NCBI GenBank assembly: GCA_947446855.1
Contig: CANFIH010000015.1
Location: forward strand, 1-41,656
Direction: 5' to 3'
DNA length: 41,656 nucleotides
Source: Burkholderiales bacterium
Lineage (GTDB): Bacteria > Pseudomonadota > Gammaproteobacteria > Burkholderiales > Burkholderiaceae_C
The first letter of the stretch is position 1; every line of letters starts with the position of its first letter. Positions 1-41,656 of the stretch are shown one piece after another. Below the pieces are notes generated by a model, which was given only the letters and a program-made list of their open reading frames with translations, ran no database searches and was not told where the DNA came from. Made by a program: the position numbers and the translations under genes.

Positions 1-212
1 CGGATGATGTCGGCAATGTCCAGATAGGCCGAGATCGGCTTCTTGCCCTCGCCCACCAGGTAGGACTCGTCTGCCTTAAAACGGTGCAGGGCAAAGCGGT
101 CTTCGGTGGAGTAGATGGCAACGGTGCGTATGCCCATCTCGGAGGCGGCACGCAGGACGCGGATGGCGATTTCGCTGCGGTTGGCTACCAGGATGCTGCG
201 GATTTTTTTCAT
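1..212 (-). CDS. pyc: Pyruvate carboxylase, N-terminal part (runs off the window)
   Basis: The 70 visible residues start at an ATG (complement of 210-212) and form the first part of an ATP-grasp biotin carboxylase domain. They include the VANRSEIAIR motif, then RTVAIYS and ALHRFKADESYLVG. The ALHRFKADE-type stretch is typical of full-length pyruvate carboxylase (about 1150 residues) rather than of AccC or other acyl-CoA carboxylase subunits, which is why I prefer pyc. The enzyme makes oxaloacetate from pyruvate and bicarbonate in the cytoplasm as an anaplerotic step. The biotin carboxylase core, carboxyltransferase and biotinyl domains lie outside the window, so the call rests on the N-terminus alone. 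The alternative is the biotin carboxylase subunit of another carboxylase. Confidence 0.75.
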   Translation of the reverse strand, partial: MKKIRSILVANRSEIAIRVLRAASEMGIRTVAIYSTEDRFALHRFKADESYLVGEGKKPISAYLDIADII

Positions 213-370
213 GGCAAGAGACGATGATGGTGAATGAATCGCCCGAAACCGGAGCGGCCGGACGCATGCAAAGGCAGGTCACGCAATATCCGTGCCCTGT
301 GCTGCCTAGCGGCCTGACCGAATTGTGCTGCGCCAGGCCTTGCCCCTGGGCGCAGCGTTATGCACCCGCG

Positions 371-1261
371 TTACTTCGTGTAGTAGCCCACGCCCAGCAC
401 CACATCACCCACGCGCTGAATCAGCGTGTGTTTGCTCTCCACGGCGTTGGTGGCCGGGTTGCGCCAGACATACTCGACGGTGCCGCTGCCTTTGGTCTTG
501 GCCAGCGCAATCATGTCTTCAAACAGCGACTTGCCAGCGGCGTCTTTCAGCCCGCGCACATCCATGCCGTTGAGCTGGGGTGCGGCGCCCGAGGCGCGGT
601 AGCGGCCGTCTTCCAGGCCAATGGCAAACACGTACTCATCGTCATGGGCGAAACCGCCTTGCGGGTTGTTAAACGCGGCAAAAGCCTTTTCGCCGCCGCT
701 TTGCTTCAGAAAATCCACAGCCCGATCCAGCAGGGCCTGAGCCTCCTTCTGTGTGGCGCGCGATGTGTAGTAGCCCACGCTGACAATGTATTTGTCGACC
801 TTGGAGTACATGCCGATCTTGACGTCGATGTGATTCTCTTCCGGGTTGAGCCAGCGGTACTCAATGGCACCATTGGGGCTCTGCTCGGCCGCTGCAATCA
901 GATCGCGGATCATGGGTTTGCCGGCGGCGTCGCGCAGGTCCAGCACGTTGTGCCCGGCCAGCGACATCTGCTTGCCGCCATTGGCATACAGGAAACCGTC
1001 GGGGCCCACCACATACACGTAGTAGGGACCATAGACAAAAGTGCCCTGCTGCACGTTGAAGGCCTCAAAAGCCTTCTCCGGTCCGTTGCGTTTCAGATAG
1101 GCCACAGCGGCATCCAGCAACTCAGTGGCCCGCCCGGCCTTGGCGCGCTCGGTCGAACCCAGATGCTGGGGGTTGCTTGCGTCCAGCGCGTGGACCTGCG
1201 GCAGCAGAACAAAGCCCATGGAAAGAATCAGACCAAACAGACCGGACAAACGAAACTTCAT
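371..1261 (-). CDS. Exported double-Cache domain protein
   Basis: This 296-residue protein has a cleavable signal peptide (residues 1-25, hydrophobic core LFGLILSMGFVLLP, cleavage near VHA). Two similar Cache-like modules follow, about residues 45-165 and 170-296. Each has an alpha-helical lead (LLDAAVAYLKRNG / LLDRAVDFLKQSG), an FV/FA..Y.FV strand and a closing VGYYT motif, so the gene looks like an internal duplication of a single-Cache domain. There is no transmembrane anchor, HAMP or output domain, so it is probably a free periplasmic ligand-binding protein. Cache domains bind small molecules such as carboxylates and amino acids; the ligand here cannot be read. The gene stands alone between pyc and nnrS. 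An AGGAG ribosome site precedes the ATG. Confidence 0.7.
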   Translation of the reverse strand: MKFRLSGLFGLILSMGFVLLPQVHALDASNPQHLGSTERAKAGRATELLDAAVAYLKRNGPEKAFEAFNVQQGTFVYGPYYVYVVGPDGFLYANGGKQMSLAGHNVLDLRDAAGKPMIRDLIAAAEQSPNGAIEYRWLNPEENHIDVKIGMYSKVDKYIVSVGYYTSRATQKEAQALLDRAVDFLKQSGGEKAFAAFNNPQGGFAHDDEYVFAIGLEDGRYRASGAAPQLNGMDVRGLKDAAGKSLFEDMIALAKTKGSGTVEYVWRNPATNAVESKHTLIQRVGDVVLGVGYYTK

Positions 1262-1480
1262 AAATGCTCCTGGTTATTAGTGGGTGATGACATGAATACC
1301 CTCTGCCAAGGCTATTGCGCTTAGCCCCCGAAAGTCATGACCTACATCAACTCCGCCAGCATCGGTCTCATATTGCAACAAAACCGGCCCGCATACGCCC
1401 AAGGGCCCTGCCAGCCAACAACGCAGCCAAAGTCGCGCGACGTTCAAGGTACTGACGCGGGCGGGCGCGGGGCCACCGGC

Positions 1481-2674
1481 CTAGCCGGGATGTCCGTCCG
1501 GCCTGGCCCGGCTCAGAATCGGCCCATAGCGAAACGCATACCAGCCAAAACCACAGGACCACAAGGCCGAGGCAAGAAGCAGCGCATCCAAGGTCCATGC
1601 CGCAAACATCAGGGGCACAAACACCCGCACCAGGGCCGCCAACCCGACCAGGCTGTAGCAGACCAGCTCGGTCGGCCCGGCACGCAGCAAGCGGCCGGTG
1701 TGACCCAGCGCGGTGCGCGTCATCATGCCCATCACCATGCACCCGATGGCACCAGCGGTCAGCGCGTGGGTGGCGGCTGAGGCCGGCACCCACGCCAAGG
1801 CGGCCAGTGCGCGCAGCAGCAGGTGCACCGGTATCCAGGCATAGGCCATATGCAGCACCCACACCAGCGGCACGCGCAAGGTCTTCCAGGGCTGCCAAAG
1901 CCACCAGCGCACGCCGTGTGCCACCGACGCCGCCAGCGCCAGCAGGGCCAATGCCCCCGCGCTGACCTGCAGCAGGTCGGCCAGCAGCAAGGCCAGCACC
2001 AGGCCCAAGGCCAGCTTTTCCACCTGTGGATGGCGCGTGGCCCGGGCGCCGGGCACGCCGTTGTTGGTGAACATCGGGGTGACACGGCCGGCCATCACGG
2101 CCATGACAAACAGCATGCCATCCAGCCCGAGTTGAATGCCGGCCCAAGCCGGCAACTGCACGACACCCAAAGCACTCAGATGCACACCCAACTGCGCCAG
2201 CCCCATCAGCACCAGCAGCCCAACAAAGAAATAGTTGCGCCTGTTACGTGCCTTGTAAAAGGGAATGCCCAAGGCCACCGCAGCGGCCAGCGGGAAGGCG
2301 CAGCCCACCAGCGCGGCGGCCCAGCCATACGGAGTGAGCACGAGGATGCGACCGGCCAGCCACAGCGCCGTCAGTGCAGCCAGCCACCCGCCCGTGGGCG
2401 TAGCCTGCCCCGACCAGTTGCGACCGGCGGTCAGCAGAAAGCCCACCACCACCGCCAAGGTAAAGCCAAACAGCATTTCATGTGCATGCCACAGCGGGCC
2501 CTGCAAATAGGCATGCGCCAGCAGGCCGGACAACTGCAGCCCCCACAGCGCAATCGACAGGGCCGCAAAGATGCTGGCCAGCCAGTAAAAGGGTCTGAAC
2601 CCCAGCGCCCACAGGGCGAAGGCGGGGGTTTGCGGGGGGCGCGGTGCTTCCGCTATCGTGATCAGTGTGGCCAT
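1481..2674 (-). CDS. nnrS: NnrS family haem-copper membrane protein
   Basis: This 397-residue polytopic membrane protein has about 12 hydrophobic segments and begins with the NnrS signature ALWALGFRPFYWLAS. It also has the conserved HAMEMLFG-like helix (WHAHEMLFGFTL) and the late GCMVMGMMTRTALGHTGR block, with histidines suited to haem/copper binding. NnrS proteins protect against nitric oxide and nitrosative stress and are usually NO-regulated. The gene lies directly downstream of ric on the same strand, so the two are likely co-transcribed from the NsrR-controlled promoter. I place the start at the ATG at 2674, just ahead of the family-conserved region. An in-frame ATG at 2701 is also possible, and neither has a clear ribosome site. 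Confidence 0.88.
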   Translation of the reverse strand: MATLITIAEAPRPPQTPAFALWALGFRPFYWLASIFAALSIALWGLQLSGLLAHAYLQGPLWHAHEMLFGFTLAVVVGFLLTAGRNWSGQATPTGGWLAALTALWLAGRILVLTPYGWAAALVGCAFPLAAAVALGIPFYKARNRRNYFFVGLLVLMGLAQLGVHLSALGVVQLPAWAGIQLGLDGMLFVMAVMAGRVTPMFTNNGVPGARATRHPQVEKLALGLVLALLLADLLQVSAGALALLALAASVAHGVRWWLWQPWKTLRVPLVWVLHMAYAWIPVHLLLRALAALAWVPASAATHALTAGAIGCMVMGMMTRTALGHTGRLLRAGPTELVCYSLVGLAALVRVFVPLMFAAWTLDALLLASALWSCGFGWYAFRYGPILSRARPDGHPG

Positions 2675-2721
2675 GGGAGGGGCATTCTTTGGCGTACGCA
2701 TTACCGGCGCAAGGCCTGGTC

Positions 2722-3453
2722 CTAACCGCCGCAGCTGCCGCAACAGGGCGACGGCGCGGGCTGGGGCTGATCAAACTGCGTGAACAGCAGGTTGTTTTCC
2801 AGATGGATGTGGTTCACCAGATCGTCATTGAGCTGGGCAATGCCGGCGTACAACGCGCGCCAGGTATTGCAGGCGCCCTGGGGCGGTGTGGCGCTGTGCG
2901 TCAGCTCGGCCAGACGGTCCACCATGGCGCCATGGTGGATGTGTTCGGCGCGCATCATGCCAATGGGCCGCCTGGCCACAGCGTTGCCGCCGGCCAGCAG
3001 CAGGGGAAACAGAATGGCCTCTTCCTTGTGCATGTGCTGCAGCAGTTCCTGCTCCACCGCCTCCAGCAACTCGGCCAGGCCGGCGGGCACCAGGGGGTGC
3101 TCGCGGTGCACGGCTTCAACCCGGCGCGCCATGCGCACCAATTCAGGCAGCTGGGCGCGGTGCACCGCGTGGTAACGGCTCAGGATGTGTTCAATCAAGG
3201 CTGCGGGTTCGCTGTGCAGCACAGGCTGGTCCGCGTGCTGCAACCCGCCCAGCTCGGCCAACAGGGCATCCAGGTCCAGGCCCTTGTCAGCAGCCGACTG
3301 GCGCAGGCTGACTTGACCACCGCAGCAAAAGTCGAGCTTCAGGCGACGAAAGACGGCAGTGGCACCGGGCAACTGCACCGCGATGTAACCAAGAGATTGT
3401 CCGGCATCCAGCACAAAGTCAGCGGGCTGGGTGGTTTGCAGGCGAGCGTTCAT
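2722..3453 (-). CDS. ric: Ric/YtfE/ScdA iron-sulfur cluster repair di-iron protein
   Basis: This protein of about 243 residues has the ScdA N-terminal domain (SLGYIAVQLPGA followed by DFCCGG with the conserved Cys pair). A hemerythrin-like four-helix domain follows, with repeated His/Glu ligands (HILSRYHAVHRAQLPEL, HMHKEEAILFP, MRAEHIHHGAM, HIHLENNLLF). Ric proteins repair Fe-S clusters damaged by NO or oxidants and act in the cytoplasm. The ATG at 3453 has an AAGGA ribosome site 9 bases upstream; a TTG further upstream is less likely. The gene is divergent from nsrR and upstream of nnrS, forming a compact NO-response unit. Two NsrR-like operators lie in the short divergent region. Confidence 0.92.
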   Translation of the reverse strand: MNARLQTTQPADFVLDAGQSLGYIAVQLPGATAVFRRLKLDFCCGGQVSLRQSAADKGLDLDALLAELGGLQHADQPVLHSEPAALIEHILSRYHAVHRAQLPELVRMARRVEAVHREHPLVPAGLAELLEAVEQELLQHMHKEEAILFPLLLAGGNAVARRPIGMMRAEHIHHGAMVDRLAELTHSATPPQGACNTWRALYAGIAQLNDDLVNHIHLENNLLFTQFDQPQPAPSPCCGSCGG

Positions 3454-3469
3454 GGCATTCAATCCTTCA

Positions 3470-3492
3470 AAGGTTCATTTAAGATGAATGTA
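3470..3492. promoter_or_regulatory. NsrR-like operator 1
   Basis: The core is TTCAT-N5-ATGAA (3474-3488), a perfect inverted repeat. Over 23 bases it matches the published enterobacterial NsrR box (AAGATGCATTT-A-AAATACATCTT type) at about 15 positions by eye. It sits immediately upstream of ric and is the ric-proximal copy of two. Repression of ric-nnrS in the absence of NO is the expected role. Confidence 0.6.
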
Positions 3493-3503
3493 TTGTATTG
3501 GAT

Positions 3504-3526
3504 AAAATTCATGCAAAATGAATCTT
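3504..3526. promoter_or_regulatory. NsrR-like operator 2
   Basis: The core is ATTCAT-N5-ATGAAT (3507-3523), a perfect inverted repeat. It shares the TTCAT-N5-ATGAA core with the box centred near 3481 and matches the NsrR consensus at about 17 of 23 positions by eye. Its centre is 34 bp from the first and about 35 bp before the nsrR start, consistent with autoregulation. Confidence 0.62.
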
Positions 3527-3549
3527 TTATCCAAGAAGCCTTTCATGCC

Positions 3550-4011
3550 ATGCGCCTGACCCAGTGGACCGACTACACCCTGCGCGTGCTGATGTATTGC
3601 GCCAGTTGCCAGCTGCGTGACCAGCTGGTGACGATTACCGAGATTGCCGAGGGCCATGGCATCTCACGCAGCCACCTGACCAAGATCGTGCATCAGCTGG
3701 GCGCCCAGGGCCTGCTGGAGACCACACGCGGACGCGGCGGCGGCATGCGCCTGTCCAGGCCGGCTTCACAAATCAACGTGGGCGAGGTGGTGCGCCAAAC
3801 CGAAACCGACTTCGCCATGGTGGAGTGCTTCGAGCCCAGCAGCAACCAGTGCTGTCTGAGTCTGCATTGCCGGCTCAAGGGCGTGCTGCACCAGGCGACC
3901 AATAGCTATCTGGCGGTGCTGGACGGCGTGACGCTGGCCGACCTGGTGGCACCGGCCGACCAGAAGGTGCAGATGCCGGCCTCCCGAAAGCCCCGGGTTG
4001 CGGCACCTTAA
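3550..4011 (+). CDS. nsrR: NsrR, NO-sensing Rrf2-family repressor
   Basis: This 153-residue protein starts MRLTQWTDYTLRVLMYCA, the typical Rrf2/NsrR opening. It has a winged helix with ITEIAEGHGISRSHLTKIVHQL and the GRGGGMRLSRP wing. The cluster-binding cysteines are in place (C93, C101/C102, C107 in ECFEPSSNQCCLSLHC), as in [4Fe-4S] NsrR rather than IscR or CymR. NO destroys the cluster and derepresses targets. The open frame continues far upstream, but that part is antisense to ric and has no family similarity, so I start at the ATG at 3550. The ribosome site is weak. It is divergent from its likely targets ric and nnrS. Confidence 0.92.
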   Translation: MRLTQWTDYTLRVLMYCASCQLRDQLVTITEIAEGHGISRSHLTKIVHQLGAQGLLETTRGRGGGMRLSRPASQINVGEVVRQTETDFAMVECFEPSSNQCCLSLHCRLKGVLHQATNSYLAVLDGVTLADLVAPADQKVQMPASRKPRVAAP

Positions 4012-4181
4012 GCACCCGACCCTATTCCCCCGGCAAAGTGCAGCGCAACCGCCCCATGAAAAGAAGCCTCGCAAAACCAGCGACCGTAGTGCTGTGCTGT
4101 GCTGCGCCTACCTGACAGCCATGCTGCTGTGTTTGCTGGAGTTTTCCGGCATCGTTCCGGCCACTGCAGCCCCCTGGCATC

Positions 4182-4364
4182 GGTGCCGAGCAACTGGCCG
4201 AGATGGAAACGAATATTGACAACGTGACACGGCACTGGAACCAGGCGCTGTCCCTGATCAGCGACCCCGATGAGAGCTGGCTGGCCAGTGCCGTCAGCAC
4301 CCAGCGCATGCAGTTTTTGCAACTCGGCTTGCTGCCGTCGCTGCAACTCCTGCATCAGGACGGG
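4182..4364 (+). pseudogene. Remnant of a chemoreceptor (MCP) ligand-binding domain
   Basis: One frame encodes about 60 residues that read like the four-helix periplasmic domain of a Tar-like chemoreceptor: EMETNIDNVTRHWNQALSLI, then WLASAVSTQRMQFLQLGLLP. It has no start of its own, no transmembrane pair, no HAMP and no signalling domain. A hydrophobic stretch in a different frame at about 4090-4170 (AYLTAMLLCLLEFSGI) could be the former first transmembrane helix, which would imply a frameshift. The homology is breakpoint-like at about 4365, where a SirB2 fragment follows. I read it as debris, not a functional gene. Confidence 0.5.
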
Positions 4365-4377
4365 TCGGCCTGCAAGC

Positions 4378-4557
4378 GTCAAGATGCTGCACCAGACGGC
4401 GGTGGTGCTGGCCGGCCTGGGCTTTGCGGTGCGCGCCTGGGCCAGCCTGCGCGGCCTGCCATGGGTGCGGGGTCGCGCAGCCAAAACCGTTCCGCATGGG
4501 GTGGACACGGTGTTGCTGGCTTCGGCCCTGACGAAGCTCTGGATGCTGCGGTATAAC
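4378..4557 (+). pseudogene. Truncated SirB2-family membrane protein
   Basis: About 60 residues (VKMLHQTAVVLAGLGFAVRA, then KTVPHGVDTVLLASAL) match the central part of SirB2 (invasion gene expression up-regulator) proteins. In this family the PHxVDTxLLASA motif follows the first membrane helix. Intact SirB2 is about 120 residues with three or four helices. Here the N-terminal start, the third helix and the C-terminus are missing, and the frame then runs into unrelated sequence. It directly follows the chemoreceptor remnant, so the two fragments probably mark one deletion junction. Confidence 0.55.
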
Positions 4558-4589
4558 CGTGAGCCTGCGGTACTTATCAGGAGCACACC

Positions 4590-4919
4590 ATGTCTCTACC
4601 CCACGCCCAATCGGGCGAACCGATCCAGGTGACACCCTTTGGCTCAGACCTGAGCCAGCAGCGCACGCTGGCACTGTTCAAATCCACGCAACTGGAGGTG
4701 ATGCGCCTGGTGCTGCCGGCGGGCAAGTCGATGCCCGCGCACAAGCTGTCCGGGGAAGTCACCATCCAGTGCATAGAGGGCCGGCTCAATGTCGAAGTGG
4801 ATGGTCAGCCCACGCTGCTGCAGGCCGGCCATTTGATGTTCCTGCGGGGACAGGTGCCACACAGCGTGACGGCGCTGGAAGACGCCTCTGCCCTGGTCAC
4901 CATCGTTCTGCAACCGTAA
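4590..4919 (+). CDS. Small single-domain cupin protein
   Basis: This 109-residue protein folds as one cupin barrel. The first motif region is PAGKSMPAHKLSGEVTIQCI and the second is LQAGHLMFLRGQVPHSVTAL. The metal-binding His/Glu set is partly present (H in PAHK, E in GEV, H in VPHSV), so metal binding is plausible but the activity is unknown. The ATG has a good AGGAG site 7 bases upstream. It stands alone on the plus strand after the gene debris and about 130 bp before the next gene. Cupins of this size are often annotated as regulators of redox or sugar metabolism; nothing here selects among those roles. Confidence 0.7.
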   Translation: MSLPHAQSGEPIQVTPFGSDLSQQRTLALFKSTQLEVMRLVLPAGKSMPAHKLSGEVTIQCIEGRLNVEVDGQPTLLQAGHLMFLRGQVPHSVTALEDASALVTIVLQP

Positions 4920-4952
4920 GTTCGCGCCGGGCGCAGTGTTCTGCGTGGGCTC

Positions 4953-4968
4953 TGGCATGCAAGCTGCT
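4953..4968 (+). promoter_or_regulatory. Candidate sigma54 (-24/-12) promoter, unit starting at 5044
   Basis: The sequence TGGCATG-CAAG-CTGCT keeps the invariant GG and GC at the required spacing; the -12 box has C in place of the first T. It lies about 75 bp upstream of the exported protein gene at 5044. It is weaker than the other -24/-12 sites of this locus. Confidence 0.5.
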
Positions 4969-5043
4969 TCAAGGGGGGCACAACAATAAAGGTGGTTACC
5001 CCACTGTCGCCTGCAGGCGATTCACGATAAGGACATAAAAACA

Positions 5044-5625
5044 ATGCAAACCCTTTTCCAAACACTGTGCGGCCACTGCCGCGTGCTGGCCTTTCTCTCT
5101 CTGCTGGCCATGCTGGCACCGGCCATGGCCTGGGACCTGTCCGGCACCAAGCGCATCAGCGCGATGACCCGGGACCAACAGCTCATCCCGATTGGCACGG
5201 TTGACTTCAAACCACAGCCCGACGGCAATACCGGTTTCACCCTGCACATGGACCATGCGCGCTTCACGGATCACTTTCTGTCGATGAAAGAGTTCAAGTG
5301 CCTGGAAGGCGCAGACGAGGTGATGTGCCACGTGCCCTACCCCTACAAGAACCCGGCCGTGGTTTCCGCCAGCAGCTTCGCCTGGCTGGAACACAGCCTG
5401 CTGTTCCTGTTCAAGCAGCCCAGGGACTTCGGCGCCAAGTTGTGGAATGGCTTGTACTACCGGCTTGAACGCGACGAGGCCGGCCTGGTGGGCACACCGC
5501 AGGCGGTGGACCTGAACCTGATCAGTGCGCCACCCGAGGACCTGTCCACCCCGCCCTACAACGCGGCGCTGCGTGACGACGTGCCGACCGGCGCGCGCTG
5601 GATAGAGCGGCTGTTGATTCGCTGA
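5044..5625 (+). CDS. Exported protein of unknown function
   Basis: This 193-residue protein has a clear signal peptide (VLAFLSLLAMLAPAMA, cleavage after AMA, about residue 29) and a soluble, mixed alpha/beta-looking mature part with a Cys pair (FKC...VMC, about 25 residues apart). I recognise no family. A candidate sigma54 promoter precedes it and a very good one follows it, in front of the NitT-type ABC operon on the same strand. It is therefore probably part of the alcohol oxidation regulon and may act with that transporter in the periplasm. The ATG at 5044 has an AAGGA site about 10 bases upstream. Confidence 0.65.
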   Translation: MQTLFQTLCGHCRVLAFLSLLAMLAPAMAWDLSGTKRISAMTRDQQLIPIGTVDFKPQPDGNTGFTLHMDHARFTDHFLSMKEFKCLEGADEVMCHVPYPYKNPAVVSASSFAWLEHSLLFLFKQPRDFGAKLWNGLYYRLERDEAGLVGTPQAVDLNLISAPPEDLSTPPYNAALRDDVPTGARWIERLLIR

Positions 5626-5637
5626 GGGAGTCTGGCT

Positions 5638-5653
5638 TGGCACGCCACTTGCG
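5638..5653 (+). promoter_or_regulatory. Sigma54 (-24/-12) promoter for the NitT/TauT-type ABC operon
   Basis: TGGCACG-CCAC-TTGCG is a full match to the sigma54 consensus TGGCACG-N4-TTGC. It is in the intergenic space 59 bp before the ATG of the binding-protein gene at 5712. It is the best -24/-12 site I see in the window. Confidence 0.82.
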
Positions 5654-5711
5654 GTTGCTGTGTTAACTTCTAACCATTCGAGACAACACCTGCGGGTGCC
5701 AGCCCTTTTCC

Positions 5712-6722
5712 ATGTTCCTGCGCTCCTTGATCCCCCTTCTTTTCGGCGTATTGATGGCCCTGACAGCCACCACGGCGCCTGCGGCCGATGCCAGTGGTGT
5801 GCCACTGCGCGTGGGAGTGCTCCAGTTTGGAACAGTGGCATGGGAACTGGACGTGATGCAGGCCAACAAACTGGCACAAAAGCGCGGCCTGAATCTGAAG
5901 ATCGTGCCGCTGGCCTCGGGCGATGCCTCCACCGTGGCCCTGCAGGGCGGCGCGGTGGATGTGATCGTGTCGGACTGGATCTGGGTCACGCGCCAGCGCG
6001 CCGAAGGCAGTGCCTATACCTTTACGCCCTACTCCAACGCGGTGGGCTCGGTGATGGTGAAGGCTGACAGCGGACTGCGCAGCCTGACCGATCTCAAAGG
6101 CAAATCCATAGGCGTGAGTGGCGGCCCCACGGACAAAACCTGGTTGCTGCTGCGCGCCTTTGCCCACAAGAAATACGGCATGGACCTGGGAGCAACCGCC
6201 AAGCCGGTGTATGCCGCGCCGCCCCTGCTCAATGAGCTGGCGCTGTCCGGCCAGGTGAACGCTGCGCTCAATGTCTGGCATTTTGATGCCCGACTCGAAG
6301 CCAATGGCATGCGCCCCCTGATCAAGCTGCCGGAAATCCTGGCCGGCCTGGGCGTGGACAAACCGATTCCCCTGATCGGCTGGGTGTTCCGCGAAGACTG
6401 GGCCAACCAGAATCCGCAAACCATGGAGCGCTTCATGGCCGCCTCCATGGAAGCCAAAGCCCTGATGGCCAAAAGCGATGCCGAGTGGGAGCGGCTCAAG
6501 CCCCTGATGCGCGCCGAAGACAACGCCACCTTTCTGGCACTCAAGACCGGCTATCGCAGCGGCATACCCACTTGCGCCGACGCCGACTACGAATCCGGCG
6601 TGGCCACCGTGTTCAAGATACTGGCCGAAACCGGTGGCGAGAAACTGGTGGGCAAGTCCAAGGGCTTGTCGGACGGCACCTTCTGGAGTGGCTTCAAGTT
6701 GCCTGCATGTCCGAAAAGTTGA
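5712..6722 (+). CDS. ABC transporter periplasmic binding protein, NitT/TauT type
   Basis: This 336-residue protein has a signal peptide (residues 1-25, cleavage near PAAD) and the NMT1/SsuA-like periplasmic fold. It starts with VPLRVGVLQFGTVAWELDVM, then has the DVIVSDWIWVTRQR and LKGKSIGVSGGPTDKTWLLL segments that shape the ligand cleft. Family members bind nitrate, sulfonates, thiamine precursors or other small organics; the ligand here is not evident. It is followed by its permease (16-base overlap) and ATPase (ATGA overlap), a complete importer operon. The consensus sigma54 promoter just upstream links it to the alcohol oxidation locus. The ATG lacks a strong ribosome site. Confidence 0.85.
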   Translation: MFLRSLIPLLFGVLMALTATTAPAADASGVPLRVGVLQFGTVAWELDVMQANKLAQKRGLNLKIVPLASGDASTVALQGGAVDVIVSDWIWVTRQRAEGSAYTFTPYSNAVGSVMVKADSGLRSLTDLKGKSIGVSGGPTDKTWLLLRAFAHKKYGMDLGATAKPVYAAPPLLNELALSGQVNAALNVWHFDARLEANGMRPLIKLPEILAGLGVDKPIPLIGWVFREDWANQNPQTMERFMAASMEAKALMAKSDAEWERLKPLMRAEDNATFLALKTGYRSGIPTCADADYESGVATVFKILAETGGEKLVGKSKGLSDGTFWSGFKLPACPKS

Positions 6723-7480
6723 ACTCCGCGCCCGACGCGCCCTCGGGCGCCTGGTCGCGCGTCTGGCCGCTGCTGGCCTTGACCCTGCTCTGGCAACTGG
6801 TCGCCATGCAGGCGCATAGCCGGGTGCTGCCCACGCCGCTGGCGGTGTTTGAGGTGCTGCTGCGCGAAGTCCGCTCCGGCGACTTGCCGTTTCATCTGGG
6901 GCAAACCATTACCCGCGTGGCCATCAGTTTCTGTTTGGCCATGCTGCTGGGCGTGGGCCTGGGCATTTTGATGGGGCGCTCGCGGCGCGTGGACCGGGTG
7001 CTGGACAGCTTTCTGATTCTGGGACTGAACGTGCCGGCCCTGGTCACCACCATCCTGTGCTACATCTGGTTTGGCCTGAGCGAGACTGCCGCCATCCTGG
7101 CCGTCGTGGTCAACAAAATCCCCATGGTGGCGATCAACTTGCGCGAGGGCGCGCGCGCCGTCGACAGCCACCTGATGGAGGTGGCGCAGGTCTACCGCCT
7201 GTCGCGCAGCGCGCGTTTTTTCAAGGTCTATCTGCCGCAGCTCTATCCCTATCTGTTCAGCTCGGCACGCAACGGCCTGGCGCTGATCTGGAAGATCGTG
7301 CTGGTGGTGGAGTTGCTGGGCCGCAGCGATGGCGTGGGGTTTCAGATCGGCAGCTTCTTCCACTTCTTTGACATCACCAGCATCCTGGCCTACACGCTGG
7401 CGTTTTCTGCGCTGATCTTTTTTCTGGAAGCTGCCCTGCTGCGGCCGCTGGAAAACCGTCTGAACCGGTGGCGCACATGA
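6707..7480 (+). CDS. ABC transporter permease, NitT/TauT (SsuC-like) type
   Basis: This 257-residue inner-membrane protein has about six transmembrane helices. The permease EAA-type loop reads REGARAVDSHLMEVAQVYRL and is followed by FFKVYLPQLYPYLFSSARNG, the site that contacts the ATPase. It belongs to the binding-protein-dependent permease family used by nitrate, sulfonate and taurine importers. I chose the ATG at 6707, which overlaps the end of the binding-protein gene by 16 bases; the frame stays open upstream, but only as a shadow of that gene. Its stop overlaps the start of the ATPase gene (ATGA), so translation of the three genes is coupled. Confidence 0.88.
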   Translation: MSEKLNSAPDAPSGAWSRVWPLLALTLLWQLVAMQAHSRVLPTPLAVFEVLLREVRSGDLPFHLGQTITRVAISFCLAMLLGVGLGILMGRSRRVDRVLDSFLILGLNVPALVTTILCYIWFGLSETAAILAVVVNKIPMVAINLREGARAVDSHLMEVAQVYRLSRSARFFKVYLPQLYPYLFSSARNGLALIWKIVLVVELLGRSDGVGFQIGSFFHFFDITSILAYTLAFSALIFFLEAALLRPLENRLNRWRT

Positions 7481-8193
7481 CACTGTCGGTTGCCATCCAC
7501 AGCAAGCGCTTTGCCAACGGCCACTGCGCCATCCAGGACCTGCACTTCACTGCTCGCCCGGGAGAGTTCGTGGCCATCGTCGGCCCCTCCGGTGCAGGCA
7601 AAAGCAGCTTGCTGAAAATCATCAGCGGGCTGGACACGGCCTTTGAAGGCCGGCTGCAACTGCCTGAGGCGGCCCGGGTCGGCTACATGTTCCAGGAGCC
7701 GCGCCTCATGCCCTGGCTGACCGTGGCACAAAACCTGGCCCTGGTGGACCAGACGGCCAGCGGGGCCCGACTGGCCGGGGCCCTGGAGCGCGTGGGCCTG
7801 AAGGATTGCGAGAACCTGTTTCCCAACCAGCTCTCGGGCGGCATGCAGCGGCGCGTGGCCCTGCTGCGCGCCTTTCTGGTGGCGCCGCAATTGCTGCTGA
7901 TGGACGAGCCCTTTCAGTCGTTGGACGCGCCCACGGCAGATCAATTGCGCGCGCATCTGCTGGAACTCTGGCAGGGCACACAGGCCACGGTGCTGTTTGT
8001 GACGCACAGCCTGCAGGAGGCGCTGTGCCTGGCCGACCGGGTGCTGTTCCTCAGCGCCGGACCCGCGCATATCGCGCTGGAACTGCCGCTGGATGTGGCC
8101 AGGCCGCGCGGCCTGGATTCGCCCGCGGTGCAAGCCCTGGCCCAGGAACTGATGCAACGCCACCCGGACCTGCTCAAGGGCCGTGTGGACTAG
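7477..8193 (+). CDS. ABC transporter ATP-binding protein, NitT/TauT type
   Basis: This 238-residue ATPase has all the core motifs: Walker A GPSGAGKSS, Q-loop (YMFQEPRLMPWLTV), signature LSGGMQRR, Walker B LLLMDEPF and the H-loop in VLFVTHSLQEAL. The PRLMPW segment after the Q-loop is characteristic of the SsuB/TauB/NrtD group. It energises import by the preceding permease. The start is the ATG at 7477 within the ATGA overlap. The gene ends the operon and converges on the low-complexity protein gene; no T-rich terminator is visible in the 17-bp gap. Confidence 0.9.
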   Translation: MTLSVAIHSKRFANGHCAIQDLHFTARPGEFVAIVGPSGAGKSSLLKIISGLDTAFEGRLQLPEAARVGYMFQEPRLMPWLTVAQNLALVDQTASGARLAGALERVGLKDCENLFPNQLSGGMQRRVALLRAFLVAPQLLLMDEPFQSLDAPTADQLRAHLLELWQGTQATVLFVTHSLQEALCLADRVLFLSAGPAHIALELPLDVARPRGLDSPAVQALAQELMQRHPDLLKGRVD

Positions 8194-8210
8194 CTCGGCT
8201 GAGCCTGCGA

Positions 8211-9110
8211 CTACACCACGGTGTTGACGCTATTGCCCAGTGGCGAGGCACTGCCCGCAGCGCCATAGCCCAGGTTCTGCTGCAACTGGGTCAGCAAGGC
8301 CTGCAGCGTTACCTGGGTGCCGGTGCCGGTGCCGGTGCCGGTGCCGGTGCCGCCAGCGTCGTTGGCTCCACTGGCGGGCGCAGCCGGCTGCAGATCCGCC
8401 AGCACCTTGGCAAAAGCATCCTGCAACGGCGTGGGGGCCTGGTTGTTACTGGCCTGGCTGATCACGGCGCCCAGGCCGCCGGCAAATTGCGTGTGCCGCC
8501 CCTGGTGCTCACCAAAACGGGAATGCCCGCCAAAGGTGGCTTGCGTGCCGATGTTGATTTGGATGGTGATGCTGGGGGCGCTCGTGCCAGGCGCAGGTGT
8601 TGCTCCGCCGTCAGCGACAACGGGCGTGCTGCCGGCGCTCTCGGCGGTGGTACTGGTGCCCGGCGCAACGGATTGGGCTGCGCGCACGGCCTGAAACAAG
8701 GCATGCATGAAGCTGCGAATGTCGGCCTTAAGTGTGTCGGCCTTGAGAGTGTCGGCGGCTGAAACGGCATTGCCGGGCGACGCAACCGGGTCGGATGCGC
8801 TTGCGCCGGGTGCTGGCGTCGTGCTGCTGGTAGCCGTCGAAGTGGTGGAAGTGGTGGTATCGGTCGGAGCGGTTGTGGTGCCGGCCGTGCTGCCGGTCAG
8901 ACCCAGGCTTTGCAGCGCCTGCATCAGGGCATTTTGCAGCGAACCCTGTCCGCGCGCATCGCCGTGCCCATGCCCGTGGGGCACACGCGCGCCGCCGTCG
9001 TCATCGCCATCCTGATCCGCCGCGCGCCCGGCACGGGTTGGCTGGCTGGGCGCGGCCTGAGCCGTCTGCTGTAAAGAAATGGAAATGGAAAGACCGTCAA
9101 TGCTGCCCAT
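8211..9110 (-). CDS. Low-complexity Thr/Ser/Ala/Gly-rich protein of unknown function
   Basis: This 299-residue protein has no signal peptide that I can defend and no recognised domain. The N-terminal part carries an acidic/His cluster (DQDGDDDGG followed by HGHGHGD, about residues 33-51). Next are a short helix (LQNALMQALQSLGL), a long Thr/Ser/Pro/Ala linker, a repeated TLKAD, and further helix-like segments (DIRSFMHALFQAVRA, LQDAFAKVLADLQ, LQALLTQLQQNLGY). It also has a run of six Gly-Thr pairs encoded by a hexanucleotide repeat. The composition looks like a secreted or surface protein with metal-binding patches. The ATG has an AGGGGG site. It sits within the alcohol oxidation locus, but any functional link is inference. 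Confidence 0.6.
   Translation of the reverse strand: MGSIDGLSISISLQQTAQAAPSQPTRAGRAADQDGDDDGGARVPHGHGHGDARGQGSLQNALMQALQSLGLTGSTAGTTTAPTDTTTSTTSTATSSTTPAPGASASDPVASPGNAVSAADTLKADTLKADIRSFMHALFQAVRAAQSVAPGTSTTAESAGSTPVVADGGATPAPGTSAPSITIQINIGTQATFGGHSRFGEHQGRHTQFAGGLGAVISQASNNQAPTPLQDAFAKVLADLQPAAPASGANDAGGTGTGTGTGTGTQVTLQALLTQLQQNLGYGAAGSASPLGNSVNTVV
8316..8351. repeat. Six tandem copies of GGTGCC
   Basis: Six perfect 6-bp units lie inside the low-complexity protein gene and encode (Gly-Thr)6 on the minus strand. Because the unit is two codons long, slippage would change protein length without shifting the frame. Confidence 0.9.
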
Positions 9111-9211
9111 GGTGCCCCCTCAAAGTGTGGTTGTGTTCCTGTACTTCGACGCATTCCCAGGGAAATGAAGGGGCCAGGGCGACATGCAAGGCTGTGTTTA
9201 CCTGTGCTTAC

Positions 9212-9240
9212 AAAAAGGCGGCGCCAAGGACTTTGCGCCG
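9212..9240 (-). terminator. Rho-independent terminator after the LutE-like gene
   Basis: On the minus strand a CGGCGC / GCGCCG stem (9219-9224 with 9235-9240) with a 10-base loop is followed by two bases and a run of five T (complement of 9212-9216). It lies 23 bp past the stop of the ATPase gene. Confidence 0.55.
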
Positions 9241-9262
9241 GCGCGCCCGCGCAGTGGGCGAC

Positions 9263-10042
9263 TCAGGTCGCGGCGCGGCCCTTGCCTGACGCCTGCGGGC
9301 ACAGCTTGAGGAAGGCCTGCTCCAGACTCAGACCACCGGACTGCGCGATGAGCTCGGCAGGCAGACCATCAAACACGATCTCGCCCTGGTTCAGCACCAA
9401 CACGCGGTCGGCGTTGGCCACCTCGTCCACCAGATGGGTCGCCCACAACACGGCCACTTCACCGGCCTTGGCCAGGGCTTCCACCGAGCGCATCAGGTCA
9501 TGGCGCGAGGCCGGATCCAGCCCCACGGTGGCTTCATCCATCAGCAAGAATTTTGGTTGGTGCAGGAGCGCGCGAATCAGCTCCACCTTGCGCCGGTTGC
9601 CGCCGGACAGGGAGCGCACCGCAGTACCCTCTTGCCCCGACAGGCCGTGCTGCTCCAGTCCGGCCTGGATGCGCTCCTGCGCGGTCTTGCGTGCCATGCC
9701 ATGCAGATCGGTGTGGAACAGCAGGTTGGCGCGGATGCTCAGGTCCAGGTCCAGCGAGGACTGCTGGAACACCACGCCCAGGCCGGCCAGCGCCTTGGGT
9801 GCGTGCTTGCGGATGTCAAAACCCAGCACCGACAAATCGCCCTTGTCGGGCACAAACAGGCCGCTGAGCAACTGCACCAGGGTCGACTTGCCGGCCCCAT
9901 TCGGGCCGAGCAAGGCCACGAACTGTCCGGGGTACAGCGAGATGCTGACAGACTTGAGCGCCACCTTGGCGCCATAGGATTTTTGCAGCGCGGTAGCAAT
10001 CAATACCGGGGTGGCTTGTTCGGTTGGTTCAGGTCGTGTCAT
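9263..10042 (-). CDS. ABC ATPase of the PQQ-dependent alcohol dehydrogenase system (LutE/Ped-like)
   Basis: This 259-residue ATP-binding protein has Walker A GPNGAGKST, Q-loop FQQSSLDLDLS, signature LSGGNRRK, Walker B FLLMDEATVGLD and H-loop WATHLVDEV. The signature LSGGNRRKVELIRALLHQP matches the ABC ATPases tied to PQQ-dependent alcohol oxidation. These are called LutE in methylotrophs, where the LutAEF system serves lanthanide uptake, and part of the pedABC cluster in pseudomonads. Its likely partners, an ABC-2 permease and a binding protein, lie about 12 kb away at 21324-23347. It is divergent from the beta-propeller gene; the intergenic region holds a sigma54 site facing the propeller. 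Transport direction and substrate are inferred from the family. Confidence 0.82.
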   Translation of the reverse strand: MTRPEPTEQATPVLIATALQKSYGAKVALKSVSISLYPGQFVALLGPNGAGKSTLVQLLSGLFVPDKGDLSVLGFDIRKHAPKALAGLGVVFQQSSLDLDLSIRANLLFHTDLHGMARKTAQERIQAGLEQHGLSGQEGTAVRSLSGGNRRKVELIRALLHQPKFLLMDEATVGLDPASRHDLMRSVEALAKAGEVAVLWATHLVDEVANADRVLVLNQGEIVFDGLPAELIAQSGGLSLEQAFLKLCPQASGKGRAAT

Positions 10043-10112
10043 AGGCGTTGGAGTCTACCGCTGTGCAGCAGATTCCGTGCCTGTCACGGTGTGCCATGCG
10101 GGTGACGCGTAT

Positions 10113-10128
10113 TGGCATATATATTGCG
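10113..10128 (+). promoter_or_regulatory. Sigma54 (-24/-12) promoter for the beta-propeller gene
   Basis: TGGCATA-TATA-TTGCG has the invariant GG and GC and an intact TTGC. It is 46 bp upstream of the ATG at 10175, a normal leader distance for a sigma54 transcript. Confidence 0.75.
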
Positions 10129-10174
10129 CAGTTGTCATAAACATGTCGTTGTGACACACCAGAGCGAGACCACC

Positions 10175-11146
10175 ATGCCAATCCATTTTTCCCGCACCCT
10201 GCTGGCCAGTGCCGCCCTGTTGTTGGCGGCCCAGAGCCTGACGGCCCATGCCGACGTGTTTGTCAGCAGCGAAAAAGACAATGCCATCCTGCACATGGAT
10301 GCCGACGGCAAGATCATCCGCACCATTGCCGTCTGCCAGCGCCCGCGCCATATGGCCTGGGCCCGCGACAAGCAGCAAATCATGACGGCCTGCGGCGACA
10401 GCGATGAGCTCGGGGTGATCGACCTCAAGAGCGGCAAGATGCTGGACCACATTCCCACCGGGGAAAGCCCGGAGATATTTTCACTCTCACCCGATGCCAA
10501 GACCGCTTATGTGTCGATCGAGGACGGCAGCCTGATCGCCGCCTACGACGTAGCCAGCAAGAAGCAGGTTTTTTCTGTCAAGACCGGCGCCGAACCCGAA
10601 GGCGTGCTGGCCACGGCCGATGGCAAGACGGTGTACGCCACCTCCGAAGTGGCCAGCACGGTCTACCGCATTGATGTGGAAAAACGCAAGGTGGTGGGGC
10701 AGGTGAAAGTGGGCATGCGGCCGCGCCGCTTTGCCCTCTCCCCCGACGCCAGTGAACTGTGGGTGACCAATGAATTGAGCGCCAGCGTCAGCATCATTGA
10801 CACCACCTCCATGAAGCTCAAGCAGACGCTTGCCTTCAAGGTGCAGGGCATGCGCAACTCCGACATCACCCCCGTGGGCATGACCATGAGCAGTGATGGC
10901 AAGACTGTGTGGGTGGCGCTGGGACGCGCCAACCACGTGGCCGAAATCGACGTTGCCAGCCGCGCCGTCAAGGGCCTGACGCTGGTCGGCAAACGCGCCT
11001 GGGGGTTGACGCTGAGTCCGGACGGCACACGGCTTTACGTGGCCAACGGCATGTCGGATGACATGACCATCATCGACACCGCCAGCCGCAAGGCCCTGAA
11101 AACTGTACCGGTGGGGCGCGAGCCCCACACCATTCTGGTCAATTAG
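10175..11146 (+). CDS. PQQ-dependent catabolism-associated beta-propeller protein
   Basis: This 323-residue exported protein has a signal peptide (LLASAALLLAAQSLTAHA, about residues 9-26). The mature part is a seven-bladed YVTN-type propeller: repeats such as LWVTNELSASVSIIDTTS and LYVANGMSDDMTIIDTAS occur about every 42 residues. It matches the beta-propeller family that accompanies PQQ-dependent alcohol dehydrogenases and the Lut/Ped ABC system. Its exact role is unknown; periplasmic binding or scaffolding is likely. I start at the ATG at 10175; an upstream TTG in frame overlaps the sigma54 promoter and is unlikely. Its stop lies only one base from the stop of the convergent binding-protein gene. 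Confidence 0.85.
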   Translation: MPIHFSRTLLASAALLLAAQSLTAHADVFVSSEKDNAILHMDADGKIIRTIAVCQRPRHMAWARDKQQIMTACGDSDELGVIDLKSGKMLDHIPTGESPEIFSLSPDAKTAYVSIEDGSLIAAYDVASKKQVFSVKTGAEPEGVLATADGKTVYATSEVASTVYRIDVEKRKVVGQVKVGMRPRRFALSPDASELWVTNELSASVSIIDTTSMKLKQTLAFKVQGMRNSDITPVGMTMSSDGKTVWVALGRANHVAEIDVASRAVKGLTLVGKRAWGLTLSPDGTRLYVANGMSDDMTIIDTASRKALKTVPVGREPHTILVN

Positions 11147-11147
11147 G

Positions 11148-12032
11148 TCAGGGGGCGGCCAGGGTCAGGCCGTGTGACTGGAACATCGCCAGCAGCTCAC
11201 CGCTGGCGCGCATCGCGTCCAGCGCGTTGTCCAGCAGCGTGGCGAGTTCCTTGCTGTCGGCCTTGACGGCCATGCCCAAAGGCCATCCGTTGGGCGGCAC
11301 GCCGGGCATATTGAGTTTGGAGAAGGCCCAGTCCTTGCGGTCCAGCTTCATCTGGAAAATGGCGGCCTCGGCCTGCGCCAGTGAGACAAAGGCCGCCTCG
11401 GCCTTGCCCAGCAGCACGGTGTTGGCCGCTTCCACTCCACTCTTGAAAATCGACACATTGCTGCTCAGCAAACCGCCGCCATAGCCCATCATGGCGCTGG
11501 CGGCACCCGTGCCCTGCTCCACCGCGACCTTCTTGCCCTTCAGGTCTTCCGGGCTGCGCACCGAATCCAGCACCTTGGCATTGGACAGCACGACCAGATG
11601 TTCGCGCACATAGGGCGCAAAGATGAAGGCCTGGCGGTTTTCGCCCATGAAGTACTTGTCCACCGGCACATGCAGCATGACGTCGGCCGGACCATAGCCC
11701 ATGTAATGGCCCTTCCAGACCATGTTGCGCAGGTCGTCGCCCATGTTCTCGCCGGCATCAAAGGGCAGGAACGACGGACTGAGTTGCAAGGCCTTGGCCA
11801 GTGCCTGGCCCAGACTCACATCCAGTCCGGTCATCTTGGCCATGGTGCCGTCGGAGTAGGGCTCGTTGTCTTTGTACAGCGCGATCTTCAACACGCCACT
11901 GGCACGGATCTTCTCCATGGCGCTTTTTTCCTGGGCCTGCGCCAATCCGGGCAAGGCCAGGGGCAAGGCAGCAGCCAGAAAGGTTCTGCGGGGAATGAGA
12001 CCCGCAGCCTGCGGGTGAGCACGACGATTCAT
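11148..12032 (-). CDS. Quinoprotein-associated periplasmic binding protein (XoxJ/MxaJ-like)
   Basis: This 294-residue protein has a twin-arginine-like export signal (IPRRTFLAAALPLALPGLAQA) and a family-3 solute-binding fold. It opens with IRASGVLKIALYKDNEPYSD, then has GYGPADVMLHVPVD and LKGKKVAVEQGTGAASAM. The ADVMLHVPVD segment and the context place it with the binding-protein-like partners of methanol/ethanol quinoproteins (MxaJ, XoxJ). These probably help activate or assemble the dehydrogenase rather than feed a transporter; in fact no cognate permease adjoins it. It follows the PedF cytochrome gene on the same strand after 60 bp, so the two likely share the sigma54 promoter upstream of pedF. 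Confidence 0.8.
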   Translation of the reverse strand: MNRRAHPQAAGLIPRRTFLAAALPLALPGLAQAQEKSAMEKIRASGVLKIALYKDNEPYSDGTMAKMTGLDVSLGQALAKALQLSPSFLPFDAGENMGDDLRNMVWKGHYMGYGPADVMLHVPVDKYFMGENRQAFIFAPYVREHLVVLSNAKVLDSVRSPEDLKGKKVAVEQGTGAASAMMGYGGGLLSSNVSIFKSGVEAANTVLLGKAEAAFVSLAQAEAAIFQMKLDRKDWAFSKLNMPGVPPNGWPLGMAVKADSKELATLLDNALDAMRASGELLAMFQSHGLTLAAP

Positions 12033-12092
12033 CTAGTCTCCTGATTGATTTCTACGGGTTGGCAGCACGCTCTGCCAAGAGCGTTGAACTTA

Positions 12093-12581
12093 TCAGGGTT
12101 CGCGGCGGGTTTCCAGATAGGTCTTGATAGACCACATGGCTTCCTGTGTCAGGATGCCTTCAAACGGAGGCATGTAAACACGGCCGTCACGGGCACGGCC
12201 GCGGCGCACGGTGGAAACAAAGTAATCGTTGATTTCCTGGAAGCAGGCCAGCTTCTTTTCATCACTGCCCAGGCTCATGCAATCGTTGTCCAGTTTGCGC
12301 AGATCGGGCGAGACGCCGCCGGAAATCGCCTCCAGGCCGTGGCAACGTGCGCAGTTCTGGTTGTAGGCCGAGGTGCCGATGCGCAGCGCTTCCTTGTGCG
12401 CTTCGCCAGTGGAGTAGGGATTGTTTTCCAGCCACTTGTCTCCGAGTTGGGGCAGTGTGTGCGTGTCCACAGATTGCGGCACCACGTCGCCATGCGCGAT
12501 GGCGACGACGCTGCCCAGTGACATGCAGGCTGCCAAGCCGGCAGCGATCCAAACGCGGTGTGTACGAAAGAATGATTTCAT
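12093..12581 (-). CDS. pedF: Cytochrome c550, PedF family
   Basis: This 162-residue periplasmic c-type cytochrome has a signal peptide (VWIAAGLAACMSLGSVVAIA, then HGD). One haem site reads CARCH, the distal Met is in YMPPFEG, and the PedF-specific middle reads NDCMSLGSDEKKLACFQEIN with a likely disulfide pair. PedF/ExaB-type cytochromes take electrons from PQQ-dependent ethanol dehydrogenases and pass them to the oxidase. The start is the ATG at 12581; the frame extends upstream through the promoter and is not used. A sigma54 promoter lies 45 bp upstream. It is divergent from the AcoR-type activator gene. Confidence 0.92.
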   Translation of the reverse strand: MKSFFRTHRVWIAAGLAACMSLGSVVAIAHGDVVPQSVDTHTLPQLGDKWLENNPYSTGEAHKEALRIGTSAYNQNCARCHGLEAISGGVSPDLRKLDNDCMSLGSDEKKLACFQEINDYFVSTVRRGRARDGRVYMPPFEGILTQEAMWSIKTYLETRREP

Positions 12582-12625
12582 GGTGTTGTCTACCTCGACC
12601 CAAGTGTTGCGAATGCCAGTCATTC

Positions 12626-12641
12626 TGCAAATATCGCGCCA
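12626..12641 (-). promoter_or_regulatory. Sigma54 (-24/-12) promoter for pedF
   Basis: Read on the minus strand: TGGCGCG-ATAT-TTGCA. It differs from TGGCACG-N4-TTGCA at one non-invariant base. It is 45 bp upstream of the pedF ATG and faces pedF and the XoxJ-like gene. Confidence 0.75.
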
Positions 12642-12701
12642 GCAAAAAAACACCTTGCCATGTGCCAATGTGACAAATTGACGCAACCACGGACCCTGTA
12701 G

Positions 12702-12717
12702 CGGCCCACATATTGCT
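12702..12717 (+). promoter_or_regulatory. Possible sigma54 promoter of the activator gene itself
   Basis: CGGCCCA-CATA-TTGCT keeps GG, GC and a perfect TTGCT, but the -24 box has C for the first T and C for A. It lies 36 bp before the start at 12754. If used, it would give positive autoregulation. Confidence 0.4.
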
Positions 12718-12753
12718 CCCAATTGAATGTTGCTACAAAACGGAGCAGAATGA

Positions 12754-14946
12754 ATGTCAAAGATCCCCCAAACAAAAAATCACGTGGGCAGTCCCGCTGG
12801 TGCATCCGCTTTTGGCGGCATACGCTATCTGGATGAGAACAGCGCAGGACTTCAACACGTGATTGCCGGAGACACAATGAACCAGTACAGCCTCGCAGGA
12901 GCGAGCGACAAGCCTTACGTGCCTTTGAACGGCCTGCCTATTGACAGTCCCGAGCACGTCAGCCTGATAGGGACATCCCACCAACGCTCCCAGGCCTTTG
13001 GCTTGCGCGAGGTCGACTCACCCGACTACGCCACCGCGGCGCGCGGCCAGGTGAACCAGGCACTGGAGGAAAACCGCTTCCTGTTCCAGCACGCAGCGCC
13101 CATCATGGAAACGCTGTACCACCAGATCGCCAACACCCAGAGCATGGTGCTGCTGACGGCACGCAGCGGCATGATTCTGCATTCGCTGGGTGACGATGAC
13201 TTCCTGGAAAAAGCCGCGCAAGTAGCCCTCAAGCCGGGCGTGGACTGGTCAGAGAAGAACAAGGGCACCAACGCGATTGGCACGGCACTGGCCGAGGAGC
13301 ATCCGGTGGTGGTACACGGTGCACAACACTTTTTGCAGGCCAACCGCTTTCTGACCTGTTCCTGCACCCCGATTTTTGATCCGTTTGGCAAAGTGATTGG
13401 CGCGCTGGATGTGACCGGAGACCACCGCAGCTACCACCAGCACACCATGGCGCTGGCCCGCATGTCAGCGCAGATGATTGAGAACCACATGTTTTCCGAC
13501 GTGTTTGCCAAGGAAATCATCGTGCGCTTTCATACGCGGGCGGAGTTTCTGGGCACGCTGATGGAGGGCCTTGCCGTCTTCAATCCGGAGGGGCGCTTTG
13601 TCACGGCCAATCGCAGTGCGCAATTTCAGCTGGGCTTGTCCATCAACGCGCTGGGTGCCCACACGTTTTCCTCCCTGTTCGGCGCGGCCATTTCGCAGTT
13701 TCTGGACCGTATCCGTGCGGCCGGCACACGCCCGGTAACGCTATGCCTGCACAACGGCGTCACGGTGTGCTGCCTGAGCGATATGAAGATGCGCCGCCCC
13801 TTCGATGTCATGGACTTTCAGCAGCAGAAAGAGGCTGTCGAAATGCCCGCCAAAGCCGCCGCACCCGAAGCCCGCCCCCAAGCGGAGACCAAACCGGTGG
13901 GGCACAAGGAATCCCTGTCCAGCCTGCGCTACCTCGACACCGGGGACCCGCAGGTTTCTGCGGTGATCCAAAAGCTGTACAAGATTCGCGGCCGCGACAT
14001 TCCGGTCATGATCCTGGGCGAAACCGGCACCGGCAAGGACCTGCTGGCCCAAGCCATCCACAACGACTCGCCACGCGCCGGTCACAATTTTGTCTCGGTC
14101 AATTGCGCCTCGATTCCCGAGACACTGATCGAGTCGGAACTGTTCGGCTACGAGGAAGGTGCGTTCACCGGCGCCAAACGCAAGGGCTCGGTGGGCAAGG
14201 TGCTGTTCGCCAATGGCGGCACCCTGTTCCTGGATGAAATCGGCGACATGCCCAAGCACTTGCAGGCGCGCCTGCTGCGCGTCTTGCAGGAGCGCAAGGT
14301 CAGCCCCTTGGGCGCCGGCAAAGAGGTGGAAGTGGATGTGGCCGTCATCTGCGCCACCAACAAGAACCTCAAGGAAATGATTGCCCGGGGTGAGTTCCGT
14401 GAGGATTTGTATTACCGGCTCAATGGCCTGGTGGTGCGTCTGCCGGCCCTGCGGGAGCGCCACGATCTGGAGGTAGTGACGCGCAAAATTCTGGCCAGCG
14501 TCTGCCACTCTGCCACGCCCGTGGGTATCTCGGCGGAAGTGATGTCACTGTTTCACCAGTTCCCCTGGCCCGGCAACTTCCGCCAGCTGTTCAATTTGCT
14601 GCGCACCGCGGTGGTCATGGCAGGCTGCACCGAAGACATCCAGTTGCAGCACCTGCCCGACGACTTCATGGACGAGGTGCAGATGACCGAAATGGTGTTG
14701 CCACGCGCCACGCTGACCGAGGTCGATCTGAGCCAGGTGGCCTCCGAACCCCTCAAAGAGGCCCTGCGCGAGCCCACCGCCTTTCGCTTTGAATCCACCA
14801 AACTGGAAAATGTGGCACTGGACGCCATGGCGCAAGCCCTACGCTCCAGCGGGGGCAATGTCTCGGTGGCGGCCAAGATGCTGGGTGTTTCGCGCAATAC
14901 GATTTACCGCAAGAAAGCCCTGCTGCCCGCCGACGTCTGGGGCTGA
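12754..14946 (+). CDS. AcoR-type sigma54-dependent transcriptional activator
   Basis: This 730-residue bacterial enhancer-binding protein has a GAF-like sensor (about 120-245, with WSEKNKGTNAIGTALAEE and LTCSCTPIFDPFGKVIG, the AcoR/MimR pattern) and a PAS-like segment (about 265-345). The AAA+ domain (about 395-625) has Walker A GETGTGKD (422-429), the sigma54-contacting GAFTGA loop (469-474), Walker B GTLFLDE and the R-finger region. A Fis-type HTH follows (about 698-722, VSVAAKMLGVSRNTIYRK). AcoR relatives respond to acetoin, alcohols or related compounds. The resident sigma54 promoters make this the obvious local regulator. The start is uncertain: the ATG at 12754 has GGAG 8 bases upstream, and the ATG at 12877 also has GGAG and is closer to the usual family start. 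Confidence 0.9.
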   Translation: MSKIPQTKNHVGSPAGASAFGGIRYLDENSAGLQHVIAGDTMNQYSLAGASDKPYVPLNGLPIDSPEHVSLIGTSHQRSQAFGLREVDSPDYATAARGQVNQALEENRFLFQHAAPIMETLYHQIANTQSMVLLTARSGMILHSLGDDDFLEKAAQVALKPGVDWSEKNKGTNAIGTALAEEHPVVVHGAQHFLQANRFLTCSCTPIFDPFGKVIGALDVTGDHRSYHQHTMALARMSAQMIENHMFSDVFAKEIIVRFHTRAEFLGTLMEGLAVFNPEGRFVTANRSAQFQLGLSINALGAHTFSSLFGAAISQFLDRIRAAGTRPVTLCLHNGVTVCCLSDMKMRRPFDVMDFQQQKEAVEMPAKAAAPEARPQAETKPVGHKESLSSLRYLDTGDPQVSAVIQKLYKIRGRDIPVMILGETGTGKDLLAQAIHNDSPRAGHNFVSVNCASIPETLIESELFGYEEGAFTGAKRKGSVGKVLFANGGTLFLDEIGDMPKHLQARLLRVLQERKVSPLGAGKEVEVDVAVICATNKNLKEMIARGEFREDLYYRLNGLVVRLPALRERHDLEVVTRKILASVCHSATPVGISAEVMSLFHQFPWPGNFRQLFNLLRTAVVMAGCTEDIQLQHLPDDFMDEVQMTEMVLPRATLTEVDLSQVASEPLKEALREPTAFRFESTKLENVALDAMAQALRSSGGNVSVAAKMLGVSRNTIYRKKALLPADVWG

Positions 14947-14970
14947 TCTTCAGCCAACCTGGTTGGGAGC

Positions 14971-14988
14971 GCGCCGCACCAGCGGCGT
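14971..14988. other. GC hairpin between convergent genes
   Basis: CGCCGC and GCGGCG (14972-14977 with 14982-14987) can pair around a 4-base loop in the 53-bp gap between the activator and Sel1-repeat genes. There is no T tract on either side, so termination is only a possibility. Confidence 0.3.
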
Positions 14989-14999
14989 TGCCCCACCGC

Positions 15000-15833
15000 T
15001 TACTGCTTGCTTTCGGAAACCTGTGCCGCGATGGCGGCCGGATGGTTTTGCGCGGCGGCCTTCTCCAGCCACCGGGCGCTTTGCGGTAAATCAGCCACCC
15101 GTCCGCGCCCGGTGCGCAGCATCACCGCCAGCGCATATTGCGCCTCGGCATTGCCGGCCTGCGCCGCCAGTTCAAAGCGACGGGCAGCTTCCTGCAAATC
15201 CATGGTCACACCACGGCCGGCTTCGTAAGCCCAGGCCAAGCGCGTCTGGGCCGTGGCGTTGCCGGCATCGGCCAGGCTGCTGTAAAGCGCTGCGGCTTGC
15301 TCATGCTGCCCGCTGGCGCCCAGCAACTCGGCTTGTTGCAGCGGTGTGGGCTGGGCCAGGGGTTGCCCCAGCTGGAGCAGCATCGCCCGCGCATCCTTGT
15401 CGCCATCGGCAGCGGCCAGACTCAGAAACAGGCGCGCCTTGTCGGTGTCGCGCGGCAACAGGGTGCCGGCGAAGTACAGGAGGCCCAGACGGTACTGGGC
15501 CTTGAAATTACCGGAGTTTGCTGCGGCGGTGTACAGCGCTTCGGCCTTGGACATGTTTGCGGGCTCACCCAGGCCGTCTTCGGCCAGGACACCCAGATTG
15601 AACAGTGCATCGCCATTGCCGACTTCGGCCAGCGTTTGCCAGACCGTGCGCGCAAAGTCGTAATGCGCCATCTTGAATTCGGCATAGGCCTTGTAGTTGC
15701 CCATGGCCGGGTTGCGCAGCCAGTCGCTGCGCTCGCTGTCTTGTGCCACCGCAAGGCCGCCCGTGCAGCTGAGCAGGCACAGGGCAACAAGCCGGGTCAG
15801 CCGATGGAGTGGCACACCCGACAGATTGCTCAT
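15000..15833 (-). CDS. Exported Sel1/TPR-repeat protein
   Basis: This 277-residue protein has a signal peptide (LVALCLLSCTGGLAVA) followed by alpha-helical Sel1-like repeats. Clear units include GNGDALFNLGVLAEDGLGEP, SGNFKAQYRLGLLYFAGTL, AGNATAQTRLAWAYEAGRGV and AGNAEAQYALAVMLRTGRGR. Such repeats mediate protein-protein contacts in the periplasm. Its start overlaps the stop of the cytochrome gene by ATGA, so the two are translationally coupled. The context suggests a helper for the dehydrogenase/cytochrome system, but the partner is unknown. Confidence 0.78.
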   Translation of the reverse strand: MSNLSGVPLHRLTRLVALCLLSCTGGLAVAQDSERSDWLRNPAMGNYKAYAEFKMAHYDFARTVWQTLAEVGNGDALFNLGVLAEDGLGEPANMSKAEALYTAAANSGNFKAQYRLGLLYFAGTLLPRDTDKARLFLSLAAADGDKDARAMLLQLGQPLAQPTPLQQAELLGASGQHEQAAALYSSLADAGNATAQTRLAWAYEAGRGVTMDLQEAARRFELAAQAGNAEAQYALAVMLRTGRGRVADLPQSARWLEKAAAQNHPAAIAAQVSESKQ

Positions 15834-16159
15834 TTTTTAACGGTCAACACCCAGGTCGCCAGGGTCTTGATGTCCTCCGGGCTCAGGGACGGGTGGGCGG
15901 GCATGGGAATGCGGCCCCACTTGCCTTTGGATCCGTATTGAATGGACTGCGCCAATGAGGCCACAGCGTCGGCGTCAGCCTGGTATTTTTCAGCCACTTT
16001 GACATAGGCCGGGCCGACAATTTTTTCGGTGAGCGAGTGGCAACTCAGGCAGCCGCTGGCTTGAGCCAGTTCCTTGGCGGAAGCTTGTTCTGCTGCAGTC
16101 ATGTCTGCTGCCTGCGCCAGGCCGGACAGCAGCAACAGGGAAATGGGAAGAATGCGCAT
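15830..16159 (-). CDS. Small class I cytochrome c (c551-like)
   Basis: This 109-residue periplasmic cytochrome has a short signal peptide (ISLLLLSGLAQA), a CLSCH haem motif and a distal Met in the WGRIPMPAHPSLS segment. The layout (haem near the N-terminus, Met about 60 residues later) is that of cytochrome c551/c8 electron shuttles. It is 75 bp downstream of the quinoprotein gene across a rho-independent terminator, so it probably receives read-through or attenuated transcription. It may be a second electron acceptor beside PedF. Its stop overlaps the start of the Sel1-repeat gene. Confidence 0.88.
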   Translation of the reverse strand: MRILPISLLLLSGLAQAADMTAAEQASAKELAQASGCLSCHSLTEKIVGPAYVKVAEKYQADADAVASLAQSIQYGSKGKWGRIPMPAHPSLSPEDIKTLATWVLTVKK

Positions 16160-16173
16160 GGTATTTTGAGGAC

Positions 16174-16213
16174 AAAAAAAGGGGGTGGCCGAACATGCCG
16201 GTACCCACCCCCT
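16174..16213 (-). terminator. Rho-independent terminator between the quinoprotein and cytochrome genes
   Basis: On the minus strand a 9-bp perfect stem (complement of 16205-16213 pairing with 16180-16188; AGGGGGTGG type) is followed by seven T (complement of 16174-16180). It begins about 20 bp past the dehydrogenase stop and should set a high dehydrogenase to cytochrome transcript ratio. Confidence 0.8.
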
Positions 16214-16234
16214 CAGATTAACAAAAAGTGCTAA

Positions 16235-17959
16235 TTAAGATTTAGGCAGCTTGAAAGTCCACACGGAACCGCCTTGTTCCAGCATGTTGACCTTCTTGGC
16301 CACTTCGCCACCCCACAGCGGAACCGCACCACCCCAGCCGGAAACCACGCTGATGTACTGCTCGCCGTCTTGCGTCCAGGTGATGGGAGGAGCCACCACG
16401 CCGGAGCCGGTCTGGAATTGCCACAGCACCTTGCCGGTCTTGGCATCCGCTGCCTTCAGGAAACCTTCAGGCGTGCCCCAGAACACCAGGTCGCCGCCGG
16501 TAGCCAGAACGCCACCCCACAGAGGCGCGTTGTTCTTGACTTCCCAGGCCATCTTGCCGGTCTTGGGGTCATAGGCACGCAGGGAGCCGATGTGGTCGTC
16601 ATACAAAGGCTTGATGGTGAAACCCGCACCCAGGTAAGCGCCGCCCTTTTTATAGCTGATGGGTTCGTTCCAGATGTCCATGCCCCATTCATTGGAGGGC
16701 ACAAAGAACATCTTGCTCTTGGGGCTGTAGGCCATGGGCATCTGGTTCTTGCCGCCCAGGAAGCCTGGGGATGCGAACACGGAAGTGCCCTTCTTGCCGT
16801 CGCCACCGGCTGCTGCCGGATCGCCAGGACGGTTTTCAGGCACGAAGTTGGGACGGCCCGACGCGATGTCGATGCCCTTGGCCCAGGTGATGCCATTGAC
16901 GAACGGGAAGGCGTTGGCCAGCTTGCCGCTGGTAGCGTCGATCACGTAGAAGTAACCGTTACGGTCGGCCTTGCCGCCCATGCGCTTGCCGTCCATGTCG
17001 AAGGTGATGAACTCGTTGACGCCGTCAAAGTCCCATGCGTCGTTGGGCGTACCTTGGTAGCTCCAGACAATCTTGCCGGTCTTGACATCAATCGCCACAG
17101 TGGAGGTGGAGTACAGGTTGTCGCCCTTGCGCACGTGGCTGTTCCAGGGGCCGGGGTTGCCGGTACCGAAATAAGCCAGACCGGTCTTGGCGTCATAGGT
17201 GCCGCCGAGCCAGGTGGCGGCTCCTCCGGTCTTCCATGTCTCACCCGGCCAGGTGGCGTTGGTGGTACCGGAGATGCCATTTTCCTTGCCGTTGAGGTAG
17301 CCCATATGGCCTTCCACCACGGGGCGGCTCCAGACCATCTTGCCGGTCTTGGGGTCGCGTGCTTCCACGCGGCCGACCACGCCGAACTCGCCACCGGACA
17401 CGCCGGTGAGCAGCAGGCCTTCAGCAATCAGGGGGGCAGCGGACATGCTGTAGCCAGCGGCGTAGTCGTCCACTTTTTCTTTCCAGACCACTTTGCCGGT
17501 GTCCATATCCAGGGCAACCAATTGGGCGTCCAGGGTGCCGAAAATCACCAGGTTGCCGTACAGGGCGGCGCCACGGTTGACCACGTCGCAGCAAGGCATG
17601 ATGCCTTCTGGCAGGCGGTGCTCATACTTCCAGAGCTTCTGGCCGGTCTTCACATCCACGGCGAACAAACGCGAGTAGGAAGCGGTGACAAACATCTTGC
17701 CGTTGTAAACCAGGGGTTGCGACTCTTGGCCGCGCTGCTTTTCACCGCCGAAAGACATGGACCAGATTGGCACCAGGTTCTTGACGGTCTTGGTGTTGAC
17801 GGCGTCCAGGGACGAGTAGCGCTGACCTTGTGTGCCCATACCCCAGCTCAGAACAGAGCTGTTGTCGGTGGCGTCATTGGTGATCATGGCGTCGGTAACC
17901 TGCGCAGACACATGGGCTGTGGCGGCCATCATGAGTAGGGCGAATAGTGTTTTCTTCAC
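16235..17959 (-). CDS. PQQ-dependent alcohol dehydrogenase, ExaA/PedH-like, lanthanide type
   Basis: This 574-residue periplasmic quinoprotein starts at a GTG (AGGAG site 8 bases upstream) and has a signal peptide cleaved after VSA, residue 19. The eight-bladed propeller carries the vicinal disulfide C123-C124 in MPCCD, the metal-ligand region SGGEFG (E191), GTGNPGPWN (N268) and the catalytic segment NDAWDFDG with D310. The residue two after the catalytic Asp is Asp (D312), where calcium-type enzymes have Ala or Ser. That is the accepted marker of lanthanide-dependent XoxF and PedH enzymes. The surrounding sequence is closer to ExaA/PedH ethanol dehydrogenases than to MxaF. It oxidises primary alcohols and passes electrons to cytochrome c. 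A good sigma54 promoter lies about 100 bp upstream and a terminator follows. Confidence 0.93.
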
Positions 17960-17992
17960 GTGTATGTCTCCTGGCGAATTGTTGGCTGTTTC

Positions 17993-18008
17993 CACTTCCA
18001 AGGAAGTG
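17993..18008 (-). other. Inverted repeat in the leader of the dehydrogenase mRNA
   Basis: CACTTCC and GGAAGTG are perfect inverse complements separated by two bases. They lie between the sigma54 promoter and the GTG start, so they would be transcribed as a small hairpin or serve as a DNA site. No function is known. Confidence 0.35.
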
Positions 18009-18058
18009 ACTCCGGACTGCTTTGCTGCTTGCAAGGCAAGGGCCCGTAGGTCACTTTC

Positions 18059-18074
18059 CGCAAGGACTGTGCCA
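18059..18074 (-). promoter_or_regulatory. Sigma54 (-24/-12) promoter for the quinoprotein dehydrogenase
   Basis: Read on the minus strand: TGGCACA-GTCC-TTGCG, with TGGCAC and TTGC both intact. Predicted transcription begins about 90 bp before the GTG start. The 130-bp space up to the ApbE gene stop would hold activator sites. Confidence 0.8.
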
Positions 18075-18158
18075 ATAGCAAACGGCACATTTATTCACTA
18101 CAAACCGGAAATGATTTCAGGGTAAACGTGAACACAGGCAGCGCCGTGGACGCTACAG

Positions 18159-18185
18159 CCTGTGACAGTGTTGCATTTTGAAACA
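18159..18185. promoter_or_regulatory. Possible upstream activator site for the dehydrogenase promoter
   Basis: The stretch holds TGTGACA (18161-18167) and then a 7-3-7 imperfect inverted repeat TGTTGCA-TTT-TGAAACA (18169-18185, one mismatch). It is about 85-110 bp upstream of the -24 box, the usual position for an enhancer-binding protein. TGTGACA also occurs near three other sigma54 promoters of this locus. Confidence 0.3.
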
Positions 18186-18201
18186 GCGCAACTGCGCCGC
18201 T

Positions 18202-19200
18202 TCAGACCGGACGCAATGGCACACCGGCACTGGCACGCCAGCGCCCTTGTTTGTCCACCACCAGCACATCGACGTCCCAGGCCCGGGCCAGCGGCAGCGC
18301 CTGCGCAAAACCGGCCATGAAGAATACTTTGGTAAGCGCGTCGGCCCGCACCGCGCTGGCGGCCATCACCGTCACGCTGGACAGATCGCGCGGCGAATAG
18401 CCGGTGTGGGGATCAAAGATGTGGTGGTTAACAAAGTCGGGGCTGAAGATGCATTGGTCATCGGCCGACGTGGCCAGACAACGCCCTTGCAAGGCAATCG
18501 CGGCGACGCGTTGCTGCGCATCGCGCGGATTGGCCACGCCCAGGGTCCAGTCGCCGGTGTGCGCCGGCCGGCCCAGGGCAGACCACTCGCCGGCATCAAC
18601 CAGTGCATGTGCAATGCCCAGGCTTTGCAGACGCGCCTTGACCTTGTCAGCGGCAAAACCCTGTGCGATGCCATTGAGCGTGATGCCCATGCCGGGACGT
18701 TGCAGCCGCACCGCAGCGTCTGTCACCTGCAGACCGCGCCAACCCACGTATCTGCGTGCGGCCTGCACCTCGTGGGCCGTCGGCAAGCGCCCCAGGCTTT
18801 TGGCATTCTCAAAGGCCTGCCACAGGGGTTGCACCGTGACATCAAACGCGCCCTGGCTGCGTTGCGCCACCTGCTGGGCCAGGCGCAGGATTTCCAGCAT
18901 GTCGGGATGGGGGTGCAGCAACACGCCGCTGCGGTTGAGCCGGCAAATCGCGCTGTCCGGGCGAAACATGCTCATCTGGTCCTCGATGTGGCGGATCTCG
19001 GCCACGGCCGCATCCAGCGCATCGATGGCCGCCAGCGTGTCGGCATGGGCCACCTGCAGCGTCATGGCCGTCCCCATGGCGGTCAAGGTCCGACTCACCC
19101 ATTCCAACTCGTGCGGGCCCGTCGTGCTGGAGGCCACCAGGCCCGCCGCCGCCGTAGCGCCCAGTCCCAGGCCCCATTGCAACAAGGTTCTGCGTTTCAT
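18202..19200 (-). CDS. apbE: ApbE, FAD:protein FMN transferase
   Basis: This 332-residue exported protein has a Tat-like N-terminus (MKRRTLLQWGLGLGATAAAGL) and the ApbE fold. Landmarks are MGTAMTLQV at the start, MSMFRPDSAICRLNR, the LNGIAQGFAADKVKARL segment, VDAGEWSALG, HHIFDPHTGYSP and the late Asp in RADALTKVFFMAG for Mg-FAD binding. ApbE attaches FMN covalently to a Thr in partner proteins. Its start overlaps the stop of the NosR-like gene by ATGA, so the NosR-like protein is the obvious target. The VDAGEWSALG motif varies from the usual NAGGDxxxxG, but the catalytic Asp is in place. Confidence 0.9.
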   Translation of the reverse strand: MKRRTLLQWGLGLGATAAAGLVASSTTGPHELEWVSRTLTAMGTAMTLQVAHADTLAAIDALDAAVAEIRHIEDQMSMFRPDSAICRLNRSGVLLHPHPDMLEILRLAQQVAQRSQGAFDVTVQPLWQAFENAKSLGRLPTAHEVQAARRYVGWRGLQVTDAAVRLQRPGMGITLNGIAQGFAADKVKARLQSLGIAHALVDAGEWSALGRPAHTGDWTLGVANPRDAQQRVAAIALQGRCLATSADDQCIFSPDFVNHHIFDPHTGYSPRDLSSVTVMAASAVRADALTKVFFMAGFAQALPLARAWDVDVLVVDKQGRWRASAGVPLRPV

Positions 19201-21311
19201 GGTTTACCTCCCACGGGGACGATAGGAATCACTGGCCCCGTCTTGCGCGCGTTGTTGTAGAGCGGCACACACAAGGTCTCGCTCTCGTAAATGACCACAC
19301 AGTCCATGCACTGAAAGCATTCTTCGTAGTCGATTTTTCCGCTCTTCTCAATGGCCTGGTAGGCGCAATCGCTGCGGCAGCGCTGGCAGGGCTGGCCACA
19401 TTCGCTGCGGCGCGCGATCCAGTCGAAGCGGCGCAAGCGCCCCAGCAGGCCCATGCCCGCCCCCAGGGGACAGAGGTAGCGGCAATAGCCCTTGTAGAAG
19501 AAGGCACTCAGCAGCACCGTGGCCACAGCCCACAGCACATACGGCCAGGCGCGCACGAAGTTCAGCGTGATACTGGTCTTGAACGGCTCCACCTCAACCA
19601 GCCGGTCCGTCCAGCTGACAGAGAGACAGGCCGACAGCAGGATGAACGCCAATACCCCGTACTTCACGCGCTTGAGTTGCCTGTCCAGCGCGGTGGACAC
19701 GCGCAGGGCTTTCAGACCCAGGCGCTGCGTCACTTGGCTGATCAGTTCCTGCAAGGCGCCAAAGGGGCAGAGCCAGCCGCAGAAGGTGCCACGGCCCCAA
19801 AGGAAAAAGCTCACGGCCACAAACAGCCAGAGCAGCACCGTCATCGGGTCGTAGAGGAAAAATGCCAGGCTGCGCTGCGCCAGCGCCGACTGGATCACGG
19901 CGGTGAAATTCACAATCGAGAGTTGCCCCTGTGCATACCAACCGATAAAGAACAGGGTGAACAGCAAGTAGCCGGTGCGGAAGCGATTGAGGCGCTGCGG
20001 GCTGGCGGTTAGCCACTTCGGTTTGCCCAGAGCCCAGGCCAACAAGGCCAGGCCGGCGACCAGGATGACCAGTTCCCACCAGCGCGAGGTCCAGCTCAGC
20101 ACCCAGGACTTGCTGTCGGAGCTGGCCGCCTGAAAATAGTCGTCGGGCAACTGTGCCCTGAAGGCAAAGCTCTTGTTCACCACTTCGGGCATGAACTGGC
20201 CCTTGCTGCGGTTGACCAGCAGTTCAAAGTCCAGTGGCTGCGAGGGATCCAGGCCGGCCGGGGCAATCACCCGGAACACGCGCCACTGCGCGTCGCGCAA
20301 ATCGTCCGGCACATTCAGCGGGGTGTCCAGATCGAGATCACGCATTTCCAGCGGAAGCTTGTTCTGGTTCAGCGTCAGGCGGTCCGGTACGGTGCCGCGC
20401 TGAAAGTCTTCGCTGACGATGCCGTAGCGCCCCTTGGCCATGACCAACAGGGCATGGTCGCCCGGGTCCAGGCGCTTCTGGATGTAATCCCAGGTCTGGG
20501 CGGGCAGCAGGTTGCGCCCGGCACTGGGCACGTTCAGGTGGGCGAAGTAGAGCTCCACAAACGGCGCATCCGGTGCGCGGCGGGCTTCGTCATCGAGCCC
20601 CTCGCCCACCGTGCCCTTGAAGGCCGCCTCCACTTCGGAATTCTTGAACACCTTCTTCGTGACCAGACCGGCCTTGAGCAGCCCCTTCCAGTCCAGCGCC
20701 TCGTACACCTCGGGGCGGATGCGGGCAATCAGGTCCGGGTCGGCACCGGTGCTGTAGCCCATCTTGGCGCGCGCCACCTTGAGCGAGGCGGCCAGCAGGC
20801 TCTGGTTCAGGATGCGCACCGAGGCCGTGGCCTTGGCCACACCGTCGATGTACACGTTGGCGCTATTGGCCTTGGCTGAACTGCTCTGGTTCAGACCGAT
20901 TTTGATGCTCTGCTTGAGCGACAGGTTTTTGTACTGCTCGACAAACTTGAACAGGGGCTGCTGGCCCAGGCCATCCAGAAACACCGGCTCATGCTGCGAC
21001 AGCACCTTGACGTCCATGAACTTGCCCTCCTTGTCCAGCGCCACCAGCAGATTGAAGGGCGTACCGGAAAAGCCGGGGATGGCGGCAAAGTCGATGGACT
21101 CAAAGGCATAGGCAACGACCGAGGTGCTGGTGAGGTCCTGCGCAAAGATCGGCCAGACGGGCAGGTCCCGCTCTTTCTCGCCCACCACCAAAGGCGCGGG
21201 GAAGGCCTGCGCCATGGACTCCCGGGTCATCACGCCGGCCTGCGCCGCGCCCATGCACAGCAGGCCCAGGAGTACAAGCCAGATTCGCAGCCGATGCAAC
21301 ATGCAGCACAT
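19197..21311 (-). CDS. NosR/NirI-like membrane Fe-S flavoprotein
   Basis: This 704-residue protein has a signal peptide (IWLVLLGLLCMGAAQA) and a long periplasmic region (about 25-410) with an FMN-binding-like part ending VDGVAKATASVR-like at IDGVAKATASV. Several membrane helices follow, then a cytoplasmic polyferredoxin tail. The Fe-S and membrane motifs are CGWLCPFG, CRYLCPLG, CGQPCQRCRSDC and CFQCMDC, the NosR/NirI pattern. NosR proper supports N2O reductase, but no nosZ or denitrification gene is present; here the gene lies in the alcohol oxidation locus. The usual flavinylation motif SGAT reads AKAT, with the acceptor Thr retained. It is coupled to apbE by an ATGA overlap and follows the ABC permease gene after 12 bp. 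The ATG at 21302 is an alternative start. Confidence 0.82.
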   Translation of the reverse strand: MCCMLHRLRIWLVLLGLLCMGAAQAGVMTRESMAQAFPAPLVVGEKERDLPVWPIFAQDLTSTSVVAYAFESIDFAAIPGFSGTPFNLLVALDKEGKFMDVKVLSQHEPVFLDGLGQQPLFKFVEQYKNLSLKQSIKIGLNQSSSAKANSANVYIDGVAKATASVRILNQSLLAASLKVARAKMGYSTGADPDLIARIRPEVYEALDWKGLLKAGLVTKKVFKNSEVEAAFKGTVGEGLDDEARRAPDAPFVELYFAHLNVPSAGRNLLPAQTWDYIQKRLDPGDHALLVMAKGRYGIVSEDFQRGTVPDRLTLNQNKLPLEMRDLDLDTPLNVPDDLRDAQWRVFRVIAPAGLDPSQPLDFELLVNRSKGQFMPEVVNKSFAFRAQLPDDYFQAASSDSKSWVLSWTSRWWELVILVAGLALLAWALGKPKWLTASPQRLNRFRTGYLLFTLFFIGWYAQGQLSIVNFTAVIQSALAQRSLAFFLYDPMTVLLWLFVAVSFFLWGRGTFCGWLCPFGALQELISQVTQRLGLKALRVSTALDRQLKRVKYGVLAFILLSACLSVSWTDRLVEVEPFKTSITLNFVRAWPYVLWAVATVLLSAFFYKGYCRYLCPLGAGMGLLGRLRRFDWIARRSECGQPCQRCRSDCAYQAIEKSGKIDYEECFQCMDCVVIYESETLCVPLYNNARKTGPVIPIVPVGGKP

Positions 21312-21323
21312 GGTCCGGAGCCC

Positions 21324-22181
21324 TCAACCGCGTTGTTTGATCCAACCGCGCTGCGGGTCGTAACCGCGCAAGGCCAGACCAAAACAGACGATGCAGCCAA
21401 CCAGCACCACGGCCAGCGCCTGGGCATTGAACTGGCCTTGCAGCGCAAAGCGGATCAGCTCCACCACATAGGTGAACGGGTTTGCCTGTGCGATCTGCAC
21501 CAGCCACAAGGCACCCGATTCCTCCACCTTCCACAGCGGATAGAGCGCCGTGCTGATGAAGAACATGGGGAAGATGACAAAGTTCATGGTGCCGGCAAAG
21601 TTTTCCAGCTGCTTGATGTAGACCGACAGCATCAGACCCAGCGCGGCCAGCATGGTGGCGCCCAGCGCCATCACCGGAATCGCCAGCAGCCAGTTGGCCA
21701 GATCGGCCTCCACACCGAAGGCCAGGGCGATCAGCAGAAACACCAGCATCTGCAGCAGGGACAAAGCGGTGGAGGCCACCAGCTTGAAGGCCAGCAGCCA
21801 ACCGCGCGGCAGCGGCGCGGTGAGCAGCAGGCGCATCACCCCCATCTCGCGGTCGTAGACCATGGAGAGTGAGCTTTGCATGCCGTTGAAGAGCGCAATC
21901 ATGCCCAAGAGGCCGGGCAGCATATAGACCTTGTATTCCACATAGGTCTCGTAGGGCGGGATGATGGCCACGCCGAACACATTGTGAAAGCCGGCTGAGA
22001 AAACCACAAACCACAGCAGCGGGCGCACCAGGCTGGAAGCCAGGCGCGAGGGCTGGCGCAAAAATTTGAGCATCTCGCGCCCGACCACCGCGCGCAGCGC
22101 GCGCGCCAGGTGCAGCAGCAGTGGCGTAGGCGCTGGAGGTGGCGCCAAGGGCACCGGGGGCCTCAGGGGCGTGCTTTGCAT
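21324..22181 (-). CDS. ABC-2 type permease of the PQQ alcohol dehydrogenase system (LutF/Ped-like)
   Basis: This 285-residue membrane protein has six predicted helices and the ABC-2 signatures REMLKFLRQPSRLASSLVRPLLW near the N-terminus, MVYDREMGVMRLLLTAPLPR and MNFVIFPMFFISTALYPLW. It matches the permease that pairs with the LutE-like ATPase of PQQ-dependent alcohol systems. Its ATPase partner is not adjacent but at 9263-10042. It overlaps the end of the binding-protein gene by 19 bases, so the two are co-expressed from the sigma54 site at 23418. ABC-2 permeases are often exporters, yet the methylotroph Lut homologue is implicated in lanthanide import; direction here is not evident. Confidence 0.85.
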   Translation of the reverse strand: MQSTPLRPPVPLAPPPAPTPLLLHLARALRAVVGREMLKFLRQPSRLASSLVRPLLWFVVFSAGFHNVFGVAIIPPYETYVEYKVYMLPGLLGMIALFNGMQSSLSMVYDREMGVMRLLLTAPLPRGWLLAFKLVASTALSLLQMLVFLLIALAFGVEADLANWLLAIPVMALGATMLAALGLMLSVYIKQLENFAGTMNFVIFPMFFISTALYPLWKVEESGALWLVQIAQANPFTYVVELIRFALQGQFNAQALAVVLVGCIVCFGLALRGYDPQRGWIKQRG

Positions 22182-23347
22182 GCGCTCTCCTTCTCGTCAA
22201 AACCCAGGGTATCCAGCACCTCGGTGGGGTGCATCACGCCTTCAAACGGCGCCACGGCGGCCACGCCATCGGCGTGACCCAGAAACACCGGCTGGCGCAG
22301 CTGCCCGTCCCAGGCGCGGAAGGTCAGGCGCGGCCCCTTGAAACCATCGATCGCCACCTGGCCGCTGCGCAGCAGCTTGAGCTGCTCCGGCACCGTAGAC
22401 CTGGGGTTTGTCGTCACCACACCGACCACGGCCTTCACCGCCGCCCAGGCCGCCCAGTCCTGACCGGACATGGGGCGGTGGGTGGCGCGCACGAAGCGGC
22501 GTGACAGCTGCGGCCCGCCATTCAGATCCCACTGCGGATGCCAGGCCAGGGCCACCAGCCCGTTGGCGCCCAGTACCGGGCGCGGCCATTGCGTGTTGTA
22601 GGGCACGCCGCGGGCAAATTCGCCATCGCTGTCCATCACCGCCACCACGTCATAGGCCTTGTCGTTGGTCAGCAAACGCACGTTGCTTTGCTCGCGTTCA
22701 CGTGGATCGGTGGACAGCTTGAAGGCGGTTTGCTTGGCGACCTTGACGCCATAGCGCTTGGCCGAACGCAAAAAGGCATCCAGCTGCAGTTTGTCCTGGG
22801 CACGGGGACCATAGAGCACCAGGGACTGGCTCCAGGAGCGCGCCGCCAGATACTGCGCCAGCGCATCGGCGCGCATGGCTTCGCTCGGGTAGGTATGCAA
22901 CAAGCCGGCCATGCAGCCAGCACCGCGCAGTTCGTCCAGGCCGGACCCAATGTTGAAGAAAATGGCTGGCTCGAGGACCGCCGGCGCACTGGCCAGGGCT
23001 GTTTTCATAGCATCATCCGGCAGATCCAGCAGCACATACTGCACCCGGGCCGCCTTCATCTGGGCCAGGGTTTTTGGCAGGTCGGCTGCGTTAGCGGCCA
23101 TGAAGCTTTTCACCACCAGCTTTTGCCCTGCGGCCGCCACCTCGGGCTCCGACTCGTCCAGCGACAGCGCGGCTGCTTCCAGGGCACGACCGCCAGGCTG
23201 GCCGGGGTAGTTGTGTTCCAGCCGGCGGGGTTGGTAGCGTGCATCGTCCTGCATACCCAGCACGCCCACGGTCAAGGTGGCAGCAAGGGTTATCTGCTGC
23301 GTGCAGGCCAGGCCCAGCAGCAGGCAGTGTTTCAATCCGGTTCGCAT
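22163..23347 (-). CDS. Periplasmic binding protein of the PQQ alcohol dehydrogenase ABC system (LutA-like)
   Basis: This 394-residue exported protein has a signal peptide (LLLGLACTQQITLA) and a branched-chain-amino-acid-type periplasmic fold. It begins ATLTVGVLGMQDDARYQPRR, where the RYQPRRLEHNYPGQPGGRA segment is a hallmark of the PQQ-linked binding-protein family. An Asp-rich DLPDDAM and an RTYPS-like HTYPSEAMRADALAQYL follow. In methylotrophs the LutA homologue belongs to the lanthanide uptake cluster. The start is the ATG at 23347 or the adjacent GTG at 23350, which is better spaced from the GGAG site. A sigma54 promoter lies about 70 bp upstream. It heads a run of minus-strand genes through permease, NosR-like and ApbE. 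Confidence 0.83.
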   Translation of the reverse strand: MRTGLKHCLLLGLACTQQITLAATLTVGVLGMQDDARYQPRRLEHNYPGQPGGRALEAAALSLDESEPEVAAAGQKLVVKSFMAANAADLPKTLAQMKAARVQYVLLDLPDDAMKTALASAPAVLEPAIFFNIGSGLDELRGAGCMAGLLHTYPSEAMRADALAQYLAARSWSQSLVLYGPRAQDKLQLDAFLRSAKRYGVKVAKQTAFKLSTDPREREQSNVRLLTNDKAYDVVAVMDSDGEFARGVPYNTQWPRPVLGANGLVALAWHPQWDLNGGPQLSRRFVRATHRPMSGQDWAAWAAVKAVVGVVTTNPRSTVPEQLKLLRSGQVAIDGFKGPRLTFRAWDGQLRQPVFLGHADGVAAVAPFEGVMHPTEVLDTLGFDEKESACKARP

Positions 23348-23417
23348 CACAGGGGCTATCTCCGTCTCGTTATTCTTGCGGTTCGCGTGTTCAAAATGTG
23401 ACACCTGGCCGCAACGG

Positions 23418-23433
23418 CGCAAGTTTGATGCCA
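23418..23433 (-). promoter_or_regulatory. Sigma54 (-24/-12) promoter for the LutA-LutF-NosR-ApbE unit
   Basis: Read on the minus strand: TGGCATC-AAAC-TTGCG, with invariant GG and GC and an intact TTGC. It is 71 bp upstream of the ATG at 23347. TGTGACA lies just downstream at 23397-23403. Confidence 0.75.
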
Positions 23434-23754
23434 AGCTCAGCGCACAGCCGGCGTACAGCACACAAACCCGCCGGCCTGTCCCGGTCTATGGCACAGCCCG
23501 ATGTCCTCTGGCAAAGCCCATTGAAGCGCAGCAAAGCAGGGCCAAATTCAATCCTAAAGCGCACCTGCTGTGATACATTTTTGCTCAAGATCAAACTTTT
23601 GCAACAGCCCACGCATCTCACGGGTCTTGTATTCCCGGGCGGCATAAGGCACCTGCTATGCTGCTTTCGACGGTGTAGCAAAAGAGCTTCCACCCGAGCC
23701 ACTCGCTGCCGCCAACGGGCAACCGCCCTGACAGATTTTTTAGGAGAAAGAAAA

Positions 23755-24087
23755 ATGAAACTGACCATCAGCGGACACCACATCGAAGTTACCGACGCAC
23801 TCAAGACCTATGTCACAGCCAAGCTGGACAAGATCACCAGCCACTTTGAAGATGTCGTTGACACCAAGGTCACCCTGTCGGTAGAAAAGCACAAGGAAAA
23901 AGACGGCAAGCAAGCCGAGTGCACACTGCATATCAAGGGCGCCGATTTGTTCGCCGAGTCCTCCAATGCAGACCTGTACGCCGCCATTGATGAAATGGCC
24001 GCCAAACTGGAACGCCAGGTCATGCGCCACAAGGAAAAAATGCAGAGTCACTCCAAGGAAGCGCCCAAGCGCGCTCCCATTGTTTGA
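23755..24087 (+). CDS. hpf: Ribosome hibernation promoting factor, short form
   Basis: This 110-residue protein starts MKLTISGHHIEVTDALKTYV and has the beta-alpha-beta-beta-beta-alpha HPF/RaiA fold (KLDKITSHFEDVVDTKVTLS, AECTLHIKGADLFAESSNAD, YAAIDEMAAKLERQVMRHK). It is a short HPF without the dimerising C-terminal domain. It binds the decoding region of the 30S subunit in stationary phase and promotes ribosome dimerisation with RMF. In many proteobacteria hpf follows rpoN; here rpoN is not in the window and hpf follows a 400-bp intergenic region. AGGAG lies 9 bases before the ATG. Confidence 0.93.
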   Translation: MKLTISGHHIEVTDALKTYVTAKLDKITSHFEDVVDTKVTLSVEKHKEKDGKQAECTLHIKGADLFAESSNADLYAAIDEMAAKLERQVMRHKEKMQSHSKEAPKRAPIV

Positions 24088-24114
24088 ACCGGCTCACAAG
24101 GGAAGATCGATAGC

Positions 24115-24444
24115 ATGAGCACGCTCAAGGTCCCATCCTTCAAGGATGCAATGAACGCCGCAGAGGACGACGCCATCACGGAAGTCGAAATGGGGACCGT
24201 GGTGTACCGACCCGATGGCTACTACTGGCAGGCGCCCGACGGCGCCGAGGAATTCGGCCCCTTCGTCAGCATGGAGGAGGCCTTGTCTGACATGCAGTCG
24301 GCTGACCCCGATGCGGATGATGAAGCCGAACCCGGCGAATCCCTGGAAGAAGCCGAAGACGAGATCGGCATTGCCGACTGGATCGACCCCGACACCGGCG
24401 AGCCGGCCGAGGGCCTGTCCACGCCGCGCCTGCACGACGAGTAG
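24115..24444 (+). CDS. Small acidic protein of unknown function
   Basis: This 109-residue soluble, very acidic protein has an N-terminal globular-looking part (VVYRPDGYYWQAPDGAEEFG then PFVSMEEALSDM) and an Asp/Glu-rich middle (DPDADDEAEPGESLEEAEDE). It ends DWIDPDTGEPAEGL. I do not recognise a named family, but the aromatic YYWQAPDG stretch looks structured. It is 27 bp downstream of hpf on the same strand, likely co-transcribed, and may share stationary-phase expression. A GGAAG site precedes the ATG. Confidence 0.7.
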   Translation: MSTLKVPSFKDAMNAAEDDAITEVEMGTVVYRPDGYYWQAPDGAEEFGPFVSMEEALSDMQSADPDADDEAEPGESLEEAEDEIGIADWIDPDTGEPAEGLSTPRLHDE

Positions 24445-24499
24445 CGCAGCGGCCCGCAGGCCCGGTTCGCAGCGTCTGCCTGCAATTTTGGCCTGCTAG

Positions 24500-24519
24500 G
24501 GGCCGGCGCCCGCCGGCCC
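24500..24519 (+). terminator. Strong GC hairpin after the hpf unit
   Basis: GGGCCGGC and GCCGGCCC pair perfectly around a 4-base loop, 55 bp past the acidic-protein stop. The nearest T run (TTTT at about 24532) is too distant for a classical terminator, so activity is uncertain. Confidence 0.4.
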
Positions 24520-24639
24520 TCGATTCCCGCGTTTTATTGACATTGATCATGTGAGTTGGTGAAGTTCCGCAACATAGTCGAGCGGGGGCAACAAGCGAAC
24601 GCCCCATCGCTTTGACAATTTTTTTGCCGGGAATTTGCC

Positions 24640-25935
24640 ATGTCACACAGTCCGCACTCCGCTGCCACCCCATCCAAAACCCGCGATCCCCGCTTTGTCA
24701 GCCAGCTCACCCGCAGCACATTTGCCATGATCCTGGCGGGCGGACGCGGGAGCCGCCTGCACGACCTGACCAACTGGCGCAGCAAGCCGGCGGTGCCCTT
24801 CGGCGGCAAGTTCCGCATCATTGACTTCACCCTGTCCAACTGCGTCAATTCGGGCGTGCGCAAGGTTGGGGTGGCCACGCAATACAAATCGCAAAGCCTG
24901 GTGCGCCACATCCAATTGGGCTGGAGCTTTCTGGATGGGCGCCTGGGCGAGTTCATCGAGATCATGCCGGCCCAGCAGCAGGTCGATGAGTCGCACTGGT
25001 ACCGAGGCACCGCCGACGCGGTATTTCAGAATATGCGTGAAATCCGGGCCTCCAAGCCGGAGTACGTGCTGGTGCTGTCGGGTGACCACATTTACCGCAT
25101 GGACTACGGCCGGATTCTGGCCGCCCACGCCGCGCGCCAGGCCGATCTGAGCGTGGCATGCATTGAGGTGCCTGTAGAAGAAGCCAAGGGCTTTGGCGTG
25201 ATGGCGGTAGACGACACACAGCGGGTAGTGGACTTTGAAGAAAAACCGGCACAACCCCGTTGCCTGGCGGGGCGGCCCGACACGGCGCTGGCCAGCATGG
25301 GCATTTATGTCTTCAATGCCGCCTTTTTGTTTGAGCAACTGCAGCGCGATGCCGATGACCCCAAGTCCAGCCACGATTTCGGTAAGGATTTGATTCCCCA
25401 TTGCGTCAAACGCTACCGCACCTTCGCCCAGACTTTTTGCGACAGCCACGTGGGCGATGCAGACAAGCCCCCTTACTGGCGCGACGTGGGCACCCTGGAC
25501 GCCTATTGGGAAGCCAATATGGACCTCATCAATGTCACCCCGCAACTCAATCTGTATGACAGCCAATGGCCGATCTGGACCTGGCAGCAGCAACTCCCGC
25601 CGGCCAAGTTTGTCTTCGACTCGGACGAACGGCGTGGCATGGCCCTGGACTCCATGGTGTCGGGCGGCTGCATCGTCAGCGGCGCTACGGTGCGCCGCTC
25701 CCTGCTGTATTCCGGCGTGCGGGTAGACAGCCACACGCTGGTGCAAGACAGCATCGTGTTGCCCGATGTGCAAATCGGTGAGGACTGTGTGTTGAAGAAA
25801 TGCATCATCGACTCCGACTGCGTGATCCCGGCCGGCACGCGCATCGGCCTGGATGCACGGGAAGACCGCAAGCGCTTTCGCGTGACAGAATCAGGCATTA
25901 CCCTGGTCACACTGGAAATGTTGGGCCAGGCCTGA
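24640..25935 (+). CDS. glgC: Glucose-1-phosphate adenylyltransferase
   Basis: This 431-residue enzyme makes ADP-glucose from glucose-1-phosphate and ATP, the committed step of glycogen synthesis. The nucleotidyltransferase domain opens with [35 protein letters not shown]. It has the catalytic-region [10 protein letters not shown] and the sugar-phosphate site FEEKPAQPR, then SMGIYVF and a C-terminal left-handed beta-helix ([20 protein letters not shown], then [20 protein letters not shown]). Length and motifs are complete. No other glg gene is in the window. The ATG has a GGGAA site upstream. Confidence 0.95.
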
Positions 25936-25951
25936 AGAAACGAGGCCCGCT

Positions 25952-26231
25952 CTGACACAAGAACATACCGCCGAAGCCTGGTACACCGCCACCGATTGCT
26001 CGGATGGCCGGCAGGTGGATACCCAAAGCAACCAGACCCTGCTGCTCGCCCTGGAGATGGGTGGGGCCAACTGGCCCAGCTCCTGTCGCAACGGCACCTG
26101 CCGCACCTGCATTGGCAAGCTCGAGAGCGGCCGGGTACGCTACGAACTGGACTGGCCGGGCCTGAGCCCCGAAGAAAAGGCAGAGGGTTACGCCCTGCCC
26201 TGCGTGGCCTACCCTTGTTCCGATATCACCA

Positions 26232-26245
<14 letters not shown>
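25952..26245 (+). CDS. Plant-type [2Fe-2S] ferredoxin, probable CTG start
   Basis: The protein carries the ferredoxin fold with SCRNGTCRTCIGKL (three ligands, CxxxxCxxC) and the fourth Cys in LPCVAYP. The N-terminal beta strands (AWYTATDCSDGRQVDTQSNQ, then TLLLALEMGG) are needed for the fold. They lie upstream of the only GTG (26015), and the frame is closed by a stop at 25883 with no ATG or GTG between. I therefore start at the CTG at 25952, which has GAGG six bases upstream, giving 97 residues. It follows glgC by 16 bp. Its end overlaps the convergent hybrid kinase gene by 14 bases. The electron partner is unknown. Confidence 0.75.
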
Positions 26246-29126
<2,881 letters not shown>

Positions 29127-29128
29127 CC

Positions 29129-29554
29129 TTAAAAACTGCCGTTGATGAGCGCGGCCAGGGGCCCACGCTCCACCGGTTTGGCCACAACACCCAGCAGCTT
29201 GAAGCGGCGCAACTGCGCCACCAGCGCGGCACCATGAACGACCTCTGGCGCTTGGCCGGAGACGATGAGCACGGCCCCCCTGTAATCAACCTGCGCCAGT
29301 CCTTCCATAAATTGAAAGCCGTCCATCTCCGGCAAATGCAAATCGATCAGGATCAGATCAAAGCTATCACGCCTGCCGCCGACCCGGCGCAAGGCCTCGG
29401 GCGCACTGGCGACACAGGTCAGGTCGATGAAACCCATACCGCGCAAGTGCTCGGCCAGCAGCTCAAGCTGAAAACTGTCGTCGTCCAGCACCAGCACCCT
29501 GGTGCGGCTGCGGCTGCCTGGGCTGGCGCAAAGGGGGGCTGGATTGGTTGGCAT
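29129..29554 (-). CDS. Single-domain response regulator (REC)
   Basis: This 141-residue protein is essentially one receiver domain with the acidic pocket VLDDDS (D24-D26), the phospho-acceptor D71 (LILIDLHLPEMDG), the signalling Ser in LIVSGQ and Lys in VVAKPVE. There is no output domain, so it may act CheY-like or as a phosphorelay carrier. It lies between the MCP and hybrid kinase genes (12-bp and 2-bp gaps) and is a likely target of the HPt domain. GGAG precedes the ATG. Confidence 0.9.
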   Translation of the reverse strand: MPTNPAPLCASPGSRSRTRVLVLDDDSFQLELLAEHLRGMGFIDLTCVASAPEALRRVGGRRDSFDLILIDLHLPEMDGFQFMEGLAQVDYRGAVLIVSGQAPEVVHGAALVAQLRRFKLLGVVAKPVERGPLAALINGSF

Positions 29555-29566
29555 GCCGGCTCCGGT

Positions 29567-30691
29567 TCAGTGCTGGGGGGCGTTGTAAATCTGGTCATCC
29601 ATGCGCGAGGTCTGGTTCAGCGCCTGCAGCCACTCCTGTGCGCTTGGCATGCCGTCCTCGGGGGGCTGTGCCAGGGTTTCTTCCATGCGCTGCATATTGC
29701 TGTGCGCGCCTTCCAGAATTTGCGACACCCGGTCCTGGAACTGCATGGCGATGAGGAGTTGCTCTACCTCCGCGCGCACCACCATGCCGTGCTGGTTCAT
29801 GGCATCGGCAGTGTCGCCCAGCTTGCGTACATGGCCCAGCACATGCTCGACCAGCTGGCCTGACAGACTCACGGCGTTCTTGTCCTGCTGGGTCGCCTCT
29901 TCTGCCGTGCCCAGCGTGGTGTGCATGACCGAGGCTATCTGGCCTACGCGCTCGCCAATGCGTTTGCCCGTCTCGGCCGAACGCTGCGACAGCATGCGTA
30001 CCTCGGCGGCCACCACGGCAAAGCCGCGCCCGGCGTCTCCGGCGCGTGCCGCCTCAATGGCTGCATTGAGCGCCAGCAAATTGGTTTGTGCGGCAATGCT
30101 ACCCACATCGGCGGCCATGGATTGCAGCTCCAGGGTTTGCTGGGCCAGGCTACGGATGTTGGCCAGCAACAAGTCCTTGCCCTCGATCATGCTGGCCAGC
30201 GACTGCACCACCGGCTGCAGTTCGCGCTCACACAGCGCCAGCAGTTTGATGGTGCGTGCATCCGCCTCCTTGGGGCCGCCCGCGTGCCCGATGCCGGCCA
30301 GGTCCAGCTGGCCCAGCACGCCGGCGAAACTGAAGGTCAGGCGCTCGACCGCTTCTTCGGTTTGCCGCTTGACCGTTGCCACATGCTGCTGCCAGGCCGG
30401 CAGCACCTGGCGCACCAGTGCCGCAGCGTCCTGGCTGTGTGCTCCGGCATCCCATGAAACTGCTGCGCCAGCGAAGGTCGGACGGTGGTCGCCACCCTGC
30501 AGCAGCCGCCCAATACTCAGACCGGACACCAATGCCACAGCCAGCAGCGACAGACCGATGACCCAGGCACCCTCGAACCAGAGTGGCGCAGCGGCCAGTA
30601 TGACCAGCAACAAAGGCACCAGCATCCAGCCCAGGACGGCAGTGCGACTGCGGGGGCGATGTTCGGGCAGGGGGGGCAGATTGGATTGCAT
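29567..30691 (-). CDS. Membrane-anchored methyl-accepting chemotaxis-like protein without a periplasmic sensor
   Basis: This protein of about 374 residues starts with two adjacent membrane helices ([20 protein letters not shown] and [19 protein letters not shown]) separated by only a few residues. It therefore has no periplasmic ligand domain, and no HAMP is recognisable. A cytoplasmic coiled coil follows, with the MCP hairpin region [20 protein letters not shown] then [17 protein letters not shown]. The C-terminus ([14 protein letters not shown]) resembles receptors that link to dedicated receivers. No cheA, cheW, cheR or cheB is in the window, so output is either to a distant array or to the neighbouring signalling proteins. 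The start is the ATG at 30691, 6 bp after the preceding stop. Confidence 0.87.
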
Positions 30692-30696
30692 CGGGG

Positions 30697-31902
30697 TCAG
30701 GCGCCTGGGGCGTGTGCATGCAGCCACCGGGTGCATGTGTCAAATGGCATGGGACGGGCGAAAAAGTAACCCTGCACGGTGTCACAGCCGCACTCCCGCA
30801 CGTACTGCAACTGCTCCAGGGTTTCCACGCCTTCGGCGGTGACATCCATCTTGAGGTTGCTGCCCAGCGTTGCGGCGATGCGCAGGATGGTGCGTGCCTT
30901 TTCCTCCATGATGGCCCGGCGCACAAATCGGCCGTCGATCTTGAGCTCACGGAAAGGCAGATCCACCAGTTGTACCAGGCTGGAGTAGCCGGTGCCAAAG
31001 TCGTCGATGGAGAGTTTGAAACCCATCAGCGACAAGCGCGTGAGGCTCTCCATGGCCAGCGAACGCTGCACCATCAGGCGGCTTTCCGTGACTTCGATGA
31101 TGAAGTCGCGCGCCTGCAGGCCGCCGGCCAGTACCAGCTGGTGCAAGGTTTCCGGCATGTCCAGGTTCAAGGCGCTGTCCATGGAAAGGTTAATGGCCGC
31201 CTTGAGCTCCAGGCCCTGGTCGCGCCACTGCTTCATGTCCGCAATCACCTGGCGCGCCATGGCATAAAACAGTGCATCGGACAGGCCCACGTTTTCCATG
31301 GCGGCCACAAAATGCCCGGGGCCCACCATGTCGCCGTCCGGCAGGCTGCCGGGCCAGCGCGCCAGCGCCTCGACCGCCACGGCCTGACCGCTGCTGGCCT
31401 GCACTTTGGGCTGGTACCAGGGCACAAACTCGCCGCGGTCCAGCGCATCCCGCAGACGCTCCGGGGATAAGGCCGCATCGTGGCCGCGCTGGCGTGCTGC
31501 CGACGGCGCGTCCAGCTTGACCAGCAGGGTGGCCAGACTCTCCAGGCTATTGGGCTTGGACAGCACGCCCAGCAAATGCAGGCGGTGGGCGCTGGCCAAT
31601 CCGGCCGCGCTGTTCAAAATTTCGTCGGAAACCCCGGAGATCAGGACGATGGCCGCATCCAGTTCACGCTGGGCAAAGTGGCGCATCAACACCAGGCCAT
31701 CCATGTCGGGCATGGACAGGTCACTGATGATGAGCCGGATATCCGCCTTGTGGGCGTCAAAGAGTTGCAAGGCAGCCCGACCGGAAGCGGCGAACAGCAA
31801 ACGGCTCCAGCCCAGGCTGTGCAATTGCTGGCCGAGGATTTCGAGCTGGAAGTTGTCGTCATCCACGACGAGAACGATGCCCTTATCCGGTGTTTGCATC
31901 AT
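30697..31902 (-). CDS. REC-EAL response regulator, cyclic-di-GMP phosphodiesterase
   Basis: This 401-residue protein has an N-terminal receiver (VVDDDN, phospho-acceptor D61 in [12 protein letters not shown], Lys in VLSKPN) and a C-terminal EAL domain from about residue 150. The catalytic set is intact: EAL at 178-180 (VEALARW), N in AINLSMD, E in [16 protein letters not shown] and K in LKIDGRFV, then AEGVE. It should hydrolyse c-di-GMP to pGpG under control of phosphorylation. It is the second gene of the packed run, 6 bp after the first REC gene, and feeds the signalling island into motility or biofilm control. Confidence 0.93.
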
Positions 31903-31908
31903 GGCGGC

Positions 31909-32319
31909 TCAGTTGTTGAAGGTAAAACCGATGGCATCGCAGAGCTGGGCTTGCGTCACCGGTTTGACAAAGGCACCCAACACCCGCAAACCACTGCCCC
32001 GCGCAAGCTCATGTGCGATGTCCAGCATGTCGATGTTTTGGCCGCTCACCACAATCACGCCGCCCTTGAACTGCATTTGCGCCAGCTGGTCCAGGAATTC
32101 AAGGCCATCCATATTGGGCATGTAGACATCGCAAATCAGCACTTCCGGCGGGCGCGGACTGGCCTTGATCAGGCGCAACGCAGCCCTGCCATCCAGTGCC
32201 GTGGCAACCACACCCAGGCGCAGCGGACTGAGTGCCTCACACATGCTCTCCAGGACGAATTCGTCATCGTCTACCACCATGACGGTAGCTGGAGAATGCA
32301 GGGTCGATGCAACGGACAC
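31909..32319 (-). CDS. Single-domain response regulator (REC), GTG start
   Basis: This 136-residue receiver has acidic residues VVDDDE (D17-D19), phospho-acceptor D64 (LICDVYMPNMDG), Ser in IVVSGQ and Lys in AFVKPVT. It has no output domain. The GTG at 32319 has an AGGAAGAG site six bases upstream and no better ATG exists. It is the first gene of the five-gene minus-strand unit ending with the hybrid kinase. It resembles the 141-residue receiver in the same unit, so the two may be paralogues. Confidence 0.88.
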   Translation of the reverse strand: MSVASTLHSPATVMVVDDDEFVLESMCEALSPLRLGVVATALDGRAALRLIKASPRPPEVLICDVYMPNMDGLEFLDQLAQMQFKGGVIVVSGQNIDMLDIAHELARGSGLRVLGAFVKPVTQAQLCDAIGFTFNN

Positions 32320-32423
32320 GGTTATCTCTTCCTGAATTGTTTTGCGCAGCCTGGCAGGGTGCTTGAGCCCCTACATTACCACCAATGCGCTGCCCCGCGC
32401 ACCCTGAATATGAAAGAGAAGCT

Positions 32424-32435
32424 TCAAATATTTGA
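32424..32435. promoter_or_regulatory. Perfect palindrome in the divergent signalling-gene promoter region
   Basis: TCAAATATTTGA is a perfect 12-bp palindrome in the AT-rich 169-bp space between the minus-strand REC unit and the plus-strand small gene at 32489. It could be an operator; no known factor is assigned. A 23-codon open frame across it (from 32410) has no recognisable product. Confidence 0.3.
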
Positions 32436-32488
32436 GGTGTTTGACCCGGCGACAAGTGCGAAATACATTGTTCCCCAATAGTCCGTGA

Positions 32489-32722
32489 ATGAGTCAGTCA
32501 GCCGCCCAACAAAGCCCTCTTGTGAAACAGCAGCAGCCCCTCTCTACCGCAGGTGATGCACCTGCCCTGCGGCAACTGGCAGTCGATCTCTGCCGGCTGA
32601 GGGATGCCATGCATACGCTCTCGCTGGTCATGCGGGATTGCCTGCAGGATGTGGCACAAGTGGAATCGCTGTCCGCGAAAGCGGAGTTTGAGGATCTGGT
32701 CAGGCGATTGAAACTTTCGTAG
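32489..32722 (+). CDS. Small protein of unknown function (77 aa)
   Basis: This 77-residue protein has a Gln/Ser-rich N-terminus and a mostly helical C-terminal half (LRQLAVDLCRLRDAMHTLSL then VESLSAKAEFEDLVRRLKL). I recognise no family. It is divergent from the REC unit and 28 bp upstream of another small unknown gene, so the pair may form an operon attached to the signalling island. The ribosome site before the ATG is weak, which lowers confidence. Confidence 0.5.
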   Translation: MSQSAAQQSPLVKQQQPLSTAGDAPALRQLAVDLCRLRDAMHTLSLVMRDCLQDVAQVESLSAKAEFEDLVRRLKLS

Positions 32723-32750
32723 GACAACAAAATACAGACGGGGAACACAT

Positions 32751-33098
32751 ATGAAACAGGGAAACATGAGGGTGGTTTTGGGCAGTTCGGCCATCAAGGC
32801 CTTTGTAGCGGCGCCCAAATCGCTCAAGGTTCTGGGCATTGTGCGCATGGGGCTTGAGTTCGGTCTGCTATGCCAGGACGATGCAGGCCACTACCTGCGC
32901 GTCAACGGCTCGCAGTCCGAAAAGCTCGACCGCGCCGAGGTGCTGGACGCGATTCAATACGCCATTGACTCGGGCCGCCAATCTCCCCACACAATTCCCC
33001 TATGCAGCCATATCATTGCCAAGCCGGTGATTGCATTTCGCAAGCGCCGCCATGTAGCGGCCGCCAACGGAGCCGGACACGCATTACAGGCAGCCTGA
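32751..33098 (+). CDS. Small basic protein of unknown function (115 aa)
   Basis: This 115-residue protein has no signal peptide. It has a patterned middle (LKVLGIVRMGLEFGLLCQDD, then LRVNGSQSEKLDRAEVLDAI) and a basic tail (VIAFRKRRHV). No family is recognised. A GGGGAA site precedes the ATG. It follows the 77-residue gene by 28 bp and precedes a tiny membrane protein gene by 39 bp on the same strand; the three look like one short operon. Confidence 0.6.
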   Translation: MKQGNMRVVLGSSAIKAFVAAPKSLKVLGIVRMGLEFGLLCQDDAGHYLRVNGSQSEKLDRAEVLDAIQYAIDSGRQSPHTIPLCSHIIAKPVIAFRKRRHVAAANGAGHALQAA

Positions 33099-33137
33099 AA
33101 GCGTGGGCGTATTAAGCGGTTTTCGCAAGGGAAGAAG

Positions 33138-33314
33138 ATGCAGACAATTGTGATTTTCCTGGCCTGCTGGGGTATTGGCTCGGTGCTGGTGGGTGTGCTG
33201 CTACGCCGTTGGATTACCCGGCTGGTGAGCCTGCCGAGGCGCCAGCGCGAGGCCCGGGAAGCGCCAGCAAAACGACCGGCACGCCTGGCCCTGCTGCTGG
33301 GCATCAGGCGCTAG
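33138..33314 (+). CDS. Small single-pass membrane protein (58 aa)
   Basis: The frame starts MQTIVIFLACWGIGSVLVGV, one clear transmembrane helix, followed by a strongly basic cytoplasmic tail rich in Arg (RRWITRLVSLPRRQREARE). A GGAAG site lies just before the ATG. Its last 11 bases overlap the convergent GGDEF-EAL gene. Small size and low conservation information make this call tentative, but the helix plus basic tail is typical of real small inner-membrane proteins. Confidence 0.5.
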   Translation: MQTIVIFLACWGIGSVLVGVLLRRWITRLVSLPRRQREAREAPAKRPARLALLLGIRR

Positions 33315-35823
33315 GCGCGTCCGTACCTTCGGTGACGTAGACCAGGCGGTTGTAGATATCCCCATCCCCCGGGACCCGGATGGATTCCGACCGGATCAGG
33401 ATGCTGCGGCCATCCTTGCGCAGGGCGCGCCAGGAGCCAATCAGCTCGCCCCCTTCGTTCATGAAGCTTTCATGCAGCACCTGCATGCGCGCATGCTCTT
33501 CGGGCGCAAAGACCAGCGTGAAGCGCTGTCCGATCAGTTCCTCCCGCGCATAGCCGTACAGCGCGCAATAGCGCGGATTGACATCACGGAAGATGCCTTG
33601 GGCATCGATGATGCAAATGCCGACCGGCGCCCGCTGCACCATGATGCCGAGCAGCTGCGTGCTCTCGCGCGGCACATAGATCTGTTTGGTCCAGCGTTCA
33701 GGCGTCTTCCAGTTGCGCACCCAGTCGGCAACGGCATCTGCGGGCATGGGGGGCGCAATAAAGTAGCCCTGTCCGAGTTCACAGCCCAGGCGCAACAGGC
33801 TCTCGCCATCGTGCAGCAGCTCAATGCCTTCGGCAATCACGTGGCGCCCGAAGGCATGGGCCAGCCCCACCACGCCCTTGACGATTGCCAGATCGTCCGG
33901 GTCGTGCGACATGTCGCGCACAAAAGTCTGGTCGATCTTCAGCGTTTTCGCGGGCAGCGATTTCAGGTACGACAAGGAGGAGTAACCGGTGCCAAAGTCA
34001 TCCAGCGCGAAGTCCACACCCATGCGACTGCACTCACGCATCAGGCGTGTCATGCGCTGCAGATCCGGCAACGTGCTGGTCTCCAGTATTTCCAGGGACA
34101 GTTGGCCCGGGGCCACGCCCGGGGCCGCAGCCAGCAGGGCCTGCAGGCGCTCCAGAAAATCCGTCTGCTGCATTTGCAGGGAGCCGACGTTGACACTGAC
34201 CGGCAGGTCCAAGCCGGCAGCGGACCACATAGCCAATTGCTGCAGCGCGTTGGCCATCACCCACTCGCCGAGCTCAATGCTCACCGTGTGGTTTTCGATG
34301 GCGGGCAAAAACAGCCCCGGCACCAGCAGGCCGCGCGTGACATGGTTCCAGCGTATCAGTGCCTCGACTCCCACCACCGCACCGCTCTTCATGTTCACCT
34401 TGGGCTGGTAGTGCAGGACAAACTCCTGGTTGCGCAGGGCCAGACGGATTTCCTCCACGATTGAACTCAGGGCCTTGACCGAGGCCTCCTTGGCCGGGTC
34501 GTAGAACTGGATCTGGTTCTTGCCGTTTTGTTTGGCCAGGTACATGGCCTGATCGGCATGGCGCACCAGTTGGTCAATATCGCCATCGTCCTGCGGATAG
34601 ATGCTCACCCCCAGACTGGCCGATACGCTCAAACTGAACTCGCCCACCTGAACCTTGGTTGAGGCTGCACCGAGCAGGCGATGCAGCACCGGGAGGCAGT
34701 CGCCGGGCTGCTCCAGATCGGAAATAAAAGCGACGAACTCATCGCCGCCAAAGCGGGCGATGGAGTCGCCCCCGCGCAGCGCATCCCGCATGGCATGCGC
34801 TATGCCGACCAGCATTTGATCGCCGGTTTGGTGGCCATAGCGGTCGTTGACCGGCTTGAAACCGTCCAGATCCAGGTACACGATGGCCAAAAACGTACCA
34901 CGTCGATGCGCCTGGGCCTTGGCTTGCCGCAGGCGCTCGGACAGCATGACGCGGTTGGGCAAACCAGTCAGCGGATCGTAGTAGGCAATATGCTCCAACT
35001 GGCGCTGGTAATCCTTGATGGCCGTGATGTCGGAGAAGAAGCAGGCGTAATGCAGGCTGCGCTGGTCCGGCCCCTTGATTTCGCTGATGGTGCACAGGTT
35101 GGCGTAGACCGTTGCGTCTTTGCGCTGCTTCCAGACCTCGCCATGCCAGTAGCCCGACTCCTGCACTTCGGCCCAGACCTTTTGCATGAACTCGGCGCGC
35201 CCCTCCTTACCTTGCAAAAAGGCGATGCTCTGGCCCACTGCCTCGCTGCGTTGATAACCGGTCACGCGGCAAAAGGTGTCATTGACGTCCGTGATGCGTC
35301 CCTGCGCGTCGGTGATGGTGATGGCTTCACGCGCGTTGCTGAACACGCTGGCAGCCAGCCGGATACGGGCTTCGCTTTCGCGCAACTTGTCTGACTGGCG
35401 CTTGAGCGCAATGTGCGTTTGCACGCGAGCCTTGAGCACGGCCGGATTGACCGGCTTGGCAATAAAGTCTACGGCGCCCAGGTTCAGGCCTTGGGCCTCT
35501 TCGCTGGGTCCATGGTTGGAGGTGATGAAGATCACCGGAATATGGCTGGTAAGGGGGTCGTCCTTGAGGCATTTGCACACGTCGTAGCCGTTCATGCCCG
35601 GCATCACCACATCCAGCAAGATCAAATCCGGCAGGGTATGGCAACACAACTCCAGCGCAGCGCTGCCACTGGTGACTGTCAGCACCTGGTAGGTGCCGGA
35701 TAGGCACTGCTGAACCAACGCAATATTCAGCGGCTGGTCGTCCACCACCAGAACGCGGGCACGCGCAGAGGGGCTCGGCAGGCTCGTACCCTGGGCATCT
35801 TCAATCAGAACAACATTTTTCAT
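33304..35823 (-). CDS. REC-PAS-GGDEF-EAL-PAS cyclic-di-GMP signalling protein
   Basis: This 839-residue soluble protein has a receiver (about 20-140, D71 in LLDVVMPGMNG), PAS/PAC (150-275) and a GGDEF domain (280-440, with intact GGDEF at 359-363). An EAL domain follows (455-705, EAL at 487-489, N545, [10 protein letters not shown] in LKIDQTFV, AEGIE), and then an extra C-terminal PAS (about 720-835). Both catalytic sites look intact, so it may both make and degrade c-di-GMP. A PAS placed after the EAL domain is uncommon. The receiver suggests phospho-control by the nearby hybrid kinase. It is preceded by a 68-codon gene on the same strand. Confidence 0.92.
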   Translation of the reverse strand: MKNVVLIEDAQGTSLPSPSARARVLVVDDQPLNIALVQQCLSGTYQVLTVTSGSAALELCCHTLPDLILLDVVMPGMNGYDVCKCLKDDPLTSHIPVIFITSNHGPSEEAQGLNLGAVDFIAKPVNPAVLKARVQTHIALKRQSDKLRESEARIRLAASVFSNAREAITITDAQGRITDVNDTFCRVTGYQRSEAVGQSIAFLQGKEGRAEFMQKVWAEVQESGYWHGEVWKQRKDATVYANLCTISEIKGPDQRSLHYACFFSDITAIKDYQRQLEHIAYYDPLTGLPNRVMLSERLRQAKAQAHRRGTFLAIVYLDLDGFKPVNDRYGHQTGDQMLVGIAHAMRDALRGGDSIARFGGDEFVAFISDLEQPGDCLPVLHRLLGAASTKVQVGEFSLSVSASLGVSIYPQDDGDIDQLVRHADQAMYLAKQNGKNQIQFYDPAKEASVKALSSIVEEIRLALRNQEFVLHYQPKVNMKSGAVVGVEALIRWNHVTRGLLVPGLFLPAIENHTVSIELGEWVMANALQQLAMWSAAGLDLPVSVNVGSLQMQQTDFLERLQALLAAAPGVAPGQLSLEILETSTLPDLQRMTRLMRECSRMGVDFALDDFGTGYSSLSYLKSLPAKTLKIDQTFVRDMSHDPDDLAIVKGVVGLAHAFGRHVIAEGIELLHDGESLLRLGCELGQGYFIAPPMPADAVADWVRNWKTPERWTKQIYVPRESTQLLGIMVQRAPVGICIIDAQGIFRDVNPRYCALYGYAREELIGQRFTLVFAPEEHARMQVLHESFMNEGGELIGSWRALRKDGRSILIRSESIRVPGDGDIYNRLVYVTEGTDAPSA

Positions 35824-35850
35824 GCGGATGGGGCAGACCGGTGCGGGGCA

Positions 35851-36057
35851 TCAGGACCCGGCAGGCCCGGGGTCACCGACCGGAGGCGCCAGGGGGGCGC
35901 CCAGTGTCTCGGCGTAGGCCTGCTCCAGCCTTTGGGCCAGCACCTGGAACTCGGCCCAGGGCGGTTGCACTTTCGGCTCCTGATCCTGCGCTGCGGCAAT
36001 GGCGCCTGCACTGAGCGGCGGGGCGTCTGGCGCCTGATTGCGTCCGCTGTTATTCAT
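35851..36057 (-). CDS. Small Pro/Ala-rich protein of unknown function (68 aa)
   Basis: From the ATG at 36057 the frame gives 68 residues: a disordered N-terminus, a short helical segment (WAEFQVLAQRLEQAYAETLG) and a Pro/Gly-rich tail. No family is recognised. It ends 27 bp before the GGDEF-EAL gene start on the same strand, so it could be its leader gene. The frame remains open upstream to 36312, but that part looks non-coding. The ribosome site is weak. Confidence 0.4.
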   Translation of the reverse strand: MNNSGRNQAPDAPPLSAGAIAAAQDQEPKVQPPWAEFQVLAQRLEQAYAETLGAPLAPPVGDPGPAGS

Positions 36058-36163
36058 AGGTCTGTGGCTCGTTATTCTGGCTGTCTGACTGCGGGCGTAA
36101 GTCACCGCAAAGGCATAAAGGAGCGCGTTCCAACGACGTCCCGCATGTGTTCCAAGCATCGGT

Positions 36164-36177
36164 TTGACCCGAATCAA
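36164..36177. promoter_or_regulatory. FNR-like box upstream of the c-di-GMP protein unit
   Basis: TTGAC-CCGA-ATCAA differs from the FNR consensus TTGAT-N4-ATCAA at one base. It is 107 bp upstream of the small gene at 36057, in the 233-bp intergenic space that holds nothing else I recognise. About one such match is expected by chance in a window this size. Confidence 0.35.
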
Positions 36178-36290
36178 CAAACATGTTACGAGATTGGAAG
36201 TCAGTTGACCCGGCAAGTCAAATCGCAAAAAAAATTGAAACCAATGCTTCATTTTGAGCGTGCTTGCTTGCTGCAAACGGCTGCGGGCGC

Positions 36291-36872
36291 TTAGACCGGC
36301 CCGGCTTCCCAAAGCCGGGAAGCGATGGCTTGCAGCCGGGCAAAGTCGACCGGTTTGCCCATGACTTCGACCCGAGCCGGAAGGCCACCGTGGGCGTCGA
36401 TCTCTGGCAAGGGCAGGCCGGAAATGACCACAATGCCCATGTCTTTGAAACGCTCGATTTCACATAAGCCGCGCACCACGTTAAAACCGTTTACACCCGG
36501 CAGGCGCAGGTCACACACCAGCAAGCGGGGGCGCATTTCGCCCACCAGCACCAATGCCTCATAGCCATTGGGCGCGACATATGCCGTGGTTCCGAAGGGC
36601 CAGGAAGCCATATGCAGCTTGTAAAGCCGAATCAGATGGATATCGTCTTCCACAATCAACACCGGCATCACATAGGGCGCTTGCGCGAGCGCCGCTTTCT
36701 GACGCTGCGACTCCAACACCTCCAAGGCGGAGGCATGCAGGATGCGCCGGTGGCCGCCGTCGGTCTTCCAGCATTTGAGCAGTCCACGCTCTACCCATTG
36801 CTGGGCGGTCGGTACCGAGACGCCCAGCAGCTCTGCGGCTTCGCGCGTGGTGAGGTAGTTCGACATACTCAT
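36291..36872 (-). CDS. HTH-REC regulator (BldC/MerR-like DNA-binding domain fused to a receiver)
   Basis: This 193-residue protein has an N-terminal helix-turn-helix of the excisionase/BldC/MerR-like type (YLTTREAAELLGVSVPTAQQ then GHRRI, residues 6-45). A short linker and a C-terminal receiver follow (acidic residues E75-D77, phospho-acceptor D121 in VCDLRLPGVNG, Lys in VMGKPVD). This order, DNA-binding domain first and receiver last, is the reverse of ordinary OmpR/NarL regulators. It is encoded upstream of the c-di-GMP and phosphorelay genes on the same strand and is a candidate transcriptional output of the island. AAGGG lies just before the first ATG; a second ATG two codons later is possible. 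Confidence 0.85.
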   Translation of the reverse strand: MSMSNYLTTREAAELLGVSVPTAQQWVERGLLKCWKTDGGHRRILHASALEVLESQRQKAALAQAPYVMPVLIVEDDIHLIRLYKLHMASWPFGTTAYVAPNGYEALVLVGEMRPRLLVCDLRLPGVNGFNVVRGLCEIERFKDMGIVVISGLPLPEIDAHGGLPARVEVMGKPVDFARLQAIASRLWEAGPV

Positions 36873-37206
36873 CCGCGTCCCTTAGCCGGCGATGGGTGGG
36901 CGCAGTGGCCGGCGACCATCGACATGGGCGTTACGCCATGGCAACGCTGCCTCTCCGCCCGAATATGCCTTTGCGCCATCGCCTCATCCCTTGTGTATTT
37001 CCGCTGATTGTCGACCATATCCGGCACGACTCGGCGGCACAGGCGAAGACATTGCCTATCTTGTCAAGAAAATTGCTGCTTCTACGCACTTTTCCCGCGG
37101 GGCATCACAACCAGAACGCGTGGAGGCTGCGCCGTCTGCACGCGGCCAACCTTGTGCTCAGCCGATGCTGGCACATGGTGGCCGCACGCAACGCACTGCG
37201 CTGTGG
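36873..37206. other. Intergenic region without a recognised gene
   Basis: This 334-bp stretch lies between the HTH-REC gene start and the FKBP gene stop. It contains a direct repeat of GCCGGCGA (about 36882 and 36910) with flanking CGATGG/CCATCG that can pair, close to the HTH-REC start. I see no convincing coding region, RNA gene or terminator in the rest. Confidence 0.5.
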
Positions 37207-37899
37207 CTACTTCACATCCACCAGTTCCACTTCAAAGCGCAGGGTCTGGTTCGGGCCGATGGTGCGACCCGCGCCGCGCTCGCCGTACGCCAGTGCAGCA
37301 GGTATGGTCAGCTGCCATTTGGAGCCCAGGGGCATGAGCTTGAGCGCTTCGCGCCAGCCTGGAATCACACCGCCGACTTTGAAGGTGGCCGGGCTGCCGG
37401 GCTGGCTGGCATCGAAGGTGGTGCCGTCTATCAGTTGCCCGCTGTAGTTGGCAAGCACCGACGAGTCGTCCGTGGGTTTGCGACCGGTGCCGGCTTTGAG
37501 CACCTCGTATTGCAGTCCACTGGGCAATGTGGTGACGCCGGGCTTCTTGGCATTGGCCGCCAGAAATTCGGCACCGGCCTTCAGGTTGCCTTCGGCTTCC
37601 TGCTTGCGCGCAGCAACCATCTTGGCGCGCACATCACTCTCGAGTTCGCTTACCAGGCGCTTGACTTCGGCATCAGACAATGCCAGTTTGGCGCCACTGG
37701 TGGCGTCGCGCAGGCCGTGGATCAGTTGCTCGACATCGAAGGCCACGCCTTGGGCTTTGAAATTACGCACCATGTCCACCCCCACCGCATAACCCGTGGC
37801 TTCCAGCGGCGTCTTGAAAGGGCTTGCGGGTGCCTGGGCTAGCGCAGCTCCGGCCAGCAGGGTCAGGGCCATCGAAAGGCAAAGGGGTTTGAGTTTCAT
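37207..37899 (-). CDS. Exported FKBP-type peptidyl-prolyl isomerase
   Basis: This 230-residue protein has a signal peptide (LCLSMALTLLAGAALA, cleaved near AQA). A helical N-terminal dimerisation region of the Mip/FkpA type follows (about 30-125, GYAVGVDMVRNF, LESDVRAKMVAARKQEAEGN). A C-terminal FKBP domain ends the protein (about 135-230: LPSGLQYEVLKAGTG, VLANYSGQLIDGTTFDAS, IPGWREALKLMPLGSKW, IPAALAYGERGAG, LRFEVELVDVK). It catalyses cis-trans proline isomerisation in periplasmic protein folding. The ATG at 37899 has AAGGA six bases upstream; the open frame further upstream is not used. Confidence 0.93.
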   Translation of the reverse strand: MKLKPLCLSMALTLLAGAALAQAPASPFKTPLEATGYAVGVDMVRNFKAQGVAFDVEQLIHGLRDATSGAKLALSDAEVKRLVSELESDVRAKMVAARKQEAEGNLKAGAEFLAANAKKPGVTTLPSGLQYEVLKAGTGRKPTDDSSVLANYSGQLIDGTTFDASQPGSPATFKVGGVIPGWREALKLMPLGSKWQLTIPAALAYGERGAGRTIGPNQTLRFEVELVDVK

Positions 37900-38019
37900 G
37901 TATTTTCCTTGGGGTCGATAAAAAGAAGGCTCCGAGCCCGATCCGTCCAGATCAGGCGCTCCATGTGTCAATGGTACCCTGCGCAAAGCCCACGATGTGG
38001 GCACCGTGTGCCTGACGTT

Positions 38020-40029
38020 CTATGGCGTGGGGGATTGCGCAGGCGCGCTGACCAGACGGGACAATGCGGGCACCCCGATAGGCGCTGTGGCCAGCCAGGG
38101 CAGCAAGTAGTTGCGCTTTGACAAGCCGCCTTGCACCCGCGCGATTTGCCTTTGCTCACCCTGCAAGCGTGCGCCCAGCAAGGGGTCTTGGGTGCCTGCC
38201 ACCAGCACGCTTTTGTTGATGACCCAGGCAAATGGCTCGATCTGGGCGCGGCGCAGGTCCTCCTGCAGGGCCTGCGCCTGCGACACCGGCGTGGTCTCGG
38301 GCAAGGTGACCAGAATGATTTTCGTGTAATCCGGATCCTGCAGGCGCATCAGCGGTGTAACCAGCCGGTGGCTGGCCTGTCCCTCAAACTCGCGCATCAT
38401 CTGCCGGTGGTAAGCGCCGGTGGCGTCCATCAGCAAGAGCGAGTGGCCGGTAGGCGCGGTGTCCAGCACCACAAAAGCGCTACGCCCTTCACTCACGATG
38501 CGGGCAAAGGCGTGGAACACGGCGACTTCCTCGGTGCAGGGGGAGCGCAGGTCTTCCAACATCAAGGCCTTTTCCTGTGCGTCGAGCTGTGTGCCTTTTG
38601 CTGCCATGATTTTGTCCACATAGCGCTGCGTTTCCACCTGCGGGTCGATGCGGTCCACCTTGAGGCCAGGCAGTTCGCCGGCTAAGGTCACGACAAGGTG
38701 GGCGGCCGGGTCGGTGGTGCTGAGGTGCACGCTCTTGCCGCGCTGCACCAGGCCCACAGCAAGGGCTGCGGCCACCGTGGTCTTACCCACACCGCCCTTG
38801 CCCATCACCATGATCAGGCCGCGACCGGCTTGCGCCAGCTCATCCGCAAGTACATCCAGCCCCTGAACTTGCGTGACGCCTGGCGGAAGAGCCGCACCTG
38901 CAGGCGGTGCGGCGCCTTGTCCCAGCAAGGCGCGCAGTGCCACCAGACCTACCGTATCGAAGGGGCGCAGGAGTACCTGATCTTGTGGCAGGGCTTGCAA
39001 AGTCAACGGCATGGTTGACAGTGCCTGCGTTCCCAGGGCTTCAATGGCGGATGCAATGGCGTCCGCGTGCGCGCTGGCATGGAATACCCCATTGATCACC
39101 AAACGCTGGTTGGAAAGGCCCAGGGCCTGGAGTTCTTCCGAGGTTCGCGCGGCCTCTTTGATGGCGCCGGCATCCGGCCGCGTTACCAGCACCACGGTGG
39201 TTTGTGTGGGATCGCTCAAAGCGGCTAACGCGGCCTTGAAGCGGACTTCCTGCATCTTCAGGCCGGAGTGCGGCCCCAGGCATGAGGCGCCCCGGTCGTT
39301 GCCGGCCAGAAAACCGCTCCAGGCCTTGGGCAGGCTGAGCAGGCGCAAGGTGTGTCCGGTGGGTGCGGTATCAAACACGATGTGGTCATACGGCTGGCCT
39401 GGGGCCGACAGCAGGCTGGCAAACTCGTCAAAGGAGGCGATCTCGGTGGTGCAGGCACCGGACAACTGCTCGCGCACCGTGGCGAGTTCCGCGTCACTGG
39501 AGTCCGCCGCCATTTGCGCCACCACACGCTGGCGATAGGCCTCGGCGGCGTTGTCGGGGTCTATGTTCAGCACCGCGAGTCCAGGCACCTGCGGCACGGG
39601 CACCGGGCTATTTTTTAACGCTACGCCCAGCATCTCATCGAGGTTGGTGGCGGTGTCGGTGCTGACCAGCAACACGCGCTTGCCGCTATCGGCCAAATAC
39701 AGTGCAACCGCTGTGGACAGTGAGGTTTTCCCCACGCCGCCCTTGCCGGTAAAGAACAAGTGACGTGAGGGATGTTCCAGCAAAGACAGCGGCTTGGGAC
39801 TGAGCCACAGTTCCACCGCATGGTGGGCGGGAATGCCCCCGCTGTGCACCAGTTGCCCATTGACCAATACGGCCGGTGTGCGCTGCACGCCCAAGCCTTG
39901 GATCTGGGCGCGGTCGGTGACCTTGTCGATCTGCACTGCCACGCCCAATTCGTGTGCCACCCGCTCAATCATGGCGGTGGTGGCTTGGCACTTGGAACAA
40001 CCGGAACCCAACACGAGAACTTTCAACAT
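38020..40029 (-). CDS. arsA: Thioredoxin-like domain fused to ArsA arsenite-transporting ATPase
   Basis: This 669-residue protein has an N-terminal thioredoxin-like small domain (residues 1-80, VLGSGCSKCQAT with C11 and C14, RTPAVLVNGQ) followed by both ArsA halves. Half one has P-loop GKGGVGKT (95-102), C193 in SGACTTEIASFDEF, DTAPTGHT (220-227) and C250. Half two has a second GKGGVGKT (from 410), C498 in SPCTEEVAVFHAF and DTAPTGHS. C193, C250 and C498 align with the arsenite-binding cysteines of plasmid ArsA (C113, C172, C422). ArsA powers arsenite efflux through ArsB. No arsB, arsD or arsR is in the window. The extra domain explains the length excess over the usual 583 residues and may replace the ArsD chaperone. 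Confidence 0.88.
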   Translation of the reverse strand: MLKVLVLGSGCSKCQATTAMIERVAHELGVAVQIDKVTDRAQIQGLGVQRTPAVLVNGQLVHSGGIPAHHAVELWLSPKPLSLLEHPSRHLFFTGKGGVGKTSLSTAVALYLADSGKRVLLVSTDTATNLDEMLGVALKNSPVPVPQVPGLAVLNIDPDNAAEAYRQRVVAQMAADSSDAELATVREQLSGACTTEIASFDEFASLLSAPGQPYDHIVFDTAPTGHTLRLLSLPKAWSGFLAGNDRGASCLGPHSGLKMQEVRFKAALAALSDPTQTTVVLVTRPDAGAIKEAARTSEELQALGLSNQRLVINGVFHASAHADAIASAIEALGTQALSTMPLTLQALPQDQVLLRPFDTVGLVALRALLGQGAAPPAGAALPPGVTQVQGLDVLADELAQAGRGLIMVMGKGGVGKTTVAAALAVGLVQRGKSVHLSTTDPAAHLVVTLAGELPGLKVDRIDPQVETQRYVDKIMAAKGTQLDAQEKALMLEDLRSPCTEEVAVFHAFARIVSEGRSAFVVLDTAPTGHSLLLMDATGAYHRQMMREFEGQASHRLVTPLMRLQDPDYTKIILVTLPETTPVSQAQALQEDLRRAQIEPFAWVINKSVLVAGTQDPLLGARLQGEQRQIARVQGGLSKRNYLLPWLATAPIGVPALSRLVSAPAQSPTP

Positions 40030-40126
40030 GACCCCACTCCATGCGAACCGACACTATCGAACCTGCTAGATGCTGGCACAGGCGGCTTCAGTCGTCTGTA
40101 TGCTGCGCACCTCATTCAGCTTGTGT

Positions 40127-40140
40127 TTGATAGATGTCAA
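40127..40140. promoter_or_regulatory. FNR-like box 1 upstream of the DUF3149 gene
   Basis: TTGAT-AGAT-GTCAA matches TTGAT-N4-ATCAA at nine of ten positions. It is centred about 100 bp before the DUF3149 start, between that gene and arsA, and close to the gene for an FNR-family regulator whose recognition helix fits this motif. Confidence 0.5.
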
Positions 40141-40158
40141 CCTTTGGAAAATTGAACG

Positions 40159-40186
40159 GCAGCGACTGATATTTATCAGTCGCTGC
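40159..40186. promoter_or_regulatory. 28-bp near-perfect palindrome containing a second FNR-like core
   Basis: Two 13-bp arms (starting GCAGCGACTGATA) are exact inverse complements around two T. The core CTGAT-ATTT-ATCAG (40166-40179) is one base per half away from the FNR box. It is 39 bp from the first FNR-like box and about 60 bp before the DUF3149 start. It lacks a T tract, so an operator is more likely than a terminator. Confidence 0.5.
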
Positions 40187-40232
40187 GACAGCCCGAGTGC
40201 CCACACTCCGGTCAATTCACCAGGAGATCACT

Positions 40233-40376
40233 ATGAAACTGCTTACCGACCTGTTTACCACCGACTATGGGATCATGAGCATCAGTGGCATCGCATTCAT
40301 GATTGGAATGGCCGTGTTTTTTATCTGGTACTTCAACCACAAGATGAATGAAACGGCGGAGACCCCCAGCAAGTAA
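40233..40376 (+). CDS. DUF3149 small membrane protein
   Basis: This 47-residue protein has the DUF3149 pattern: MKLLTDLFTTDYGIMSISGI followed by one transmembrane helix (AFMIGMAVFFIWYF) and a short polar tail. AGGAG sits seven bases before the ATG, an excellent ribosome site. The function of the family is unknown. Two FNR-like boxes upstream and the convergent FNR-family gene 11 bp beyond its stop suggest oxygen- or redox-linked expression. Confidence 0.85.
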   Translation: MKLLTDLFTTDYGIMSISGIAFMIGMAVFFIWYFNHKMNETAETPSK

Positions 40377-40387
40377 TTGCTGCGCCT

Positions 40388-41092
40388 TTAGTCCACGAGC
40401 AAACCGGCGGGGTTGAGGATGCGATAGATTCTTCCGTGCTTGTCCAGCGGCTCCAGCACGCCTTCCCGTGTAAAGCGACTGACTTCGCGGCTGACGGTTT
40501 CCATCTTCAGGTCGACCATCGAGCCGATGTCCTCACGGCTAAAGAGGGTGACCAGTTGGGCGTCTTCAGGGTTGCGCATTTTGAGAATGAAGTTGGCAAC
40601 CCGTTGGCGCGCGGTGCCAAAGTTCAGATCTGCCAGCCAATCCTCAGCCTCCTTCTGGTTATGCGACCACTTTTTCATCAGACTTTGGTGTAACCGGGGG
40701 GACTGCACGGCCAAGGTTTGAATGACATCCAGGGGTATGCGGCAGGCAGAAGTTGCGGTGAGGGCGATTGCAGCGGTCTCGGATTTGCCGTGCACCAGGG
40801 CCTCCAGCCCGATCACATCGCCCTGGCGCATGACCCGTACGATGCGCTCACGACCATCGCTGGTGGTGCGTACGAGCTTGACCATGCCAGAGCGCAGGGT
40901 CAGAAGACCCGGAGCACGCGCCCCCTCCTGCGCCAACATGGCTCCGGGTGGGTAATCCATGTCGTCGATGGGCGCGTGGATCTTGGCAAAATCCGATTCA
41001 TCCAGGTCGGCAAACAAGACCAACTCGCGAATCGCGCAGTTACGGCAATCGGCAGTTCCACGCCACGCGGATGCAGTTTGGATGGGTATCAC
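40388..41092 (-). CDS. CRP/FNR-family transcriptional regulator with an incomplete FNR cysteine set
   Basis: This protein of about 234 residues has a cyclic-nucleotide-type sensor barrel (about 35-140), dimerisation helix and HTH. The recognition helix METVSREVSRF keeps the Glu, Ser and Arg that read TTGAT half-sites in FNR. The N-terminus has DCRNCAIRELV: the first two FNR cysteines are present, but the third position is Val. One central Cys exists (TSACRIPL). A [4Fe-4S] sensor therefore lacks one usual ligand. The start is best taken as the GTG at 41092 (AAGGGG nine bases upstream); a TTG at 41098 is too close to that site. Targets may include the adjacent FNR-like boxes. Confidence 0.85.
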   Translation of the reverse strand: MIPIQTASAWRGTADCRNCAIRELVLFADLDESDFAKIHAPIDDMDYPPGAMLAQEGARAPGLLTLRSGMVKLVRTTSDGRERIVRVMRQGDVIGLEALVHGKSETAAIALTATSACRIPLDVIQTLAVQSPRLHQSLMKKWSHNQKEAEDWLADLNFGTARQRVANFILKMRNPEDAQLVTLFSREDIGSMVDLKMETVSREVSRFTREGVLEPLDKHGRIYRILNPAGLLVD

Positions 41093-41518
41093 CGTCAATA
41101 TCCCCTTGTAATGTGTCGCCGGCCGAGTGCCATTTCAACACCATTTCGTTGCATCGCTGATTGCGCGCGGTCTAAGGGCGGATGACAGATGCCTTCAACA
41201 TCCAGCCCCGCACCTTTTTTGGAAATTTGCCAAAAATCAATCGCAATTTAAAGCCTTGCACTGACCACTTTACTACCGACAAGGGCCAGCTAGCAGTCGA
41301 ATTCACACTGATGTCCCTGGCGCTTGCGATAGACATGCGCCTGCTCATTGTGAGAACAATGCGGGAGAGCGAATTTTGCCGTTGCTGTCCTGGACAGCGC
41401 GCAGGCAGCGCTGCACGATGTTGGCGTAAATGCCGCGCTGCGTTGCCACTGCGGCAATGGACGCTCCGGGCCGGGTGCAGGCGCTATTGAATTCGCATTT
41501 GCCCACCAAATTCCGGGC
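41093..41518. other. Intergenic region without a supported gene
   Basis: This 426-bp stretch lies between the FNR-family gene and the rRNA operon terminator. Open frames on both strands (for example 41182-41490) have no family resemblance and no good ribosome site. The AT-rich part near 41210-41260 may hold the regulator promoter, but I cannot assign boxes. Confidence 0.4.
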
Positions 41519-41520
41519 AA

Positions 41521-41552
41521 AAAAAAGCCCCAGTTTTCACTGGGGCTTTTTT
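41521..41552. terminator. Strong, potentially bidirectional terminator after the 5S rRNA gene
   Basis: A 14-bp perfect stem (AAAAAAGCCCCAGT paired with ACTGGGGCTTTTTT) with the loop TTTC. On the minus strand it follows the 5S gene by about 10 bp and ends in an uninterrupted T run of six to eight. It should end the rRNA operon transcript and could also work on the plus strand. Confidence 0.92.
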
Positions 41553-41562
41553 GCTATTAATA

Positions 41563-41656
41563 GCCTGACGATGACCTACTTTCACACGGGAACCCGCACT
41601 ATCATTGGCGCAGACGCGTTTCACTGTCCTGTTCGGGATGGGAAGGAGTGGTACCA
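41563..41656 (-). rRNA. rrf: 5S ribosomal RNA, 3' part (continues beyond the window)
   Basis: Read on the minus strand, the last 94 bases contain conserved 5S blocks: the loop B/C region CCCATCCCGAAC, then AGTGAAACG, and the 3' part with GATAGTG and GGTTCCCGTGTGAAAGTAGG before the final GTCATCGTCAGGC. The 5' 20-25 bases lie outside the window. The gene ends an rRNA operon transcribed toward lower coordinates and is followed by the strong terminator. The precise 3' end is uncertain by one or two bases. Confidence 0.93.

Follow-up and report, generated by a model that had tools for sequence, protein, structure and literature searches.

A candidate sigma54 regulon for PedH-type PQQ alcohol oxidation in a Burkholderiales bacterium, with an AcoR-like activator and a 17-bp dyad as its putative enhancer

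The DNA considered here (the window) is a stretch of 41,656 nt from a Burkholderiales bacterium, divided for analysis into a 19-kb locus and the remaining 22.7 kb. The locus holds a quinoprotein alcohol dehydrogenase, a cytochrome c550, two sets of ABC transporter genes and an AcoR-like activator, together with a series of -24/-12 sites of the sigma54 type. Bit scores of these sites come from a weight matrix with a maximum of 19.3 bits.

4953..4968 (+): sigma54-type site before the exported-protein gene (exp), 15.5 bits
5638..5653 (+): sigma54-type site before nmtABC, 16.4 bits
5712..8193 (+): nmtABC, an NMT1-type binding protein, permease and ATPase (NCBIfam and Pfam matches; NitT/SsuABC-like)
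5818..5834 (no strand): strong enhancer-like dyad TGCTCCAGTTTGGAACA inside nmtA, 20.2 bits, the window's second best
9263..10042 (-): pedB-like ATPase (TIGR03864, 311.5 bits; cut-off 302.25)
10067..10082 (-): additional sigma54-type site before pedB, 12.0 bits
10113..10128 (+): sigma54-type site before the beta-propeller gene (pedA2-like), 15.1 bits
10175..11146 (+): pedA2-like YVTN beta-propeller (TIGR03866, 286.4 bits, just below the cut-off of 287.3)
12093..12581 (-): pedF, cytochrome c550 (TIGR04494, 204.6 bits; cut-off 122)
12626..12641 (-): sigma54-type site before pedF, 16.3 bits
12661..12685 (no strand): two overlapping 9/10 dyads between pedF and the activator gene (12661-12677, 12669-12685)
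12702..12717 (+): weak sigma54-like site oriented toward the activator gene, 10.8 bits
12754..14946 (+): AcoR-like sigma54 activator (GAF PF01590; AAA+ PF00158, 223.7 bits; Fis-type HTH PF02954)
16235..17959 (-): PedH-type quinoprotein alcohol dehydrogenase (TIGR03075, 748 bits)
18059..18074 (-): sigma54-type site before the quinoprotein gene, 15.6 bits
18151..18185 (no strand): tandem dyads before the quinoprotein gene (18169-18185, 10/10; 18151-18167, 8/10)
18202..21311 (-): ApbE-like FMN transferase and NosR-like membrane protein (family matches)
21324..23348 (-): pedC permease and pedA1-like binding protein (TIGR03861, 352.3 bits, cut-off 241.35; TIGR03863, 404.4 bits, just below 413.6)
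23388..23403 (no strand): dyad with spacing one base shorter, TGTCACATTTTGAACA (minus strand), closely following the pedA1 promoter
23418..23433 (-): sigma54-type site before pedA1-pedC-nosR-apbE, 12.2 bits

Lanthanide-dependent alcohol dehydrogenases of the PedH/ExaF class are marked by an Asp at the second position beyond the catalytic Asp, and the quinoprotein carries this residue. Its sequence WDFDGVNE aligns with 6zcv (which we take to be PedH) and 6zcw, whereas 1flg differs (WDFSGNNE); the enzyme is predicted to be of the PedH type and lanthanide-dependent. All families of the PedA1A2BC/Lut importer are also present, the permease and ATPase scoring over their cut-offs and the binding protein and beta-propeller just under, and these ABC genes, matching the lanthanide importer of P. 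putida, likely encode a lanthanide importer. What the initial annotation proposed as alcohol metabolism can be narrowed to lanthanide-type alcohol oxidation.

The activator has an N-terminal GAF domain, a Fis-type HTH and an AAA+ domain in which both a Walker A motif (GETGTGKD) and the intact GAFTGA claimed earlier are found. It is indeed the sole enhancer-binding protein gene seen in the window. Elsewhere in the genome its AAA+ region is matched at nine other places, and the only match at E<=1e-120 is the activator itself; an rpoN match above the family cut-off is also present. Across 100 genomes of the genus, close quinoproteins (at least 82% identity) and close activators (at least 60%) are found in one and the same set of 13, own genome included. 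In one genome (G310) an 18-kb stretch has the dyads described below without the activator, which lies elsewhere in that genome, and in another (G327) the quinoprotein is present with no activator match at E<=1e-120.

The initial annotation had listed six to seven sigma54 promoters. All seven -24/-12 elements are present with the coordinates and strands it gave, their GG and GC correctly spaced, which confirms the observation; an eighth, before pedB, had been missed. The site facing the activator, called weaker from the start, scores lowest of the seven. The case for these as sigma54 sites is carried by their strength, placement and conservation, and not by loose consensus matching, which yields 107 matches in the window at three mismatches or fewer against a shuffle mean of 120.7, i.e. 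chance level. Sites of at least 14 bits number 6 in the window against 2.2 expected, one of them (7501, minus strand) lying inside nmtC. Across the whole genome the strict pattern TGGCAYRN4TTGC is found 26 times and its reversed control 8 times; six of the 26 are copies of a contig-end repeat and three fall within the window, which makes up 0.93% of the genome. The genome-wide weight-matrix scoring suggested earlier was run on 385 kb sampled from this genome and found the locus enriched: sites of at least 15 bits placed before a gene number four in the 19-kb locus against 0.10 expected from the sample (which holds two), and none in the window's remaining 22.7 kb. With the threshold set to 13.4 bits, four well-placed sites compare with 0.2 expected. 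The sample is non-random, many contigs having been picked for strict matches or activator genes, a bias that acts against the enrichment. The exp site is left out of the well-placed count because a spurious ORF overlies it, and the 12.2-bit (23418) and 10.8-bit (12702) sites have no significance from the window alone.

Conservation was followed in a close set (17 genus relatives and one genome of another genus, G121) and in a wider set of 80 loci holding an activator relative, which are interrelated and were chosen by activator similarity. In the close set a sigma54 site precedes the quinoprotein orthologue in all 18 relatives (12.3-18.1 bits), with TGGCA and TTGCG retained across a nine-sequence alignment, and the pedF orthologue in 10/10 (all at least 13.4 bits). 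It precedes the beta-propeller orthologue in 5/7 (15.1-15.9 bits; in the two others the gene is placed behind pedB), pedB in 6/7 (11.2-14.6 bits) and the pedA1-like gene in 7/11, and TGGCAYCAWWCTTGC of the pedA1 site is retained in all seven relatives where pedA1 heads the run. Upstream regions of apbE, nosR and sbp3 gave no site of at least 11 bits in 37 tests in the close set and about 3 in 34 in the wider loci. The pedF site reaches at least 13.5 bits in 27/27 wider loci, a count to be read beside the opposite strand of these regions, which also reaches 13.4 bits in 7/27, and the reversed sequence, which does so in 2/27. Orthologues of nmtA have sites of 16.4 bits (L037) and 14.9 bits (L041), and two further orthologues, behind pedC or pedB, are without one. 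For exp, a site was found in none of three orthologues in the wider loci and none of two in the close relatives; one exp entry (L036) is an artefact of the locus edge. Of eight relatives tested, three have a counterpart of the site facing the activator (10.7-12.5 bits); at 10.8 bits in the window, this site was rejected as firm evidence of autoregulation.

A candidate enhancer emerges upstream of these sites. Exact enumeration of 5-base dyads gave a maximum of three sequences, equal to shuffles, and the 17-bp dyad TGTNNCANNNTGNNACA was spotted by eye after that. Around activator relatives it precedes sigma54 sites, in most cases at a distance of 50-200 bp. The 80 loci hold 87 dyad-sigma54 pairs, spread over 73 promoters and 54 loci, whereas five control dyads give 3, 0, 1, 1 and 0 pairs. 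Among the 103 pairs counted from -600 to +800 bp, the dyad precedes the -24 box by 0-225 bp in 88, the 75-100 bin being fullest. First ORFs were identified behind 72 of the 73 promoters, and 62 of these encode PQQ alcohol dehydrogenases (19), aldehyde dehydrogenases matching the ExaC model (18), pedF-type cytochromes (11) or PqqB-type (6) and PqqC-type (3) PQQ-synthesis proteins, or lie over the binding-protein gene behind pedF (5); ten are others. The family cut-off is passed by two of four PqqB-type and both PqqC-type ORFs tested. Since the dyad was first noticed upstream of pedF and the quinoprotein gene, its recurrence at these genes is partly circular; exaC and the PQQ-synthesis genes played no part in its discovery.

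Close relatives have the dyad at 9/10 or better in 13/18 quinoprotein regions (at 8/10 or better in 18/18) and in 8/10 pedF regions. In the wider loci a 9/10 dyad is found in only 4/12 quinoprotein regions and is absent from 10/27 pedF regions. The control dyads ACANNGTNNNACNNTGT and CTGNNACNNNGTNNCAG reach 9/10 in 9/18 and 6/18 quinoprotein regions of the close set, high counts that we attribute to the tandem dyads. Genome-wide, there are 56 perfect and one-mismatch dyads where the reversed control gives 43, so that most are due to chance and the dyad alone cannot reveal a genome-wide regulon. Three are perfect, one before the quinoprotein gene and the others at C69 and C248. Both of the latter were rejected as targets: C248 has no sigma54 site of at least 12.5 bits in its 3-kb locus, and at C69 one such site lies 1.3 kb off. 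Upstream of exaC in the same genome are one 9/10 and three 8/10 dyads, and the sigma54 site there reads TTGAT instead of TTGC.

Within the window, control by the activator is best supported for the quinoprotein gene and pedF. The quinoprotein dyads are centred 103 bp (18169) and 85 bp (18151) upstream of the -24 box, and the former, at 22.7 bits, is the window's best. The pedF dyads lie just 28-36 bp from the -24 box, the 12669 dyad being centred 36 bp from that of pedF and 25 bp from that of the activator. Control of nmtABC, through a dyad inside the gene, and of pedA1-pedC-nosR-apbE, through a dyad variant, appears fairly supported. Counted from the start of the -24 box, the nmtA dyad has its centre 188 bp downstream; no site of at least 18 bits occurs in the 385 kb of genome, of the four codons that the dyad fixes three are rare, and a homologous dyad in L037 (16.3 bits, at 178 bp) is the top of that 22-kb locus. 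It is absent from L041 (despite the sigma54 site there), G121 and G310. The TGTCACATTTTGAACA variant scores 15.4 bits when spacing may vary (shuffle p 0.017), and related sequences are seen across an eight-sequence pedA1 alignment. Both dyads are unusually placed, downstream of their own promoters. For the beta-propeller/pedB pair the support comes from relatives: this region of the window lacks a good dyad, the best scoring 4.5 bits (p ~0.29), four relatives have good ones, and dyads of 9-10/10 are found at 3/5 beta-propeller and 4/6 pedB regions; 8/10 dyads are uninformative here, as controls reach them in up to 3/5 and 4/6 relatives. No good dyad was found around the exp promoter, and its control by the activator is not supported.

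The initial interpretation is thus partly supported. At its core, a sigma54 alcohol-oxidation regulon with its own AcoR-type activator stands on the conserved sites and on the subfamily dyad at the quinoprotein gene and pedF. The claim that this protein drives all the promoters is too broad: it is best supported for those two and weakens elsewhere, with a degenerate dyad at the beta-propeller/pedB pair, a spacing variant at pedA1, a poorly conserved site at the activator itself and no dyad at exp. The proposed tie of the NitT transporter to the alcohol system fares well, given the strong dyad within nmtA and close nmtA relatives in an alcohol-oxidation neighbourhood in 5/5 loci (three of them chosen for holding the activator or quinoprotein). 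The exported protein shares that neighbourhood, while neither a dyad nor conservation of its site ties it to alcohol metabolism.

We think it probable, on sequence evidence, that the locus comprises sigma54-site units for PedH-type PQQ alcohol oxidation, most of them switched by the AcoR-like activator via TGTNNCANNNTGNNACA. The GAF domain would sense an alcohol-derived or related signal, activator dimers would bind the dyads, and the GAFTGA loop of the AAA+ domain would open sigma54-RNA polymerase at the -24/-12 sites.

The activator could instead own only the quinoprotein gene and pedF, the exp, nmt, pedA1 and beta-propeller/pedB sites being real and serving other activators or none. The window's sole canonical upstream dyads are at those two promoters and the genome has further sigma54 activators, but the near-perfect dyads at the beta-propeller and pedB genes of relatives, the nmtA dyad with its counterpart at the same place in L037 and the variant retained beside pedA1 all argue against so narrow a reach, which we consider unlikely. 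Less probable still is a LuxR-type response regulator as the main inducible control, with or without sigma54, the AcoR-like protein serving aldehyde metabolism alone. Excerpts of the literature offer precedents in Azospirillum exaA, which needs sigma54 and a LuxR-type regulator (PMC6115532), and in Ralstonia, where AcoR is the predicted controller of exaC (PMC4676750). Against this, paired dyads and sigma54 sites stand before 19 quinoprotein genes as well as 18 of the exaC type, 27 of the 80 loci have the activator next to pedF, the activator and the quinoprotein tend to occur in the same genomes, and family listings of 30 window proteins show no LuxR-type regulator. A chance origin of the sigma54 sites in GC-rich DNA would fit the loose matching, the low 12702 score and the unconserved exp site; it is very hard to reconcile with the conservation at the quinoprotein gene and pedF, the empty control regions of apbE, nosR and sbp3 and the enrichment of the locus over the genome sample, and we give it little weight.

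AcoR-type activators working with sigma54 include the acoD/AcoR system of Cupriavidus. An orthologue of the acetoin regulator AcoR would be expected to target acetoin genes; the targets seen behind the dyads are mostly alcohol-oxidation genes. In Ralstonia solanacearum, Rsc3129/Rsc3128 comprise an AcoR-like sigma54 activator and ExaC for ethanol/acetaldehyde catabolism, and growth on ethanol requires rpoN1 (PMC4676750, in excerpt). The activator type and the alcohol/aldehyde catabolism resemble the present locus, but exaC is the sole target named in those excerpts, whereas here quinoprotein, pedF and importer units bear sites. The ped cluster of Pseudomonas putida KT2440 likewise has a PedH-type quinoprotein, PedF and a PedA1A2BC-type importer (excerpts of PMC6839425 and PMC12997753); it is regulated by PedR1 and PedS2/PedR2 according to the excerpt of PMC13390443, in contrast to the sigma54 activator within the cluster here. 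Azospirillum brasilense exaA (Singh et al. 2017, as cited in an excerpt of PMC6115532) is also a sigma54-dependent PQQ alcohol dehydrogenase, with a LuxR-type partner in place of a GAFTGA-bearing AAA+ activator. In Thauera butanivorans, BmoR is an alcohol-responsive sigma54 activator with an upstream site (PMC8899819, in excerpt), but it controls butane monooxygenase, unlike the likely alcohol-oxidation targets of the locus activator. Among the full-text matches listed, none describes a PQQ or lanthanide alcohol regulon under a sigma54 activator, the one exception being Azospirillum exaA, as cited, with its LuxR-type partner. As far as the literature was searched, control of ExaC by AcoR and sigma54 is already known, and the lanthanide-type regulon and its enhancer were not found.

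A broader and more tentative proposal, to which we would not yet commit, is that PQQ alcohol oxidation has its master switch in a whole subfamily of AcoR-like sigma54 activators, found across Burkholderiales and in other groups. Through the one 17-bp enhancer this subfamily would tie together alcohol dehydrogenase, cytochrome, PQQ synthesis, acetaldehyde dehydrogenase and this lineage's lanthanide importer, replacing the two-component rare-earth switch of Pseudomonas, with some enhancers downstream or intragenic. With an enhancer and an activator both named, the control of lanthanide-type alcohol oxidation outside Pseudomonas and the methylotrophs becomes directly testable in relatives that can be cultured, among them the Hydrogenophaga pseudoflava and Comamonas composti strains of L036 and L040, which carry the activator-pedF locus. 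The pair predicts regulon members, including an otherwise unexplained NitT transporter, and the activator could yield a new alcohol sensor.

All seven -24/-12 (sigma54-type) sites that the initial annotation placed around the alcohol-oxidation locus are present, together with one that it overlooked and several copies of a 17-bp enhancer-like dyad, graded here by matches to its ten fixed letters:

4953, plus strand: site before exp, the exported-protein gene
5638, plus strand: site before the NitT/SsuABC-like ABC genes nmtABC
10113, plus strand: site before the pedA2-like beta-propeller gene
10067-10082, minus strand: additional site, before pedB
12626, minus strand: site before pedF (cytochrome c550)
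12702, plus strand: site facing the AcoR-like activator gene
18059, minus strand: site before the PedH-type quinoprotein gene
23418, minus strand: site before the pedA1-like gene
18169-18185: perfect dyad before the quinoprotein gene, centered 103 bp upstream of its -24 box
before the quinoprotein gene, centered 85 bp upstream of its -24 box: second dyad, 8/10
between pedF and the activator gene: two overlapping 9/10 dyads
5818-5834, inside nmtA: dyad ranking second among those of the window (20.2 bits, matrix trained outside the window)

Loose consensus matching is at chance level (107 window matches with up to three mismatches vs 120.7 in shuffled sequence, i.e. no enrichment), and this is the weak point of the annotation's claim. 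The case for the sites lies in their strength, placement and conservation. Five of the six best window sites by matrix score belong to the original seven, the sixth being at 7501 (minus) inside nmtC. In placement, the 19-kb locus has 4 strong sites that face genes vs 0.10 predicted from a non-random 385-kb sample of the same genome. In a repeat shared by several contig ends (C12, C19, C131, C148, C149, C332), which is probably a mobile or repeated element, TGGCACGGCATTTGCT fits the sigma54 pattern almost perfectly (18.9 bits).

Conservation was followed in a wider set of 80 mutually related loci (1.55 Mb) around activator relatives, selected for their activator similarity, and in stretches from 17 relatives with a quinoprotein match out of 100 genus genomes searched, supplemented by G121, one complete genome from another genus of the family. 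Upstream of pedF, 27/27 wider loci have a site scoring 13.5 bits or higher and 10/10 relatives one scoring 13.4 or higher; in the same 27 regions, 13.4 bits is reached on the opposite strand in 7 and in reversed sequence in 2. The quinoprotein gene has a site of at least 12 bits in 12 of 14 wider loci (L056 and L071 fail) and a site in all 18 relatives. For the beta-propeller gene the count is 5/7, the remaining two lying behind pedB; for pedA1 it is 7/11, the four without one lying behind the beta-propeller gene; and pedB has its own site in 6/7. Upstream of the control genes apbE, nosR and sbp3, the best site stays at or below 9.0 bits in 37/37 tests among the genus relatives and G121, and about 3/34 reach 11 bits in the wider loci (sbp3 15.9 in L081; nosR 11.5 and 11.0). 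The site facing the activator gene is weak and matched in 3/8 relatives, and the exp site is absent before exp orthologues (0/3 in wider loci, 0/2 among genus relatives and G121).

The dyad, TGTNNCANNNTGNNACA, is common to sequences upstream of pedF in relatives. At least nine fixed letters are found in 17/27 pedF regions and in 4/12 quinoprotein regions of the wider loci (8/10 in 11/12). In the 80 loci, 125 dyads reach at least 9/10. Paired with sigma54 sites they give 87 combinations, spread over 73 promoters of 54 loci, against 3, 0, 1, 1 and 0 for five control dyads. The distances are distributed as for an enhancer: of 103 pairs, 88 have the dyad 0-225 bp upstream of the -24 box (peaking at 75-100), 8 have it downstream, and in 7 it is 300-650 bp upstream. 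Promoters were selected by dyad and site, not by gene, and behind 72 of the 73 stand mainly PQQ alcohol dehydrogenases (19) and aldehyde dehydrogenases matching the ExaC model (18), followed by 11 pedF-type cytochromes, 6 PqqB-type and 3 PqqC-type genes, 2 TonB receptors, an aldehyde ferredoxin oxidoreductase, an AcoR-like regulator, 6 genes without a match and 5 ORFs that overlie the binding-protein gene following pedF and that the ORF rule chose in place of pedF. Discovery of the dyad at pedF and the quinoprotein gene makes these two classes partly circular; the exaC and PQQ-synthesis classes are not. Upstream of the organism's own exaC gene (contig C225, about 4972) lie one dyad at 9/10 and three at 8/10, along with a sigma54-like site in which the -12 GC is altered.

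In relatives, the first quinoprotein dyad, together with the beginning of the second, belongs to the best-conserved upstream stretches of the alignment; at least 9/10 is reached in 13/18 and at least 8/10 in 18/18. At the same place, two of ten control dyads get to 9/10 in 9 and 6 of the 18 regions, an outcome that we attribute to the tandem arrangement. Dyad sites of at least 18 bits are absent from 385 kb of the organism's genome. The homologous place in nmtA of locus L037, 178 bp downstream from where the nmtA -24 box starts, has the best dyad of that 22-kb locus (16.3 bits) despite one residue difference. Both nmtA copies use the codons CTC, GGA and ACA, which across 18 window genes make up 11% of Leu, 8% of Gly and 10% of Thr codons; L041, G121 and G310 lack the internal dyad. 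Beside pedA1 lies a variant with spacing one base shorter, with related sequences in relatives. The proposal that a single AcoR-like activator, encoded in the middle of the locus, drives all the sites is supported by dyads at the quinoprotein gene and pedF, and falls short at exp, which has no dyad in the window, and at the beta-propeller/pedB region, where 9-10/10 dyads in four relatives correspond to a degenerate window copy.

Two positions past its catalytic Asp, the quinoprotein has a further Asp, like 6zcv and 6zcw and unlike 1flg. The window's ABC genes are family matches to PedA1A2BC, which Pseudomonas putida requires for growth at low lanthanide (PMC6839425). These putative importer genes form three units, each with a sigma54-type site. 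The run with pedA1 and pedC also includes genes for a NosR-like membrane protein and for an FMN transferase of the ApbE type (18202-21311); nosR is present in 15/18 and apbE in 14/18 of relatives' stretches. nmtABC adjoins or neighbors the importer/quinoprotein cluster in the five loci found to have close relatives (the window, L037, L041, G121, G310), of which only G121 was found via nmtA alone; an nmtA search of 299 family genomes gave 2 matches at E<=1e-60, the organism's own included. An ORF at 8211-9110 has no family match and a run of GGTGCC-type repeats, and a single ORF at 38020-40029 joins a thioredoxin-like domain to an ArsA-type ATPase (TIGR04291, 721.5 bits, and TIGR00412). In L071 and L035, exp follows the quinoprotein gene or the associated cytochrome gene; in G335 and G121 it sits elsewhere near the cluster. 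Also by the cluster in G121 is a TonB receptor gene (L159, 1618-3840; best family PqqU, 523 bits vs a cut-off of 1200) whose start carries a sigma54 site of 16.8 bits, a candidate for outer-membrane uptake of PQQ or metal. In the organism's own genome, pqqB has no match and pqqE a weak one below cut-off, though a PQQ enzyme is encoded; with an assembly at 87% completeness, PQQ synthesis may be either absent or simply not assembled.

In earlier work, exaC is known or predicted to be under AcoR-type control with sigma54 (PMC4676750), and in Azospirillum a sigma54-dependent PQQ alcohol dehydrogenase has a LuxR-type regulator as partner (PMC6115532). Among the papers listed by full-text searches, none reported this dyad enhancer or a lanthanide-type alcohol regulon under a sigma54 activator. 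The genome has an rpoN match above cut-off; at E<=1e-120, it has a single member of this activator subfamily. Across 100 genus genomes, the 13 with a close quinoprotein are the same 13 with a close activator. Five more have a quinoprotein at 67-76% identity, four of them with an activator match at 44-47% and one (G327) with none at E<=1e-120; a further 33 have only a 41-45% activator relative and lack a match to the quinoprotein at E<=1e-200. From their co-location, we infer that the activator would bind the dyad, and the nature of the targets invites the guess that the signal it senses is an alcohol or aldehyde.
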